From positions 49,776 through 113,775 of the forward strand of contig JAFROT010000030.1 of NCBI GenBank assembly GCA_017429525.1: 64,000 nt of DNA. The letters run 5' to 3'. The notes beneath the pieces are model-generated. The model saw only the letters and a list, made by a program, of their open reading frames with translations. It was not told the DNA's origin and made no database searches. Below, in pieces: positions 1 through 64,000 of the stretch; positions within the stretch are counted from its first letter, which is position 1, and the number at the start of each line of letters is the position of its first letter. A program made the position numbers and the translations under genes. The stretch comes from Bacteroidaceae bacterium. Lineage in GTDB: Bacteria; Bacteroidota; Bacteroidia; Bacteroidales; Bacteroidaceae.

Positions 1-2474
1 ACATCGCTGTGCTGCTGGCGTAGCTTGTCCAGCAGCAGGGTGCCGAGCACGCTTTGCAGCACTTGGTTGTGGGCGTGGGTCTCCTGTGAGAAGCGGTAGT
101 CCTTCTCCCACGTGTAGAACATCGTGGTCATGCAATAGGGCGTAGCGTTCGTGATGCGCTCCACCGCAATGGTGTCGGTGGTGAGGAAATGGTCGGAGGG
201 CCATACGGCGCGCTTCACGGGCTGAGGCTTTGACGGCAGCGCACCGATGTACTTGAGCAGCAATGGCATGATGGTGTCGGTCGGGAACTGCCCCTTGACG
301 ATGAGCGTTGAGCCGTTGAAGTTCGAGAAGTAGTCCTTCACCAATCGTCGGAAGCCCTCGACGGACAGTGCCTTGACATCCTCTACGGAGGGTATAGCAT
401 TGCGCTTGCTTTGTACGTAAGGGAGGCTCTGCAGTTTGAGCTGTGCCTTCATAAGAGGCTCGTTAAATGCCACGGCAGTTGAGCGCAATTCAGTAATCTT
501 CTCGTCGGCCTCCACACTGTCCACCTCCGTCGTGGTCAGCGAGGCGTACATCATCTTCAGATAGCGCTCTACGTCTTTCCAGAACGTGGCGCTGTTATTA
601 GAAGAATAGGTGCCAATGTCTATCCTGTCGTAGTAAGGATCGAATTCCACGTCATCGCCTCCGCGCTCGAATAGGAACTTCCTTCGTCCATTGAAGAGCA
701 GACGCATATAGTGAATCTCTTCGTCGGGCAGCGAGGCGTAGCCCAGAGGACGTCCGAACTTCATGTCGATGGAGTAAGTCGTGCTGTCATTGGGTGCGGA
801 GCGCCACAACAGCACCTTCACACCGTTGGACAGACGGAGCTCGGTGATGCTGTCGTTGCGCACGGCGGTCTTGGTGATGGTGGCTGGCGTGAGGTCGAAG
901 TCGAGGGAGTCAATCTCGAGTCGCGCTAACTTCTGACCTTTCTTGACGTCTATCGCGGCCAGTTCCTCGTCGGTCATGGACGTGACGCGACGAATGATCT
1001 CATTGACTTCTGCCTCCGTAGGCAGGGTGGCGCTTGCAGGGAACATCTCGGTCACGAGCATATTGCGTCCCGTGGTCAGCTCGCGGAACGCCTCGCAAAG
1101 CTGTTCCTGCGTGATGGTATTCTTGATGTGGTTCTTACAGGTGTTTTCGCTCTTGAAGTCATTGATGACGGTGCCGAAGAAGAAGTTGGTGTAGCACTTG
1201 TCGGTCCATTCCGTGCTCTTGTGGCTGCCAAAATCGCTCCCTGCGGTGTCGGGCAGAAGGATGGCTGTGGAGTCGGCGTTGTAGGCACCAACATACCAAT
1301 AACCAGGCTTACGCTCATAGTCCTTGAAACCGAAGCGGCGGGTATGCTCGATGGCCTTGAGGAGCGTTTCGAGAGTCTGTTCCCAGTTGTCGGCGTTCGA
1401 GCTCATCTCAAGGACGAAGTTCTTGCTGTCCTTAATGTCGCCTAAGGTGAAGAAGGAGGCAGAACCGTTGATGATTCCCTTGCCTTTGAGGGCATCGAGT
1501 TTGTCCTTCATCAGTTCCTTCAGTTTGTCCCTGACCTGATCCTTGCGCAGGGTGCCTATCAGATGGTCAGTCAGCAGGTCCGGCACTCGGATAAAGACGC
1601 TGCTGGTGTGGCCCGACAGACGCTGATCCTGATAGAAACGGATGCGCGGTTGGTTGGCATCTGGTATTGTGGGCTGCGCTGGCACAAGGTTCTTGCCTCG
1701 CTTCAGCGTGCCAAATAGCTTCTGAATCTTCTCGACCATCGCATCGGGGTCGAAGTCGCCCATCACCACGATGGCTTGATTCTGTGGCTGATACCACCGC
1801 TTGTAGAAATTGCGTACTACTTTTGGCGGACAGTTCCGGATGACCTCCATATCGCCGATGGACAGTCGCTGGCTGTAGATGGAGTTGTTCAGGAGGTCGG
1901 CTATCAATTGTTGCCCGAAGGACACGGTATTCTTCAGTCGCCATTCCTCGACGATGATGCTGCGCTCGCTTTCGATGGCGCTGTCGGCCATCGTGGCCGC
2001 ACACGCCCAGTCGTGCATCAGCATCAGGCAGGAGTCCAGCTGTGCCGTGTCGTCAAAAGGAATGCCATTGAGGAGGTAGCGCACCGAGTTGCAACCCGTG
2101 AAGGCATTGCTGTCGTGCCCGAAGGGGATGCCGTTGCGACGCATGAAGTTCAAGACCTCCTGCCCGGGGAAGTGCTTGGTGCCACGGAACAGCACGTGCT
2201 CCACGAAGTGTGCCACGCCCCGTTCGTTGTCCTTCTCGAGCACGGAGCCGGCCTTGACAAACAGGCAGAAGTCGGCCTTCCCCTTGGGCTCGGTGCAGCG
2301 TCGGACGTAGTAGGTCATACCGTTCTTCAGCACGCCCCTGCGCACGGAGGTATCGGCGGGAATCTCCTGCCGGTCGATGATCTCCAAGTGCGCCATCAGC
2401 AGCGAGTCCTTCGTCTCTTGGGCGAAGGCTGAGACGCTGAATAAGGTGATGAGGATGCTGAGTAATCGTTTCAT
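1..2474 (-). CDS. M16 family zinc metallopeptidase (insulinase/pitrilysin-like), 3' end outside window
   Basis: A secreted or periplasmic zinc protease of the M16 family. About 824 residues are visible and the reading frame runs off the left edge, so the C-terminus is missing. The start at 2474 is set by an N-terminal signal peptide (MKRLLSILITLFSVSAFAQ). The inverted zinc motif HxxEH is at residues 89-93 (HFVEH), and a downstream acidic ESERSIIVEEW segment fits the third zinc ligand region. The long two-lobed layout, with a second peptidase-like half lacking the motif, is usual for Bacteroidetes M16 proteins of about 930 residues. It is the last visible gene of a minus-strand run behind the glycerophosphodiesterase, 23 nt away. 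Substrate unknown. Confidence 0.93.
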   Translation of the reverse strand, partial: MKRLLSILITLFSVSAFAQETKDSLLMAHLEIIDRQEIPADTSVRRGVLKNGMTYYVRRCTEPKGKADFCLFVKAGSVLEKDNERGVAHFVEHVLFRGTKHFPGQEVLNFMRRNGIPFGHDSNAFTGCNSVRYLLNGIPFDDTAQLDSCLMLMHDWACAATMADSAIESERSIIVEEWRLKNTVSFGQQLIADLLNNSIYSQRLSIGDMEVIRNCPPKVVRNFYKRWYQPQNQAIVVMGDFDPDAMVEKIQKLFGTLKRGKNLVPAQPTIPDANQPRIRFYQDQRLSGHTSSVFIRVPDLLTDHLIGTLRKDQVRDKLKELMKDKLDALKGKGIINGSASFFTLGDIKDSKNFVLEMSSNADNWEQTLETLLKAIEHTRRFGFKDYERKPGYWYVGAYNADSTAILLPDTAGSDFGSHKSTEWTDKCYTNFFFGTVINDFKSENTCKNHIKNTITQEQLCEAFRELTTGRNMLVTEMFPASATLPTEAEVNEIIRRVTSMTDEELAAIDVKKGQKLARLEIDSLDFDLTPATITKTAVRNDSITELRLSNGVKVLLWRSAPNDSTTYSIDMKFGRPLGYASLPDEEIHYMRLLFNGRRKFLFERGGDDVEFDPYYDRIDIGTYSSNNSATFWKDVERYLKMMYASLTTTEVDSVEADEKITELRSTAVAFNEPLMKAQLKLQSLPYVQSKRNAIPSVEDVKALSVEGFRRLVKDYFSNFNGSTLIVKGQFPTDTIMPLLLKYIGALPSKPQPVKRAVWPSDHFLTTDTIAVERITNATPYCMTTMFYTWEKDYRFSQETHAHNQVLQSVLGTLLLDKLRQQHSD

Positions 2475-2497
2475 GGGACGTCGTTGTACACGGGCTG

Positions 2498-3412
2498 TTA
2501 TTCAGCAGACCTGTTCCTGAGGAATTGAATGAGGTCTTTAGGGTAATTTGTTTCTATGATGGTGAAGCCTTGGCCGACGAGCCATCCCCAGCCTTCCGCG
2601 GGGCTGCGGAAGATGGAGGCCTCATCGTCGTGCCCAGCCGTGTGGCGTGGCCAGGTTGAGGCCACGAAAGCGCGTGAGCCGGAAGCTAAGACGTGGGGCA
2701 AGAGGCGATAGCTCTCGGTGTCGAGCGATTCCATGCGAAACTGAAAGGCCACGGGGTGCAGCTCGCGCAGGAAGGTATCGACGTAATCGGTGAGATAGGG
2801 TATCCGATCTTCGATGACTGGACAATAGACGACGCTATCGAGCGCTGTCCCAAAAATGCGCCGCGCTTTCTCGTAAGGCCAGTTGAGCACGAAGACCGCC
2901 TCTTGAAGGGCATCGTGGCGGCGCAGTATGTCGAGCAACTCGCGGACGGTCGTTCCTTCGCTGTTCCCTGGAAGGTCTATGCCGGCCTTATCTAAATAAA
3001 GGTAAGCGTGTCCTTTGGCTTCGTTGATGAAATCGTCTAATGTCGGCACTATGAACGGCGTGCTCTGTCCCCAGTTTGTCTTGAGGCGCAGCTGTCTGAT
3101 CTCGTCCAAAGTCATGTCGGCTATAGTGCCGCTGCCATTGGTCGTTCGGTCCACGGTGGCATCGTGCATCATGATGTAATGCCCGTCGCGCGTTCGGCGG
3201 ACGTCTGTCTCTATAAGGTCTGCTCCGAAGAAGATGGCGTTGCGCAACCCTTGAATGGAATTCTCAGGAGCATAGATCCAGTCGGCCCGATGAGCCGCCA
3301 CGAAGATATGCCCGTCGGCCTGCGGCTCACGCAGATTGCGCAGCTGACCTTGCGCTGATGAAGGTGTCATCAGAACGGCTGTGAGAAAAAGACTTGCCAG
3401 CAAACGTTTCAT
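2498..3412 (-). CDS. Glycerophosphodiester phosphodiesterase family protein, secreted
   Basis: Predicted to hydrolyse glycerophosphodiesters to glycerol-3-phosphate and an alcohol, probably in the periplasm. It has 304 residues. The start at 3412 is chosen because a signal peptide (MKRLLASLFLTAVLMTPSSA) begins there; a longer frame upstream adds 22 residues of unlikely sequence. The GDPD fold signature is clear: H41-R, E50-N, the E68/D70 metal-binding pair and H83-D84. The family is known to need a divalent metal. It sits 28 nt after the rhodanese/MBL gene and just before the M16 protease, apparently in one transcript. The exact substrate cannot be read from sequence. Confidence 0.93.
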   Translation of the reverse strand: MKRLLASLFLTAVLMTPSSAQGQLRNLREPQADGHIFVAAHRADWIYAPENSIQGLRNAIFFGADLIETDVRRTRDGHYIMMHDATVDRTTNGSGTIADMTLDEIRQLRLKTNWGQSTPFIVPTLDDFINEAKGHAYLYLDKAGIDLPGNSEGTTVRELLDILRRHDALQEAVFVLNWPYEKARRIFGTALDSVVYCPVIEDRIPYLTDYVDTFLRELHPVAFQFRMESLDTESYRLLPHVLASGSRAFVASTWPRHTAGHDDEASIFRSPAEGWGWLVGQGFTIIETNYPKDLIQFLRNRSAE

Positions 3413-3440
3413 GGGTTTCAGGGTGATGAATAAAAAGGTA

Positions 3441-4490
3441 TTATTCGTAGTGGCGGATGCGGACGTCGATGCCCTCAAGTTGGGCGGGGACGCTGGTCAC
3501 GTCGGTCTGGCCGTAGTGGTAGGGGAAGAGGACTTTGGGGCGGACCGTCTTCGCGGCTTTCACCAGTTGGTCGGTGGTCATCGTGTAAGGCTGGTTACAG
3601 GGCAGGAAGGCGATGTCGATGTCCTTGATGTCGGCCATCTCGGGGATGTCCTCTGTGTCGCCTGCGATGTAGATGCGCAGACCGTCGAGGGTGAGGATGT
3701 AGCCATTGTCGCGTCCCTTTGGGTGGAACTGCAGATGACCTTCCGTTGTGTTGTAGGCAGGCACGGCCTCGACGGTGATGTCGTCGGCGAGCTGGAGCTT
3801 GTCGCCATTCATCATGGCTTGACCGCTGCCGTACATCTCGGTGCAGCGCTTGTTCATAATGAGTTGTGTCGTCTCGGACGTCAGCGTGCCGAGGGCAGCC
3901 TTGTCGAAGTGGTCGCCGTGCTCGTGGGTGACGAGGAAGTAGTCGGCCTTGGGCATCGAGGTGTAGTCTATGGTCTTGTTGCCAAGCTTCGATACGGGGT
4001 CAACCATGATCTCGCGGCCGTCGTAGTCGATGCGGATGCTGGCGTGGACGAGGGCGTGGAACTTAACGGTCTTGCCGCTCCGGGTCTTGAACACATCGAT
4101 TTCATAGGTGTCGGTGGTCACGGGCTTCTGTGCTCCTTTCCATGCCATGATGCCTCCCTTGAGGTTCACGCACCGGAAACCTTCTTCCGCCAGCCGATTG
4201 GAGGCGCTGGCCGAGCGGCGTCCGCTGCGGCAGTAGACGGCGATGGCCTTGTCGGCAGGCAGTGCGGCCTTCGCCTTCTCGATGAAATCGTCCTGACTCT
4301 GGTCGATGTTGATGGCTCCGGGGATGTGTCCCTCCTGGAACTCGCTGGCCGTGCGCACGTCGAGCAGCACGACGTCGGCCTCGTCAATAAGCTTCGCGAA
4401 CGCCTCGACGTCAGCATTCTCGTAATTCTGTTGGCCGCAGGCAGAGCCTAATCCTATGGCAGCCATGAGGCAAGCAATAATCTTTTTCAT
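3441..4490 (-). CDS. Rhodanese domain fused to UlaG-like metallo-beta-lactamase-fold hydrolase, probable lipoprotein
   Basis: A two-domain protein of 349 residues. The N-terminus (MKKIIACLMAAIGLGSAC) resembles a lipoprotein signal with Cys18 as lipidation site, though the lipobox is loose. Residues about 25-120 form a rhodanese domain with active-site loop C87-RSGRR, which carries persulfide sulfur in this family. Residues about 130-349 form a metallo-beta-lactamase fold of the UlaG-like type, with HEHGDH metal ligands (H189, H191, D193, H194), D278 and H325. In known persulfide dioxygenase fusions the MBL domain comes first; here the order is reversed and the MBL branch differs, so that function should not be assumed. 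Role unknown; envelope sulfur handling is one possibility. Confidence 0.88.
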   Translation of the reverse strand: MKKIIACLMAAIGLGSACGQQNYENADVEAFAKLIDEADVVLLDVRTASEFQEGHIPGAINIDQSQDDFIEKAKAALPADKAIAVYCRSGRRSASASNRLAEEGFRCVNLKGGIMAWKGAQKPVTTDTYEIDVFKTRSGKTVKFHALVHASIRIDYDGREIMVDPVSKLGNKTIDYTSMPKADYFLVTHEHGDHFDKAALGTLTSETTQLIMNKRCTEMYGSGQAMMNGDKLQLADDITVEAVPAYNTTEGHLQFHPKGRDNGYILTLDGLRIYIAGDTEDIPEMADIKDIDIAFLPCNQPYTMTTDQLVKAAKTVRPKVLFPYHYGQTDVTSVPAQLEGIDVRIRHYE

Positions 4491-4518
4491 TGTGGATGAT
4501 TATCTGTGTTTGTAAGTG

Positions 4519-6369
4519 TTATTTCTTCTTGAAGATATACGCTATGCTCTCGCGAAGTATTTGGGCCCGGGCAATCCAGAGGCTACCGACGTAAAGGACG
4601 ACGGCGATGACGATGCGGAGGCACATACGGAGCCACGAGATGGGAAGTGACTGGGTGGCGAAGTAGGCGACGGCCATCACGGCGAGGGCGAAGACGAAGA
4701 AGGGTGCGATGTCCTTCAGGGCGTGCCACCAGCGGAGGCCTATGAGACGACGGGCGCAGGCCTGCCAGACGAACAGCCAGGCGATGTTCAGGGCGACATA
4801 GAAGATGACCATCTCGTGGAGACCGTAGCCCAAGGCGTGCAAGACGATGATGCCGCCCCAAACGAAGGCGCAGTTCAACAGGCCGATGACCATATTGATA
4901 GTAGAACGCCCGCGCGAGATGACGAGGTTGCTGTAGAGCGTCACCACGGGCGAGAAGGCGCCGTAGACGCAGAGCATGGACAGCAGCAGCGCACTGTCAT
5001 GCCACTTCTCGCCGGCCAACAGTACGATGAAGTCTTCGGCGATGAGGGCTAGGCCCAGGAGGCAGGGGAAGGAGACGAAACAGGTGAAACGGAGGAGTTT
5101 GCGGAAGACGACAGCAGGCCCACCCTCAGCAGACCCACCCCCGACCTTACCCGTCCTCAGCAGAGGAGTTCTTGAAGTGTCAAGCGTCCCTTTGGGTCGA
5201 GCGCTGCTTCGGTCGCTCAGGACGGCTTGACATTTAGTCAACCCGATATTTCCTTCGCTACCCGTGAGGGAGGGGAGAGGCTGCGCAGAGTATTCTTCAT
5301 TCAATCCGGAGGGCTCCCCTTCCTCACGGGAGGGGTCGGGGGTGGGTCTGCTGGGGGTTTGTCTGCTACTTTCCCTCAGCACCGGTTGTGCCACGCCCTG
5401 CACCATGCCTCCGATAGTGGCGATGGCCATATCGTCCCATTTGCGGGCGTTGCTATAGATGCCGGCAAGATGTCCGCCAGGATAGAAACGGTTGAGGAGG
5501 ACGCCAAAGGCATTGTTGTTCAGTTGGAAAGCGAGGCTGTTGATGAGGAGCTTTGACGAGAAGCCGAACATCTGCCAGGCAGGACGAAGAAGAGTGAAAA
5601 GTGAAAGAATGAAAAGTGAAAAATAAGCTTTACTCTTGGACATAGAAAGCCCTTGTAACTTATATTTTTCACTTTTCATTCTTTCACTTTTCACTTCTTT
5701 CTGCACCGCAGGAAGACTCGGTCGCCACGGTGAAAACGCCCAGGCGAAGGCGGTGACGGAGGCCACGTAAACCAGGCTCTGGGCGGCTAAGCCCCAATAG
5801 GCGAAACCGGCGTAGGCGAGGCAGACGCCGACGATGCCCGAGAGGGTGATGGAGGCCATCTGCATGATGCTGGTCTGCTTCACCATCAGATGGCCGAAGA
5901 GGTATGCCCGCTGGGCGGTGCCGAAGCACGAGAACACGAAGCCGAGGAAGGCAAAACGTCCGAGGGGGCAGAGGACGGGTTCGTTGTAGAAATCGGCAAT
6001 CAGCGGGGCGGCAAAGAAGAGGAGGACGTAGAGCACGAGGCCCACGATGACGTTGAACCAGAAGACGGCGTTATACTCCTCATGCGTCGGTTCGCTCTTG
6101 TTGGCCAAGGCCGCCGTGAAACCGCTCTCCTGCAGCACGCTGGCGATATTCGAGAAGATGACCAGGGCGGCCATCTTACCATAGTCGTCAGGGTCGAGGA
6201 TATTGATGAGCCAAAGGCCGAACAAAGCCCCCAACAGCTGTACTATGCCGTTGCTGAAGCCTCCCCAGATGAGGCCTTGGGCGGTGCGGCGCTTTAAGGA
6301 CAGACCCCCTCCCCGTTCCTCCTCAAGGGGGAGAGTGGAATGTGTTTGAGAGGGAGAAATCTTTTTCAT
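4519..6369 (-). CDS. Polysaccharide/O-antigen flippase (Wzx/MATE-like) with two in-frame repeat insertions
   Basis: A 616-residue multi-pass membrane protein of the polysaccharide biosynthesis/export (Wzx-like) family, expected to flip lipid-linked sugars across the inner membrane. The family-like region begins at about residue 26 (KRRTAQGLIWGG) and continues through about 12 hydrophobic segments. Two stretches look foreign: residues about 224-261, encoded by a perfect 33-nt inverted repeat (5593-5625/5663-5695), and about 327-418, encoded by a Pro/Ser/Gly-rich segment bounded by a 20-nt inverted repeat (5127-5146/5334-5353). The start codon and first 18 codons are part of a 99/100-bp tandem array that continues upstream. 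The frame stays open, so the gene may work with cytoplasmic or loop insertions, but it could also be decaying. Confidence 0.85.
   Translation of the reverse strand: MKKISPSQTHSTLPLEEERGGGLSLKRRTAQGLIWGGFSNGIVQLLGALFGLWLINILDPDDYGKMAALVIFSNIASVLQESGFTAALANKSEPTHEEYNAVFWFNVIVGLVLYVLLFFAAPLIADFYNEPVLCPLGRFAFLGFVFSCFGTAQRAYLFGHLMVKQTSIMQMASITLSGIVGVCLAYAGFAYWGLAAQSLVYVASVTAFAWAFSPWRPSLPAVQKEVKSERMKSEKYKLQGLSMSKSKAYFSLFILSLFTLLRPAWQMFGFSSKLLINSLAFQLNNNAFGVLLNRFYPGGHLAGIYSNARKWDDMAIATIGGMVQGVAQPVLRESSRQTPSRPTPDPSREEGEPSGLNEEYSAQPLPSLTGSEGNIGLTKCQAVLSDRSSARPKGTLDTSRTPLLRTGKVGGGSAEGGPAVVFRKLLRFTCFVSFPCLLGLALIAEDFIVLLAGEKWHDSALLLSMLCVYGAFSPVVTLYSNLVISRGRSTINMVIGLLNCAFVWGGIIVLHALGYGLHEMVIFYVALNIAWLFVWQACARRLIGLRWWHALKDIAPFFVFALAVMAVAYFATQSLPISWLRMCLRIVIAVVLYVGSLWIARAQILRESIAYIFKKK
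5127..5353. repeat. 227-bp segment bounded by 20-nt perfect inverted repeats, inside the flippase gene
   Basis: CAGCAGACCCACCCCCGACC at 5127-5146 and its exact reverse complement at 5334-5353 enclose a segment that also contains a copy of the CTTGAAG/TCAAGCG repeat family (about 5168-5235). It is translated in frame as part of the flippase. Near-identical arms appear in the ychF-lgt spacer (35221-35384). Confidence 0.85.
5593..5695. repeat. 33-nt perfect inverted repeat with 37-nt loop inside the flippase gene
   Basis: Arms 5593-5625 and 5663-5695 are exact reverse complements, built from the phrase GTGAAAAGTGAAAGAATG. The spacer after the V-ATPase subunit I gene (24884-24912) uses a similar phrase. 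The segment is AT-rich in a GC-rich gene and is translated in frame. Confidence 0.9.
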
Positions 6370-6740
6370 AGGGGAATCGTGCTGCCTTCTTATCTATACC
6401 TGAGGGTATCTACCCTCCCCTTTGAGGAAGAGAGCGGACTGTGCTTGAGAGGGAGAGCTCTTTTTCATAGGGGAACCGTGTTGCCTTCTTCTCTACACCT
6501 GAAGGTATCTACTCTCCCCCTTGAGAGGGGAGAGTGGAATGTGTTTGAGAGGGAGAAATCTTTTTCATAGGGGAACCGTGCTGCCTTCTTATCTACACCT
6601 GAAGGTGTCTACTCTCCCCCTTGAGGAAGAGAGTGGACTGTGCTTGAGAGGGAGAGCTCTTTTTCATCGGGGAACCGTGTTGCCTTCTTCTCTACACCTG
6701 AAGGTATCTACTCTCCCCCTTGAGGGGGAGCGGGGAGGGG
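6329..6740. repeat. 99/100-bp tandem repeat array, about four copies, spanning the flippase start codon
   Basis: The block containing CTTTTTCAT recurs at 6361, 6460, 6560 and 6659, a spacing of 99, 100 and 99 bp. Alternate copies resemble each other more closely (GAAATC versus GAGCTC before the T run), so the higher-order period is about 199 bp. On the minus strand each copy carries ATGAAAAAG and a short ORF of 19-24 codons that ends in TAG; only the copy at 6369 runs on, into the flippase. The last partial unit also supplies the final codons of gltX. The gap between gltX and the flippase holds nothing else. Confidence 0.9.
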
Positions 6741-8294
6741 GTCTGCTTCAATCGCAAATTCCATCCTCCTGAGCACCTCCTCCTTACCGAGGAAGGCAGC
6801 GAGGCCGTACATATCGGGACCTTGACCTTCGCCGACGAGGCAGACACGCCAAGCGTTCCAGGGCTTGATGCCCGTCTGCTCGACCCACGGGTCGACAACG
6901 GCCTTCTGACCTTCGACCGAGAAATCGTCGATGGAGGCCAGGACGTCGTGCAGCTGTTGCATCTCGGCGGCCGTCTCGGGCTTCCAGTTCTTCTTGATGA
7001 ACTTATCCTCGCGATTGAACTCGGTCGGTGCCACGAAGAAGAAGCGGCAGAGGGGCCAGAGGTCGCTGACGAACGAGATGTTGCGCTTCTTCGTGCCCTC
7101 CTTCGTCTCGTACTCGATGACCTTGGACTTCATCATGCCTACGACCTGGGCTGCACGCTCCTCCGAGCAATCTATGCCCTGTTCCTTCAGCAGCTTGACG
7201 AAGGCGGGCGCCCACTGCTCGTCGGTGAGCTTCATCAGGTATTCGCGGTTGAACCAGAAGCCTTTGACATAGTCGAAGCGTGCGCCGTTCTTCGAGCACT
7301 TCTCGAGGTTGAACTTCTGGATGAGCTCGTCCATCGACAGGATCTCCTGATCGTCGCCGGGGTTCCAGCCGAGCAGGGCAAGGAAGTTGACCACGGCCTC
7401 GGGCAGATAGCCCTTCTCGCGATAGCCGCTGCTGATCTCGCCGCTCTTGGGGTCGTGCCATTCGAGTGGGAAGACGGGGAAGCCGAGGCGGTCGCCGTCG
7501 CGCTTCGAGAGCTTGCCTTTGCCGTCGGGCTTCAGCAGCAGCGGCAGATGGGCGAAGCGCGGCATCGTGTCTTGCCAGCCGAAAGCGCGGTAGAGCAGCA
7601 CGTGGAGCGGTGCCGACGGCAGCCACTCCTCGCCGCGGATGACGTGCGTCACCTCCATCAAGTGGTCGTCGACGATGTTGGCCAAATGGTAGGTCGGCAG
7701 CTGGTCGGCGCTCTTCCACAGCACCTTATCGTCGAGGATCGAGCTGTTGATGCAGACGTCGCCGCGAATGATGTCGTCGACGTGTACATCCTCGCCCGGT
7801 TCGATGAGGAAGCGGACGACGTAGGGGTGACCCTCAGCGATGAGGCGGTCGGTCTCTTCTTTACCTAAAGTCAGCGAGTTGCGCATCTGTCCGCGGGTCG
7901 AGGCATCGTACTGGAAGTTCTCCACCTGCTCGCGTTTGGCGGTCAGCTCCTCGGGCGTATCGAAGGCGATGTAGGCGCGTCCGGCATCGAGAAGTTGTTT
8001 GACATATTCCTTATAGATCTCCTTGCGCTCGCTCTGGCGGTAAGGGCCGTGGTCGCCGCCGAAGCTGACGCCCTCGTCGAACTTGATGCCGAGCCAGCGG
8101 AACGACTCCAGGATATATTCCTCGGCTCCGGGCACGAAGCGTGCAGAGTCAGTGTCCTCGATGCGGAAGATGAGCTCGCCGCCATGCTGGCGGGCGAAGA
8201 GATAGTTATACAAAGCTGTGCGGACGCCGCCGATGTGGAGGGGTCCTGTGGGTGATGGCGCGAAGCGAACGCGCACTTTCTGAGCATTGTTCAT
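6708..8294 (-). CDS. gltX: Glutamyl-tRNA synthetase
   Basis: Charges tRNA-Glu with glutamate in the cytoplasm. It has 528 residues, normal for the family. Class I signatures are visible: the HIGH-type motif [11 protein letters not shown] with H20, and the KMSKS-type motif KLSKR at residues 261-265, followed by the anticodon-binding region. The last residues ([10 protein letters not shown]) are encoded by the repeat array that fills the downstream spacer, so the native end probably lay a few codons earlier. A TACCTTTG promoter lies at 8320-8327. It is the first gene of a five-gene minus-strand run. Confidence 0.98.
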
Positions 8295-8319
8295 GGGAAA
8301 ATATATCTAAAAGTTTGTG

Positions 8320-8327
8320 CAAAGGTA
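8320..8327 (-). promoter_or_regulatory. Bacteroidetes -7 box (TACCTTTG) for gltX
   Basis: Read on the minus strand, the box lies 26 nt upstream of the gltX ATG. No convincing -33 TTTG was found. It is back to back with the plus-strand promoter at 8456. Confidence 0.65.
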
Positions 8328-8455
8328 GGAAAAAGTTTAGAGTTTCAGGGGCAGAGCGGCATGATATTTGCATATTCATCGACAATAATTGGCCTTTTTC
8401 GTGTCCTGAAATGAATTTTCGCCCTCCTCAGGCCCTATATCCCTAAACTTTTTCC

Positions 8456-8463
8456 TATCTTTG
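8456..8463 (+). promoter_or_regulatory. Bacteroidetes -7 box (TATCTTTG) for the 7TM-HD gene
   Basis: It matches TAnnTTTG and lies 25 nt before the ATG at 8488. The following GCGCCTGAA is typical of transcription starts seen elsewhere in the window. Confidence 0.65.
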
Positions 8464-8487
8464 CGCCTGAAATAACCATCATTGCTT

Positions 8488-10596
8488 ATGAGTCGATTCA
8501 ACAAGCCTCAAGAGATAGGGTGGCGCAATATCTTGGCCCAAATGCTGATAGCCATCGTGGCCATCACCATCATCGTCTGGTTCCTGCCCCGAGGAAGCCA
8601 GTCGTCCATGCATTTCGACGTAGGTCGCCCATGGCCCTACGGCCAGCTGATTGCTCCTTTCGACTTTCCCGTCTTCAAGACCGATGCCCAGCTGCAAGCC
8701 GAGCGCGACAGCATACGCCGCGTCTACGAGCCTTACTTTGAGCTGGACCCGCAGGTGGAGCGTGTCCAGATGGCAGCGATGCGTGCTGAGATCCGCAACA
8801 TGAGCGTCGGCGACCTGTCATACCCCCACCGCGCGTTCATCGAACAACGCGTACAGGACGTCTACAGCCGAGGCATCCTCAGCACAGACGACCTGGAGAA
8901 AGTGCACAACGACACGTGCCAGAATGTGAAGGTCTACCAAGGTGCGACGTCACAGTCGCGGTCTATCCACGATCTGCTGTCGCAGAAAGAGGCCTACGAG
9001 CAGATCCTGGTCGGGGCAGACAGCGTAGGCATCGAACGCTCGAAGCTGCAGCGCCTGAACCTCAACAAGTATCTAGCGCCTAACCTCGTCTACGATGCAG
9101 AGAAGTCCGACAAAGAGTGGACCGAGCTCGAGAACTCGCTTTCGCCCAGTTCGGATATGGTGCTGGCCGGGCAAAGCATTATCGACCGAGGGAACATCAT
9201 CAGGGAATACGACGCGCAGATTCTTGAGAGCTTCGAGCGCGCAACGGCTGCACGTAAGGGCACCAACCGCGAGAACAACCTTATCCTGCTCGGGCAGATT
9301 CTCTACGTGACGACCATCGTGCTCTGCCTCATCTGCTACTTCAATCTCTTCCGTCGCGACTACATCTCCAACGGACGTAGCGTCCTGTTGCTGTTCCTGC
9401 TGGTGCTGAGCTATCCGCTACTCACGTCGTTCCTCGTCCGTCATACGCTGTTGTCGGTCTACCTGATTCCTTACACGATGCTACCTGTCTTCGTTCGCGT
9501 CTTCATGGATTCGCGAACGGCTTTCTTCACCCACGTCTGTACAATCCTGCTGTGCGCCCTCTCGCTCAAATATCCATTCGAATTTATCTCCACGCAACTC
9601 GTCGGTGGACTCGTGGCGATCTACACACTGCGTGAGTTGTCGGAGCGCTCACAGATCTTCCGCACAGCCATCTTCGCGACCCTCGCGATGATTATCGTCT
9701 ACGGGAGTATCGACCTCCTTCACGGCCGTGAGTTCATCGGCGAGAACAAGCTGACGCACCGCGATTTCGCCATCTATCAGCACATCATCTTCTCGGGCAT
9801 CGTACTTTTGTTCGCCTATCCGCTGATGTATCTGATCGAGCGCCTCTTCGGGTTCACCAGCAACGTGACGCTTGTCGAGTTGTCCAACGTGAACCGCGAG
9901 TTGCTGCGCAAGCTCTCGGAGGAAGCGCCAGGCACTTTCCAACACTCGATGCAGGTCTCTAATCTGGCCGCGGAGGTGGCGCTGAAGATAGGCGCCAAGA
10001 GCCAGCTCGTGCGTACGGGTGCTCTCTACCATGACATCGGTAAGATTCAGAATGCAGCCTTCTTCACAGAGAACCAGGCAGGCGGCATCAATCCACACAA
10101 TCGCATCGACCTCAAGGAGAGTGCACGCATCATCATCAACCATGTCAGCGACGGCGAGACGCTGGCCGACCGTCATCAACTGCCCCGTGTCATCCGCGAC
10201 TTCATCACTACCCATCACGGCAAAGGACTCGCCAAATACTTCTATATCACTTATAAGAACCAGCACCCCGACGAAGTAGTCGACTACGCTGCGTTCTCCT
10301 ATCCTGGTCCCGACCCCTTCACGGCCGAGCAAGCCATTCTGATGATGGCCGATGCCGTCGAAGCCTCAACCCGTTCGCTGAAAGAGTACACCGAGGAGAG
10401 CATTGCCGAACAGGTCGACCGAATCATCGATACGCAAGTGGCTGAGGGTCATTTCGCCAACTGCCCCATCACCTTCCAGGATATCCAGACGGCCAAGGAA
10501 GTCTTCAAGGAGAAACTGAAGACGATGTACCACACCCGCATCAGCTATCCAACCCTGGACAACAAGAACGAGGAAGAGAAAGCTGCCCCCAAATAG
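8488..10596 (+). CDS. 7TM receptor-HD domain phosphodiesterase (PgpH/YqfF family)
   Basis: A 702-residue inner-membrane protein. Order: one N-terminal membrane segment (about residues 15-32), an extracytoplasmic 7TMR-HDED domain (about 50-265), seven membrane helices (about 270-475), and a cytoplasmic HD domain with YHDIGK (H515-D516) and further conserved His residues. Proteins of this layout (Listeria PgpH) hydrolyse cyclic di-AMP, so that is the likely substrate by family, not by direct evidence. The ATG at 8488 is preferred over an in-frame TTG two codons upstream. It leads a plus-strand run with the hemerythrin-LuxR gene, ruvB and sufS. Confidence 0.92.
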   Translation: MSRFNKPQEIGWRNILAQMLIAIVAITIIVWFLPRGSQSSMHFDVGRPWPYGQLIAPFDFPVFKTDAQLQAERDSIRRVYEPYFELDPQVERVQMAAMRAEIRNMSVGDLSYPHRAFIEQRVQDVYSRGILSTDDLEKVHNDTCQNVKVYQGATSQSRSIHDLLSQKEAYEQILVGADSVGIERSKLQRLNLNKYLAPNLVYDAEKSDKEWTELENSLSPSSDMVLAGQSIIDRGNIIREYDAQILESFERATAARKGTNRENNLILLGQILYVTTIVLCLICYFNLFRRDYISNGRSVLLLFLLVLSYPLLTSFLVRHTLLSVYLIPYTMLPVFVRVFMDSRTAFFTHVCTILLCALSLKYPFEFISTQLVGGLVAIYTLRELSERSQIFRTAIFATLAMIIVYGSIDLLHGREFIGENKLTHRDFAIYQHIIFSGIVLLFAYPLMYLIERLFGFTSNVTLVELSNVNRELLRKLSEEAPGTFQHSMQVSNLAAEVALKIGAKSQLVRTGALYHDIGKIQNAAFFTENQAGGINPHNRIDLKESARIIINHVSDGETLADRHQLPRVIRDFITTHHGKGLAKYFYITYKNQHPDEVVDYAAFSYPGPDPFTAEQAILMMADAVEASTRSLKEYTEESIAEQVDRIIDTQVAEGHFANCPITFQDIQTAKEVFKEKLKTMYHTRISYPTLDNKNEEEKAAPK

Positions 10597-10672
10597 CCAG
10601 CCTGTGAGTGCATAGCTGCCAACGACGTGCTGCACGAGAAAGAACGAACAATCATAAAGAAAGGAATATCAG

Positions 10673-11659
10673 ATGCATTTCACAGAAAACGCTCACATGA
10701 GCGACCTTATCCACGACGACTATCGCCTGCTGCAAGTGATCTCGCGCTTCGGTGTCTCGCTTGGTTTCGGCGACCAGAGCATTGATGCTGCCTGCAAGGC
10801 CAGTGGCGTCGACACCGCCACCTTCCTTGCTGTCGTCAACTTCGTGCAGAGCGAAGGACGCCTGTCTGTCGAAGAGGCGGCCGAAGAAGTCAGCGTGGCC
10901 GAACTGATGCGCTATTTGCAACGCTCGCACACTTACTTTGTTGACTTCCGACTGCCTGCTATCCGACGCAAACTGATTGAGGCCATCGACTGTTCGGCCA
11001 AGAATCAGATCACCTTCCTCATCCTGAAGTTCTACGATGAGTATGCAGCCGAGGTGCAGCGACACATGCAATACGAGAACGAGAACATACATACCTATGT
11101 CCAGCAGTTGCTTGAAGGCCAGTTGCCGAAGAAGCATACGGGCTACTCCGAACTTGCCCATCAACACCACGACAACCACGCCAGCATCAGCAAGAGCAGC
11201 CACGAGCTCAAGTCAATCATCATCAAGTACTACCCCAGCGACAGCGATACGCAGCGCCTGGCCGACACCCTCATGGACATCTACATCATGGAAGAAGACC
11301 TCTTCACGCATTGCCACCTCGAGGACACGCTGTTTGCCGAGGCCGTCCACCTGCTGGAAAACGAGGTGAAAGCGAAAGCTACGGACAACTCTACACGGCC
11401 GAGTACCGACAGCTGGCGCCCCAAAGGCGAGGCCGAAGCCTCGTCCGACGAGCTCTCGGAACGCGAGAAAGACGTCATCCGCCACGTCGTACGCGGACTC
11501 TCGAACAAGGAGATTGCCGAGAAGATGTTCATCTCGGCCAACACCGTCATGACCCATCGGCGCAACATCGCGCGCAAGACGCAGATTCACTCGCCTGCCG
11601 GTCTGACCATCTACGCCATCGTCAACGGACTCATCAACCTCGACGAGGTGAAACTTTAA
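10673..11659 (+). CDS. Hemerythrin-domain transcriptional regulator with LuxR-type HTH
   Basis: A 328-residue soluble regulator. The N-terminus (about 10-75) resembles the DUF542 domain of ScdA/RIC iron-centre repair proteins but lacks their Cys pair. Residues about 85-235 look like a diiron hemerythrin bundle: H86, H131-x3-E135, a His cluster at 163-169, and H213/H215-x-E217. Residues 261-328 are a LuxR/GerE helix-turn-helix (LSEREKDVIR ... NKEIAEKMFISANTV). The inferred role is DNA binding controlled by oxygen, nitric oxide or iron state. It has no receiver domain. The downstream neighbours ruvB and sufS (Fe-S assembly) fit an iron-stress theme, but the target genes cannot be read from sequence. 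Confidence 0.88.
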   Translation: MHFTENAHMSDLIHDDYRLLQVISRFGVSLGFGDQSIDAACKASGVDTATFLAVVNFVQSEGRLSVEEAAEEVSVAELMRYLQRSHTYFVDFRLPAIRRKLIEAIDCSAKNQITFLILKFYDEYAAEVQRHMQYENENIHTYVQQLLEGQLPKKHTGYSELAHQHHDNHASISKSSHELKSIIIKYYPSDSDTQRLADTLMDIYIMEEDLFTHCHLEDTLFAEAVHLLENEVKAKATDNSTRPSTDSWRPKGEAEASSDELSEREKDVIRHVVRGLSNKEIAEKMFISANTVMTHRRNIARKTQIHSPAGLTIYAIVNGLINLDEVKL

Positions 11660-11716
11660 AAAGCCTACTGCCCTCGCCCACCCCGAGGCGCAGTAACGGC
11701 TCAAGAACAACCGTTT

Positions 11717-12784
11717 ATGCAAGATAATACATCCATAGATCATAGCGACTACGCGCTGCCGCTGCGCGAGAACGAAGGGAAAGGCTCTTCCTCCGACCGC
11801 GATTTCGAGCAGGCGCTTCGTCCTCTCCGCTTCGAGGATTTTGCGGGTCAGGCCAAGCAAGTGGAGAACCTGCGCGTCTTCGTCGAAGCCGCAAAATACC
11901 GCGGCGAGCCTCTCGACCACACGCTTCTGCACGGCCCGCCAGGACTGGGCAAGACCACCCTCTCCAACATCATCGCCAACGAGCTCGGCGTAGGGTTCAA
12001 GGTCACCAGCGGACCCGTGCTCGACAAGCCGGGTGACCTCGCGGGCATACTCACGTCGCTGGAGCCGCAGGACGTGCTCTTCATCGACGAGATTCATCGT
12101 CTCTCGCCCGTAGTCGAGGAGTATCTCTACTCAGCAATGGAGGACTACCGCATCGACATCATGATCGACCGCGGCCCCAGCGCCCGCTCCATACAGATCG
12201 ACCTCAACCCCTTCACGCTCGTCGGTGCCACCACGCGTAGCGGTCTGCTCACGGCTCCGTTGCGCGCACGCTTTGGCATTAATCTCCACTTGGAATACTA
12301 TGACGCCGAGACGCTCTGCGGCATCGTACGCCGTTCGGCTTCCATCCTGAATCAGCCCATCGACGATACGGCTGCAGCCGAGATAGCCCGTCGCAGCCGC
12401 GGTACGCCACGAATAGCCAACGCGCTCCTGCGCCGCGTGCGTGACTTCGCACAGGTGAAAGGCAACGGACGCATCGATCTCGAGATTGCCCGCTATGCGC
12501 TCGAAGCGCTCAACATCGACCGCCACGGCCTCGACCTCATCGACCGCAAGATCCTGCTGGCCATCATCGATAAGTTCAAGGGAGGCCCTGTGGGCGTAGG
12601 CACGATCGCTACGGCCATCGGCGAAGACCCGGGCACGGTCGAAGAGGTCTACGAGCCTTTCCTCATCAAAGAAGGTTTCATCAAGCGTACTCCTCGTGGC
12701 CGTGAAGTGACCGACCTGGCCTACGAGCACATGCAGCGCAGTCGGTTCAGCCCTGCCGACGGCCAACCCAGTTTGTTCGATTAG
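11717..12784 (+). CDS. ruvB: Holliday junction branch migration helicase RuvB
   Basis: ATP-driven motor of the RuvABC resolvasome. It has 355 residues, with Walker [10 protein letters not shown] at residues 73-81, a Walker B/DEIH segment ([11 protein letters not shown]), the family segment GATTRSGLL, and a C-terminal winged helix ending [12 protein letters not shown]. The N-terminal 30 residues before the conserved LRPLRFEDF are slightly longer than usual. It ends 2 nt before sufS, so the two are probably translated together. Confidence 0.97.
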
Positions 12785-12786
12785 AA

Positions 12787-14031
12787 ATGTTTGACATTCA
12801 GAAGATAAGAGAAGACTTTCCCATCCTCGGCCGCGAAGTGTACGGCCGTCCGTTGGTCTATCTGGACAACGGCGCTACGACCCAGAAGCCGCGCTGCGTC
12901 ATCGATGCGATGACCGACGAGTACCTCAACGTCAACGCCAACGTCCACCGCGGGGTTCACTACCTCTCGCAACAAGCGACGGAACTGCACGAGCAAGCTC
13001 GCGAGACGGTTCGCCGCTTCATCAACGCCCGTTCGACAGCCGAGATCGTGTTCACGCGCGGCACCACAGAGAGCATCAACCTCGTGGCCTCGTCCTTCGG
13101 GCAGGCCTTCCTCCACGATGGCGACGAAGTCATCCTCACCGAGATGGAGCACCACTCGAACATCGTGCCCTGGCAGCTGTTGCAGGCACGCATGGACCTG
13201 AGAATAAAGGTGTGCCCCATCAGTGACGACGGACGCCTCGACCTAAGTGCGCTCGAACAGCTGTTCACGCCCCGTACGCGCCTGCTCGCGTGTACGGCCG
13301 TCTCCAACGTGCTGGGCACCGTCAATCCCGCAAGCGACATCATCGCGATGGCTCATGCTCACGACGTGCCCGTCCTCATCGACGCGGCTCAGGCAGCCCC
13401 CCACATGCCCATCGACGTGCAGGCCTTGGACTGCGACTTCCTCGCCTTCAGCGGCCATAAGGTCTACGGTCCCACGGGCATCGGCGTGCTCTACGGCAAA
13501 GAGAAATGGCTCGACCGCATGCCCCCCTATATGGGTGGCGGCGAGATGATTGGCAAGGTCTCGTTCGAGCGGACGACTTTCAACGTCCTGCCCTACAAGT
13601 TCGAGGCTGGAACGCCCGACTACATCGCTACGACAGGCCTGGCCAAAGCGCTGGACTACGTCAGCTCTATCGGTTTCGACACGATTATGGAGCACGAGCG
13701 CACGCTCACAAACTATGCCCTCCGACGCCTGGCAGAGATTCCCGGCATGCGCATCTTCGGCCCGCAAGCCTCATCGCCTCAGCAGCTTACGGATCCCGAT
13801 GACCACGATGCCGTCATCTCCTTCCTCGTAGGCGACATCCACCATCTGGACCTCGGCACGCTGCTCGACCGCCTCGGCATAGCCGTCCGCACGGGCCATC
13901 ATTGCGCCGAACCCCTCATGCACCGACTGGGCATCGAAGGCACCGTTCGCGCCTCCTTCGCCCTCTACAACACCTGCGAGGAGGTTGACGCACTCGTGGC
14001 CGCCATCCTGCGCGTCATGAAGATGTTCTGA
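12787..14031 (+). CDS. sufS: Cysteine desulfurase SufS
   Basis: A PLP enzyme that moves sulfur from cysteine to the SUF iron-sulfur cluster machinery. It has 414 residues. The PLP lysine is K225 in FSGHKVYGPTG and the persulfide cysteine is C373 in RTGHHCAEP; both are diagnostic of the SufS/CsdA group. Start ATG 12787 lies 2 nt after the ruvB stop. The other suf genes (sufBCD), often next to it in Bacteroidetes, are not in the window, so it is detached here. A strong inverted repeat at 14122-14163 may end the transcript. Confidence 0.96.
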   Translation: MFDIQKIREDFPILGREVYGRPLVYLDNGATTQKPRCVIDAMTDEYLNVNANVHRGVHYLSQQATELHEQARETVRRFINARSTAEIVFTRGTTESINLVASSFGQAFLHDGDEVILTEMEHHSNIVPWQLLQARMDLRIKVCPISDDGRLDLSALEQLFTPRTRLLACTAVSNVLGTVNPASDIIAMAHAHDVPVLIDAAQAAPHMPIDVQALDCDFLAFSGHKVYGPTGIGVLYGKEKWLDRMPPYMGGGEMIGKVSFERTTFNVLPYKFEAGTPDYIATTGLAKALDYVSSIGFDTIMEHERTLTNYALRRLAEIPGMRIFGPQASSPQQLTDPDDHDAVISFLVGDIHHLDLGTLLDRLGIAVRTGHHCAEPLMHRLGIEGTVRASFALYNTCEEVDALVAAILRVMKMF

Positions 14032-14121
14032 GGCGCTGCGCCACCCCTCACGCGCGCGTACATTATTATAAATACAACAGGGCGACTACTGACGAGATTT
14101 GCCCACCCGACGGATGAAGCT

Positions 14122-14163
14122 ATCCCCGCATTTTTATGCCCTAAAACATGAAAATGCGGGGAT
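14122..14163. terminator. Perfect 13-bp hairpin after sufS, possible terminator
   Basis: ATCCCCGCATTTT (14122-14134) and AAAATGCGGGGAT (14151-14163) are exact reverse complements with a 16-nt loop. No long T run follows, so it may be a weak or bidirectional terminator, or an mRNA-end stabiliser. Confidence 0.6.
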
Positions 14164-14244
14164 GATTGTTTGACTTTCATCAAGGAAAAGCGTGATTTTG
14201 ATGTTTTATAGCATGATATTAGTCCTCATTTGACGAAATCGCCG

Positions 14245-14252
14245 TACCTTTG
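14245..14252 (+). promoter_or_regulatory. Bacteroidetes -7 box (TACCTTTG) for the small-ORF transcript
   Basis: A perfect consensus followed by CACC. No -33 box is found at the usual spacing. Transcription from here would give an RNA of about 340 nt up to the terminator at 14559-14596. Confidence 0.7.
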
Positions 14253-14268
14253 CACCAGCAAAACAAAA

Positions 14269-14344
14269 GGAGCGAGGTCAAGCGAGACCTCACAGCAAGC
14301 TCCGAGACGACATAGGTAAAAGTTCGTGGTCATTCATTAGACCA
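14269..14344 (+). ncRNA. Structured 5' leader of the small-ORF transcript (possible cis-regulatory RNA)
   Basis: Two helices can be drawn. The first is nested: GGAGC (14269-14273) pairs with GCTCC (14299-14303) and encloses GAGGTC (14274-14279) paired with GACCTC (14286-14291). The second pairs TGGTC (14327-14331) with GACCA (14340-14344). The leader of about 120 nt is long for a 38-codon ORF. I cannot match it to a known riboswitch class; it could also be a small RNA in its own right. Confidence 0.4.
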
Positions 14345-14377
14345 GGTATATGATTGTTTAATTTTAGGAGTAACACT

Positions 14378-14494
14378 ATGCATTCAGCATTCACTATGCT
14401 TGCAGTTACTGTAGCAGCAATTGCAGCAATCGTTGGTTGGACAAACAACGGTAACGGCACGAATCCTAACAACTTTCTGATGCCTCAGCCTTAA
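14378..14494 (+). CDS. Putative 38-residue small membrane or secreted peptide
   Basis: The ORF encodes a hydrophobic N-terminal helix (residues 4-20, rich in Ala, Val and Ile) followed by a polar Asn/Gly/Pro tail ending MPQP. It has its own TACCTTTG promoter, a structured leader, a good Shine-Dalgarno AGGAG at 14366-14370 seven nt before the ATG, which is rare in this window, and a terminator just after it. Its codons are more AT-rich than those of the neighbours. I do not recognise a family. It could be a small membrane protein, a toxin-like peptide, or a leader ORF. Being an isolated transcription unit with a strong ribosome site argues that it is real. Confidence 0.55.
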   Translation: MHSAFTMLAVTVAAIAAIVGWTNNGNGTNPNNFLMPQP

Positions 14495-14558
14495 CCGCCA
14501 ACGTTTACAAACAAAGTAGAGATTTAGTTAGTTAGTTTATAAGGTAAATGATTTTGCA

Positions 14559-14596
14559 AGAGCGACTGTCCGTGAGGATAGTTGCTCTTTTTTTTC
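14559..14596 (+). terminator. Intrinsic terminator of the small-ORF transcript
   Basis: AGAGCGACTGTCC (14559-14571) pairs imperfectly with GGATAGTTGCTCT (14576-14588), with loop GTGA, followed by a run of eight T. Confidence 0.85.
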
Positions 14597-14764
14597 TAAG
14601 CAACTCCTCGCCTTCACTATTTTCGCCGGCGCTCGCCCTCACTTGCGAAGATTCTCATTCACAGCCATTTCCACTTCTATAACCAATTACTAAGCAGTTC
14701 GCCACAGGCTACTCTATCCAGCGGATTCATCCGCAAGGCCACACGCATCCAGTCGAATCTGATT

Positions 14765-14868
14765 GCACGTATGGACGTGAGGCCTCACACGTATAGACGT
14801 GAAGGGCTACGCGTATAGACGTGAAGGGCTACGCGTATAGACGTGAAGGGCTACACGTATAGACGAAG
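14765..14868. repeat. 22-bp tandem repeat, about five copies
   Basis: The unit ACGCGTATAGACGTGAAGGG plus CT is repeated head to tail: one diverged copy at 14765, three near-identical copies at 14787, 14809 and 14831, and a partial copy at 14853. A 24-nt hairpin follows (14871-14894, GGTGGACCACC/GGTGATCCACC). The rest of 14597-15112 holds no convincing gene. Confidence 0.9.
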
Positions 14869-15112
14869 AAGGTGGACCACCTTGGTGATCCACCTCCAAC
14901 CTATAGACGTGTCTTACGATTGATTCAACTACGACTGCCTTCACGAACAGACGCGAGGAGCTGAACTACTGCTCACGTCGGCCGCTGCGACTCATCATGA
15001 AAGGCCTCACGGACAAGGGGAACGCCAAGCCTTTGCATAAGGGGCTGCCGGCACGAGCGAATCATCGTGCAAGACGATGCAGGAACTGACGGGCAGCGAA
15101 GGGGCGTCGCAC

Positions 15113-16924
15113 CTACTTCAGGCTGTTCACGATTTCCTGGTTGACCTGACGCATCGGCTCTTCCTTGATTTTGATGACTTTGCGGTCATAGGTCATAAGG
15201 CCGTTGACCTCGATTTCGACGTCAGTCGTTTGCGTGTAGACGGCCGCTGCGAAACCGCGCTCGATGAAGGGCTTGAGGGCACGCATGTTCTCGACATAAC
15301 GCTGGGTGACCTCGTCGGAATTCTTGAACTGAACGTAGCCCCAGTTACGGTCGGGCTGCCAGAGATGACCTTCGAGTGCGAGCCCAAGACCACCGAACTC
15401 GCCGAGGACCGTAGCACGCGTGGCGTCGAACAGGTACATGTCGGGGCCAGGATAGTTGTGGAGGTCGAGGATGTCGCCTGTCATGAAGTGATTGCCGCCG
15501 CTGGCGGGGTTCACCAGGCGCGAGGGATCCAGCTGCTTGGTCCACTCCGCAATCTCCTTCGTCTTGAACTGTCCCCACGACTCGTTGAAGGGCGTCCACA
15601 CCACGACGCAAGGATAGGCACGGAACTGCTCTACGATCTCCTGCCACTCGGCACGGAAGTTGGCCTCAGAGGCTGGCGAACGGCGTCCGTCGTCGCTGCC
15701 GTTCCAGTAGGTGCGACTGTTCCATCCGGGTCCGTCGTCGGACATCGGCTGGTCTTGCCACACGAGGATGCCCAAGCGGTCGCAATGCGTGAACCATCGG
15801 TCGCTCTCCACCTTCATGTGCTTGCGTATCATATTGAACCCGAAGTCCTTAGTCTTCTTGATATCATAGACCAGAGCCTCGTCGGTAGGCGCCGTGTAGA
15901 GCCCGTCGGGCCAATAGCCCTGATCGAGCGGGCCGAGCTGGAAGAGCGGTTTGTTGTTGAGCATCATGCGCATGATGCCGTCCTTGTCGCGGCCGAGGGA
16001 GATCTTACGCATAGCGGCATAGCTCTTGACGGCATCGAGCTTGCGACCTTGATTGAGCAGCTCCACACTCATATCGTAGAGGAAGGGGCTGTCGGGGCTC
16101 CAGAGTTTGGCGTCCTTCACAGCCAGTTCCACCTTCTGGCCGGCAGCAGCCATTCCTGTGGCGACGACCTTCGCGCCGTCGCGCAGCGTCACCTTGACGA
16201 CGTCGCTGGCATCGGTGCCCGCGGTCTTTGTCTCAACCACCAACTTCTGATTATCGATGTCGGGTTGAGGAATCACCTGCTCGATATGCTTGGCTGCTAC
16301 GGGCTCCAGCCAAACGGTCTGCCAGATGCCCGTCACGGACGTGTACCAGATGCCGTTGGGTTTGTTGCGCTGTTTGCCTATGCCGCCGAAGCCGTCGTCG
16401 GTAGGATCCCACACCTTCACGACCAGCTGCTGCTTGCCGCTGCCCGCGAGATAGGGTGTGATGTCGAACGAGAAAGCAGCGTAACCGCCCTGATGGCCAC
16501 CGATCTTGATGTCGTTCACGAAGACTTCGCAACGCCAATCGACGGCGCCGAAGTGCAGCAGCACATGACGCCCCTTCCAGCCCTTGGGCACTGTGAAGGA
16601 GGTATGATACCAGAGTTCGTTGTCCTTGCCCACTGTCTTCTGCACGCCCGAGAGGCTCGACTCGACCGCAAACGGCACGAGAATCTTGCCGTCGTAGCGC
16701 TCAGCCGACACCTGTCCGGCCGGACGGATGGCATAGTCCCATAGGCCATTGAGATTCAACCAGTCAGCGCGCTCCATGATGGGACGCGGATACTCGGGCA
16801 GGACGCTGGCGGGATTCACCTTGTCGGCCCATTGTGTCTTGATTTTCTGGCCCTGCGGCTGCCACTGTGCGTAGGCCATCACAGCCGCCAAGACGCACGC
16901 GAGAAGGGAGGTTAGTCTTTTCAT
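15113..16924 (-). CDS. Secreted glycoside hydrolase family 2 protein (beta-galactosidase/glucuronidase-like)
   Basis: A 603-residue secreted glycosidase. The start at 16924 is set by a signal peptide (MKRLTSLLACVLAAVMAYA); the frame stays open 19 codons further upstream. Order: N-terminal GH2 sugar-binding jelly roll (about 45-190), immunoglobulin-like domain (about 200-310), TIM barrel (about 315-590). The acid/base is E448 in WTPFNESWG, and the likely nucleophile is E509 in LGEFGG. The sequence does not fix the sugar specificity; GH2 includes beta-galactosidases, beta-glucuronidases and beta-mannosidases. It stands alone without SusC/SusD genes nearby. A weak -7-like sequence lies near 16992 on the minus strand. 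Confidence 0.93.
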   Translation of the reverse strand: MKRLTSLLACVLAAVMAYAQWQPQGQKIKTQWADKVNPASVLPEYPRPIMERADWLNLNGLWDYAIRPAGQVSAERYDGKILVPFAVESSLSGVQKTVGKDNELWYHTSFTVPKGWKGRHVLLHFGAVDWRCEVFVNDIKIGGHQGGYAAFSFDITPYLAGSGKQQLVVKVWDPTDDGFGGIGKQRNKPNGIWYTSVTGIWQTVWLEPVAAKHIEQVIPQPDIDNQKLVVETKTAGTDASDVVKVTLRDGAKVVATGMAAAGQKVELAVKDAKLWSPDSPFLYDMSVELLNQGRKLDAVKSYAAMRKISLGRDKDGIMRMMLNNKPLFQLGPLDQGYWPDGLYTAPTDEALVYDIKKTKDFGFNMIRKHMKVESDRWFTHCDRLGILVWQDQPMSDDGPGWNSRTYWNGSDDGRRSPASEANFRAEWQEIVEQFRAYPCVVVWTPFNESWGQFKTKEIAEWTKQLDPSRLVNPASGGNHFMTGDILDLHNYPGPDMYLFDATRATVLGEFGGLGLALEGHLWQPDRNWGYVQFKNSDEVTQRYVENMRALKPFIERGFAAAVYTQTTDVEIEVNGLMTYDRKVIKIKEEPMRQVNQEIVNSLK

Positions 16925-17151
16925 ATAGAAACGGATTTTGAGGGTTGAATAATCTGCGAAACGAGTAAAAACTACAGTCATCGAAACGATTCAGCTGCAA
17001 AGTTCTTTTTTTTTATCGAAAATGCAATTTTTTTTTGCCACTAAACAGCATTTTTCCCTCAATAAAAGGTAAAAGGAGTGTGGATTTTGCCGTAAAAGGC
17101 GAGAATAATGGTGATAAAAGGCTCTGGGAATGATAAAAAAGGAAACAAAGT

Positions 17152-17182
17152 TTTGTCACACGGCAAATTATGACTACTTTTG
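17152..17182 (+). promoter_or_regulatory. Promoter of the V-ATPase operon
   Basis: A -33 TTTG at 17152-17155, a 19-nt spacer and a -7 TACTTTTG at 17175-17182 match the Bacteroidetes primary sigma consensus. Subunit E starts 44 nt downstream. Confidence 0.8.
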
Positions 17183-17225
17183 TGCGCGCAAATCCGCAAA
17201 TCATTATAAAATACTGCATAAAATA

Positions 17226-17813
17226 ATGGAAAAGATCCAAGAACTCACCGACAAAATCCGTCGCGAAGGCGTCGAGAAAGGACAGGCCGAGGCCGCCCAG
17301 ATTATCGCTCAGGCCAAAGAGCAGGCTGCAAAGATTGTGGCCGATGCGAAGGCACAGGCCGAAGCCATCGAACAACAGTCGAAGAAAGCTGCCGCCGAGC
17401 TCGACCAGAACACCAAGAGCGAGCTCAAGCTCTACACAGGGCAGGCGCTGAACGCACTCAAGAGCGAAATCGCCAACATCGTCAGCGACAAGATTGTCAG
17501 CCAAAGCGTCAAGGGACTCACCGACGACAAGAACTTCCTCGGTCAGTTCATGGTCGCACTCGCCACAGAATGGGCCAAGAAGCAGGACATCGTCATCAGC
17601 ACCGAGGATGCCGAAGCGCTGAAGGCTTACTTCGCCAAAGAGGCTAAGGCGCTGCTCGACAAGGGCGTGAAGATTGAGAAAGTAAACGGCAAGCAGACGC
17701 TCTTCACGGTGCAGCCCGCCGACGGCAGCTACCGCGTAGACTTCGGCAAGGAAGAGCTCGAGAGCTACTTCAAGAACTTCCTGCGTCCGCAACTGATTGA
17801 CATGCTGTTCTGA
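17226..17813 (+). CDS. atpE: V-type ATP synthase/ATPase subunit E
   Basis: Peripheral stalk subunit. It has 195 residues: an N-terminal long coiled coil (about 1-85, rich in Ala, Lys, Glu and Gln; QAEAAQIIAQAKEQAAKIV) and a C-terminal globular part, the usual plan for NtpE. Start ATG 17226 follows the promoter at 17175; an open extension upstream lacks family similarity and lies before the promoter. It is the first gene of the operon E-DUF2764-A-B-D-I-K. The following spacer is one of the inverted-repeat segments. Confidence 0.92.
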   Translation: MEKIQELTDKIRREGVEKGQAEAAQIIAQAKEQAAKIVADAKAQAEAIEQQSKKAAAELDQNTKSELKLYTGQALNALKSEIANIVSDKIVSQSVKGLTDDKNFLGQFMVALATEWAKKQDIVISTEDAEALKAYFAKEAKALLDKGVKIEKVNGKQTLFTVQPADGSYRVDFGKEELESYFKNFLRPQLIDMLF

Positions 17814-17926
17814 TTTAAGGATTTAAGGATTTTATATTGCAGGACCTGGCAGATGGGTGCTCTCCCGGGAACGCTCGGCCAAGCATGCAAAATCATTAAA
17901 TCGGAAATCATTAAATCATTAAATCC
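17812..17926. repeat. Spacer bounded by imperfect inverted 8-bp phrase repeats
   Basis: GATTTAAGGATTTAAGGATT at the left and, inverted, AATCATTAAATCATTAAATC at the right differ at about one base in eight. The right arm ends 6 nt before the DUF2764 ATG. Confidence 0.7.
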
Positions 17927-17931
17927 AAGAT

Positions 17932-18777
17932 ATGGCAAACTACTATTGTTTCATGGCAGGCCTGCCGACGGTCAAGCTCAACGACTCACAGCCTCAGCAC
18001 ACGCTTCTCCAACTGAAAGAGGAGCTGGCCGACGTGCTGGAGCCACAGGACGCCCGACTGATGGAGCGCTACTTCCTGCGCTTCGATTGCGAGAACCTGG
18101 TGGCACTGCTGGCCGACGAGGAAGCAGAGCTCGACGGACGTGGCTGCTATGACCGTGAAGCCCTCAACCAGCTCATCGAGGAGGCACGCGCGATGGAAGG
18201 CACCGTCAAGGGCTTTCCCGCGTTCGTGGCCGACTTCGTGCGCGACTACGATGCCCACGCCGGGCAGACGAATTGGTTCGCACGCGACGCAGCCCTGCTG
18301 GCCTACTACGACTACGCTCGCGAATGCCCCAACGCAATGATGGCTGAGTGGTACGGCCTGAACTTCAATATCCTCAACATCCTCACCGCCCTCATCGCCC
18401 GCCGACAGGGATGGGCGCTGGCCGACTACGTGCAGGGCGACGGCGACGTCGTCGAAGCCTTGCTGAAGCAGGCGGGACAAGCTGACTTCGGCCTCAGCAC
18501 TGAGCTCGACTACATGAAAGACCTCATGCAGGCCGCCGAGGATACCGATCCCGTTGAGAAGGAGCGCAGAATCGACGCCATCCGCTGGAACTGGCTCGAG
18601 GAGAAGACATTCTTTGAGCCCTTCGACATCACGGCCCTCTTCGCCTACGTCGTTCGCAGCGAGATCCTCGAGCGCTGGGCTCTGCTCGACCCCGAGCTTG
18701 GCCGTCAGCGCTTCACCGAGATCATCGAGAACCTGCGCGGCGAGGCCAAAGTGCCCGAAGAATTTATTCGCAAATAG
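17932..18777 (+). CDS. V-ATPase-associated DUF2764 family protein
   Basis: A 281-residue, acidic, mostly helical soluble protein opening MANYYCFMAGLP, which is characteristic of DUF2764. This family is found in V-ATPase operons of Bacteroidetes, spirochaetes and Chlamydia, in the place where other operons carry subunit C. No separate subunit C or F gene is present here, so it probably caps the membrane rotor or replaces C; that is inference from position. No catalytic motif is visible. It lies between E and A on the same strand, inside the operon. Confidence 0.88.
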   Translation: MANYYCFMAGLPTVKLNDSQPQHTLLQLKEELADVLEPQDARLMERYFLRFDCENLVALLADEEAELDGRGCYDREALNQLIEEARAMEGTVKGFPAFVADFVRDYDAHAGQTNWFARDAALLAYYDYARECPNAMMAEWYGLNFNILNILTALIARRQGWALADYVQGDGDVVEALLKQAGQADFGLSTELDYMKDLMQAAEDTDPVEKERRIDAIRWNWLEEKTFFEPFDITALFAYVVRSEILERWALLDPELGRQRFTEIIENLRGEAKVPEEFIRK

Positions 18778-18778
18778 A

Positions 18779-19048
18779 GGGCCCTCCCCTCCCTGTCTTG
18801 AAGCGTCCGCTCGGCATCCCGAAGGGTGACGCTTGACACTTCAAGAAGCGTCGCAAAGCGCCGAGCGGTAGGGAGGGAGCGGTCACCTATCAAGATTTGA
18901 AAACGACTATAACAAATAAATAGAAAAAGTATCTACTCCACCTACCTAAAAGGGTAGCAAGGGAAAAAGAGGTTGACTCAATGTCAAACTTTCCGAGCGA
19001 CCGAGGTTTATCTGCTAAGCTGAGGACGGACAGGCAGGGGGGTGGGCC
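18779..19048. repeat. 270-bp spacer bounded by inverted GC-rich arms, with an inner CTTGAAG repeat hairpin
   Basis: The left arm GGGCCCTCCCCTCCCTGTC (18779-18797) and right arm GACAGGCAGGGGGGTGGGCC (19029-19048) are near reverse complements. Inside, 18797-18872 holds a second hairpin with the CTTGAAG...ACTTCAAG and CGCTCGGC...GCCGAGCG pairs. The phrase AAAAGTATCTACTCC is shared with the spacer before subunit D. Confidence 0.75.
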
Positions 19049-19059
19049 TTCTAATGATT

Positions 19060-20799
19060 ATGACAAAAGGAACAGTTAGCGGCGTTATCGCCAATATGGT
19101 AACGCTCCGCGTGGACGGACCGGTGAAGCAGGGAGAGATCTGCTATATCGAGACCGGCGGCGACCGCCTCATGAGCGAGGTCATCAAGGTCATCGGTCAG
19201 GACGTCTACGTGCAGGTATTCGAGAGCACACGCGGACTGCGCGTAGGTGCTACGGCCGAGTTCACAGGCCACATGCTCGAAGTGCAGCTCGCACCGGGCA
19301 TGCTCAGTAAGAACTTCGACGGTCTGCAGAACGACCTCGACAAGATGGAGGGCGTCTTCCTCAAGCGCGGACAGTACACCGACCCGCTCGACCGCGAGCG
19401 CCTGTGGGGCTTCGAGCCTATCGTCAAGGTGGGCGACAAAGTCATCGCCAGCGACTGGCTCGGGAAGGTCGAGGAGAACTCACAGCCCCTGAAGATTATG
19501 GCTCCCTTCCAGATGAAGGGTACGGCTACGGTCAAAAGCATCGTCAAGGCCGGCAAGTACAAGGTCGACGACACCATCGCCACGCTGACCCTCGAGGACG
19601 GCACCGACCTGGACGTCAACATGATCCAGCACTGGCCCGTGAAGTTCGCTATGACCAACTACCGCGAGAAGCCCCGTCCCTTCAAACTCCTCGAGACCAG
19701 CGTGCGCACCATCGATACGTTCAACCCTATCGTCGAAGGCGGTACGGGCTTCATCCCCGGTCCCTTCGGTACGGGCAAGACGGTGCTGCAGCACGCCATC
19801 TCCAAGCAGGCTGAGGCCGACATCGTGATCATCGCTGCCTGCGGTGAGCGTGCCAATGAGGTCGTAGAGATCTTCACCGAGTTCCCCGAGCTCGAAGACC
19901 CCCACACCGGCCGCAAGCTGATGGAGCGCACCATCATCATCGCCAACACGTCGAACATGCCTGTGGCTGCCCGTGAGGCTTCTGTCTACACCGCTATGAC
20001 GATGGCCGAGTACTACCGCTCGATGGGCCTGCGCGTCCTGCTGATGGCCGACTCCACTTCTCGTTGGGCACAGGCTCTGCGTGAGATGTCCAACCGTATG
20101 GAGGAGCTGCCTGGCCCCGACGCTTTCCCGATGGACCTCTCGGCTCTGATTTCCAACTTCTACGGCCGCGCCGGATATGTCTATCTGAACAACGGCCAGA
20201 CAGGCTCCATCACCTTCCTCGGAACGGTTTCGCCTGCCGGCGGTAACCTGAAGGAGCCCGTCACAGAGAGCACCAAGAAGGTGGCTCGCTGCTTCTACGG
20301 ACTGGAACAGGAGCGTGCCGACAAGAAACGCTATCCTGCCGTCAATCCTATCGATTCCTACTCCAAGTACCTCGAGTACCCCGAGTTTGCCGAGTACATC
20401 AAGGGCCACATCAACGAAGAGTGGATCCCGAAGGTATTGGCCCTGAAGACCCGCATGCAGCGCGGTAAGGAGATTGCCGAGCAGATCAACATCCTCGGTG
20501 ATGACGGCGTACCCGTTGACTACCACGTTACGTTCTGGAAGTCAGAGGTTATCGACTATGTCATCCTGCAGCAGGATGCTTTCGACGAGGTCGATGCCGT
20601 CACGCCCCTCGAGCGTCAGGAAGAGATCCTCAACATGGTCACCACAATCTGCGAGCACGACTTCCAGTTCGACACCTTCCTCGAGGCCACCGACTTCTTC
20701 CGCAAGCTCATCAACCTGTGCAAGCAGTGGAACTACTGCAAGTACAAGAGCGACGAGTACTACGACTTCAAGAAACAGATTGAGGAATTCATTAAATAA
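19060..20799 (+). CDS. atpA: V-type ATP synthase/ATPase catalytic subunit A
   Basis: Catalytic subunit of the V1 head. It has 579 residues from ATG 19060 ([14 protein letters not shown]), the start that best matches family members; ATG 19054 and GTG 19042 are in frame upstream, the last inside the repeat arm. The Walker A GPFGTGKT has K240, followed by the GER segment (CGERANEV), and the long non-homologous insert of A subunits (about 110-185) is present. It lies between DUF2764 and B. Whether the enzyme makes or uses ATP cannot be decided from this gene. Confidence 0.97.
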
Positions 20800-20810
20800 G
20801 TTGACAAGCA

Positions 20811-20894
20811 AACAAGTTGACGAGTAGACAAGTTGATTCTCTATGCAATCACCGTCACACGTCAAGAAGCCAAGCATCAACTCGTCAACTTGTT
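20811..20894. repeat. A-B spacer bounded by 14-nt inverted repeats
   Basis: AACAAGTTGACGAG (20811-20824) and CTCGTCAACTTGTT (20881-20894) are exact reverse complements; further partial copies of the GTTGAC phrase extend both ends up to the subunit B start. Confidence 0.85.
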
Positions 20895-20924
20895 AACTCG
20901 TCAACTCGTCAACTATATAAAACT

Positions 20925-22247
20925 ATGGCACAAGCATTTCAGAAAATCTATACAAAGATCAGCCAGATCACGAAAGCAACTTGTTCGCTGAAGGCGACGG
21001 GCGTAGGCTACGACGAACTGGCCACCATCGACGGCAAGTTGGCCCAGGTGGTGAAAATCATTGGCGACGACGTGACGCTGCAGGTGTTCGAAGGCACGGG
21101 CGGCATCCCCACCAACGCCGAGGTGGTCTTCCTCGGTAAAGCTCCGACCCTGAAGGTCAGCGAGCAGCTGGCCGGTCGCTTCTTCAACGCCTACGGACAG
21201 CCTATCGACGGCGGACCAGCCATCGAGGGTAAGGAAATCGAGATTGGCGGCCCCAGCGTGAACCCCGTGCGCCGCAAGCAGCCCAGTGAGCTCATCGCAA
21301 CGGGTATTGCCGGTATCGACCTGAACAACACGCTCGTCTCTGGCCAGAAGATTCCTTTCTTCGCCGACCCCGACCAGCCCTTCAACGAGGTGATGGCTAT
21401 GGTGGCCCTGCGTGCTAAGGTCGACAAGATCATCCTCGGCGGCATGGGTATGACCAACGACGACTACTATTTCTTCCGCAACACATTCTCCAACGCCGGT
21501 GCCCTCGACCGCATCATCTCGTTCATGAACACCACCGAGGACCCCGCCGTAGAGCGTCTGCTCATCCCCGATATGGCGCTGGCTGCTGCCGAGTACTTCG
21601 CCGTCGAGAAGCACGAGACCGTGCTCGTCCTGCTGACCGATATGACTTCGTATGCCGACTCGCTCGCCATCGTGTCGAACCGCATGGACCAGATTCCTTC
21701 GAAGGACTCTATGCCCGGTTCGCTCTACTCCGACCTGGCCAAGATCTACGAGAAGGCCGTGCAGTTCCCCGAGAGCGCTGGTGGCGGCTCCATCACCATC
21801 ATCGCTGTGACCACCCTCTCGGGCGGCGACATCACGCACGCCGTGCCCGACAACACGGGTTACATCACCGAGGGTCAGCTCTACCTGCGCCGCGACTCCG
21901 ACGTCGGTAAGGTCATCGTCGACCCCTTCCGCTCGCTGTCACGTCTGAAGCAGCTCGTGGCCGGAAAGAAGACGCGCAAGGACCACTCGCAGGTCATGAA
22001 CGCGGCTATCCGTCTTTACTCCGACGCCGCCAACGCCAAGACCAAGCTCGAGAACGGTTTCGACCTCACCGACTACGACAACCGCTGCCTCGACTTCGCG
22101 AAGGACTACGCTACGGCCATCCTGGCCATCGACGTCAACGTGGACACCACCGAGATGCTCGACGTCACGTGGAAGCTCTTCCGCAAGTACTTCAAGCTCG
22201 AGGAGGTCAACATCAAGAAGGAGTTCACCGATATTTACTGGAAATAG
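20925..22247 (+). CDS. atpB: V-type ATP synthase/ATPase subunit B
   Basis: Non-catalytic nucleotide-binding subunit of the V1 hexamer. It has 440 residues from ATG 20925 (MAQAFQKIYTKISQITKA); 36 upstream in-frame codons come from the repeat spacer and are rejected. It lacks a true Walker A, as expected, and has the B-type segments FADPDQPFNEV, TDMTSYADSL and GSLYSDLAKIYE plus the arginine-finger region SRL. It is transcribed with A and followed by another inverted-repeat spacer before D. Confidence 0.96.
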   Translation: MAQAFQKIYTKISQITKATCSLKATGVGYDELATIDGKLAQVVKIIGDDVTLQVFEGTGGIPTNAEVVFLGKAPTLKVSEQLAGRFFNAYGQPIDGGPAIEGKEIEIGGPSVNPVRRKQPSELIATGIAGIDLNNTLVSGQKIPFFADPDQPFNEVMAMVALRAKVDKIILGGMGMTNDDYYFFRNTFSNAGALDRIISFMNTTEDPAVERLLIPDMALAAAEYFAVEKHETVLVLLTDMTSYADSLAIVSNRMDQIPSKDSMPGSLYSDLAKIYEKAVQFPESAGGGSITIIAVTTLSGGDITHAVPDNTGYITEGQLYLRRDSDVGKVIVDPFRSLSRLKQLVAGKKTRKDHSQVMNAAIRLYSDAANAKTKLENGFDLTDYDNRCLDFAKDYATAILAIDVNVDTTEMLDVTWKLFRKYFKLEEVNIKKEFTDIYWK

Positions 22248-22248
22248 T

Positions 22249-22373
22249 GGACCCTCCCCCCGCCCTCCCTTGTAGGGAGGGGGTGGTCACTCTCAAGAAA
22301 TGACTCAAATTAGTAACCAATAGCAAAAGTATCTACTCCCCGCCCTACAAGGGAGGGGCAGGGGGGTGGGTCC
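22249..22373. repeat. B-D spacer bounded by inverted CCCTCCCTTGTAGGG-type arms
   Basis: The left arm (22249-22277) and right arm (22343-22373) are reverse complements with a few mismatches, and each arm also folds on itself. The right arm stops 6 nt before the subunit D ATG, in the same layout as before subunit A. Confidence 0.8.
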
Positions 22374-22379
22374 TATCTT

Positions 22380-23063
22380 ATGGCTATCAAATTTCAATAC
22401 AACAAGACATCGCTCCAGCAGATTGAGAAGCAGCTGAAGATGCGACAGCGGACCTTGCCTATCATCAAGAACAAGGAGACCGCGCTGCGTCTGGAGGTGA
22501 AGCGCTGCAAGGAAGAGGTCGTCGCGTTGGAGGCGAAGCTGCAAGAGCAAATAGCCGGCTACGAGCGCATGTACGCCCTCTGGGGCGAGTTTGACGCCTC
22601 GCTGGTCGAGCTGAAGGACGTCGAGATGGATGTGAAGAAGATTGCGGGCGTGCGCGTTCCCATCTTGAAGAACATCAAGCTCGAGGCCAAGCCCTTCGGC
22701 ATCTTCAGTGCCCCCAAATGGTACTTCGACGGCATCAACCTGCTCAACGGCCTGGCCAAGACAGCCGTAGAGCGCGAGTTCGCCGTTGCCAAGTGCGACC
22801 TGTTGGACCATGCACGCCGCAAGACCACCCAGAAGGTGAACCTCTTCGAGAAGGTTCAGATTCCAGGCTTCCAGGAAGCGGTGCGCAAGATCAAGCGATT
22901 CATGGAGGACGAGGAGAACCTCTCCAAGTCGTCCCAGAAGATTCTGAAGTCGCTGCAAGAGAAGCGGCGCGATGCCGACGGCAATGGCATTGACGATGCC
23001 GACGATGCCGCAGCAATGGCCGCAGCCCTGAGCGCACAGATGAAGGAAGGAGGTGACGCATGA
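22380..23063 (+). CDS. atpD: V-type ATP synthase/ATPase subunit D
   Basis: Central rotor shaft. It has 227 residues: long N-terminal and C-terminal helices forming the coiled-coil shaft (about 5-75 and 125-205), with family segment KTSLQQIEKQLKMRQRTLP. The C-terminus carries an extra acidic tail with DADGNGIDDADD, which looks like a single Ca-binding type loop; a chance resemblance is possible. The stop overlaps the start of subunit I (ATGA at 23060), so the two are translationally coupled. Confidence 0.95.
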   Translation: MAIKFQYNKTSLQQIEKQLKMRQRTLPIIKNKETALRLEVKRCKEEVVALEAKLQEQIAGYERMYALWGEFDASLVELKDVEMDVKKIAGVRVPILKNIKLEAKPFGIFSAPKWYFDGINLLNGLAKTAVEREFAVAKCDLLDHARRKTTQKVNLFEKVQIPGFQEAVRKIKRFMEDEENLSKSSQKILKSLQEKRRDADGNGIDDADDAAAMAAALSAQMKEGGDA

Positions 23064-24883
23064 TTGAGAAAATGAAGAAACTCACGTTCCTGGTCTATCA
23101 CCGGGAATATGATGAATTCCTGCATCGCCTGCAGGAGCTCGGCGTCATGCACGTCGAAGGCGGCACCCTCGCCGAGGGGCAGTCGGAAGCCGTGACAGCC
23201 GATATGGCCGCCATCCGCCGTATCGACAGCCTCCTCAAGCAGATGGAGGAGCTGAAAGACTCCGCTGCGCCTGCCTCCACATCTTCCTACGAGAGCAGCG
23301 CTACTCCCGACGAGTGCATAGCGGAGTTGGAAGCAGCCTTTACCCGTCAGTCTGTGCTCGTCGGTCGCGAGAAGGTACTGTCCGAGCAGATCGAGACACT
23401 GACGCCCTGGGGCGAGTTCGACCCTGCCGACGTGCGCCGGCAGATGGCCGCCGCAGGTTGCGCGATGCACTTCTTCACCGCTCCCACAAAGACTTTCAAG
23501 AAGGAGATTGAGCCCAACTTCACCGTCGAAGCCGTCAACGAGGTTAAGGGCACGACCTACTTCGTCGCCATCACGCGGGGCAAGGAACTGCAGTTGCCCG
23601 CCACAGCAGTCACGCTGCCCGAAGCTTCGCTCAGCGCCCTCCGTGCTGAGCACGAGGCGATATCAGCCTCTCTGGCCGAGACGGCGACACAGCTACAGCA
23701 GCTCACGGCGGCTCACACGACCGCACTCGAGTCCTACCGCGACGAATTGCAGTCGCGCATGGACTTCGACAACGTGCGTTTCGGCACCGAGACCGCAGCC
23801 GACGACCACCTGATGGTCCTACGTGGCTGGGTGCCTGCCAAGAAGCAGGACGAGCTGCAAGCCGCCTTCGCCGACAGCGGAGCGTGGTTTGAGTTCTCAG
23901 ACCCACAGCCCGGCGACGACATCCCCATCTGCCTGAAGAACAACCGCTTCTTCCGTCTGTTCGAGATGTTCACCGAGCTGTATATGCTGCCGAAGTACAA
24001 CGAGCTCGACCTCACGCCTTTCCTGGCGCCCTTCTACATCCTCTTCTTCGGTCTCTGCCTGGGCGATTCAGGCTACGGCCTGTTCATCACGCTGGCCGTG
24101 CTGGCCGTGAAGTATTTCAAGAAGGACCTCAGCAAGAGCCTGAAGGCAGCGATGAACCTGCTGCTCATCCTGGGCATCTCGGCCTTCTTCTGCGGCCTGC
24201 TCTCGGGCGCCTTCTTCGGCTTCAACCTCTACGACCTGAACGTGCCTCTGTTCGACCGCATCGGAAATGCCGTGCATCTGGACAACAGCCAGATGTTCAA
24301 CCTCTCGCTCATCCTCGGCTTCATCCAGATCATCTTCGGTATGTGCCTGAAGGCCTACAACCAGACCATCCAACTCGGGTTCCGCTATTCGGTGGCCACG
24401 ATCGGCTGGATGATGGTCATCCTCTCGCTGGCCGTTGTGCTGCTCATGCCCGCCTACTCGGGTATCGCCAAGTGGTTCACCTACGCCGGGCTCATACTGG
24501 CCTTCTGCTACAACAGCCCTGAGCGCTACCAGAAGAACCCCGCCACAGGCTTCCTGCTCAACGTGGGCACAGGAATCTGGGATGCCTACAACACCGCCAC
24601 CGGCATGCTGGGCGACATGCTCTCTTATGTCCGCCTCTTCGCGCTCGGCCTCTCGGGCGGCATCCTCGCTACGGTCTTCGATAGTCTGGCAACGGGTCTG
24701 GCTCCTGACAACGCCATCCTCGGTCCTATCGTTATGGTGCTCATCTTCGTCGTCGGGCATGCGCTGAACATGTTCATGAATGTCCTCGGCGCCTTTGTCC
24801 ACCCGATGCGACTCACCTTCGTGGAGTTCTTCAAGAACGCTGGCTACGAGGGAGGCGGCAACGCCTACAGGCCGTTTAAGTGA
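23060..24883 (+). CDS. atpI: V-type ATP synthase/ATPase subunit I
   Basis: Membrane stator subunit (homologue of eukaryotic subunit a) that forms the ion half-channels beside the K ring. It has 607 residues: N-terminal cytoplasmic part with coiled coils (about 1-320) and about seven membrane helices from about residue 322. The key arginine region is probably in the segment LSYVRLFALGLSGGI, matching the conserved R of the family. Start ATG 23060 overlaps the D stop. The spacer after it (24884-24976) holds GAATGAAAAGTGAAGAATG phrases and no gene. Confidence 0.95.
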   Translation: MIEKMKKLTFLVYHREYDEFLHRLQELGVMHVEGGTLAEGQSEAVTADMAAIRRIDSLLKQMEELKDSAAPASTSSYESSATPDECIAELEAAFTRQSVLVGREKVLSEQIETLTPWGEFDPADVRRQMAAAGCAMHFFTAPTKTFKKEIEPNFTVEAVNEVKGTTYFVAITRGKELQLPATAVTLPEASLSALRAEHEAISASLAETATQLQQLTAAHTTALESYRDELQSRMDFDNVRFGTETAADDHLMVLRGWVPAKKQDELQAAFADSGAWFEFSDPQPGDDIPICLKNNRFFRLFEMFTELYMLPKYNELDLTPFLAPFYILFFGLCLGDSGYGLFITLAVLAVKYFKKDLSKSLKAAMNLLLILGISAFFCGLLSGAFFGFNLYDLNVPLFDRIGNAVHLDNSQMFNLSLILGFIQIIFGMCLKAYNQTIQLGFRYSVATIGWMMVILSLAVVLLMPAYSGIAKWFTYAGLILAFCYNSPERYQKNPATGFLLNVGTGIWDAYNTATGMLGDMLSYVRLFALGLSGGILATVFDSLATGLAPDNAILGPIVMVLIFVVGHALNMFMNVLGAFVHPMRLTFVEFFKNAGYEGGGNAYRPFK

Positions 24884-24958
24884 ATAATGAAGAATGAAAA
24901 GTGAAGAATGATAATCACCTTTCTATATCAGTAAAAAGTAAAATAATCAAATAATTAA

Positions 24959-25444
<486 letters not shown>

Positions 25445-25467
25445 TTTCTGCAACGAACGATACCCCC

Positions 25468-25510
25468 ACGAGCTCCCAAGCCGTTGCGCCTGGGGGCTCG
25501 TTGCGTTTTC
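25468..25510 (+). terminator. Terminator of the V-ATPase operon
   Basis: ACGAGCTCCCA (25468-25478) pairs with TGGGGGCTCGT (25491-25501), with one mismatch, followed by TGCGTTTTC. It lies 24 nt after the subunit K stop. Confidence 0.75.
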
Positions 25511-25579
25511 TCCCCCCGAGGATAGGGAAACCCTCCGCCGTTTTAGGATAAATCCTTCTTCCGCCTCGTCGCAAACGCG

Positions 25580-25587
25580 TACCTTTG
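25580..25587 (+). promoter_or_regulatory. Bacteroidetes -7 box (TACCTTTG) for the barrel protein
   Basis: A perfect match 31 nt before the ATG at 25618; no clear -33 box. Confidence 0.65.
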
Positions 25588-25617
25588 CCCTTGCAAACCC
25601 CTAAAAACGTTACGACG

Positions 25618-26349
25618 ATGAAGAAAATGATCCTTACCCTCGCCTGCTGCCTGGCCGCGCTGACGGCCGCAGCTCAATATCGTCCGGGCTATCGCATCGA
25701 ACGCCCGCGCACCGTTCACGCCGTCCGCACCCCGGCGCCGGCACCCCCCGTCCGCAGTCGCTACGCCAGTCGCTACGGCGGGCGCTACGCCAGCGGCTTC
25801 CACTACAACGACGCCTACTTCGGCCTCCGGCTGGGGCTGGGCCTGGCCTCCGTACGCACGAACGACCCCTACCTCGACGGCGGGCGCGTCAAAGCGGGTC
25901 TCAACATCGGCGCCGTAGGCGGCTTCCAGATAGGCCGCTACGTCCCGCTCTACCTCGAGACCGGCCTCTACTACCTCGAGAAAGGCGGGCGCGGGCGCGA
26001 TGACGGCTACTCGTTCACCTACGGCCTCCACTACCTCGAAGTGCCCCTCCTGTTCAAGTACCGTATCGACGTCACCCCGTGGACGAGCGTGCAGCCCTTC
26101 GCAGGCGTCTATGGTGCCGTCGGCGTGGCCGGCCACATCAAGGATTTCGGCCTGCGCGAGGCCTACAGCAGCTTCGACGACGAGGGCTTCCGCCGCTGGG
26201 ACGGCGGCCTGCGACTCGGCCTCGGCCTGCAGTGGCGCCACCTCTATGCCGAGATGGCCTACGACGTCGGCCTGGCCAACATCAGCCACGACTATTTCGA
26301 TGATGTCCACACCGGCTGCTTCACCGCCACCGTTGGCGTGAACTTCTGA
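25618..26349 (+). CDS. Outer-membrane beta-barrel protein (PorT/OMP_b-brl_2-like)
   Basis: A 243-residue secreted protein with signal peptide (MKKMILTLACCLAALTAAAQ), an Arg/Tyr/Pro-rich linker (about 20-65), then alternating amphipathic strands (FGLRLGLGLASV, GLNIGAVGGFQIG, YLETGLYYLEKG) and a terminal strand ending GVNF, typical of small outer-membrane barrels of Bacteroidetes. Start ATG 25618 is chosen over upstream codons by the signal peptide and by the promoter at 25580. It is a single-gene unit with its own terminator. Function is not known; small barrels of this type may be structural or part of secretion machinery. Confidence 0.87.
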   Translation: MKKMILTLACCLAALTAAAQYRPGYRIERPRTVHAVRTPAPAPPVRSRYASRYGGRYASGFHYNDAYFGLRLGLGLASVRTNDPYLDGGRVKAGLNIGAVGGFQIGRYVPLYLETGLYYLEKGGRGRDDGYSFTYGLHYLEVPLLFKYRIDVTPWTSVQPFAGVYGAVGVAGHIKDFGLREAYSSFDDEGFRRWDGGLRLGLGLQWRHLYAEMAYDVGLANISHDYFDDVHTGCFTATVGVNF

Positions 26350-26384
26350 GCGCCGGACAAGCCGCTTGCCTGCACGCAGGGACA

Positions 26385-26415
26385 CGGAGGAGACGCGTAG
26401 CGTGCGTCTCCTCCG
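26385..26415 (+). terminator. 12-bp GC-rich hairpin after the barrel gene
   Basis: CGGAGGAGACGC (26385-26396) and GCGTCTCCTCCG (26404-26415) are perfect arms with a 7-nt loop and a short T-rich tail. A second hairpin (GGTGCGG/CCGCACC, 26428-26446) follows. The rest of 26350-26609 shows no gene. Confidence 0.6.
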
Positions 26416-26609
26416 CTTTCCGTGTAGGGTGCGGCTCCGCCGCACCTAAGCGCACCTCCGTGCCTTTGTGCCTGAGATTCATTCCAAATCGCTCGAAGAG
26501 GCATCCCTCTTCCGGGGAGCAACTGCACCGCTTCAACACGCGGGTACGAACAAGCAGAACGTTGAAAATTATTAATTAATAAGCCTCAGCAAACATTATC
26601 TTATCGTTT

Positions 26610-26643
26610 TTTGCGCACATTCCACAAAAAAGTCGTACCTTTG
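26610..26643 (+). promoter_or_regulatory. Promoter of pyrE
   Basis: TTTG at 26610-26613 and TACCTTTG at 26636-26643, separated by 22 nt, slightly longer than the usual 19-21. The pyrE ATG is 44 nt downstream. Confidence 0.7.
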
Positions 26644-26686
26644 CGCCCGGAAAAGGTATCAACAAAGAACGAAAGATAAAAGTGAT

Positions 26687-27319
26687 ATGAAGACATTGGA
26701 AAAAATCTTTGCAGCCAAGCTGCTGAAAGTGAAAGCAATCAAGCTTCAGCCTACCAACCCCTTCACCTGGGCATCGGGTTGGAAGTCACCCTTCTACTGC
26801 GACAACCGCAAGACCCTCTCCTACCCCGAGCTGCGCTCCTTCGTCAAGATTGAGACGGCACGCATCATCCTCGAGCGCTTCCCTGAGGCCGACGCCATCG
26901 CCGGCGTCGCCACAGGCGCCATCCCTCAGGGCGCCCTCGTGGCCGACGAGCTGGCCCTGCCCTTCGTCTACGTCCGCTCGAAACCTAAGGATCACGGCCT
27001 CGAGAACCTCATCGAGGGCGAGCTCAAGCCCGGCATGAAGGTCGTCGTCGTCGAAGACCTCATCTCGACGGGCGGCAGCAGCCTCAAGGCCGTTGAAGCC
27101 ATCCGCAACAACGCCTGCGACGTCATCGGTATGGTGGCCGCCTACACCTACAGCTTCGACGTCGCCAACAAAGCCTTCAAGGACGCCGGCGTAGAGCTCA
27201 TCACCCTCACCAACTACGAGGCCGTCGTGGCCGAAGCCCTGCGCATCGGCTACATCAAGGAGAGCGACGTCGAGCTCCTCAATGAATGGCGCCGCGATCC
27301 CGCCCACTGGCAGATCTGA
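26687..27319 (+). CDS. pyrE: Orotate phosphoribosyltransferase
   Basis: Joins orotate to PRPP to give OMP in pyrimidine synthesis. It has 210 residues, normal for PyrE. The PRPP-binding motif VVVVEDLISTGGSS is present, together with the substrate-loop segment YVRSKPKDHG and the N-terminal segment PFTWASGWKSPFYCDNR. It opens a cluster with a SRPBCC protein, argH, a lipoprotein and upp; upp is a second pyrimidine phosphoribosyltransferase, so the cluster has a nucleotide and arginine theme. Confidence 0.97.
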   Translation: MKTLEKIFAAKLLKVKAIKLQPTNPFTWASGWKSPFYCDNRKTLSYPELRSFVKIETARIILERFPEADAIAGVATGAIPQGALVADELALPFVYVRSKPKDHGLENLIEGELKPGMKVVVVEDLISTGGSSLKAVEAIRNNACDVIGMVAAYTYSFDVANKAFKDAGVELITLTNYEAVVAEALRIGYIKESDVELLNEWRRDPAHWQI

Positions 27320-27358
27320 GCCACCACCGCTTAAGAGCCATAAAACACACCATACATT

Positions 27359-27841
27359 ATGACAAAGTACGAAAGCAACATAAAACAAGTACACTTCCCG
27401 CAGTCGTCCATCTTCGCCAAGCTGGCCGACCTGCGCAACCTGCAGGTCATCAAGGAGCGCGCGGCCGACCCCGCCTTCATCGACAACCTCCGCGCCTCAG
27501 GGCAGGTGCCTGAGGACAAGATCGACAAGATTGCAGACCTCGCCTCGCGGCTCGAGTTCACGGCCGACACCATCAGCATCCCCGACACCCCGCTCGGGCC
27601 CATCGCCCTGCGCATCGTCGAGCGCGACGAGCCCAAGTGCGTCAAGTTCGAGGTGCAGGGAGCGCCCGTAGCCGCCAACCTCTGGATCCAGGTGCTGCCC
27701 ACCTCCACCTACGAGAGCAAGATGAAATGCACCGTCGGCGCCGACCTCAACTTCTTCATCAAGCAGATGGCCAAGAAGCCCCTGCAGGAAGGCGTCGAGA
27801 AGCTGGCCGACATGCTCTCCATGATTCCCTACGGGATGTAA
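27359..27841 (+). CDS. SRPBCC (START-like) family protein
   Basis: A 160-residue soluble protein with a likely helix-grip fold: an opening strand (YESNIKQVHFP), a helical segment with LADLRNLQVIKERAADPAF, then antiparallel strands and a long C-terminal helix (LQEGVEKLADMLSMIPYG). Such folds bind hydrophobic ligands in a central cavity. Homologues are commonly found between pyrE and argH in Bacteroidetes, but no function is established that I know of. No catalytic residues stand out. It lies 39 nt after pyrE on the same strand. Confidence 0.8.
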   Translation: MTKYESNIKQVHFPQSSIFAKLADLRNLQVIKERAADPAFIDNLRASGQVPEDKIDKIADLASRLEFTADTISIPDTPLGPIALRIVERDEPKCVKFEVQGAPVAANLWIQVLPTSTYESKMKCTVGADLNFFIKQMAKKPLQEGVEKLADMLSMIPYGM

Positions 27842-27927
27842 GCCGCCCCCAACGCCCTGTGCATCAGCGAGGGAGCAGCCATTCGTAAAGCAAGAAAACG
27901 CCAAAAAGTCTGAGAAGCTAAGAAGTT

Positions 27928-29316
27928 ATGAAAGACAACGACCAATCAAGGGTCATCGCTGAGGGAGAGGCTGCTGCCGCCACACCCATCTGGCAGAAGT
28001 CCACCACGATGACGGCCGAGATAGAGCGCTTCACCGTAGGGCGCGACCGCCAGCTCGACCTCTACCTGGCAGAGAGCGACGTGATAGGCTCGATGGCACA
28101 CATCACGATGCTGCAGAGCATCGGGCTCCTCACCGCCGACGAACTGCAAGCCCTGCTGGCCGAGCTGCGCCACATCCTCGGCGACATCCGCCAGGGACGC
28201 TTCACCATCGAGGAGGGCGTCGAGGACGTCCACTCCGAGGTCGAGCTGCTGCTGACCCGCCGTCTGGGCGACGTAGGCAAGAAAATCCACAGCGGACGCT
28301 CGCGCAACGACCAAGTGCTCCTCGACCTGAAGCTGTGGACGCGCCGGCAGCTGCGCGAAGTCGCAGGCCTCGTCAACGACCTCTTCGACCAGCTCCAGGC
28401 ACAGAGCGAGCGCTACAGCGACGTCCTCATGCCCGGCTACACCCACCTCCAGGTGGCTATGCCCTCCAGCTTCGGACTCTGGTTCGGAGCCTACGCCGAG
28501 AGCCTCACCGACGATATGCTCTTCCTGCAGGCCGCCTACCGAATGGTCAACCGCAACCCCCTCGGCTCCGCTGCCGGCTACGGCTCCAGCTTCCCCCTCG
28601 ACCGCCAGATGACCACCGACCTCCTGGGCTTCGACACGATGGCCTACAACGTCGTCTACGCACAGATGGGGCGCGGCAAGATGGAGCGCAACGTAGCCTT
28701 CGCACTCGCCTCCGTAGCCGGCACCATCGCCAAACTCGCCTTCGACGCCTGCATGTTCAACTCGCAGAACTTCGGCTTCCTGAAGCTGCCCGCCGAGTGC
28801 ACCACAGGCTCCAGCATCATGCCCCACAAGAAGAACCCCGACGTCTTCGAGCTCACACGCGCCAAGTGCAACAAGCTCCAAGCGCTCCCACAGCAGGTCA
28901 CACTCATCATGAACAACCTGCCCAGCGGCTACTTCCGCGACCTGCAGATCATCAAGGAAGTGTTCCTGCCCGCCTTCGACGAGCTCAAGGACTGCCTCCG
29001 CATGTGCGCCTACATCATCCCCCGCATCGAAGTCAACCGCCACATCCTCGACGACCCGCGCTACGACCTTATGTTCTCGGTCGAGGAGGTCAACCGCCTC
29101 GCCGCCGCAGGCACCCCCTTCCGCGACGCCTACCGCCAGGTGGGACTCGACATCGAGGCGGGCCGCTTCACCCCCACGAAGGAAGTCCACCACACCCACG
29201 CCGGCAGCATCGGCAACCTCTGCAACGACCGCATCGCCGCCCTTATGGACGCCATCCTCGCCGATTTCCACTTCGAACGCGTCGACGAGGCAGAGGCAAA
29301 ACTGACGGGCTGTTGA
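27928..29316 (+). CDS. argH: Argininosuccinate lyase
   Basis: Last step of arginine synthesis: argininosuccinate to arginine and fumarate. It has 462 residues. The fumarase/aspartase superfamily signature is GSSIMPHKKNPD, with its mobile loop serine, and the N-terminal segment VEDVHSEVELLLTRRLG carries the catalytic histidine region. HSGRSRNDQV is also diagnostic. The first about 25 residues before WQKSTTMTAEIERFTVGRDR are less conserved. It is co-oriented with pyrE and the SRPBCC gene, 86 nt downstream of the latter. Confidence 0.97.
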   Translation: MKDNDQSRVIAEGEAAAATPIWQKSTTMTAEIERFTVGRDRQLDLYLAESDVIGSMAHITMLQSIGLLTADELQALLAELRHILGDIRQGRFTIEEGVEDVHSEVELLLTRRLGDVGKKIHSGRSRNDQVLLDLKLWTRRQLREVAGLVNDLFDQLQAQSERYSDVLMPGYTHLQVAMPSSFGLWFGAYAESLTDDMLFLQAAYRMVNRNPLGSAAGYGSSFPLDRQMTTDLLGFDTMAYNVVYAQMGRGKMERNVAFALASVAGTIAKLAFDACMFNSQNFGFLKLPAECTTGSSIMPHKKNPDVFELTRAKCNKLQALPQQVTLIMNNLPSGYFRDLQIIKEVFLPAFDELKDCLRMCAYIIPRIEVNRHILDDPRYDLMFSVEEVNRLAAAGTPFRDAYRQVGLDIEAGRFTPTKEVHHTHAGSIGNLCNDRIAALMDAILADFHFERVDEAEAKLTGC

Positions 29317-29320
29317 CGAG

Positions 29321-29365
29321 CCCTTTGCAATGCGAAGCGAGCAAAGCCTGAGCAGACGAGCTGTT
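29321..29365. repeat. CTTTGCAnnGCnAAGCG repeat family, copy 1
   Basis: The phrase CCTTTGCAATGCGAAGCGAG...AGACGAGCTGTTAA recurs with variation at 41250-41305 and 45388-45432, each time between genes. Confidence 0.7.
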
Positions 29366-29379
29366 AATTGTTAGTTAAG

Positions 29380-30039
29380 ATGAAGAATAGAGTAGTTAGC
29401 TCTCTTCAAGAGAGTTTTGTGTGCGTGACTGCCTTGCAGTCACCAGCCTGCGCCCGCACCTCCCCGTCCACGAAGCGCGGCGCCCTCCTGCCCCGCCTCC
29501 TTGCGGCCCTCCCATTCCTCATCGCCTCAGCCCTCCTCACCTCCTGCCAGAAGGCCGACGACTTCTACTACACCGGCGCGCGCGTCAGCTTCACCTACAC
29601 CTACACCAACACCATCCCCGAACTCAACGCCGCCCTCGGCAGCATGGGCGAGTTCTGCACCATCCGCACCGACGGGCAGAACTTCATCTTCTCGGGCCTC
29701 AAGACGAGCACCACACGCCCCCTCACCGCCGCCGACACCCGCGTGCACCCCGCCCTCGGCCTCTCGGGCCTCATCGTAGGGCTGCCCAATATCCCCGACG
29801 TAGGCGCCGACGTCAGCCGCGTCGTGGCCTTCGACCTCGCCTGCCCCTGCTACGACGACTACGCCAGCACCCGCAACCTCCAGCTCCGCGCCGGAGGCTT
29901 CGCCTACTGCCCACGCTGCCAGCGCACCTACAACCTCAACAGTCAGGGCATCGTAGCCGACGGCCAGCCGGGCCGCGCCCTCTACCGCTACCGCATCACC
30001 TACAACGCCTTCGGCAACACCGTCAGCATCAGCAACTGA
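29380..30039 (+). CDS. Putative lipoprotein with Rieske-like all-cysteine motif
   Basis: A 219-residue predicted lipoprotein: the hydrophobic stretch LLAALPFLIASALLTSC places lipidation at Cys56. The about 35 residues before it are unusually long and basic and seem to be encoded by repeat-like DNA (29417-29450 contains GTGACTGCCTTGCAGTCAC), so the true start may be later, although no other ATG is available. Near the C-terminus C155-P-C157 and C177-P-R-C180 have the spacing of the Rieske box (CxH...CxxH) with both histidines replaced by cysteine. It may bind a [2Fe-2S] cluster, zinc or nothing. No homologous function is known to me. It sits between argH and upp. Confidence 0.7.
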   Translation: MKNRVVSSLQESFVCVTALQSPACARTSPSTKRGALLPRLLAALPFLIASALLTSCQKADDFYYTGARVSFTYTYTNTIPELNAALGSMGEFCTIRTDGQNFIFSGLKTSTTRPLTAADTRVHPALGLSGLIVGLPNIPDVGADVSRVVAFDLACPCYDDYASTRNLQLRAGGFAYCPRCQRTYNLNSQGIVADGQPGRALYRYRITYNAFGNTVSISN

Positions 30040-30143
30040 GGCGGTGTCGCATGATTCCATTTTTTCGACATCTCGATATTCGATATTTCGACAACTCGAT
30101 ATTTCGATTTTTCAACTTTCAACCTCACCACTTCCCTTACCTC

Positions 30144-30806
30144 ATGAACATCATCAACTTCAGCGAGCAGAACACCATCATCAACACCTACCTCGCCGAG
30201 CTGCGCGACGTCAACATCCAGCGCGACCGCTGGCGTTTCCGTCGCAATCTCGAACGCATTGGCGAAGCGATGGCCTTCGAGCTATCCAAGGCCCTCACCT
30301 ACTCGACCAAGACCGTTGAGACGCCCCTTGGAACGGCCTCCGCCTCCACACCCGACGACCGCCTGGTTGTAGCCACCGTGTTCCGCGCAGGGTTGCCGCT
30401 GCACACAGGTTTCCTCAACGTATTCGACCACGCCGACAACGCCTTCGTCTCCGCCTTCCGCTACTACAAGGACAAGGAATGTCGCGAGGTCGACGTACGC
30501 ATCGAATACATCGCCACGCCCTGTCTCGACGGGCGCACCCTCCTGCTCGTCGACCCCATGCTCGCCACCGGTGAGTCGATGGAACTGGCCTATCGAGCAT
30601 TCATCACCAAGGGGCAGCCCGCACACACCCATTTCTGCGCCGTCATCGCCAGCCAGCAAGGCGTCGACCACCTCAAGCACGTCTTCGGCGACCGCGACGA
30701 CATCACCCTCTGGGTAGCCGTCGTGGATCCCATTCTCAACGATCGCTCCTACATCGTCCCTGGCCTCGGCGACGCAGGCGACCTCGCTTTCGGCGAGAAG
30801 CTCTAA
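30144..30806 (+). CDS. upp: Uracil phosphoribosyltransferase
   Basis: Pyrimidine salvage: uracil plus PRPP to UMP. It has 220 residues from ATG 30144; the reading frame is open far upstream through the lipoprotein gene, but that part is a shadow. The PRPP motif LLLVDPMLATGESM, the segment TPLGTAS and the C-terminal uracil-binding part (YIVPGLGDAGDLAFG) are diagnostic. The spacer before it (30052-30130) is an AT-rich tract of TCGATATTTCGA phrases. A short membrane-protein gene and a terminator follow. Confidence 0.96.
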   Translation: MNIINFSEQNTIINTYLAELRDVNIQRDRWRFRRNLERIGEAMAFELSKALTYSTKTVETPLGTASASTPDDRLVVATVFRAGLPLHTGFLNVFDHADNAFVSAFRYYKDKECREVDVRIEYIATPCLDGRTLLLVDPMLATGESMELAYRAFITKGQPAHTHFCAVIASQQGVDHLKHVFGDRDDITLWVAVVDPILNDRSYIVPGLGDAGDLAFGEKL

Positions 30807-30825
30807 CCCACCCTCGCCCTTCATC

Positions 30826-30993
30826 ATGGATAAGCTCAAGACTAAACGCGCGGCAGCAGCCTCCCTCGCAGTGCTGTTGGTCGGTGTGCCCGTAGGCATC
30901 CTCGCCTTCGCCATCAGCAAGGCCGTGAAAGCTTGCAAAAGGCCCACCAACGAGGAGGCTGAGAACTTTCACGCTGAAAGTGAAGGCGAATAA
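30826..30993 (+). CDS. Small single-pass membrane protein, 55 residues
   Basis: The ORF begins MDKLKTKRAAAASLAVLL: a basic N-terminus, one hydrophobic helix (about 9-32), then KACKRPTNEEAE and an acidic tail. It lies 19 nt after upp and before the terminator at 31090. The basic-helix-acidic plan and GC-rich codon use like the neighbours argue for a real small gene. No family recognised. A further 19-codon ORF (31005-31064, MANHENRPHAIDYEALREG) sits between it and the terminator and is too short to judge. Confidence 0.55.
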   Translation: MDKLKTKRAAAASLAVLLVGVPVGILAFAISKAVKACKRPTNEEAENFHAESEGE

Positions 30994-31089
30994 CTCACGC
31001 CGCAATGGCAAACCACGAGAACAGACCGCACGCCATCGACTACGAGGCGTTGAGAGAGGGATAGGAACTAACGAAATGAAATAAGGGCA

Positions 31090-31136
31090 AGCCCCGCTGT
31101 CAGATTTCGAGACTGACGGCGGGGCTGCGCTTTTTA
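31090..31136 (+). terminator. Intrinsic terminator of the argH-upp region
   Basis: AGCCCCGCTGTCAG (31090-31103) pairs with CTGACGGCGGGGCT (31113-31126), one mismatch, then GCGCTTTTTATT. It lies between converging upp and mutS transcripts and could act in both directions. Confidence 0.88.
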
Positions 31137-31165
31137 TTGAAGAAGCAGGCCTCTGGGGTTTACGC

Positions 31166-33778
31166 TCACTTGCCCGTGAGGATGCGCTTGATGCTGTCGA
31201 GCTTGTTGAGGGCCTCGAGGGGCGTGAGGCTGTTGACGTCGAGGCCGAGGATCTGGTCGCGTATCTGGCAGAGGACGGGGTCGTCGAGCTGGAAGAAGGA
31301 GAGCTGCATGTGGTCGGTCTCGGGCATAGCGCCTATCTTGGCTCCCGTGCCGAGGCCGTCGCGGTCGGCGCTGGACTCGAGCTGCTTCAGGATCATCTCG
31401 GCGCGGCGCACGATGTCGCGAGGCATGCCGGCGAGGCGTGCCACGTGGATGCCGAAGCTGTGCTCGGAGCCTCCGGGCTCGAGCTTGCGCACGAAGATGA
31501 CCTTGCCGCGCACCTCGCGCACGCTGACGTTGAAGTTCTTGATGCGCGGGAAGTGGCGCTCCATCTCGTTGAGCTCGTGGTAGTGGGTGGCGAAGAGGGT
31601 GCGTGCGTGGCCGCGCTGGCTCTCGTGGATATACTCCACGATGGCCCATGCGATGGAGATGCCGTCGTAGGTGGAGGTGCCGCGCCCGAGCTCGTCGAAG
31701 AGCACGAGGGAGCGCTCGCTCAGGTTGTTCATGATGTTGGCGGCCTCGCTCATCTCGACCATGAAGGTGCTCTCGCCGACGCTGATGTTGTCGGATGCTC
31801 CGACGCGGGTGAAGATCTTGTCGACCCACCCGATGCGTGCGCTGTCGGCGGGCACGAACGAGCCGCACTGGGCCATGAGGGTGATGAGTGCCGTCTGGCG
31901 CAGGAGGGCGCTCTTGCCAGCCATGTTGGGCCCGGTGATGATGAGGATCTGCTGGGCGGCGGTGTCCAGGCGGACATCGTTGGCGATGTAGCGCTCGCCG
32001 GGAGGCATCAGGCTCTCGATGACGGGGTGGCGGCCCTGGCGGATGTCGATGACGGTGGAGTCGTCGACGACGGGCCGCATGTAGCGCCCCTCGGTGGCGG
32101 CTACGGCGAAGGAGAGGAGGCAGTCGAGCTGCGCCACGAGCTGGGCGTCGCGCTGGATGTCGGTGGCGTAGGTGGCGACGTCGGCCACGAGCTGCGCGAA
32201 GAGCTGGGCCTCCAGCGCCAGGATCTTGTCCTCGGCGCCGAGGATGCGCTCCTCGTACTCCTTGAGTTCCTGCGTGATGTAGCGCTCGGCGTTGACGAGC
32301 GTCTGCTTGCGGATCCAGTCGGCCGGCACGCGGTCCTTGTAGGTATTGCGCACCTCGAGGTAGTAGCCGAAGACGTTGTTGTAGGCCACCTTGAGGCTCT
32401 GTATGCCCGTGGCCTCGGCCTCGCGCTGCTGGATCTGCAGGAGGTAGTCCTTGCCGCTGTAGGCGATCTGCCGCAGCTCGTCGAGCTCGGCCGAGACGCC
32501 GGTAGCGATGACGCCGCCTTTCTGAACGGTCAAGGGCGGGTCGGGCTGCACCTCGCGCAGGATGCGGTCGCGGATGTCGGCACAGAGGTTCAGGCCCTCG
32601 CCGATGCGCTGGAGCGTGGCGTCGTCGGCCGCGAGGCAGGCGTTCTTGATGGGCTCGATGGCCTGCAGGGCCACGCGCAGCTGCACGATGTCGCGCGGCG
32701 AGACGCGCCCTACGCTCACCTTCGAGGTGATGCGCTCGAGGTCGCCGATCAGATGCAGCTGCTCGGCCATGAGCTCGCGCAGCTCGGGGTGGCGGAAGTA
32801 GTGGTCGACGACATCCAGCCGGGCGGTGATCTGCGCCGTGTCGCGCAGGGGGAAGAGCAGCCAGCGACGGAGCAAGCGTGCGCCCATAGGCGTCGTCGTG
32901 TGGTCGAGCACGTCGAGCAGCGACCGACCGCCCTCGTTGAGGGGCTGCAGGAGTTCCAGGTTGCGCACGGTGAACTTGTCGAGTCGCACGTAGCGCTCCT
33001 CCTCGATGCGGCTGATGGTGGTGATATGGTGGAGCTGGGTGTGCTGGGTCAGCTCGAGGTACTGGAGGATGGCTCCCGCTGCGATGACGGCCGCCCGGAG
33101 GCCCTCGATGCCGAAGCCTTTCAGGTTCTTGACTTCAAAGTGGCGGGTCAGGCGGTCGCGCGCGGTCTGCGAGGTGAACACCCAGTCGTCGAGCTCGAAG
33201 GTGACGTGCTTCGTGCCGAAACAGCCCTCGAACAGCCCCTTGCGGCCACGCTCGTAGAGCACCTCCTTGGGCGCGAAGTCGGCCATCAGCTTGTCTACGT
33301 AGGCCGCCGTGCCCTCAGCCACCAGCCACTCGCCCGTAGAGATGTCCAGAAAGCTGACGCCCACGAGGTCCTCCTTTGCGAAATGCACGGCGGCCAGGAA
33401 GTTGTTCTCGCGGTAGTTGAGGACGGTGTCGGTGAGGGCTACGCCGGGGGTGACCAGCTCGGTGATGCCGCGCTTGACCAGTTTCTTGGTCAGCTTGGGG
33501 TCCTCCAGCTGGTCGCAGATGGCCACGCGCCGCCCGGCGCGCACCAGCTTGGGCAGGTAGGTGTCGAGCGCGTGATGAGGGAAACCCGCCATAGCCGTGC
33601 TCTCGCCCTCACGGCCATTGTTGCGCTTGGTCAGCGTGATACCGAGGATGTCGGATGCCTCCACGGCGTCCTGGGCATACGTCTCGTAGAAATCGCCGCA
33701 GCGGAACAGCAGGATCGCGTCGGGGTGCTTCGCCTTCAAGTCGAAGAACTGCTTCATCATCGGGGTTATCTCAGCCAT
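31166..33778 (-). CDS. mutS: DNA mismatch repair protein MutS
   Basis: Recognises base mismatches and small loops and starts repair. It has 870 residues, normal for MutS1. The mismatch-binding domain begins with the Phe-x-Glu motif ([14 protein letters not shown]), followed by connector, lever and clamp regions and a C-terminal ABC ATPase with Walker [10 protein letters not shown] (K622) and the signature region [25 protein letters not shown] promoter lies at 33910-33917 on the minus strand. Given the many tandem and phrase repeats in this genome, MutS is directly relevant to their stability. Confidence 0.98.
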
Positions 33779-33793
33779 GAGCGGTACTTTTTT

Positions 33794-33900
33794 TAGTTAT
33801 CGTTGTCGAAATAGTTGTCGAAATAGTTGTCGAAATAGTTGTCGTTATCGTTCACGCTAACGTTCACGAGATAGTTTTCGTTTACGTTCTCGCTATTACT
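33794..33900. repeat. Degenerate GTTnTCG hexamer/15-mer tract, copy 1
   Basis: TTGTCGAAATAGT is repeated three times (15-bp period), then CGTTnnCGTTnn-like units. Similar tracts lie at 41134-41246 and 45445-45556, and an inverted fragment (ATCGGAAACGATAACG) near 34047-34066. The 33779-34095 spacer holds this tract, two promoters and no gene. Confidence 0.8.
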
Positions 33901-33909
33901 TTTCGACCG

Positions 33910-33917
33910 CAAAGATA
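33910..33917 (-). promoter_or_regulatory. Bacteroidetes -7 box (TATCTTTG) for mutS
   Basis: Read on the minus strand; the repeat tract 33794-33900 lies between it and the mutS ATG, giving a repeat-containing leader of about 130 nt. Confidence 0.6.
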
Positions 33918-34012
33918 GTTCTTTTAAGGCAAAAACAACCCATACAAGGGCCATTTTTTCATTTTTTCAACTTTTCGACCGCCCAACCTTTCTACTTCTC
34001 AACTTTTATCCG

Positions 34013-34020
34013 TACCTTTG
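34013..34020 (+). promoter_or_regulatory. Bacteroidetes -7 box (TACCTTTG) for ychF
   Basis: A perfect consensus 75 nt before the ychF ATG. Confidence 0.7.
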
Positions 34021-34095
34021 CGGCCCAAGAGCATTAACGGAGTACGATATCGGAAACGATAACGGTAACATAAAAAAAACGAAACAAGAACAGAT

Positions 34096-35199
34096 ATGGC
34101 ATTGAAAGCAGGCATCGTAGGCCTCCCCAACGTAGGAAAATCCACTCTCTTCAACTGTCTGTCGAGCGCTAAGGCGCAGGCAGCTAACTTCCCCTTCTGC
34201 ACCATCGACGCCCAGATGGGCCAGATCACGGTGCCCGACGAGCGGCTGAACAAGCTGGCCGAGCTCGTGCATCCCGGGCGCATCGTGCCCGCCACGTGCG
34301 AGATCGTGGACATCGCCGGGCTCGTCAAGGGGGCCTCCAAGGGCGAAGGTCTCGGCAATCAGTTCCTGGGCAACATTCGCGAGTGCGACGCCATCATCCA
34401 CGTGCTGCGCTGCTTCGACGACCCGAACATCGTGCACGTCGACGGCAGCGTCGACCCCGTTCGCGACAAGGAGATCATCGACACGGAGCTGCAACTCAAG
34501 GACCTCGAGACCGTTGAGAGCCGCATCCAGCGCGTCGAGAAGCAAGCCCGCGTGGGCGGCGACAAGCAGGCGAAGGTGGAACTGGGCGTACTCGAAGCCT
34601 ACAAGGCAGCGCTCGTCGAAGGGCGCAGCGCACGCACCGTCGCCTTCGAGACGGAGGACGAACTGGCCGCCGCCAAGAACCTGTTCCTGCTGACCACCAA
34701 GCCCGTGCTCTACGTGTGCAACGTCGACGACGCCTCGGCCGCCGAGGGCAATGCCTACGTCGACGCCGTGCGCGAGGCCACGAAGGACGAGCAGGCCGCC
34801 CTGCTCATCATCAGCGCACAGACTGAGGCCGACATCGCCGAGCTCGAGAGCTACGAGGAGAAGCAGATGTTCCTCGAGGACATGGGCCTCAGCGAGAGCG
34901 GCTGCGACCGCCTCATCAAGGCCATCTACTCGCTGCTGGGACTGCAGACCTTCATCACCGCCGGCGAGATGGAAGTGAAGGCCTGGACGTTCCGCCGCGG
35001 ATGGAAAGCGCCGCAATGCGCCGGCGTCATCCACACCGACTTCGAGAAAGGCTTCATCCGTGCCGAAGTCATCAAGTACGACGACTACATCCGCTACGGC
35101 TCGGAGGCCGCCGTGCGCGAAGCAGGCAAGATGGGCGTCGAGGGCAAGGACTACGTCGTGCAGGACGGCGACATCATGCACTTCAGGTTTAATGTATAA
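34096..35199 (+). CDS. ychF: Redox-regulated ATPase YchF (Obg family)
   Basis: A ribosome-associated P-loop protein that prefers ATP. It has 367 residues. The G1 motif GLPNVGKST is near the N-terminus, the switch region DIAGLVKGASKGEGLGNQFL is diagnostic of the Obg/YchF group, and a coiled-coil insert and a C-terminal TGS domain (ITAGEMEVKAWTFRRG ... VQDGDIMHFRFNV) follow. The NKxD-type specificity motif is replaced (VCNVDD), as usual in YchF. The next spacer (35221 on) is an inverted-repeat segment that runs into the lgt frame. Confidence 0.97.
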   Translation: MALKAGIVGLPNVGKSTLFNCLSSAKAQAANFPFCTIDAQMGQITVPDERLNKLAELVHPGRIVPATCEIVDIAGLVKGASKGEGLGNQFLGNIRECDAIIHVLRCFDDPNIVHVDGSVDPVRDKEIIDTELQLKDLETVESRIQRVEKQARVGGDKQAKVELGVLEAYKAALVEGRSARTVAFETEDELAAAKNLFLLTTKPVLYVCNVDDASAAEGNAYVDAVREATKDEQAALLIISAQTEADIAELESYEEKQMFLEDMGLSESGCDRLIKAIYSLLGLQTFITAGEMEVKAWTFRRGWKAPQCAGVIHTDFEKGFIRAEVIKYDDYIRYGSEAAVREAGKMGVEGKDYVVQDGDIMHFRFNV

Positions 35200-35220
35200 G
35201 TAAGGCAGACCCATCCCCTG

Positions 35221-35384
35221 CAGACCCACCCCCCGACCTCTCCCATAAGGGAGGGGAGAGGCCTGCGGATGGCGAGCAGGTGAACAAACAAACAGTTACT
35301 ACTTCAATAGTCATGATACATTCTCTAATAACCCTCTTGGCGCCAGCCCTCGCCTCCCTGACGGGAGGGGTCGGGGGAGGGTCT
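35221..35384. repeat. Inverted-repeat segment spanning the lgt start
   Basis: CAGACCCACCCCCCGACCTC at 35221-35240 and, inverted with about two mismatches, GGGGTCGGGGGAGGGTCT up to 35384. The right arm is translated as the Gly-rich N-terminal stretch of Lgt. The arms belong to the same family as the flippase insertion at 5127-5353. Confidence 0.8.
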
Positions 35385-36221
35385 CTCCTCTTCATCCACT
35401 GGAACCCCGACGTCATCGCCTTCACCATCGGTCCGTTCGGCCTGCGCTGGTACTCGCTATGCTGGTGCATAGGCCTGCTCTCGGTGTTCCTGCTTGAACA
35501 GAAATTGTTCAAGGAGCAGAAGATTCCCGACGAGAAGTTCGAGCCGCTGTTCATCTACTCGTTCCTCGGCATACTCATCGGCGCACGACTGGGGCATTGT
35601 CTGTTCTACGAGCCCGAGTACTTCCTCTCGTCGCCCACGCACATGCTGGAGATGATCATCCCCGCCCGCATGGGCGCCGACGGCCACTGGCACTTCACCG
35701 GCTACACGGGCCTGGCCTCGCACGGCGGCACGCTGATGTTCATCGCTGCGCTGTGGCTCTACTCGCGCCGCACGAAAGTTCCCTTCCTGACGGTGCTGGA
35801 CAACATCGCCATCGTGACGCCCATCTGCGCATCGGCCATCCGGCTGGGCAACCTGATGAACAGCGAGATCATCGGCAAGCCGACCGACGTGCCCTGGGCA
35901 TTCATCTTCGAGCGCGTTGACGACCTGCCGCGCCACCCGGGACAGCTCTACGAGGCGCTGGCCTACGCCCTGTTCTTCTTCGTCGGCTGGTGGTTCTATC
36001 GCCATAAGCCCGAACGCGTCGGGACTGGCTTCTTCTTCGGGCTGTGCATCCTGCTCATCTTCACGTTCCGCTTCTTCATCGAGTACACGAAGGAGGTGCA
36101 AGTGGACTTCGAGAACGGCATGATGTTCAATATGGGGCAATTGCTCTCAGTGCCCTTCATCCTGCTGGGCGCCTGGTGCGTATGGCGAGGATGCCGAAAG
36201 GCTGAGAAGTTGAAAGGTTGA
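35313..36221 (+). CDS. lgt: Prolipoprotein diacylglyceryl transferase
   Basis: First step of lipoprotein maturation: moves diacylglycerol from phosphatidylglycerol to the lipobox Cys, in the inner membrane. It has 302 residues from ATG 35313, with about seven membrane helices. The family signature is present as RLGNLMNSE, with HGG in the second loop and HPGQLYEAL near the end. The conserved core starts at IHWNPDVIAFTIGPFGLRWYS; the 24 residues before it (with SLTGGVGGGS) are encoded by a repeat arm. A GTG at 35280 is also in frame. The true start is therefore uncertain by up to about 35 codons. Confidence 0.94.
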   Translation: MIHSLITLLAPALASLTGGVGGGSLLFIHWNPDVIAFTIGPFGLRWYSLCWCIGLLSVFLLEQKLFKEQKIPDEKFEPLFIYSFLGILIGARLGHCLFYEPEYFLSSPTHMLEMIIPARMGADGHWHFTGYTGLASHGGTLMFIAALWLYSRRTKVPFLTVLDNIAIVTPICASAIRLGNLMNSEIIGKPTDVPWAFIFERVDDLPRHPGQLYEALAYALFFFVGWWFYRHKPERVGTGFFFGLCILLIFTFRFFIEYTKEVQVDFENGMMFNMGQLLSVPFILLGAWCVWRGCRKAEKLKG

Positions 36222-36299
36222 GATCCCGGATGTCGGGACGTCGGAGCACAAAAAACCTCGATGCATCAGAGATCCCCCGATGCAATAAACAAGCGAGAT

Positions 36300-37310
36300 A
36301 TGAGACACAAACTATACGTACTTACCTTCCTGCTCCTCGCCACAGGCGCGAGAGCCCAGAACGTAGGCGAACAGCTGAAGCAGAACACCACCTTCGGCGG
36401 CTACGTGATCACCAAAGCCAACGCCACGACCCAAGAGGGCGCGAAGGTGAAAGCTGATATGGGCGTCCGGCTGGTGCGCCTCTACGTGGACACCCGGCTC
36501 GGTGACTTTCAGATGAAGTTTCAGGCTCAGGCCAACGGCAACACCAGCGGCGTCAACGGACCGCGCATCGTCGACGCATGGGCTGAATGGCAGCACTGGA
36601 AGGAGTTCCGCGTGAAGTTCGGACAGTTCAAGCGCTGCTTCACCTTCGAGAATCCCATGCACCCCTGGCTCATCGGTCACGGCACCTACTCGCAGCTCGC
36701 CGACAAGCTGGCGGGCTTCAACGACCGCGTAGGCGAGCACGCCTCCAACGGACGCGACATCGGACTGCAGCTGCAGGGCGACCTCTTTGCCTCACCGCGC
36801 GACGGCCACCGCTGGCTTCACTATCAGGCAGGCGTCTACACGGGTCAGGGCATCAACTTCGCCGACCGCAACACGCGCAAGGACGTCATCGGCGGCCTGT
36901 GGGTGGCACCGACGAAGGAGCTGCAGATAGGCGCCTTCGGATGGACGGGCAACTACGTCAACAACGAAGGGACGACGCTGGAACGACGACGCTACAGCTT
37001 CGGCATCAACTATTCGGCCGACTGGGTGGCACGCGCAGAGTTCGCCGTCGACAATGCCTCTGGCGGTGCCGACGCCTGGTACATCCTCGTCGGTACACCC
37101 TCGTGGAAGCGCGCGCGCCTCTTTGCCCACTACGACGTCTATCGCGAGGGCAAGAGCAACGATGCCGCCAAGAGCCTCTACGGCCTCTCGGCACAATACA
37201 TGTTCTTCCCCAACCTGATGCTTCAGGCCAACTACGACTTCAACGTCAACAAGACCGCGCAGGACGAACGCTACCACACCGTAGACCTGCAGCTCTACTG
37301 GCGTTTCTGA
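36300..37310 (+). CDS. Porin, phosphate-selective porin O/P-like
   Basis: A 336-residue outer-membrane beta-barrel with signal peptide (MRHKLYVLTFLLLATGARAQ). Alternating strands with aromatic girdles (VRLVRLYVDTRLGDFQMKFQ, AWAEWQHWKEFRVKFGQFKR) and the terminal strand ending LQLYWRF resemble the OprP/OprO group. The start at ATG 36300 is set by the signal peptide. Phosphate specificity cannot be read from sequence; the name follows the fold family only. It lies between lgt and rpoN, 34 nt before rpoN, on one strand. Confidence 0.85.
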   Translation: MRHKLYVLTFLLLATGARAQNVGEQLKQNTTFGGYVITKANATTQEGAKVKADMGVRLVRLYVDTRLGDFQMKFQAQANGNTSGVNGPRIVDAWAEWQHWKEFRVKFGQFKRCFTFENPMHPWLIGHGTYSQLADKLAGFNDRVGEHASNGRDIGLQLQGDLFASPRDGHRWLHYQAGVYTGQGINFADRNTRKDVIGGLWVAPTKELQIGAFGWTGNYVNNEGTTLERRRYSFGINYSADWVARAEFAVDNASGGADAWYILVGTPSWKRARLFAHYDVYREGKSNDAAKSLYGLSAQYMFFPNLMLQANYDFNVNKTAQDERYHTVDLQLYWRF

Positions 37311-37344
37311 AAGACAGAGAGATACTAACAGACAGCGGAGAGAT

Positions 37345-38814
37345 ATGGCAAGCAAGTTAGGACAAGCGGGCACGCAAGTGCAGACACAGACCCAGACGCT
37401 TACCCCGCAGCAACTGCTGGTAAGCCAACTGACGGAGATGCCCGTGGAAGCGCTCTACGAGCGCGTTGACCAGGAACTGAAAGAGAACGCTACGCTCGAG
37501 CGCGACACCCACGACGACGCCGACTTCGACGGCGTGGGCGAGGGCTCCAGCGAGAGCGAGAGCAGCGAGAGCACCTACGACCAGACGGCCGACTACAGCT
37601 CGCCCGACGACGTGCCCGACAACATCAACGGCAGCTCGAGGCCCGAGGCCACCGAGACGGTTGTCGGGGAGACGCTCTCGTTCTACGACCAACTGGAGGA
37701 GCAAATCGGCTTCTTCCACCTCAGCGAACACGAAGAGGAACTCATCCGCTACCTGATCGGCTCGCTCGACGACGACGGCCTGCTGCGCGTGCCGCTACAG
37801 CAGATTCAGGACGAGCTGGAAGTCTACCATAACATCGCGACATCGCAAGATGAACTGCAGCGCGTGCTGACCCTCCTCCAGAACTTCGAGCCCGCCGGAA
37901 TCGGTGCCCGCTCGCTGCAGGAATGTCTGCTCCTGCAGGTGCGCCACGCCGCCGACCACGACTCGCCCCTGAAGCGACAGCTGGAGCGCGTGCTGACCGA
38001 GCAGTTCACGAACCTGATGCAGAACCGATGGGACCGCATTCAGCGCGCTCTTCGCCTGCAGGACGACGAGGTCTCACGCCTGCAGCACGAAGTCCACCGC
38101 CTCAACCCGCGCCCCGGAAGCTCGATGGGCGAGGCACTGGGCAAGAACCTGCAGCAAATCACCCCCGACTTCATCGTAGAGACCGACCCCTACGGCCAAC
38201 TGACGATGACGCTCAACAACGGACGCGTGCCGCCACTACGCGTCAGCGACAGCGACCTCCAGTTCCTGCGCTCCTTCGAGGGGCGCGACGCGAAGACGCT
38301 CTCACGCACGGAGCGCGACGGCATCACCTACTTGCGCGACCGCGTCGAGAAAGCACAGAGTTTCATCGACGCCCTGCAGCAACGCCGGCAGACGCTCACG
38401 CTGACTATGCAAACCATCATGCGCATGCAACACGCTTTCTTCGAGAGCGGCGACGAGACGACGCTTCGCCCCATGACCCTCGAGGACGTAGCACGGCAGA
38501 CAGGACTTCACCTCTCCACCATCTCGCGCGTCAGCAACTCCAAATGGGTACAGACGCCCTACGGCATCTACCGCCTGCGATGGTTCTTCACGTCAGCGGC
38601 TAAACTCGGCGACGACGAGGTGAGCATACGGCGCATCAAAGCCGCCTTGCAGGAGGTCGTCGACAGCGAGGACAAGAGCCAGCCGCTCACCGACGACGCC
38701 CTCGCCCGCGAGCTGCAAGGACGTGGCTTCGAAGTGGCACGTCGGACCGTAGCTAAATACCGCGTAGCTATGGGGATTCCCGTAGCCAAGATGCGCAAGC
38801 GCAGGGAAGCTTGA
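37345..38814 (+). CDS. rpoN: RNA polymerase sigma-54 factor
   Basis: Alternative sigma factor needing ATP-driven activators. It has 489 residues: region I is Gln-rich (about 1-50, QTQTQTLTPQQLLVSQL), region II acidic (about 50-100), then the core-binding domain, and the C-terminal RpoN box present as ARRTVAKYRVAMGIP, close to the usual ARRTVAKYRE. The HTH segment VARQTGLHLSTISRVSNSK precedes it. No sigma-54 activator gene (AAA+ enhancer-binding protein) is in the window. A tract of GTTGAAA phrases (38811-38899) follows the stop. Confidence 0.96.
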   Translation: MASKLGQAGTQVQTQTQTLTPQQLLVSQLTEMPVEALYERVDQELKENATLERDTHDDADFDGVGEGSSESESSESTYDQTADYSSPDDVPDNINGSSRPEATETVVGETLSFYDQLEEQIGFFHLSEHEEELIRYLIGSLDDDGLLRVPLQQIQDELEVYHNIATSQDELQRVLTLLQNFEPAGIGARSLQECLLLQVRHAADHDSPLKRQLERVLTEQFTNLMQNRWDRIQRALRLQDDEVSRLQHEVHRLNPRPGSSMGEALGKNLQQITPDFIVETDPYGQLTMTLNNGRVPPLRVSDSDLQFLRSFEGRDAKTLSRTERDGITYLRDRVEKAQSFIDALQQRRQTLTLTMQTIMRMQHAFFESGDETTLRPMTLEDVARQTGLHLSTISRVSNSKWVQTPYGIYRLRWFFTSAAKLGDDEVSIRRIKAALQEVVDSEDKSQPLTDDALARELQGRGFEVARRTVAKYRVAMGIPVAKMRKRREA

Positions 38815-38899
38815 AAGTTGAAAGTTGAAAGTTGAAAAGTTGAAAGTTGAAAGTGAAAAGTTGAAAAGTTGAAAGTTGAAAAGTTGAAAGTGAAAGGTT
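38811..38899. repeat. AAGTTGAAAGTTGAA phrase tract
   Basis: Head-to-tail GTTGAAA/GTTGAAAA units. Related tracts, in either orientation, lie at 44250-44301, 47232-47276 and 56804-56912. Confidence 0.85.
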
Positions 38900-39013
38900 G
38901 GTTATAGACGTATCGGCGCTCTGCCAAAAAAGATGTCGGAACATCAAGAGGTGAAGATGCGCTTATATCGATGCCAAACCGATTCTTCTACATCCTAAAA
39001 ACCGGTTGTTAAC

Positions 39014-39628
39014 GTGAATAGAAAACTGCTCATCGCTGCCCGCTGGCTCTCCAGCATCTTCCGTCCCGAGTTCTTCCCGATGCTCGGGTTCATCGCCCTC
39101 TTCATGTTCACTTACATGAGCCTGCTGCCCTTGACGTTCAAGCTGATTGTCCTGTCGATGGTGCTGCTGGGTACGGTGCTGCTGCCGCGATGGACCATTC
39201 TCTTCTGGCGCAAGAACCAAGGCTGGGAGCGCCATCTGCTGCGCTGGCGCGAGCACCGTTACTTCCCTTACCTGATCTACCTGCTCTACTACGCGTTCAC
39301 GCTTCACCTGCTCCACCGCTTCCACCTCCCGCATTACATGTCGGGCATCCTCGTGGCATCGCTGCTCATCCAGGGGTGCTGCTTCCTCATCAACCTGAAA
39401 TGGAAAATCTCCATGCACGCAGCCGGAGCGGGCGGCGTCATCGGCGCCCTGCTGGCCTACAGCGCACTCTTCTCATTCAACCCCGTAGGCTGGCTGTGCA
39501 TCAGCATCCTGCTCTCAGGGCTCGTAGGCAGCAGTCGCATGCTGCTGCGTCAGCACTCGCTCTGGCAAGTGCTCGCCGGGACGGCTGTCGGCATCGTCTG
39601 CAGCTTCGCAGGCATCATCTTTTACTGA
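39014..39628 (+). CDS. PAP2-like (phosphatidic acid phosphatase type 2 related) membrane protein
   Basis: A 204-residue protein with about six membrane helices. The segment KWKISMHAAGAGGVIGALL and, later, SRMLLRQHSLWQVLAGTAVG match the spacing of PAP2 motifs C2 (SGH-like) and C3 (SRx5Hx3D), but the Ser-Gly-His is degenerate (ISMH) and the final Asp is Gln, so phosphatase activity is uncertain. The start codon is GTG 39014. It lies downstream of rpoN and upstream of the metK promoter. Lipid phosphate phosphatase or a non-catalytic relative are the two options. Confidence 0.75.
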   Translation: MNRKLLIAARWLSSIFRPEFFPMLGFIALFMFTYMSLLPLTFKLIVLSMVLLGTVLLPRWTILFWRKNQGWERHLLRWREHRYFPYLIYLLYYAFTLHLLHRFHLPHYMSGILVASLLIQGCCFLINLKWKISMHAAGAGGVIGALLAYSALFSFNPVGWLCISILLSGLVGSSRMLLRQHSLWQVLAGTAVGIVCSFAGIIFY

Positions 39629-39687
39629 AAAAAGGCCATTGCCTCACTTTTTTCCGCAAAAAACATAGGCAACTCACAACTTTTTTG

Positions 39688-39695
39688 TACCTTTG
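39688..39695 (+). promoter_or_regulatory. Bacteroidetes -7 box (TACCTTTG) for metK
   Basis: A perfect consensus, preceded by a T run, giving a leader of about 145 nt before metK. Confidence 0.75.
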
Positions 39696-39710
39696 CGCCC
39701 GAATTTCAAT

Positions 39711-39765
39711 GTGGATAGATTTGGGCTGCTTGCAACCACAGTAAAAAATGCTAAAAGAACAACCC
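39711..39765 (+). promoter_or_regulatory. Possible SAM-II-like riboswitch in the metK leader
   Basis: GTGG (39711-39714) can pair with CCAC (39736-39739), and the enclosed and following bases include GATTT, TTGCAA, GTAAAAAATGCTAAAAG, close to conserved parts of the SAM-II class (GATTTAA, TTGCAAGC, TAAATGTAGCTAAAAA). The gene product makes SAM, so feedback control fits. The second pseudoknot helix is weak when drawn by hand, so this is a candidate only. A covariance search with the SAM-II model (Rfam SAM_alpha) would decide it. Confidence 0.42.
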
Positions 39766-39840
39766 TCGAGGTTGATGCATTCTCATCCCAATGATATCCC
39801 ATTCAAGATTTAATGTTTAACACTTAAATTTCAATTAAGA

Positions 39841-41130
39841 ATGGGTTATTTGTTTACCTCAGAATCAGTTAGTGAAGGCCATCCCGACAAAGTGGCCGAC
39901 CAGATCAGCGACGCCGTGTTGGACAACCTGCTTGCCTTCGACCCACAGTCGAAGGTGGCCTGCGAGACGCTTGTCACGACGGGGCAGGTGGTGCTCGCCG
40001 GCGAAGTGAAGAGCGACGCCTACGTGGACCTGGCCGAGATCGCTCGCGAGACGATTCGCCGTATCGGCTACACGAAAGGCGAGTACATGTTCGAGGCCAA
40101 CTCGTGCGGCGTCTTCTCGTCCATCCACGAGCAGAGTCCCGACATCAACCGAGGCGTAGAACGCGGCGATCCGATGTCACAGGGCGCTGGCGATCAAGGC
40201 ATGATGTTCGGCTATGCGAGCGTCGAGACCGAGAACTACATGCCTCTGGCTCTTGACCTCTCTCACCGCATCCTGCGCACGCTGGCCGACATCCGTCGCG
40301 AAGGCCAGGAGATGACCTACCTCCGCCCCGACGCCAAGAGCCAGGTGACCATCGAATATGGCGACGACGGACGCCCCGCGCGCGTCGACACCATCGTAGT
40401 CTCAACCCAGCACGACGATTTCATCCAGCCCTTAGACGGCGACCAAGAGCGGGCCGACCAGCAGATGCTTGCCCAGATCCGCCGCGACGTCAAGGAGATA
40501 CTGATGCCGCGCGTCATCGAGAGCATCAACGACGCGAAAGTGCGCGCCCTCTTCGACGAGCACATCAAGTACTTCGTCAATCCCACTGGCAAGTTCGTCA
40601 TCGGCGGCCCCCACGGCGACACAGGCCTCACGGGGCGCAAAATCATCGTCGACACCTACGGCGGCAAGGGCGCACACGGAGGCGGCGCGTTCTCGGGCAA
40701 AGACCCCTCCAAGGTGGATCGCTCTGCCGCCTATGCCGCTCGTCATATCGCCAAGAACATGGTGGCCGCAGGCATTGCCGACGAGATGCTCGTGCAACTA
40801 TCCTACGCAATTGGCGTTGCTGAACCCGTCAGCATCTACGTCAACACCTTCGGCAAGAGCCGTCTCGACATCAGTGACGGAGCCATCGCACGCAAGATCA
40901 AGGACCTCTTCGACCTGCGGCCACGCGCCATCGAGGATCGGCTCAAGCTGCGCGCTCCCATCTACGAGGAGACTGCTGCCTACGGCCATATGGGCCGTGA
41001 ACCCCGCTGCGTGACCAAGACCTTCTACAGCCACAACGGCAAGCCCGTGAGCATCGAGGTCGAGCTCTTCACGTGGGAGAAGCTGGATTACGTGGACCGC
41101 ATCCGCGAGGCGTTCGGACTGAAGAGCTGA
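39841..41130 (+). CDS. metK: S-adenosylmethionine synthetase
   Basis: Makes SAM from ATP and methionine. It has 429 residues, somewhat longer than the about 385 of E. coli MetK, as in other Bacteroidetes. [16 protein letters not shown] is at the N-terminus, the P-loop-like [19 protein letters not shown] and the segment [21 protein letters not shown] are diagnostic (the last shortened here only in description). It has its own promoter and a long leader that may bind SAM. The users of SAM in this window include queA, miaB and, indirectly, methyltransferases elsewhere. Confidence 0.97.
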
Positions 41131-41133
41131 CGA

Positions 41134-41246
41134 ATCGTTTACGTTTACGTTTTCGTTTAAATAGTTATCGTTATCGTTCTCGTTCTCGTCTACGTTTAAA
41201 TAGTTTACGTTTTCGTTATCGTTTTCGTTTAAATAGTTTTCGTTGA
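41134..41246. repeat. CGTTnn hexamer tract with TTTAAATAGTT breaks, copy 2
   Basis: Units such as CGTTTACGTTTTCGTTATCG run for about 110 bp, broken by TTTAAATAGTT three times. It is followed by a CTTTGCA..GCAAAGCG family copy at 41250-41305. No gene in this spacer. Confidence 0.85.
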
Positions 41247-41325
41247 CGGATTCTTTGCAAGCAAAGCGCGCAGAGCGCGGGCGGACGAGTCGCTAATTGA
41301 TAAGCTGAAAGTTGAAGGCTGAAAT

Positions 41326-41901
41326 ATGAAAGTAGCTGTCTATTGTGCTTCGAGCACGAAGATTCACGAAGAGTTCTTCGCTGCCGCTCGCGCCTTAGGT
41401 CAAGGGCTTGGCGAGCGGGGCATCGGCATCGTCAACGGTGCCGGGAATATGGGTCTCATGGCCGCTTCAGCCGATGCCTGCCTCGCAGCAGGCGGTGAAG
41501 TGACGGGCGTGATTCCCACCTTTATGATAGAGCAGGACTGGCACCACAAGGGCCTCACCCAACTCATTGTGACGCGCGACATGCACGAGCGCAAGCAGAC
41601 CATTGCCAGCCTCTCCGACGGCTGCATCGCCCTGCCAGGCGGATGCGGGACGCTCGAGGAACTGATGGAAGTCATCACCTGGAAACAGCTGGGCCTCTAC
41701 CTGAAGCCCATCGTCATCCTCAACACACGCGGCTACTACGACCCGCTGCTCCTGCAGCTTCAGCGAGGCATTGATGAGCACTTCATGGGACCGCGCCACG
41801 CCGACATCTGGCGCGTAACCCAGACGCCCGAGGAGGCCATTGACCTCGTGCTCTCCACTCCCCTCTGGGACGCCAGCGTTCGCAAGTTCGCCGCCATCTG
41901 A
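41326..41901 (+). CDS. LOG family protein (nucleoside 5'-monophosphate phosphoribohydrolase-like)
   Basis: A 191-residue soluble Rossmann-type protein. The LOG signature PGGCGTLEELMEV (usual form PGGxGTxxE) and the upstream NGAGNMGLMA phosphate-binding segment are visible. Characterised members release a free base from cytokinin riboside or purine monophosphates; the bacterial role is often nucleotide salvage. It lies 14 nt before the DUF4271 gene, so both may share a transcript. Confidence 0.92.
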   Translation: MKVAVYCASSTKIHEEFFAAARALGQGLGERGIGIVNGAGNMGLMAASADACLAAGGEVTGVIPTFMIEQDWHHKGLTQLIVTRDMHERKQTIASLSDGCIALPGGCGTLEELMEVITWKQLGLYLKPIVILNTRGYYDPLLLQLQRGIDEHFMGPRHADIWRVTQTPEEAIDLVLSTPLWDASVRKFAAI

Positions 41902-41915
41902 AACGCAGAACGACA

Positions 41916-42947
41916 ATGATACAGGATACCATCACCGTAGCACCACCCGTCGAGCCCGTCGAGGAGATCGTAGCCGAGCATCCTGCACCGACCGTAGCGC
42001 CAGCCTCCAAGAGCGTCGACTCCATCGGACGGGCTGACACGGTGAAGAGTGCCGCCCCGTCGGTCGTCCATCGCCCGTCGGCCGCCGACTCCTTAGCCAT
42101 AGAAGAAGTTTCCAAAGCGCCGACCGACGACGATGCAACCCCCGCCCTGCCCGATTCGTTGCCCCTGCTCTACCTGAGTACGGCAGGGCGCGACAGCCTT
42201 ATGGCCCGCGACAGCCTGCTCTTCGCCGACAAGGACTGCACCTCCGCCTTTGGCATGAACGCCCAGCGGCTGCCCTTCGCCCTTCATCGCAACGACGGCG
42301 TCACGGCCGTGCTCCTCTGCTGTTTCGTCCTCACCATGATGATCATTCGCAATCGTCAGCGCAAGCTGGGGCAGCAGCTGCGGAATTTCTTCCCCCCCGC
42401 CCACAAGGCCGTCGTGCAGCCCAACGAGATCGAGGGGCTCGAGCCTACCCACCTCTTCCTGGGCTTGCAGCTGAGCCTGCTCGTGGCCTTGCTCTTCTAT
42501 TCCTACGCACAAGCCTGCCTGCCCCTGCACGCCATCACGTTCAACCACCTTATCCTCTTGGGCGTCTACGCCCTCGTCACATTCTTGATGCTGGTGGCCA
42601 AGCAATGCCTCTACTCCTTCGTCCATTCCGTCTTCTTCACGTCCTCACAACGCCGTCAGTGGTATCGCGACGCCTCACTCCTTTTTGCCATTGAGAGCCT
42701 CCTCCTCTTCCCGCTGGCACTGCTCTCCGTCTACTTCGATTTGCCCTATCAAACGGCTGGATTATTACTGCTGTTTTTGTTACTTTTTGTCAAAATTCTA
42801 TTTCTTTTTAAGTGTTTCGATGCGTTTTTCGCAAAATTCTATGGCGTTTTGCATTTATTTGCGTACCTTTGCGCGCTCGAAATCGCGCCAATCGTTCTTC
42901 TATGGACGATTTTAGTCGAATTAACACATACACTGACAGAAATTTAA
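41916..42947 (+). CDS. DUF4271 membrane protein
   Basis: A 343-residue protein: a Pro/Val/Glu-rich, low-complexity N-terminus (about 1-85), then about seven membrane helices (from about 125). The helical part and its position directly before hemD fit the Bacteroidetes family DUF4271, whose function is unknown. The last about 70 codons are markedly AT-rich compared with the rest and contain a TACCTTTG promoter for hemD, so the end of this gene doubles as a regulatory region. Confidence 0.85.
   Translation: MIQDTITVAPPVEPVEEIVAEHPAPTVAPASKSVDSIGRADTVKSAAPSVVHRPSAADSLAIEEVSKAPTDDDATPALPDSLPLLYLSTAGRDSLMARDSLLFADKDCTSAFGMNAQRLPFALHRNDGVTAVLLCCFVLTMMIIRNRQRKLGQQLRNFFPPAHKAVVQPNEIEGLEPTHLFLGLQLSLLVALLFYSYAQACLPLHAITFNHLILLGVYALVTFLMLVAKQCLYSFVHSVFFTSSQRRQWYRDASLLFAIESLLLFPLALLSVYFDLPYQTAGLLLLFLLLFVKILFLFKCFDAFFAKFYGVLHLFAYLCALEIAPIVLLWTILVELTHTLTEI
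42864..42871 (+). promoter_or_regulatory. Internal promoter (TACCTTTG) for hemD inside the DUF4271 gene
   Basis: A perfect -7 box within codons of the upstream gene, in a local AT-rich stretch (about 42745-42865), 87 nt before the hemD ATG. Confidence 0.65.
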
Positions 42948-42957
42948 GAATAGCAAG

Positions 42958-43848
42958 ATGATTAAGAAGATTCTGGTTTCACAACCTAAGCCCTCTTCCG
43001 AAAAGTCACCCTATTTTGACATTGCCGCCAGGCATCAAGTAGAATTCGTCTTTCGTCCCTTTATCAAGGTAGAAGGACTCACAGCCAAAGAATTCCGTGC
43101 ACAGAAGATCTCGCTCTCGGACTTCACGGCCATCGTTTTCACCTCCCGTCATGCCATCGACCACTTCTTCCAGCTGGCAAAGGAGTTGCGCTTCCCCATC
43201 CCCGAGGATCTGAAGTATTTCTGCATCACCGAGCAGGTGGCCCTCTACATCCAGAAATACGTGCAGTACCGCAAGCGCAAGATCTTCTTCGGCGAGACGG
43301 GCAAGATTGCCGACCTCGTCCCCATCATGGCCAAGCACAAGACCGAGCGCTATTTTGTGCCACAGAGCGATGTCCACAACGAGGAGTTCAGCAATCTCCT
43401 CGATGCACGCAAGCTGCATCACGTCGAGGGCGTTATGTATCGCACCGTTCCCAACGACTTCGCCACCGACGAACCCTTCGACTACGACATGCTCGTCTTC
43501 TTCAGCCCCAGCGGAGTACAAAGCCTGCTGAAGAATTTCCCCAAGTTCGAGCAGGGAAATATAGCCATCGCCACCTTCGGACCCGCCACCGCCAAGTCCG
43601 TGCGCGATGCAGGCATGCGCCTCGATCTCGAGGCACCGACACCTCAGTACCCCAGCATCACCGCTGCCCTCAACGCCTACATCGGCGAGGCGAACAAGCG
43701 CGAAGCTGAAGAGCTGAAGAAGAAAGAGGCGACAACGGCCAAGAAGACTGCCGCCACCAAGAAACCAGCCGCCAAGAAGTCCACCACGGCGAAAGCGGCT
43801 ACCACCAAGCGCACAACGTCACGCCCCAAGACCGACGACAACGAATAA
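42958..43848 (+). CDS. hemD: Uroporphyrinogen-III synthase family protein with Lys/Ala-rich tail
   Basis: A 296-residue protein. Residues about 1-245 match the HemD fold of Bacteroidetes (opening IKKILVSQPKPS, then VFTSRHAIDHFF and FFSPSGVQSLLKNFP), which cyclises hydroxymethylbilane in haem synthesis; in Bacteroidetes that lack full haem synthesis the role may differ. The last about 50 residues form a histone H1-like tail rich in Lys, Ala and Thr (KKTAATKKPAAKKSTTAK), absent from ordinary HemD and possibly nucleic-acid binding. The end overlaps the reading frame of rnpA. Confidence 0.88.
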   Translation: MIKKILVSQPKPSSEKSPYFDIAARHQVEFVFRPFIKVEGLTAKEFRAQKISLSDFTAIVFTSRHAIDHFFQLAKELRFPIPEDLKYFCITEQVALYIQKYVQYRKRKIFFGETGKIADLVPIMAKHKTERYFVPQSDVHNEEFSNLLDARKLHHVEGVMYRTVPNDFATDEPFDYDMLVFFSPSGVQSLLKNFPKFEQGNIAIATFGPATAKSVRDAGMRLDLEAPTPQYPSITAALNAYIGEANKREAEELKKKEATTAKKTAATKKPAAKKSTTAKAATTKRTTSRPKTDDNE

Positions 43849-44203
43849 GTCCTTTCCAAAGCAGCAGCGCCTCTGTAGCCGCAAGGCCATCGAGGCGCTT
43901 TTTGCAGCCGGGAGCCACTCGCTCTCGGCCTACCCCCTGCGTGTCATCTTCCGCGAGCACACCGACAGCCTGCGCGTGATGACGTCTGTCAGCAAACGCC
44001 ACTTCAAGCATGCCGTCGACCGCAATCGAGCCAAGCGCCAGATCCGTGAAGCCTGGCGCCTGAACCGCGACATCCTCCCACCCACGACAGCCCCTATGGA
44101 CATCGCCTTCGTCTGGCTGTCCGACCAGCCACAACCCTCCGAACTCGTTCAGCGAAAGATGAAGAAACTCCTGCATCGCATTGATGAACAAGTGAACGCC
44201 TGA
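43841..44203 (+). CDS. rnpA: Ribonuclease P protein component, start codon not canonical
   Basis: Protein cofactor of RNase P, which trims tRNA 5' ends. The diagnostic part is VSKRHFKHAVDRNRAKRQIREAWR. Reading upstream in the same frame gives a complete N-terminus (NKSFPKQQRLCSRKAIEALF), exactly as expected for the family, but no ATG, GTG or TTG occurs before GTG 43976, which would delete about 45 residues including the first strand. The frame is open back to 43718, inside hemD. The start given here (ACG 43841) is a guess; ACG 43835, re-initiation at the hemD stop (43846-43848) or a frameshift from hemD are alternatives, as is a sequence error. Confidence 0.8.
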   Translation, partial: TNKSFPKQQRLCSRKAIEALFAAGSHSLSAYPLRVIFREHTDSLRVMTSVSKRHFKHAVDRNRAKRQIREAWRLNRDILPPTTAPMDIAFVWLSDQPQPSELVQRKMKKLLHRIDEQVNA

Positions 44204-44314
44204 TCCCCTCACCTCCCCCTTTCCCTCACTGCCTCAAAAGTAAATCTTATTTCAACTTTCAACTCTCAACTTTCCACTTTCAACTTTCAACTTTCAACTC
44301 CCTCCCCCTTCCCC

Positions 44315-44542
44315 GTGCTCCGTCGACTGCTCATCCTGCCCATCCGTTTCTATCAGCGGTTCATCTCGCCACTGACGCCCCCCTCATGCCGATTCACGCC
44401 GACCTGTTCCAACTACGCCATTCAGGCCATCGAGAAGCACGGCCCCGTCAAGGGACTCTATTTGGCCGTGCGGCGCATCCTTCGTTGTCATCCTTGGGGC
44501 GGGCACGGCTACGACCCCGTACCCGACGAGTTCCACTTCTGA
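44315..44542 (+). CDS. yidD: Membrane protein insertion efficiency factor YidD
   Basis: A 75-residue amphipathic membrane-associated protein that helps YidC-dependent insertion. The three-Cys signature [19 protein letters not shown] and the end [14 protein letters not shown] are diagnostic. The start is GTG 44315, just after a tract of AACTTTC phrases (44250-44301). The order rnpA-yidD is conserved widely in bacteria. Confidence 0.95.
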
Positions 44543-44607
44543 GCCAGCCCCAACGGCGACGGCCCTCTCGCCAGCATCACTTACCCCCCCCCTAAACGCT
44601 TACCCCC

Positions 44608-45261
44608 ATTATCCCGTACCTCAACTTCCATACCCACTGTCCGCCCGCCCCTGACGAGTGCACGCCCCCCTCTTTCGGGCTGCATCCGTGGCACCTGCCA
44701 TCCGCCGACCGGCTGGCCTACGAACTGGAGGCGCTGGAGCGGCAGCTGCTCCGTTCCGCAGCCGATGCCCCCATGCCCGACGACGAGCCCCCGCTCAGCC
44801 CCGACCACGCGTCAGCCATCCCCTGCCGCCCGTTCGTCGGCGAGTGCGGCCTCGACCGCCTCTGCGCCACGCCCTACGACCTCCAGCTCGCAGCCTTCGA
44901 CGCCCAGATCCGGCTGAGCGAACGCCTCGCCCGTCCCCTCGTCATCCACTGCGTGCGCGCCATCGACGACGTCCTGCGCCTGCACCGCGGTGCGCGGCAA
45001 CCCTGGATCCTTCATGGCTTCCGCGGCAAGCCGCAGCAACTTCGGCAACTGCTCGACAACGGCCTCTACGTCAGCTTCGGACTGCGCTTCAACGCCGAGA
45101 GCCTGCGCCAATGCCCGCCCCAGCGCCTCTTCCTCGAGACCGACGACACGCCCTCACCCATTGCAACCCTCTACGAGCAGGCTGCCGCCCTCCTCGGCAC
45201 CACACCCACAGCCCTGAACCGACAATGCTGGAGCAACCTCCGTTTGCTACAAAACGCCTGA
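44608..45261 (+). CDS. TatD family metal-dependent hydrolase, start codon not canonical
   Basis: Metal-dependent nuclease-like hydrolase. The frame contains all family motifs in order: NFHTHC (the HxH metal pair), GLHPWHL, GECGLDR (metal Glu), VIHCVRA (His), LHGFRG (His) and LETDDTP (Asp). The first ATG, 44773, falls after the HxH and HPW motifs, so it cannot be the start. Between the in-frame stop at 44593-44595 and the first motif there is no ATG, GTG or TTG; ATT 44608 is given as a placeholder. A run of nine C lies just upstream (44584-44592), where a sequencing or slippage indel would change the frame. About 218 residues, slightly shorter than usual. Confidence 0.78.
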   Translation: MIPYLNFHTHCPPAPDECTPPSFGLHPWHLPSADRLAYELEALERQLLRSAADAPMPDDEPPLSPDHASAIPCRPFVGECGLDRLCATPYDLQLAAFDAQIRLSERLARPLVIHCVRAIDDVLRLHRGARQPWILHGFRGKPQQLRQLLDNGLYVSFGLRFNAESLRQCPPQRLFLETDDTPSPIATLYEQAAALLGTTPTALNRQCWSNLRLLQNA

Positions 45262-45331
45262 GCTTTCAACAAAAAAGGAGATTGCACGCAAAAAGTTTTG
45301 CCTCAGGCAGCTATCGTTCAAAGATTTTAAC

Positions 45332-45339
45332 TACCTTTG
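45332..45339 (+). promoter_or_regulatory. Bacteroidetes -7 box (TACCTTTG) for the CoA-transferase
   Basis: A perfect consensus giving a leader of about 260 nt that contains a CTTTGCA-family repeat (45388-45432) and a CGTTnn tract (45445-45556) before the ATG at 45607. Confidence 0.65.
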
Positions 45340-45444
45340 CAGCCGCAAAACCCTCCGCACCGCAAGAACCAAGCCTCCGGCCAAGTCCTTTGCAGCGCAA
45401 AGCGAGCATAGCTCGAGCTAACGAGCTGACAAACTGCTTGCAGC

Positions 45445-45556
45445 TGACGAATCGTCTTCGTTTACGTTTTCGTTATCGTCTACGTTTAAATAGTTTTCGT
45501 TTTCGTTATCGTCTACGTTTAAATAGTTTTCGTTTTCGTTATCGTTTTCGTTAAAC
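45445..45556. repeat. CGTTnn hexamer tract, copy 3
   Basis: Same phrase as 41134-41246 (CGTCTACGTTTAAATAGTTT repeated), here inside the leader of the CoA-transferase gene. Confidence 0.85.
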
Positions 45557-45606
45557 TCGTTTTCTCCGCCTTTTCATTCAAACATCAAACATCATAAACT
45601 TCACAC

Positions 45607-47115
45607 ATGATCAAGCGCATCACCGCTGCCGAAGCCGCAGCACAAATCGAGAACGGCCATACCATCGGTCTCTCAGGGTTCACTCCAGCCGGAACGGCAA
45701 AAGCCGTGACCGCCGAACTCGCCAAGAAAGCCCATGCCGAGCATGAGGCCGGACGCCCCTTCAAGGTCAACATCTTCACCGGCGCCTCCACCGGTCAGAG
45801 CTGCGACGGCGCCCTCGCCAACGAGCAGGCCATCGGCCTCCGTGCCCCTTACACCACCAACCCCGACTTCCGCAAGCACGTCAACCTGGGCGAGATCCGC
45901 TATACCGACCTCAACCTTTCCAATATGGCCACGCAGATCCGCCAGGGCTACCTCGGCGACATCGACTGGGCCATCATCGAAGCCTGCGACGTCGAAGTCC
46001 ACGGCAGCAAAGCCCACATCTTCCTGACAGCTGCCGGTGGCATTTCGCCCACAGCCTGCCGTCTGGCCAAGCGCGGCATCTTCGTCGAGCTCAACGCCTT
46101 CCACAGCCCCAAGAGCAAGGGCCTGCACGACGTCTATGAAATCGGCTACCACCCCAACCGCGTGCCCGTGCCCATCTGCCACCCCAACGACCGCATCGGC
46201 AAGCCCTATGTAGAGGTCGATGCCGACCGCATCCTGGGCATCGTTGAGTGCAACATCCCCGACGAGGCACGCTCCTTCAAGGATCCCGACCCCATCACCA
46301 CCAAGATAGGCCAGAACGTGGCCGATTTCCTCGTCCAGAACATGCGCGAGGGCAAGATTCCTCCCACGTTCCTCAACCTCCAGTCGGGCGTAGGCAGCGG
46401 TGCCAACGCCGTGCTCGGAGCCCTCGGCCACAGCACTGAAGTGCCTAACTTCAACATCTACACCGAAGTGCTGCAGGATGCTCCCGTGCAGCTGATGCGC
46501 GAGGGTCGCGTCCTCTCCGCCTCCGCCTGCTCGCTCACCGTCACCAACGAGTGCCTCAAGGGCATCTACGACGATATCGACTTCTTCAAGGACAAGCTCG
46601 TGCTGCGCCCCTCCGAGATCTCCAACAACCCCGAGGTCATCGCACGCATCGGTGTATGCTCGCTCAACACCGCCATCGAGGCCGACATCTACGGACACGT
46701 CAACTCCACCAAGATCTGCGGCACCAAGATGATGAACGGCATCGGCGGCTCGGCCGACTTCACCTGCAACTCCTACCTGAGCATCTTCACCTGCGGCTCA
46801 ACCACCAAGGGCGGTGCCATCTCCTCGATCGTGCCCTTCGCCAGCCACATCGACCATACCAGCCACTTCGTCGATGCCGTCATCACCGAGTACGGCGTTG
46901 CCGACCTGCGCGGCAAGTGCGCTATGGAAAAGGCCGAGGAGCTCATCAAGGTGGCTCACCCCGACTATCAGCCCCTGCTCCGCGACTACCTGAAGTACGC
47001 CGAGCGCTACAGCGGCCACACCCACCACTGCCTCAGCGCCGCCTTCGCCATGCACGACACCTTCCTCCGCAAGGGCGATATGCGCCTGACCGACCTCGCT
47101 GAGTACATCAAGTAA
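45607..47115 (+). CDS. Succinyl-CoA:acetate CoA-transferase (acetyl-CoA hydrolase/transferase family)
   Basis: Moves CoA between acetyl-CoA and succinate, linking acetate and succinate/propionate fermentation. It has 502 residues. The Gly-rich GVGSGANAVLGAL segment and the CoA-linked glutamate E287 (IYTEVLQD) match class I CoA-transferases of the SCACT group, as does the opening SGFTPAGTAKAV. It has its own promoter and is followed by a strong terminator. In Bacteroidales this enzyme is part of succinate metabolism; substrate choice (succinate versus propionate) is inferred from overall similarity. Confidence 0.93.
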   Translation: MIKRITAAEAAAQIENGHTIGLSGFTPAGTAKAVTAELAKKAHAEHEAGRPFKVNIFTGASTGQSCDGALANEQAIGLRAPYTTNPDFRKHVNLGEIRYTDLNLSNMATQIRQGYLGDIDWAIIEACDVEVHGSKAHIFLTAAGGISPTACRLAKRGIFVELNAFHSPKSKGLHDVYEIGYHPNRVPVPICHPNDRIGKPYVEVDADRILGIVECNIPDEARSFKDPDPITTKIGQNVADFLVQNMREGKIPPTFLNLQSGVGSGANAVLGALGHSTEVPNFNIYTEVLQDAPVQLMREGRVLSASACSLTVTNECLKGIYDDIDFFKDKLVLRPSEISNNPEVIARIGVCSLNTAIEADIYGHVNSTKICGTKMMNGIGGSADFTCNSYLSIFTCGSTTKGGAISSIVPFASHIDHTSHFVDAVITEYGVADLRGKCAMEKAEELIKVAHPDYQPLLRDYLKYAERYSGHTHHCLSAAFAMHDTFLRKGDMRLTDLAEYIK

Positions 47116-47141
47116 AGAATCCACCTCCACCACAATCCATC

Positions 47142-47178
47142 AGAGGCTATATCGTAACCCACGATATAGCCTCTTTTT
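47142..47178 (+). terminator. Intrinsic terminator of the CoA-transferase gene
   Basis: AGAGGCTATATCGT (47142-47155) and ACGATATAGCCTCT (47161-47174) form a perfect 14-bp stem with a 5-nt loop and a T run. Confidence 0.95.
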
Positions 47179-47299
47179 CTACCTCAACGGCTCCACCCCC
47201 CCCCGCCCCATCGCCCATCGTCCATTACCCATTGTCTCAACTTTCAACTTTCCGCTCTCAACTTTCAACTTTTCAATTCCCCCTCTCCGCTCGCACTAA

Positions 47300-47342
47300 C
47301 AGAAAGAAGCCCCGCCGTCTCCAGTGAGGAGGTCGGTGGGGC
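47300..47342 (-). terminator. Intrinsic terminator of the xylanase-esterase gene
   Basis: On the minus strand GCCCCACCGACCTCC pairs with GGAGACGGCGGGGC, then TTCTTTCT. It lies about 90 nt after the stop at 47430. The remainder of 47179-47299 is a CCATTACCCATTGTC and AACTTTC phrase tract with no gene. Confidence 0.85.
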
Positions 47343-47429
47343 CAACGGTTTTTGAAATGGTAGGTTAGTTCTTTAAGTCACTTTATCGGAAAGGTAACTG
47401 GTCTCTGATGAAGCGTCATTCCCTGCACC

Positions 47430-49655
<2,226 letters not shown>

Positions 49656-49675
49656 TTACTATGAGTTTGCGAGGG

Positions 49676-49683
49676 CAAAGGTA
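49676..49683 (-). promoter_or_regulatory. Bacteroidetes -7 box (TACCTTTG) for the xylanase-esterase
   Basis: Read on the minus strand, 33 nt before the ATG at 49643. Confidence 0.7.
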
Positions 49684-50255
49684 CAAACACTTTGCCTTTC
49701 AGCTCGTTCCCTCACGTCTCAAAAACGTATAACTTTGTCTCTTTTGCTATTTTTGAGCCACTTATGCTATTCTCTAAGCCAGAGTCTCTCCTATTTTGCT
49801 CGCCTCGCAAAGGCGCCTCAAGCCTGAAGAATGATCGAGCAGAGCGCGAGCGGACGCTTCTCTCATCAAGAATAACAAGAACAAGATTAATGTATGCATA
49901 GCGTATAAAGTGCATTAGGGCTTTGTGCCAGCCATACCTCGATCCAGTTTTTCCATGAAAAATCAATCACTCGATCACTTGCTATTGAATTCCAGCCGAT
50001 TAATGGTGACAGATAGCTGAAAAATGCATCACTTTAGTGATTGAATTTAATCGTTTTAACGCCTTCATCCATTTTTCGTCTGCATGTAGATTACAACTTC
50101 GCCCCACTGCTGAATGTCTACGATTTGCTCATGGTTTACACTTAGCTATTCCCTCCTTATTTTATGGCGTGCGCTTCAACGTACACCCAGGCCTTTGCGC
50201 CTATAGCTTCTCAGCTTTTCCATTGGTGGCTAAACCGATTTCGACCAGTGCTTAA

Positions 50256-50330
50256 CAGTTTTCCAACTGGTTGGAAAACCGAATTCATCCAGTTCCTTTC
50301 AGTTTTCCAAGCGGTTGGAAAACCGAATTC
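50256..50330. repeat. Two direct copies of a palindromic GTTTTCCAAC/GTTGGAAAAC element
   Basis: Copy 1 (50256-50286) and copy 2 (50300-50330) are 31 bp, 44 bp apart start to start, each a near-perfect palindrome (GTTTTCCAACTGGTTGGAAA) followed by ACCGAATTC. Paired palindromes of this size could be operator sites. Confidence 0.8.
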
Positions 50331-50481
50331 CTACCGTGAACTGGTAGCTAACGACACATCTGTTGTCAGCTGACGACGTCCGAGCAGCTCGACCTGCTCA
50401 CGTCAAACTGCAGCATACCGGATAGAGCTGCCCTGACGGAAAGCAGTCGATTTTGGTGTCAACCCCCATTTTGGAGGCATG

Positions 50482-50565
50482 ATCTATCACTAAATCACCC
50501 ATCAATCACCGTATCTGTCACTTGTAATCTATTGACTCTCAATAGCGAGTGATTGAGTGATAGAT
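50482..50565. repeat. 17-nt inverted repeat, 50-nt loop
   Basis: ATCTATCACTAAATCAC (50482-50498) and GTGATTGAGTGATAGAT (50549-50565) match at 16 of 17 positions. The phrase ATCACTCnATCAC also occurs near 49962-49982. Confidence 0.75.
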
Positions 50566-50740
50566 TTATTGAGGAAAAACGTATAAGAGGATATGTTTTA
50601 TTCCTATTATCAGGGCTATCGGAGGCGAGGATGCCATTTTTTTCGGAAAAAAGTTCGGGATTCGTGTAGTTTTTTCTTCCTTTGCACGTCTAAAGGGTGT
50701 AAGACGCAAGAAAAGTTGAACACAAAATGTAGCTTTTGAC

Positions 50741-51214
50741 ATGAATCTGAACGAACAACAATTTACGCAAATGGTTGAGCGGCAGAAGAGTACCATTTAC
50801 ACGGTCTGCTATATGTTCTCCAAGGACAAGGACGAGGTGAACGACCTCTTCCAGGAGGTGCTCCTCAACCTGTGGCGCGGCTTCGAGCGCTTTGAGGGAC
50901 GCTCCGACGTGCGCACCTGGGTCTATCGCGTGGCCCTCAACACGTGCATCAGCCAGGACCGCCGCCGCCGTCGCCGCTCGGATGTGGAGCTGTCCATGGA
51001 CATCGACCTCTTCCGTGACGCGGATGCTGACACGCGGCAGGTGGACCTCCTGCACAAGCGCATACAGCGGCTGCAACCATTCGACCGCGCCATCGTGCTG
51101 CTCTGGCTGGAGGACTTGTCGTACGACGAGATCGCGCAGATCGTGGGCATCACCACGAAGAACGTGTCCGTACGGCTCGTGCGCATCAAGGAGCAGCTCA
51201 AACGAATGTCTTAA
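50741..51214 (+). CDS. ECF-type RNA polymerase sigma factor (sigma-70 family)
   Basis: A 157-residue sigma factor with region 2 (about 8-75; VCYMFSKDKDEVNDLFQEVLLNLW) and region 4 (about 105-152; LWLEDLSYDEIAQIVGITTKNVSVRL), no regions 1 or 3. A basic run RRRRRR joins the two. A weak -7-like TTCCTTTG lies at 50677-50684. The stop is in the first of three 25-bp tandem repeats. The membrane protein downstream may act as its partner, but it lacks a recognisable anti-sigma domain. Start ATG 50741. Confidence 0.92.
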   Translation: MNLNEQQFTQMVERQKSTIYTVCYMFSKDKDEVNDLFQEVLLNLWRGFERFEGRSDVRTWVYRVALNTCISQDRRRRRRSDVELSMDIDLFRDADADTRQVDLLHKRIQRLQPFDRAIVLLWLEDLSYDEIAQIVGITTKNVSVRLVRIKEQLKRMS

Positions 51215-51264
51215 GGAGCAGTTCAGACGAATGTCTCAAGGAGCAGCTCAGACGAATGTCTTAA
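51190..51264. repeat. 25-bp tandem repeat, three copies, covering the sigma factor stop
   Basis: GGAGCAGCTCAAACGAATGT plus CTTAA repeats at 51190, 51215 and 51240 with one to three changes. Copy 1 encodes the last residues EQLKRMS and the stop. The unit is not a multiple of three, so gain or loss of copies upstream of the stop would change the C-terminus. Confidence 0.92.
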
Positions 51265-51291
51265 ATGTCAAACCCTTAACCCCGACAAGAA

Positions 51292-52644
51292 ATGGATAAT
51301 ATGGAACTCAACGAGTTGCGCCAGCAGATGGCTCTTCTCAAGGAAAAAATAGACAGCCAGCAGATTGTCAACGAGCAGCTGGTGCGTCAGACGGTCGACC
51401 GCAAGGTCAGCACCATCAGTCGCGTGCGTCGCGTCAAACGAATCTATCTCATCGCTGCATTGTTCTTCGTGCCGCCCATGATGACGAGGTTGCTGGAGGC
51501 GCCCATGTGGTTTGCCATGGCCACAGCGGCCATGCTGGCCATCGCCGTCATCTACCACGAACTGATCATGGAGCACATCGACACCGAGGACGTCAACCGC
51601 CTGAGCTCGATGGAGATCAGCCAGAAGGCGCTACGTATCAAGGAACAGGGTGCGCGCTGGCTGTGGGTGGGCATCCCGATGCTGGTGGCATGGATTGGCA
51701 CGTTCGCCTACGTCGTGCTCCACTCCGAAGCCTACGACGGTGCTGCCGAGGAACTGCTGGGCGGCCTCATCACGGGTGTCGTCATCGGTGCCGTGCTGGG
51801 CTACGCCATCTACCGCCGTCAGCAGCGCATGATCGACGACTTGCGCAGAAGCCTGGTCTGCGACGAGGAGCAAACGGCGAACTTCAGCGCGCACAAGAGC
51901 CCGTCGTACCTGCAGCGCATAGCAGCCATTTTCCTGGGGCTGCTGCTCGTGTCGACCATCGCTGTCGCCCTGAGCCGTCACGCTAACTTCTGGCGAGGGG
52001 CAGAACTGACCGCCATCCGCCCGTCGCACGTAGAGCCGCTACCCTCCCTCAGCGCCGATGACTACCGCCGCCTGAGCCGCGAACTGGACGAGGGCACAAT
52101 CGAACTGACCGACTCCATCGACTCGCTGCTGAAACTGCCCATTTACCGCGACCTCTACGGCAATTCTTGCAGCTGGTACTGCGGCGGAACGCCCGACACC
52201 GTGTTGGCGTCCAGCATATTAGCGCCTATGGGATGCATCACCTACGACGCCACCAATGCCCACGATTTCAATCACGAGAGCGTCTGGGCCGAGGGGGCTA
52301 AAGGCAACGGCAAGGGCGAATGGATCGAATATCGCTTCCATGGCGACTGCCCACGCATCACGACGGTGAAAGTGCTGAACGGCTATGTCCGGACAGAGCA
52401 GCAATGGAAGGAGAACGCCCGCATCCATCACCTGAAGATGTACTACGATGGCAAGCCAACGCTTGTGCTGGAACTCGACGACACGCGCGACTTGCAGGTG
52501 TTCAACATCGGAACCTTCGGTCCTCACGATGCTGCAGCCCCGGAGTGGAGCCTCCGCTTTGAGATCGTGGACGTCTACCCCGGCACGAAATACGACGATG
52601 CCGTCCTCTCGGAGCTCTATTTCGACGGTATCGACGTCCATTGA
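51292..52644 (+). CDS. Membrane protein with C-terminal discoidin-like (NADase-type glycan-binding) domain
   Basis: A 450-residue protein. The N-terminus (about 1-45) is a coiled coil (LRQQMALLKEKIDSQQ); five hydrophobic segments follow (about 52-70, 75-90, 120-140, 150-170, 208-228). The rest is extracytoplasmic. The end (about 330-450; GEWIEYRFHGDCPRI, then VKVLNGYVRTEQQW and DVYPGTKYDDAVLSELYFDG) matches the discoidin-like domain family named after NADase-associated glycan binding. It follows the ECF sigma gene, so a sensor or anti-sigma role is possible but there is no direct motif for it. Function unknown. Confidence 0.8.
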   Translation: MDNMELNELRQQMALLKEKIDSQQIVNEQLVRQTVDRKVSTISRVRRVKRIYLIAALFFVPPMMTRLLEAPMWFAMATAAMLAIAVIYHELIMEHIDTEDVNRLSSMEISQKALRIKEQGARWLWVGIPMLVAWIGTFAYVVLHSEAYDGAAEELLGGLITGVVIGAVLGYAIYRRQQRMIDDLRRSLVCDEEQTANFSAHKSPSYLQRIAAIFLGLLLVSTIAVALSRHANFWRGAELTAIRPSHVEPLPSLSADDYRRLSRELDEGTIELTDSIDSLLKLPIYRDLYGNSCSWYCGGTPDTVLASSILAPMGCITYDATNAHDFNHESVWAEGAKGNGKGEWIEYRFHGDCPRITTVKVLNGYVRTEQQWKENARIHHLKMYYDGKPTLVLELDDTRDLQVFNIGTFGPHDAAAPEWSLRFEIVDVYPGTKYDDAVLSELYFDGIDVH

Positions 52645-52748
52645 GCAGCGTCTTGACCTGAGCCTCCTCCCCTCGAGAACAAACTCCGCTGCCCTTCGAA
52701 AAACAAACTCCGCTGCCCTCGATAGGAGAGCAGCGGAGTCGTGTTTGC

Positions 52749-52822
52749 TGGTTGGGATACCCGGATTCGAACCAGGAAAAACAGAACCAAAACCTGTTGT
52801 GTTACCATTACACCATATCCCA
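52749..52822 (-). tRNA. tRNA-Gln (anticodon TTG)
   Basis: On the minus strand the acceptor stem TGGGATA/TATCCCA, D arm, anticodon loop TTTTGGT with anticodon TTG, and T arm with GTTCGAATC fold correctly. Discriminator A at 52752 and an encoded CCA at 52749-52751. A TACCTTTG promoter lies at 52853-52860, 31 nt upstream. Confidence 0.95.
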
Positions 52823-52852
52823 ATCCTAAGGCTTTTATCGCTAAAAGCGCGG

Positions 52853-52860
52853 CAAAGGTA
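52853..52860 (-). promoter_or_regulatory. Bacteroidetes -7 box (TACCTTTG) for tRNA-Gln
   Basis: Minus strand, 31 nt before the mature tRNA 5' end. Confidence 0.75.
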
Positions 52861-52879
52861 CAAATTTTTAATGGATAAT

Positions 52880-53046
52880 GGACAATGGATGATGGACAAT
52901 TATCGGCTCAACGTCCAATATTTAACGTTCTTTTACAAGCAAAGGCTCAATAATCTTTGTTCGTTGCCCAACTTTCCGCCCGAGCTTGCTCGCTTCTTGA
53001 AGTTTCAAGCGTCGCTACGCGCCGAGCGGTCCATTATCCATTGTCC
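52880..53046. repeat. Inverted-repeat segment between tyrS and tRNA-Gln
   Basis: GGACAATGGATGATGGAC (52880-52897) and GTCCATTATCCATTGTCC (53029-53046) match inverted at 17 of 18 positions. Inside, 52991-53030 carries a CTTGAAG...TCAAGCG family copy. Confidence 0.85.
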
Positions 53047-53050
53047 CTTA

Positions 53051-54349
53051 TTATTCCTCTGCGATGAGCAGATAGTAGTTCTTCTTGCCTCGCTGCACGA
53101 GGAGGTAGCGGCCGTCGATGAGGTCGGCGGCGGTGACGGGCTGGTCGAACTGAGTGAGTTTCTCCTTATTGAGGCTCACGCCGCCACCCTGCACCATCTT
53201 GCGCATCTCGCCCTTCGAGGGGAAGCACTGTGTCTCGGTGGCCATCAGCTCGACAGCCTTGATGCCTTCGCCCTCGAGCAGGCTACGGCTGATGCGGAAC
53301 TGCGGCACGCCGTCGAAGACGTCGAGGAGCGTCTGCTCGTCGAGCGCCATCAGGGCCTCCTTCGTTGAGCGGCCGAAGAGCATCTGCGATGCCTCCTGGG
53401 CAGCACGCAGGTCCTCCTCGCTGTGTACCATCTTCGTGACCTCTTCGGCCAGACGGCGCTGCAGCTCGCGGCGACCGGGGTCCTCGCGATGACGGGCGAT
53501 GAGGTCGTCGATCTCGTCCTTCGGCAGCGAAGTGAAGATCTTGATGTAGCGCTCGGCATCCTCGTCGGCCACGTTGATCCAGAACTGATAGAAGCGATAG
53601 GGCGACGTGTAGCGGCGGTCGAGCCAGATGTTGCCTTGCTCGGTCTTGCCGAACTTGCGGCCGTCGCTCTTCGTGATGAGCGGACACGTGAGGGCATAGG
53701 CCTCGCCACCACCCATACGGCGGATGAGCTCGGTACCTGTAGTGATGTTACCCCATTGGTCGCTGCCGCCCATCTGCAGCTTGCAACCTTTGTGGGTGTT
53801 GAGGTAGTAGAAATCGTAGGCCTGCAGCAGCTGATAGGTGAACTCCGTGAACGAGAGGCCGTCGCGGGCCTCGCCGTTGAGACGCTTCTGCACGCTGTCC
53901 TTGGCCATCATGTAGTTGACGGTGATATGTTTGCCCACGTCGCGGGTGAAAGCCAGGAAGGAGAAGTCCTTCATCCAGTCGTAGTTGTTGACCAGCTCGG
54001 CGCGGTTGGGCGCATCGCTCTCGAAGTCGAGGAAGTGGGCCAGCTGGGCCTTGATGCAGGCGACGTTGTGGGCCAGCGTCTGCTCGTCGAGCAGGTTGCG
54101 CTCCTGGCTCTTGCCGCTGGGGTCGCCGATCATGCCGGTGGCCCCGCCGATGAGGGCGAGGGGCTTGTGGCCGCAGCGCTGCAGATGACGCAGCATCATG
54201 ACGCCGCAGAGGTGGCCAATGTGAAGACTGTCGGCCGTGGGGTCAATGCCCACGTAGGCCGTGACTTGCTCTTTCTGGAGGAGTTCCTCAGTGCCCGGCA
54301 TCATCTGATGGACCATACCGCGCCAAGTGAGTTCTTCTACGAAGTTCAT
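53051..54349 (-). CDS. tyrS: Tyrosyl-tRNA synthetase
   Basis: Charges tRNA-Tyr. It has 432 residues: class I catalytic domain with [16 protein letters not shown] (HIGH motif), GGSDQWGN and KMSKS-type KFGKTE, and a C-terminal S4 RNA-binding domain ([19 protein letters not shown]). The promoter TACCTTTG is at 54398-54405 on the minus strand, opposite miaB. In other Bacteroidetes tyrS often follows tatD; here the two are 8 kb apart. Confidence 0.98.
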
Positions 54350-54397
54350 CGAGGTAATTTACTATTTAACGATTTGACGATTTACGATTTGCGGGCG

Positions 54398-54405
54398 CAA
54401 AGGTA
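54398..54405 (-). promoter_or_regulatory. Bacteroidetes -7 box (TACCTTTG) for tyrS
   Basis: Minus strand, 49 nt before the tyrS ATG. Confidence 0.7.
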
Positions 54406-54522
54406 CATAAAAGTTGAGAGATTAGGGCTTAAAGTTGTGAGTTTTTGCACGAATAGGGCAACTTTTTATCCTTTCAACACAAAGTTTTGGCACAAAAACT
54501 TGACTTCTGCATTTTGAGGTTG

Positions 54523-54530
54523 TATCTTTG
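54523..54530 (+). promoter_or_regulatory. Bacteroidetes -7 box (TATCTTTG) for miaB
   Basis: Preceded by CTTG at 54499-54502 with a 20-nt spacer, a fair -33 match; the miaB ATG is 34 nt downstream. Confidence 0.72.
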
Positions 54531-54564
54531 CAGCCGAAATTGAGCATAGAAGCTACTAAAGAGT

Positions 54565-55896
54565 ATGAAAAGACTCCTCATAGAGACCTATGGTTGCCAG
54601 ATGAATGTGGCCGACTCCGAGGTGGTGGCCTCCATCATGAAGATGGCTGGCTACGACGTCACCGAGGTGATGGACGAGGCCGACGCGGTGTTCCTGAACA
54701 CGTGCTCGGTGCGCGACAATGCCGAACAGAAAATCATCTCGCGACTGGACTTCCTGCAGAGCGTCAGGCGCCGCCGACCACTCATCATCGGCGTGCTGGG
54801 ATGCATGGCCGAGCGCGTGCAGGACGACCTGCTGACGCGCCACGGCGCCGACCTCGTGTGCGGCCCCGATGCCTACTTGTCGCTGCCCGACCTCATCGCT
54901 CAGGCCGAGCTGGGGCATAAGGCGATGAACGTGGAACTGTCGACGACCGAGACCTACCGCGACGTCGTGCCGCAACGCCTGCATACAGGCCACATCGGTG
55001 GTTACGTCAGCATCATGCGCGGCTGCAACAACTTCTGCCACTATTGCATCGTCCCCTACACTCGCGGACGTGAGCGCAGCCGCGACGTGGAGAGCATCCT
55101 CCGTGAGGTGCGCGACCTGCGCGACCGCGGCTTCAAGGAGGTGACGCTGCTGGGGCAGAACGTGAACAGCTATTTGTATAACGGACAAGGGGCCGAGGCT
55201 CATGGCGAGTTTCGCTTTCCCGACCTCCTGCGCGCCGTTGCCCGTGAGGTGCCCGAGATGCGCATACGCTTCACGACCAGCCATCCCAAGGACATGAGCG
55301 ACGAGACCCTGCGCGTGATTGCCGAAGAGCCCAACGTGTGCCGCCACATCCACCTGCCCGTACAGAGCGGGAGCGATGCCGTGCTCGCGCGTATGAATAG
55401 AAGGTACACGCGCGCGTGGTACCTCGACCGCGTGGCTGCCATCCGGAGCATAATCCCCGACTGCGGCCTCTCGACAGACATCTTCGTGGGCTATTGCGGC
55501 GAGACCGAGGAGGACCACCAGCTCTCGCTCTCGCTCATGCAGGAGGTGGGTTACGACTCAGCCTTCATGTTCAAATACAGCGAGCGCCCTGGCACTTACG
55601 CCTCGAAGCACCTGCCCGACGATGTCGCTGAGGAGGTGAAGCTGCGCCGCCTGAACGAACTGATTGCCCTGCAGAACGAGATGTCGGCCAAGCGCAACGC
55701 CGAGCAGGTGGGCAAGACGGTGGAGGTGCTGGTGGAAGGCACGAGCAAGCGCTCGCGCCAGCAGCTGTTCGGGCGGACAGAGCAGAACCGCGTCGTCGTC
55801 TTCGACCGCGGGCAGCACCGCATCGGCGAGCGCGTCAACGTGAAGATCACCTCCAGCAGCTCGGCCACCCTCAAGGGCGAGGCGATCGAAGTGTAA
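54565..55896 (+). CDS. miaB: tRNA-2-methylthio-N6-dimethylallyladenosine synthase
   Basis: Radical-SAM enzyme that adds the methylthio group at A37 of tRNAs reading U-starting codons. It has 443 residues: N-terminal UPF0004 domain with three cluster cysteines (YGCQMN, NTCSVRDNA, GCMAERV), the radical SAM motif C-x3-C-x2-C (CNNFCHYC followed by IVPYTRGRERS), and a C-terminal TRAM domain. The order and spacing are standard for MiaB; RimO and MtaB are excluded by the IVPYTRGRERSR segment. First gene of a run to folK. Confidence 0.97.
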   Translation: MKRLLIETYGCQMNVADSEVVASIMKMAGYDVTEVMDEADAVFLNTCSVRDNAEQKIISRLDFLQSVRRRRPLIIGVLGCMAERVQDDLLTRHGADLVCGPDAYLSLPDLIAQAELGHKAMNVELSTTETYRDVVPQRLHTGHIGGYVSIMRGCNNFCHYCIVPYTRGRERSRDVESILREVRDLRDRGFKEVTLLGQNVNSYLYNGQGAEAHGEFRFPDLLRAVAREVPEMRIRFTTSHPKDMSDETLRVIAEEPNVCRHIHLPVQSGSDAVLARMNRRYTRAWYLDRVAAIRSIIPDCGLSTDIFVGYCGETEEDHQLSLSLMQEVGYDSAFMFKYSERPGTYASKHLPDDVAEEVKLRRLNELIALQNEMSAKRNAEQVGKTVEVLVEGTSKRSRQQLFGRTEQNRVVVFDRGQHRIGERVNVKITSSSSATLKGEAIEV

Positions 55897-55932
55897 CACT
55901 CAGAAGAAGAGAAGAAAAAAGACTATACGCGT

Positions 55933-56802
55933 ATGAAGAAGAGAAATCGTGCCTTCGGGCGCATGCAATGGTTCACGTCGTGCATCAGCACGACGCTGGT
56001 GCTGCTGCTATTGGGGCTTGTGGTGCTTTTCGGCCTCTCGGCCCACGAGCTCTCGCGAAGCGTGAAGGAGAACCTGACGGTCACGCTCCTGCTCGACGAC
56101 GACCTCGACACCGACGATGCCAAGGCTTTCGAACAACGACTGCAGCTGCACCCCTACGTGCACACGACAACGCTCATCTCGAAAGAGCAGGCCCTCGAGG
56201 AGGAGCGCGAGCGACTGGGCACCGACCCGACCGAGTTCCTCTCGGGACAGAACCCTTATACAGCCAGCATCGAAATGACCGTAGGCGCTGACTATGCCTG
56301 TACCGACAGCCTCATCTGGATAGCCAAAGAGCTGAAAGAGATGTGGCAAGTGGCCGACGTGATCTACCAGCGCGACCTGGTCGACAACCTCAACCAGACG
56401 CTTCACAAGGCCATCATGGTGCTGGCCGTGCTGGCCGTGCTGCTGATGATTATCTCCGTCGTGCTCATCAACAATACGGTGAGACTGAGCGTCTATGCCC
56501 GCAGGCAGACCATCCATACGATGCGGCTCGTGGGAGCCTCCTGGGGCTTCATCCGCTGGCCCTTCATCAGGCGCAGCCTGGGCATCGGGCTCGTGGCGGC
56601 CACCATTGCAACGGCCTTGCTGCTGGGCATCGTACACTGGGCACGCCTGCAGGACGCTTTCGTCGCCACGATTGTCACCCGTCAGACCATTGTCGCTATG
56701 GTCGTCACCGTCTACGTGGCTGGTTTGCTTCTGACGTTCGCCTGTACCTGGCTCAGCGTGGGCCACTTCCTCAGGATGAAGGAGAATGAGCTGTATAAGT
56801 AG
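55933..56802 (+). CDS. ftsX: Cell division protein FtsX
   Basis: Inner-membrane permease-like partner of FtsE that activates cell-wall hydrolases at division. It has 289 residues: short cytoplasmic N-terminus, membrane helix (about 20-42), extracytoplasmic domain (about 45-165; LTVTLLLDDDLDTDDAKAFE), three more helices (about 170-195, 220-240, 260-282). ftsE is not adjacent. A spacer with a CTTGAAG-family copy and GTTGAAAG phrases (56804-56912) follows. Confidence 0.93.
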   Translation: MKKRNRAFGRMQWFTSCISTTLVLLLLGLVVLFGLSAHELSRSVKENLTVTLLLDDDLDTDDAKAFEQRLQLHPYVHTTTLISKEQALEEERERLGTDPTEFLSGQNPYTASIEMTVGADYACTDSLIWIAKELKEMWQVADVIYQRDLVDNLNQTLHKAIMVLAVLAVLLMIISVVLINNTVRLSVYARRQTIHTMRLVGASWGFIRWPFIRRSLGIGLVAATIATALLLGIVHWARLQDAFVATIVTRQTIVAMVVTVYVAGLLLTFACTWLSVGHFLRMKENELYK

Positions 56803-56803
56803 G

Positions 56804-56912
56804 GAGTTGAAAGTTCTTCGCAGAGCGCGCTCGGCATCCCGAAGGGTGACGCTTGACACTTCAAGAAGCGAGCAAGCTCGAGCGGAGAGTTGAAAGTGGA
56901 AAGTTGAAAGTT
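56804..56912. repeat. GTTGAAAG phrases flanking a CTTGAAG/TCAAGCG family copy
   Basis: The central phrase CTCGGCATCCCGAAGGGTGA and CGCTTGACACTTCAAGAAGCG is shared almost exactly with 18808-18847, and partly with 5168-5200 (inverted, inside the flippase gene) and 52991-53030. Confidence 0.85.
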
Positions 56913-57026
56913 AAGATCAGCGCTTAAGGGCTGTAGTCGCCTCGTTCTTTCTGTCGCGAACCTATTGCGACCCACGAGAGAGTCAATGAGAGAGTCAACA
57001 AAAGAAATCCCAAATAGAAATCATAT

Positions 57027-57272
57027 ATGGAAAAAGAGAAAAAGAACTTCGCTTTTGGCCGCACGAACTTCGTGCTGCTGGCCATTGGCATGATTGTGGT
57101 CGTCATCGGCTTCATCCTGATGTCGGGCGCAGGCTCCAACGAACACGAGTTTAACCCCGAGATCTTCTCCGCGATGCGCATCAAGGTGGCACCTATCGTG
57201 TGCTTCCTCGGCTTTGTCGTCATGGGAGGAGCTATCATGTACCGCCCAAAAGATAAGCAGGAGAACTCATGA
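57027..57272 (+). CDS. DUF3098 small membrane protein
   Basis: An 81-residue protein with two membrane helices (about 16-33 and 52-70) and the opening KNFAFGRTNFVLLAIG that is typical of DUF3098. The family is confined to Bacteroidetes and is regularly found between ftsX and uppP, suggesting an envelope or division role; no biochemical function is known. The stop overlaps the uppP start by 4 nt (ATGA at 57269), so they are translationally coupled. Confidence 0.9.
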   Translation: MEKEKKNFAFGRTNFVLLAIGMIVVVIGFILMSGAGSNEHEFNPEIFSAMRIKVAPIVCFLGFVVMGGAIMYRPKDKQENS

Positions 57273-58132
57273 GCGTATTCGAAACCATTATCATCGCCAT
57301 CGTCGAGGGACTGACGGAGTTCTTGCCCGTCTCCTCCACGGGCCACATGATCATCACGCAGAACCTGCTGGGCGTGGAGAGCACTCCGTTCGTGAAGGCT
57401 TTCACCATCATCATCCAGTTCGGAGCCATCCTCTCGGTCGTCTGCCTCTACTGGAACCGATTCTTCCGCCTGAACCACGAGCCAGCACCCGCAGGGAGCA
57501 CGCCCCTACATGCGTTCCTCCACAAATGGGACTTCTACTGGAAACTGCTCGTGGCCTTCGTTCCTGCCGTCGTCATAGGCTTCGTGGGCAAGCTGTCGGG
57601 ACTGATCGACCGCTTCCTTGAGAGCGTAGAAGTGGTGGCCGTGATGCTGGTCGTAGGCGGCATCTTCATGCTCTTCTGCGACCGCCTCTTCAACAAAGGC
57701 AGCGAGCAGACGCCACTCACGGAGCGCCGCGCCTTCCGCATCGGCCTCTTCCAATGCATTGCCATGATTCCGGGCGTCTCGCGCTCAATGGCCACCATCG
57801 TAGGCGGAATGGCACAGAAACTCACGCGCCGCGCTGCCGCCGAATTCTCGTTCTTCCTGGCGGTGCCTACGATGGCAGCCGCCACAGCCTTAGACGTGCT
57901 CCAACTGTTCTTCGGCGACGAGGCCGACGCCAGCTGGGCCACACGCGACAACCTGCTGATGCTGGCGCTCGGGTGCGCAGTGGCTTTCATCGTCGCCCTG
58001 CTGGCCATGAAGTGGTTCGTTGACTTCCTGGCCAAATACGGCTTCAAGGCCTTCGGCGTCTATCGCATCGTCGTTGGCTTGATCATCCTGGCGCTGCTCT
58101 GGACAGGCCACTCACTCGTAATGGTAGACTAA
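57269..58132 (+). CDS. uppP: Undecaprenyl-diphosphatase (UppP/BacA)
   Basis: Regenerates undecaprenyl phosphate for cell-wall synthesis; inner membrane. It has 287 residues with about eight helices. The catalytic motifs EGLTEFLPVSSTGHM (Glu-rich motif) and PGVSRSMATIVGG (Arg/Ser motif) are intact. The stop TAA overlaps the truB ATG by one base (TAATG at 58130). Part of the ftsX-DUF3098-uppP-truB-queA-folK run. Confidence 0.97.
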   Translation: MSVFETIIIAIVEGLTEFLPVSSTGHMIITQNLLGVESTPFVKAFTIIIQFGAILSVVCLYWNRFFRLNHEPAPAGSTPLHAFLHKWDFYWKLLVAFVPAVVIGFVGKLSGLIDRFLESVEVVAVMLVVGGIFMLFCDRLFNKGSEQTPLTERRAFRIGLFQCIAMIPGVSRSMATIVGGMAQKLTRRAAAEFSFFLAVPTMAAATALDVLQLFFGDEADASWATRDNLLMLALGCAVAFIVALLAMKWFVDFLAKYGFKAFGVYRIVVGLIILALLWTGHSLVMVD

Positions 58133-59004
58133 TGAATTTTCAGACAGGCGAAATACTCTATATCGACAAGCCCTACCGCTGGACTTCGTTCGACGTGGTC
58201 AACAAGGTGCGCTGGCTCCTGTGCAAGCGTCTCGGCACCAAGAAGCTGAAGGTGGGTCACGCCGGCACGCTCGACCCGCTGGCGACGGGCGTGATGATTG
58301 TCTGCACGGGGCGCGCCACCAAGCGTATCGACGAGCTGCAGGCTCACACCAAGGAGTACATCGCCGTGCTGCGCCTTGGCGCAACCACACCCTCCTTCGA
58401 CCTCGAACACGAGATCGATGCCTACTACCCGACCGAGCATATCACTCGCGAGCAGGTGGAGAGCGTGCTGCAGACCTTCCTCGGACGCATCGAGCAAGTG
58501 CCACCTGCTTACTCCGCCGTGAAAGTCGACGGCAAGCGTGCCTACGACCTCGCCCGCAAGGACAAAGAGGTGGAGCTGAAGCCCAAAGTGCTCATCATCG
58601 ACGAGATAGAACTATTGGGATGTGAGCTGAATGAGGGGAACCCTTTGCCTGCTCCCGCTGAGGGCGATCCCTGTTCTTCACTCCGAGGCGAGGCCGGGAC
58701 TCCTCACTCTTCACCCACCACCATCCCCCGCTCAGGCATGCGAAACAAAGCCTTCCTGCACTCACCCGAACAGCCTACAGATGCCACCGCCTATCCCTCC
58801 ATCACGATTCGCGTGGTCTGCTCCAAAGGGACCTACATCCGTGCGCTCGCCCGAGATATCGGAGTGGCACTCGGCAGCGGCGCACATCTGACGGCCCTGC
58901 GGCGCACACGCGTCGGCGACGTTGGCGTGAACGACTGCATCACGATGGACGCCTTCCCCGAATGGCTTGAACAGCAAGACATCGAACTGCCCGAACAATC
59001 ATAA
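58132..59004 (+). CDS. truB: tRNA pseudouridine-55 synthase, with a Pro/Ser-rich insertion
   Basis: Makes pseudouridine 55 in the T loop of tRNAs. It has 290 residues; catalytic D48 lies in VGHAGTLDPLATG, and the TruB segment VPPAYSAVKVDGKRAY is intact. About 55 residues (roughly 165-220, DNA about 58623-58790) interrupt the fold between IDEIELLG and SITIRVVCSKGTYIRALA. The insertion is Pro, Ser and Gly rich, like the repeat-encoded parts of the flippase and lgt. The core motifs on both sides remain in frame, so the enzyme may tolerate it as a loop. Confidence 0.94.
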   Translation: MNFQTGEILYIDKPYRWTSFDVVNKVRWLLCKRLGTKKLKVGHAGTLDPLATGVMIVCTGRATKRIDELQAHTKEYIAVLRLGATTPSFDLEHEIDAYYPTEHITREQVESVLQTFLGRIEQVPPAYSAVKVDGKRAYDLARKDKEVELKPKVLIIDEIELLGCELNEGNPLPAPAEGDPCSSLRGEAGTPHSSPTTIPRSGMRNKAFLHSPEQPTDATAYPSITIRVVCSKGTYIRALARDIGVALGSGAHLTALRRTRVGDVGVNDCITMDAFPEWLEQQDIELPEQS

Positions 59005-59075
59005 CTCCCCAAATCCTATAATCATCAAATCCTATAATCATTTAATCATTAAATCATCATAACGTTCTCAGCTAT

Positions 59076-60140
59076 ATGAAACTCTCTCAATTCAAATTCA
59101 AGCTCCCCAACGACCGCATCGCACAATACCCCGTGCCCTTCCGTGACGAGTGTCGACTGATGGTCCTTCATACCAAGAGCGGAATCATCGAGCACCGCGA
59201 CCACTTCTACGACATCCTCGAGTACTTCGATGACAAGGACGTGTTCGTGTTCAACGATACCAAGGTGTTCCCTGCACGCCTCGAAGGCAACAAGGAGAAG
59301 ACGGGCGCCAAGATTGAGGTCTTTCTGCTACGCGAACTGAACCCTTCTATGCGCCTCTGGGACGTCCTCGTAGAGCCTGCACGCAAAATCCGCATCGGCA
59401 ACAAGCTTTACTTCGGCGAGGACGAGAGTATGGTGGCCGAAGTCATCGACAACACGACAAGCCGTGGCCGCACGCTGCGCTTCCTCTACGACGGCCCCCA
59501 CGAGGAGTTCAAGGAAGCCCTTTACGCCCTCGGCGAGGCTCCACTTCCCAAGCAAATCATCAGTCGCAAGGCTGAGCCGCAGGATATGGAGGATTTTCAA
59601 TGCGTCTTCGCCAAGAACGAGGGAGCCGTGACAGCGCCCACCTCTGGACTCCATTTCTCCAAGAACCTGCTCAAGCGCATGGAGATCAAGGGCATTGAGA
59701 TGTCGTACATCACGCTCCACTGCGGCCTCGGCAATTTCCGCGAGATAGATGTCGAGGACCTCTCCAAGCACAAGATGGAGAGCGAAGAGATGCACGTGGG
59801 CGAAGAAGTCTGCCGGCTCGTCAATCAAGCGAAGGAAGAGGGGCATCGCGTCTGCGCCGTCGGGACGACTGTTCAGCGCGCCCTTGAGACGGCCATTGGG
59901 GCCGACTCACGACTGAAAGAATTTGACGGCTGGACCAACAAATTCATCTATCCGCCTTACGACTTCGGTATCGCCAACAGCATGGTCGCAAACTTCTATA
60001 TGCCTTATTCAACGCTGCTCATGCTGACGTGCGCCTACGGCGGCTACGAACTCGTCATGACCGCCTACAAGGAGGCGCTCCGCGACAACCGCTACCGCTT
60101 CGGCACCTACGGCGATGCAATGCTCATCCTGAAGGACTAA
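59076..60140 (+). CDS. queA: tRNA preQ1(34) S-adenosylmethionine ribosyltransferase-isomerase
   Basis: Moves the ribosyl group of SAM onto preQ1 in tRNA during queuosine synthesis. It has 354 residues, normal length. [31 protein letters not shown], the family block [14 protein letters not shown] and the end [15 protein letters not shown] are diagnostic. The spacer before it (59005-59075) is a tract of ATCATTAAATC/ATCCTATAATC phrases. Ends 6 nt before folK. Confidence 0.96.
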
Positions 60141-60146
60141 CGACTT

Positions 60147-60587
60147 ATGGCTCAGCAAGCCAACATCTATCTCGGCCTCGGCAGCAACTTGGGCAACCGC
60201 CACGAACTGCTGCTGAGCGCCATCGAACGGCTGATCGCTCGGGTAGGACCGCTCGTGCGCTGCTCCTCGCTGATCGAGACGGCCCCTATGGGCTTCGAGA
60301 GCGAACACGACTTCATAAATGCAGTAGCCCACTTCCGCACGGCGCTCTCGCCCCGTGAGCTGCTCGAGGCGACGCAAGGCATTGAGCGTGAACTCGGGCG
60401 CCAGCACAAGAGCATCGATGGGCATTATGCCGACCGCCCGATCGACATAGATATCCTCCTCTACGACGACCTGCAGATCGACGAGCCCGACCTAAAGATT
60501 CCACATCCGCGAATGAAAGACCGCCCATTCGTCATGCAACCGCTCAATGAGCTCCTTTCTTTTAAAGAAAGAACATCCATCTTCTGA
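60147..60587 (+). CDS. folK: 2-amino-4-hydroxy-6-hydroxymethyldihydropteridine pyrophosphokinase
   Basis: Pyrophosphorylates hydroxymethyl-dihydropterin in folate synthesis. It has 146 residues with LGLGSNLGNR at the N-terminus, GFESEHDFINAV and the signature DRPIDIDILLYDD plus IPHPRMKDRPFV. Start ATG 60147, 6 nt after queA, so they share a transcript, ended by the terminator at 60601. Confidence 0.96.
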   Translation: MAQQANIYLGLGSNLGNRHELLLSAIERLIARVGPLVRCSSLIETAPMGFESEHDFINAVAHFRTALSPRELLEATQGIERELGRQHKSIDGHYADRPIDIDILLYDDLQIDEPDLKIPHPRMKDRPFVMQPLNELLSFKERTSIF

Positions 60588-60600
60588 GAAAAACGTTATC

Positions 60601-60642
60601 AAAGGAAAATATTCGCGCAAAAACGAAAATATTTTCCTTTTT
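60601..60642 (+). terminator. Intrinsic terminator after folK
   Basis: AAAGGAAAATATT (60601-60613) and AATATTTTCCTTT (60628-60640) form a perfect 13-bp AT-rich stem followed by TT. It directly abuts the -33 box of the next promoter. Confidence 0.75.
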
Positions 60643-60643
60643 C

Positions 60644-60675
60644 TTTGCAGCGTATTCGATTAAGTGTTATTTTTG
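60644..60675 (+). promoter_or_regulatory. Promoter of the GH127 gene
   Basis: -33 TTTG at 60644-60647, 20-nt spacer, -7 TATTTTTG at 60668-60675: a full Bacteroidetes consensus. The GH127 ATG is 34 nt downstream. Confidence 0.8.
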
Positions 60676-60708
60676 CACCCAAATAAACTAACATAACACT
60701 CTATTCTC

Positions 60709-63135
60709 ATGATGCGTCATTTACTTGCAGCCCTCTTTGTGCTCGCCGCTCTCGTGCCCGCACAAGCCAAGACCGGCAACAAGCCCTCTGCCGGCTATCC
60801 TATTACGCCCGTTCCCTTTACCAGCGTCAAAGTCACCGATTCGTTCTGGGGACAGCGCCTCAACGCGAGTCGGAAGGTGACCATCCCTCTGGCCTTCTCG
60901 AAGTGCGAGGAGACGGGGCGTTACAAGAATTTCGAGAACGCAGCCGCCCATTTGAAGGACCCGTCGCTCAACTTCAAGGTCAGCGGCTACAGCTTTGATG
61001 ACACCGACCCCTACAAGACCATCGAAGGGGCCTCCTACCTACTGCAGACCTACCCCGACAAGAAGGTCGAGCAGTATATCGACTCGGTCATTGCCATCAT
61101 CGCCTCGGCACAGGAGCCCGACGGCTATCTTTACACCTCTCGCACGCAGAACCCTGAGCACCCTCATGAGTGGGCAGGCGACCGCCGATGGGTGAAAGAG
61201 GAGGACCTTTCCCATGAACTCTATAACCTCGGACACATGGTTGAGGCTGCCATCGCACACTATCAGGCTACCGGCAAGCGCAATTTTCTGGACATCGCCA
61301 TCAAGTATGCCGACTGCGTCTGCCGCGAGGTAGGTCCCAACGCCGGGCAGGCTTGCGTCGTGCCTGGCCATCAGATTGCCGAAATGGCGCTGGCCAAGCT
61401 CTATCTGGCTACGGGCGATAAGAAATACCTCGACGAAGCTAAATTCTTGCTTGACTATCGCGGCAAGACCACCATCGTCCACGACTACTCGCAGGCCCAC
61501 AAGCCCGTCATCGAACAAGACGAAGCCGTCGGTCACGCCGTACGCGCAGCTTATATGTACGCAGGTATGGCTGATGTGGCTGCCCTCACGGGCGACCAAT
61601 CCTACATCCATGCCATCGACGCCATCTGGGAGAACATCGTCTCGAAGAAGCTTTATATCACGGGCGGCATCGGCGCCACCAGCAGCGGCGAGGCCTTCGG
61701 CCGCAATTACCAACTGCCCAATATGAGCGCCTACTGCGAGACCTGCGCCGCCATCGGTAATGTCTACGTCAACCACCGCCTGTTCCTGCTCCACGGCGAG
61801 TCGAAGTACTACGACGTCCTGGAGCGCACGCTCTACAACGGCCTCATCAGCGGCGTCTCGCTCGATGGCGGTAGCTTCTTCTATCCCAACCCCCTCGCCT
61901 CCATCGGCCAGCACCAGCGCCAAGCATGGTTCGGCTGCGCATGCTGCCCCAGCAACATCTGCCGTTTCATTCCCTCGCTGCCTGGCTACGTTTATGCAGT
62001 CAAGGACCGCAACGTCTACGTGAACCTCTTCCTCTCCAATAGCAGCGACCTGAAGGTCGGTGGCAAGGAGGTCTGCCTCTCGCAGAAGACCGAATATCCC
62101 TGGGATGGTGATATCGTCGTCACCGTAGACAAGAATGCTGCCGGACAGTTCGCCATGAAGATCCGCATCCCCGGATGGGTGCGTGGCAGCGTCGTCCCAT
62201 CAGATCTCTATGAGTTCACCGACGGACGTCGGCTCGGTTACTCCGTGATCGTCAACGGCAACAAGGTGGATGCCACCCCCACAGCCGACGGTTATTGCAC
62301 CATCGACCGCAAATGGAAGAAGGGCGACCGCGTGCAGGTTCATTTCGACATGGAACCCCGTACCGTACGTGCCAACTTCCGCGTACAGGACGACCGCGGC
62401 ATGGTCAGCATCGAGCGCGGACCTATCGTCTACTGCGCCGAGCACCCCGACAACAGCTTTGATATCGCCGGCTCGCTTGTCAATCAGGAGCCGCGCTTCC
62501 AGCTGGGCGACGCCCAGATTGCCAACACGCCCGTCAAGACCCTCACGACCGACGCTCAGTTGCTCAACTTCGACAAGAGCGGTCGCCTCGTGACCGAGGA
62601 CGTTCACCTCACCCTGATTCCTTATTACGCCTGGTGCCATCGCGGCAGCGGTAAGATGCAGGTATGGCTCGCACAGGACCTCAGCGCCACTACGCCGGCC
62701 CAGCCCGCTACGCTCGCGTCAGAGAGCAAGGTGACCGCTTCCCACCGCATGGCCGCCCTCTCCGCCATCAACGACCGCCTCGTCCCGAAGAACGGCGACG
62801 ACCGCAGTGTTCCCTATTATCATACCTGGCCCAAGAAAGCCAGCACGGAATGGCTGCAGTATGACTTCGCACAGGCGTCAAAGGTGCAGAGCGCTACCGT
62901 CTATTGGTTCGACGATGGTCCTTGGGGCGGATGCCGCGTCCCCAAGAGCTGGCGCATGCTCTACCGCGATGCCAACGGCGAATGGCAACCCGTTGCCAAC
63001 CCCGACAAGTACCCGACCGACAAGGGTGCAGCCTGCACCGTCAACTTCGACCCCGTCGAGACGACTGCCGTGCGACTCGAAATCGTGCAACCCGACGACA
63101 ACTCAACGGGTGTCTTCGAGTGGATCATCAAATAA
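60709..63135 (+). CDS. Secreted GH127 (DUF1680) beta-L-arabinofuranosidase-like protein
   Basis: An 808-residue secreted glycosidase. Signal peptide (MMRHLLAALFVLAALVPAQA), an alpha/alpha barrel (about 35-450) with the Cys-rich site of GH127: E344-x-C346 (YCETCAA) and C412-C413 (GCACCPSN), matching Glu338, Cys340, Cys417 and Cys418 of HypBA1, where a Zn-bound Cys is the nucleophile. Beta-sandwich domains follow (about 450-660), then a discoidin-like end (about 670-808; STEWLQYDFAQASKVQSATV). Likely removes beta-L-arabinofuranose from plant glycans. ATG 60712 is an equal start. Confidence 0.93.
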   Translation: MMRHLLAALFVLAALVPAQAKTGNKPSAGYPITPVPFTSVKVTDSFWGQRLNASRKVTIPLAFSKCEETGRYKNFENAAAHLKDPSLNFKVSGYSFDDTDPYKTIEGASYLLQTYPDKKVEQYIDSVIAIIASAQEPDGYLYTSRTQNPEHPHEWAGDRRWVKEEDLSHELYNLGHMVEAAIAHYQATGKRNFLDIAIKYADCVCREVGPNAGQACVVPGHQIAEMALAKLYLATGDKKYLDEAKFLLDYRGKTTIVHDYSQAHKPVIEQDEAVGHAVRAAYMYAGMADVAALTGDQSYIHAIDAIWENIVSKKLYITGGIGATSSGEAFGRNYQLPNMSAYCETCAAIGNVYVNHRLFLLHGESKYYDVLERTLYNGLISGVSLDGGSFFYPNPLASIGQHQRQAWFGCACCPSNICRFIPSLPGYVYAVKDRNVYVNLFLSNSSDLKVGGKEVCLSQKTEYPWDGDIVVTVDKNAAGQFAMKIRIPGWVRGSVVPSDLYEFTDGRRLGYSVIVNGNKVDATPTADGYCTIDRKWKKGDRVQVHFDMEPRTVRANFRVQDDRGMVSIERGPIVYCAEHPDNSFDIAGSLVNQEPRFQLGDAQIANTPVKTLTTDAQLLNFDKSGRLVTEDVHLTLIPYYAWCHRGSGKMQVWLAQDLSATTPAQPATLASESKVTASHRMAALSAINDRLVPKNGDDRSVPYYHTWPKKASTEWLQYDFAQASKVQSATVYWFDDGPWGGCRVPKSWRMLYRDANGEWQPVANPDKYPTDKGAACTVNFDPVETTAVRLEIVQPDDNSTGVFEWIIK

Positions 63136-63230
63136 GGCGATAGCAGCCCCTCGCGTTACAGCGGTGCCGCCATCGAGAGGCCATGCAGAACAGACAAACT
63201 TACGGAACACAAAACATCAGCCATCCAATA

Positions 63231-63644
63231 ATGAAAATCAAACAAATTGCAGCTTTCATGGCCCTGCTGCTCCTACTGCCCGTGAGCAGCAGCGCACGTG
63301 AGCTCGTCATCACGCTGAAGAGCGGTCGCCGTGTAGCCTATCACATCACGAGCGACAACACGCAGACCGTACGCCTGACAGCCACGGACGAGGCCATCAG
63401 CCTCAACGGAGATGACTACACCATCAGCGATATCAAGGAACTGCGCATCTACGCCGAGGTGCCCGAGGGTGCAGAGGTCGTCGATGCCATAGCAGCCGTT
63501 TCCGACGACAGCAACAGCGATGCCGTAGGCACAATCTACGACCTCAGCGGCCGCGCCAGAGGGCTTTCGCTCTCGAGGGACTCCCGCCCCAGACTACCCA
63601 AAGGCATCTATATCATCAACCACAAAAAGTACGTAAAACCATGA
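63231..63644 (+). CDS. Small secreted protein with C-terminal sorting-like segment
   Basis: A 137-residue protein with signal peptide (MKIKQIAAFMALLLLLPVSSSA), a beta-rich middle (ELVITLKSGRRVAYHITSDN, then ISLNGDDYTISDIKELRIY) and an end like YDLSGRARG...LPKGIYIINHKKYVK, seen at the C-termini of many secreted Prevotella and Bacteroides proteins and similar to type IX sorting signals. Start ATG 63231 is chosen by the signal peptide. The stop overlaps the next start (ATGA at 63641), so the two are coupled. No specific function recognised. Confidence 0.75.
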   Translation: MKIKQIAAFMALLLLLPVSSSARELVITLKSGRRVAYHITSDNTQTVRLTATDEAISLNGDDYTISDIKELRIYAEVPEGAEVVDAIAAVSDDSNSDAVGTIYDLSGRARGLSLSRDSRPRLPKGIYIINHKKYVKP

Positions 63645-64000
63645 GACGCACAGTTCATACACTTCTCCTGACGGCTCTGTCGGCAACAGCGATGGCCCAG
63701 AGCCTGTGGATTGAATCGGCCGACCGCTACAAGAAACCTACTGAGGTCGACCTCAGCACGGTGGACTCCGTCGTCTTCCGCAACTCGCAGATGCGCATCT
63801 TCACCGACGGCGCCGCACGCACCCTCACCTATTCCAATGCACTCGGTATGGACTCCAAGGCCGAACAGAGCGTTGCCATGGGATTCGAACAGCCCAACAT
63901 GCGCATCATCTGGAAACCCACGACCTCCGACAACCAGTACAACAACGATTACACCAATCCCAATTCAAAATGGAGCTTCGCCCGTTCCAAGGAGAGCGAG
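63641..64000 (+). CDS. Secreted protein, 3' end outside window (possible DUF6055 family)
   Basis: The first 120 residues are visible: signal peptide (MRRTVHTLLLTALSATAMAQ), then SLWIESADRYKKPTEVDLST and a segment NPNSKWSFARSKESE. The last part recalls the opening of secreted DUF6055 proteins of Prevotella, but too little is visible to be sure. It is coupled by a 4-nt overlap to the small secreted protein before it and follows the GH127 gene, so a role in plant glycan binding or breakdown is possible. Confidence 0.75.
   Translation, partial: MRRTVHTLLLTALSATAMAQSLWIESADRYKKPTEVDLSTVDSVVFRNSQMRIFTDGAARTLTYSNALGMDSKAEQSVAMGFEQPNMRIIWKPTTSDNQYNNDYTNPNSKWSFARSKESE

Follow-up and report, generated by a model that had tools for sequence, protein, structure and literature searches.

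Small palindromic elements between and within genes of a Bacteroidaceae genome, probably related to the intervening sequences of ribosomal RNA

Small dispersed intergenic hairpins tied to a protein partner are familiar from REP/REPIN sequences and their RAYT transposases, and the heptamer repeats of cyanobacteria go by the name STRR. Intervening sequences (IVS) are reported to be excised by RNase III in Coxiella, and the same is cited for other bacteria in that report (PMC4990558). A solved relative of the 23S-rRNA intervening-sequence protein (IVP, or S23) is a pentameric ring, as a paper states, and the literature that we found on IVP/S23 proteins records no function for them. Rickettsia palindromic elements (RPE) are about 150 bp long, fall into ten families and are inserted in genes in nearly half of the cases (PMC10969869). 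In Beggiatoaceae, TAACTGA heptamers are described as direct repeats, mostly intergenic and in tandem, often located just before start codons and present in ribosomal protein operons; they are reported also from Cyanobacteria and five Bacteroidetes, and an unidentified repeat-binding protein is mentioned as one possibility (PMC4679880). The words S23, helix bundle and intervening were not found in that text.

The stretch of DNA analysed here (the window, 64,000 nucleotides of contig JAFROT010000030.1) contains the following features, in which the V-ATPase DUF2764, A, B and D genes are named by Pfam, and E (no Pfam match), I and K by position; the gene downstream of YchF is one that we take to be Lgt.

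4519..6297, minus strand: polysaccharide flippase ORF (Pfam Polysacc_synt_3; relatives aligned), host of two inserts
5113..5367, minus strand: palindromic element of the GC-rich (G) class within the flippase ORF; arms 5113-5154 and 5326-5367, 35 of 42 positions paired
5593..5695, minus strand: short-unit element of the AGTGAAAAG class in the same ORF; 33 of 33 arm positions paired, frame open
6289..6755, strand not assigned: G-class arms around about four tandem copies of ~100 nt (copy number by eye)
17130..25444, plus strand: V-type ATPase operon (E, DUF2764, A, B, D, I, K), the base for the presence/absence comparison
17812..17926, plus strand: GATTTAAG-class element filling the E - DUF2764 junction (arm pairing, congener spacers)
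18775..19053, plus strand: G-class element at the DUF2764 - A junction, its left arm holding a nested palindromic insert; the weakest of the eight
20799..20914, plus strand: GTTGAC-class element at the A - B junction (arm pairing; class dispersed in the genome)
22249..22373, plus strand: G-class element at the B - D junction (arm pairing)
35222..35384, plus strand: G-class element at the YchF - Lgt junction (arm pairing)
52875..53051, minus strand: AATGGAC-class element adjoining the 3' end of a tRNA synthetase gene (tyrosyl-type by Pfam)

An earlier note on this DNA had listed eight segments with reverse-complement ends, and when the ends were re-checked its coordinates proved correct for all of them. 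Within 20 nt of these ends all 20 positions pair in 5127-5353 and 5593-5695, 17 in each of 20811-20894 and 52880-53046, 15 in 22249-22373, and 8, 9 and 10 in the segments beginning at 17812, 18779 and 35221, respectively, the best arms of which are imperfect (29/40, 20/23 and 37/44). Seven of the eight score above all of 200 letter shuffles made per segment, and 18779-19048 does not exceed its own 200 (25 vs. 26). By eye, the left arm of the latter segment is broken by a second palindromic insert. A scan for exact inverted repeats of at least 14 nt with loops of 30-260 nt, run on 464 kb of this genome (the window and 20 more stretches of 20 kb), returned 34 merged segments vs. none in any of three blockwise dinucleotide shuffles; seven of the 34 fall in the window and include five of the eight segments, and a looser scan gave 42 vs. 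0 in one shuffle. These shuffle comparisons argue against a chance origin, and an assembly artefact is unlikely because comparable segments recur in many separately assembled genomes (MAGs). An Rfam scan of the window found no known family at the segments, the only matches being a tRNA and a SAM-II riboswitch.

The arms had been thought to differ from one segment to the next. This is true of 5593, 17812, 20811 and 52880, which represent four distinct short-unit classes with tandem units of 7-8 nt, and it fails for 5127, 18779, 22249 and 35221, which have one GC-rich arm type in common, found also at 6289-6755. The statement that this is not one mobile element with fixed ends stands, several arm classes having been found, but the arms are not unrelated one-offs: the classes recur throughout the genome and its congeners, at unrelated loci and in some cases with shared cores, and several match the ends of elements that encode IVP. 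A search with a 19-nt word of the GTTGAC class, at most 2 mismatches being allowed, gave by our own tally 59 matches distributed over 22 places of the genome vs. 1 for a control pattern. With up to 3 mismatches allowed, the 23-nt core of the G-class element at 22249 occurs at only 3 genome places, fewer than expected, and the window holds two of these; what unites the G class is thus the arm type and not the core.

Two of the eight, 5127-5353 and 5593-5695, are not spacer segments as originally described, since an open frame runs through both within a single flippase ORF. The element at 5113..5367 is absent from all 27 aligned flippase relatives, two of which hold other inserts at that place. 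At 5593..5695, two of the 27 relatives have an insert of the same class, six have other inserts, four have slight extra sequence and 15 have none. The frame is open through 16 of 17 elements called intragenic, of which the flippase pair alone was checked against relatives; gene calling relied on a home-made hexamer score and longest-start ORFs, so that some of these elements may be start-choice errors. One such error among those counted is 20799-20906 of the window. GC-rich inserts can by chance be open in more than one frame.

The E-DUF2764, DUF2764-A, A-B and B-D junctions were compared in 80 loci plus the window (292 spacers). At these four junctions 135 spacers are 30 nt or shorter and 126 are at least 60 nt long; an inverted repeat scoring at least 26 is present in 92 of the 126 long spacers, the other 34 lying below the arm cut-off. 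Shuffled spacers, with the I-K junction included, reach this score in 14 of 1400 cases, and at the I-K junction only 3 of 20 long spacers have an inverted repeat at the cut-off. The E-DUF2764 spacer is 30 nt or shorter in 38 of 79 loci, and different element classes occupy one and the same junction in different genomes. Whole segments come and go at homologous spacers of related genomes, a point on which the earlier note had asked for an alignment; elements of this kind are present or absent from case to case between operon genes, and even within genes, in gut bacteria.

Long forms, in which the arms enclose an IVP of ~120 aa (PF05635/TIGR02436), are found in some congeners at four junctions that the window also has: DUF2764-A in 11 loci, A-B in two, B-D in two (L013 and L139) and YchF-Lgt in eight. 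PF05635 passes its cut-off in 86 of 101 genomes of the genus, in 113 of 148 of the phylum (the window's own genome counted) and in 0 of 14 controls, and TIGR02436 does so in 6 of 6 IVPs. From 119 profile hits 115 IVP ORFs were kept after those with short flanks and duplicates had been dropped; they come mostly from higher-scoring matches in 30 search loci, 60 genus regions and six own-genome matches. Flanking inverted repeats exceed 60 letter shuffles each in 102 of the 115, and 13 are without clear arms. The result is weaker phylum-wide than in the genus (17 of 32 ORF rows pass, some rows being ORF fragments); among cyanobacterial plasmids, 29 records of which matched, such arms occur at seven of the nine loci read. 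The full-length element has a median length of 469 bp in the set examined, and no other ORF was seen in these IVP elements. The short non-coding forms are mostly 70-180 bp, arms plus a small core; the window segments are of this short type, none encoding IVP. Self-similarity of the arms peaks at shifts of 7 (0.53), 14 (0.47) and 8 (0.41) nt. Stop codons in all three frames occur in 51 of 102 left arms (shuffle mean 25) and in 51 of 102 right arms (shuffle mean 10); as both arms exceed the shuffles, a one-sided, left-arm design receives no support.

Several short-unit classes have ends in common with IVP-encoding parents, the IVP not being known as a transposase. The element at 52875..53051 has arms matching an IVP-encoding element from another part of the genome (L112), AATGGAC being, among the sequences fetched, the only short-unit class of this genome with a resident IVP of matching arms, and arms of the GTTGAC class also flank IVP elements in congeners. 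None of the 102 armed ORFs has GATTTAAG, AGTGAAAAG or AATGACG arms; GC-rich arms were likewise not seen in the IVP set examined, and no partner protein was found for that class.

Arm sequence follows the IVP more than the locus. The correlation between arms and protein is 0.585, vs. at most 0.068 in 1000 permutations. Where flanks are unlike, 21 of 25 pairs with protein similarity above 0.7 share more than 20% of arm 6-mers, compared with 1.1% of 2804 pairs with protein similarity below 0.3; where flanks are similar but protein similarity is below 0.5, the same overlap is seen in 1 of 30 pairs. Such covariation is also expected from inheritance of arms and gene as a single block, without binding. 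At one locus and with like IVPs, arm likeness is 0.87 between species and 0.90 within the element (113 pairs), and continued copying of one arm from the other is therefore not strongly indicated.

Judging from their anatomy, dispersal, presence and absence at orthologous junctions and in-frame occurrence in one gene as compared with its relatives, and from the siting of IVP forms between co-directional operon genes, the lack of target duplication above control in these forms and arms that track the IVP, the short-unit segments are probably non-coding members of a large group of small, mobile and diverse elements of IVS-like type. The GC-rich class behaves in a similar way; it can be regarded as a companion family and may belong to the same group. 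In a full-length element a few tandem units of 7-8 nt make up the left arm, the IVP gene follows, and the right arm is the reverse complement of the left. In the model that we propose, the IVP, a four-helix protein encoded between the arms, would recognise elements of its own class, in DNA or RNA form, by their tandem units or their folded arms and may help to insert copies of the element, the short forms being moved in trans. Cutting and joining could be left to host replication or repair enzymes, which are invoked because the elements show no other ORF.

A rather unlikely alternative is that the elements are classical MITEs, non-autonomous remnants served by a transposase encoded elsewhere (e.g. 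HUH/Y1 or DDE), with the IVP a mere passenger. In favour are the small size, the inverted repeats at the ends, the insertions in frame and the dispersal of copies, and the genome has one match to a Y1 transposase just above cut-off. Nevertheless, the ends vary with the IVP instead of being fixed, and the search for a Y1 transposase gave no strong resident match, the one match spanning 47 model positions (E 2e-4). Furthermore, in the IVP forms, the edges of which are approximate, target duplication is not above control, matches of at least 5 nt occurring in 10.0% of cases vs. 9.2% in mismatched pairs.

It is unlikely that the elements are retroelements, in which a reverse transcriptase would turn the folded RNA back into DNA and the IVP would act like the homologous Avd of diversity-generating retroelements. 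According to PMC10053308, PF05635 resembles and is likely homologous to Avd and is frequent in the data of that paper. Weak matches to the Avd model, far below the equivalog cut-off of 80, were obtained for four of six IVPs (19.8-36.8 bits), the other two being unlisted. No reverse transcriptase (PF00078) was found in the genome, which is ~86% complete, so that one could lie in the missing part or in donors only.

That the segments are regulatory hairpins, maintained by selection in operon spacers for their effect on translation, mRNA processing or coupling, is very unlikely. Their placement is what such a role would predict: right arms end a median of 7 nt upstream of the start codon, as had been described for DUF2764, A and D, left arms begin at the stop codon (median -3), and both flanking genes are co-directional for 79 of 84 IVPs. 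However, at orthologous junctions the element is often missing or belongs to another class, and two of the window elements lie inside a gene, which weakens the earlier suggestion of co-transcribed hairpins that set expression. A selected RNA hairpin should also favour G.U pairs, whereas on the sense strand these are fewer than A.C, with 112 vs. 177 in 96 IVP elements and 108 vs. 160 in 89 spacers (six duplicate spacers were removed from this and the arm-position analysis); the A.C excess could reflect unit variants sitting in each arm, and we therefore do not build on it.

Inverted duplication, a process also raised before and here envisaged as local template switching in replication, would explain arms that match each other yet differ between loci, and tandem units are prone to slippage, but a one-step origin without a mobile element is extremely improbable since the same arm classes occur at unrelated loci, the pairing of arms with IVP is kept from locus to locus, the likeness of arms between species is about that within an element, and the arms of orthologous copies change separately by gain and loss of units. 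The latter was seen by eye in the A-B spacer of the window and of L002.

Returning to mobile IVS-like elements, we put forward tentatively that they may form a class free of transposases, in which the element itself would supply nothing beyond a single small ring-forming IVP and a pair of mirror-image heptamer arrays, and each lineage of IVPs would read a heptamer of its own. If true, this would join ribosomal intervening sequences, in-gene palindromic elements and the heptamer repeats of cyanobacteria, Beggiatoaceae and Bacteroidota, offering a possible source for repeats that have long been known, and the matched arms would give the IVP/S23 family a testable role. As the 7-8-nt units repeat out of frame and half of the arms carry stops in three frames, insertion at gene ends may be safe. 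The process indicated, which would place sequence between operon genes and in frame in proteins, would affect annotation as well as operon and protein evolution.

The closest described system is the 23S rRNA IVS with an S23/IVP ORF, which has the same protein family and, as here, stem-forming ends around the ORF. The Coxiella IVS, at 428 nt, is about the same size and likewise has tandem heptamers before its ORF (PMC4990558). In contrast, a genome here has several elements, sited within an ORF or between protein-coding genes, short forms without coding capacity occur, and the arms vary with the protein; no examined locus was shown to lie in 23S rRNA (Rfam covering the window), the window segments all being between or inside protein genes. 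With MITEs they have terminal inverted repeats, small size and dispersed copies in common, and with RPE, by description, the palindromic form and in-frame insertion into a coding gene, as the comparison of the flippase inserts with 27 relatives indicates; they differ from RPE in their short-unit arms and longer IVP-encoding forms. Compared to REP/REPIN, the partner is an IVP rather than a Y1 transposase, and the arms are tandem units of many sequences. Unlike the heptamer repeats, the units are paired as inverted arms around an IVP.

The eight segments with reverse-complement ends that the earlier note placed in the window are correctly located. With imperfect arms allowed, seven of them outscore every one of 200 letter shuffles of the same segment, and 18779-19048, whose left arm is by eye broken up by a second palindrome, falls short by one point. 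Inverted repeats are in excess over shuffled DNA: in 464 kb of the 3.3-Mb genome (the window plus 20 further 20-kb stretches), exact arms of at least 14 nt with loops of 30-260 nt delimit 34 segments vs. none in each of three dinucleotide shuffles, and a looser scan gave 42 elements vs. none in one shuffle. That the arms differ from one segment to the next holds for four segments, each built of another short tandem unit (AGTGAAAAG, GATTTAAG, GTTGAC or AATGGAC), but not for those starting at 5127, 18779, 22249 and 35221, which have one GC-rich arm type (the G-class) in common. GC-rich arms recur in about 13 of the 42 elements of the looser scan (by eye). For one such element, the core is found at just 3 places across the genome. 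The description of the segments as spacers likewise fails for 5127-5353 and 5593-5695, both within a polysaccharide flippase gene.

Further features of the window
18797-18870: smaller second palindromic repeat, CTTGAAG...GCCGAGCGG, nested within larger elements of differing classes; pieces akin to it lie near 5170-5240 and 52985-53035 (by eye)
6301-6745: GC-rich arms around about four tandem ~100-nt copies, adjoining a Glu/Gln-type tRNA synthetase gene
49947-50580: long inverted repeat with TCTATCACTAAATCAC units, common to two genome places (the other being L160:7134-7721), which may be a further short-unit family
39705-39764: SAM-II riboswitch (Rfam, over gathering score)

Loci around the V-type ATPase A gene, the best 80 of 260, were taken from related MAGs (Bacteroidaceae, Prevotellaceae, Bacteroidales or Candidatus Colivivens by name, with herbivore gut as the source of many). 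With the window counted, the E-DUF2764, DUF2764-A, A-B and B-D junctions gave 292 measurable spacers, and the comparison of homologous spacers proposed earlier reveals segments that come and go: 135 spacers are at most 30 nt, 31 are 31-59 nt and 126 are at least 60 nt long, and in the close relative L004 (A subunit 96% identical) the junctions are near-empty (9 nt at A-B, 0 nt at B-D, 16 nt at DUF2764-A). An inverted repeat scoring at least 26 is present in 92 of the 126 spacers of 60 nt or more, vs. 14 of 1400 shuffled spacers; the I-K junction has one in 3 of 20. Left arms set in at the stop codon (median -3) and right arms stop 7 nt upstream of the start codon (median); the same junction bears different arm classes in different species. 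The suggestion that these are hairpins setting expression between operon genes is weakened; pairing statistics do not support selection for a sense RNA hairpin. Remnant-like short spacers of the GTTGAC class at junctions otherwise near-empty (L022 A-B, L007 B-D) are possible deletion scars.

Among these best 80 loci, 14 spacers reach 400 nt or more (11 DUF2764-A, two A-B, one B-D), and all contain an ORF of 95-127 aa, bracketed by short-unit arms in the DUF2764-A ones; no such ORF was found in an I-K spacer of 507 nt. Six of these proteins were scanned, and each hits TIGR02436, four helix bundle protein; in Pfam the family is PF05635, 23S rRNA intervening sequence protein (IVP). A solved relative is 2gsc (XCC0516), and the S23 protein of Xanthomonas campestris is described as a homopentamer built from four-helix bundles (PMC4990558). 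PF05635 has six matches in the genome of the window, four over cut-off, of which three are strong. At genus level 86 of 101 genomes, and at phylum level 113 of 148 (own counted), have a match over the cut-off, vs. 0 of 14 control genomes. The median IVP element is 469 bp long. A third IVP copy of the same genome (L114, G000:C2:101785-102084) has an in-frame stop codon and adjoining AAATTTAG-type units.

The arms follow the protein. We located 115 IVP ORFs, 106 in the window's phylum and nine on cyanobacterial plasmids; inverted repeats exceeding all 60 shuffles flank 102 of them, with units spaced mostly 7 or 8 nt apart. In a check across the phylum, 17 of 32 rows pass the arm test. Protein similarity correlates with the sharing of arm 6-mers (0.585, vs. 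at most 0.068 in 1000 permutations). Where flanks are unlike, more than 20% of arm words are common in 21 of 25 pairs with protein similarity above 0.7, but in 1.1% of 2804 pairs below 0.3; where flanks are similar and protein similarity is below 0.5, this holds for 1 of 30 pairs. The matching is therefore more than common descent at one locus. Among 95 non-plasmid elements, both neighbouring genes were called in 84; they are co-directional with the IVP in 79, and the downstream gene is on the opposite strand in five.

Short and IVP-encoding forms meet at the same sites: four junctions with a short element in the window (DUF2764-A, A-B, B-D and, in eight congener loci, YchF-Lgt) hold an IVP element in a congener. 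They also have arm classes in common. The GTTGAC word occurs in 7 of the 102 elements, at least five clearly of that class (L119, L120, L126, L136, L140), and TTCATAATTC-type arms in 11 of 102; AATGGAC arms occur in the window's own genome both around an IVP (L112) and in the non-coding element 52875-53051. In the TTCATAATTC class, by eye, GCTACGCCC adjoins the left arm of several short elements and a reverse-complement-like GCGTAGC the right arm of some long ones. Speaking against the link, none of the 102 pairs an IVP with GATTTAAG, AGTGAAAAG or AATGACG arms, and no IVP with GC-rich arms was seen.

Elements also lie within genes, where an open frame runs through 16 of the 17 placed there by our gene model. 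The two flippase inserts were compared with 27 relatives.

Inserts at two flippase points in 27 relatives
5593-5695, no insert: 15 relatives
5593-5695, 15-24 nt extra: four
5593-5695, the window's class: two (L238, L239)
5593-5695, other inserts: six (L240, GC-rich; L241, AATGACG; L242, L248, L249, L252)
~5113-5367, the window's G-class element: 0 of 27
~5113-5367, short-unit inserts: L254, L256

Tolerant points of the protein seem to be reused repeatedly.

With anatomy, dispersal, presence/absence and arm-protein matching established, a mechanism can be proposed in which the IVP would bind units or stems of its own class and promote insertion, the joins would be made by host enzymes, and short forms would follow in trans. 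Target duplication in IVP forms does not rise above control; in the window's ~86% complete genome no reverse transcriptase was found, and the one Y1 transposase match is barely over cut-off.

IVP matches extend to 29 cyanobacterial plasmid records. The nine read have a similar layout, with inverted arms exceeding shuffles in seven, one example being a Picosynechococcus plasmid IVP with cas10 on one side and a cmr3-family gene on the other; for Pseudanabaena, the arrays on either side of the IVP look direct, not inverted. CRISPR-Cas genes flank the IVP genes of L228 (cas10/cmr3-family) and L234 (cas6/cas4), and IVP is named in the legend of a figure about CRISPR associations (PMC10910872); its place among these genes could reflect insertion instead of function. 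In the Coxiella intervening sequence (IVS), tandem heptamers are reported ahead of the S23 ORF (PMC4990558). TAACTGA heptamers are known from Beggiatoaceae, Cyanobacteria and Bacteroidetes; a paper on them (PMC4679880) mentions, as one possibility for a mobile element, a repeat-binding protein yet to be identified. In open-licence PubMed Central we saw no paper that connects IVP with matched heptamer arms or with palindromic elements, be they intergenic or within genes, and we therefore regard the present elements as a variant of the known IVS and MITE kinds, with a real chance that they are something more.
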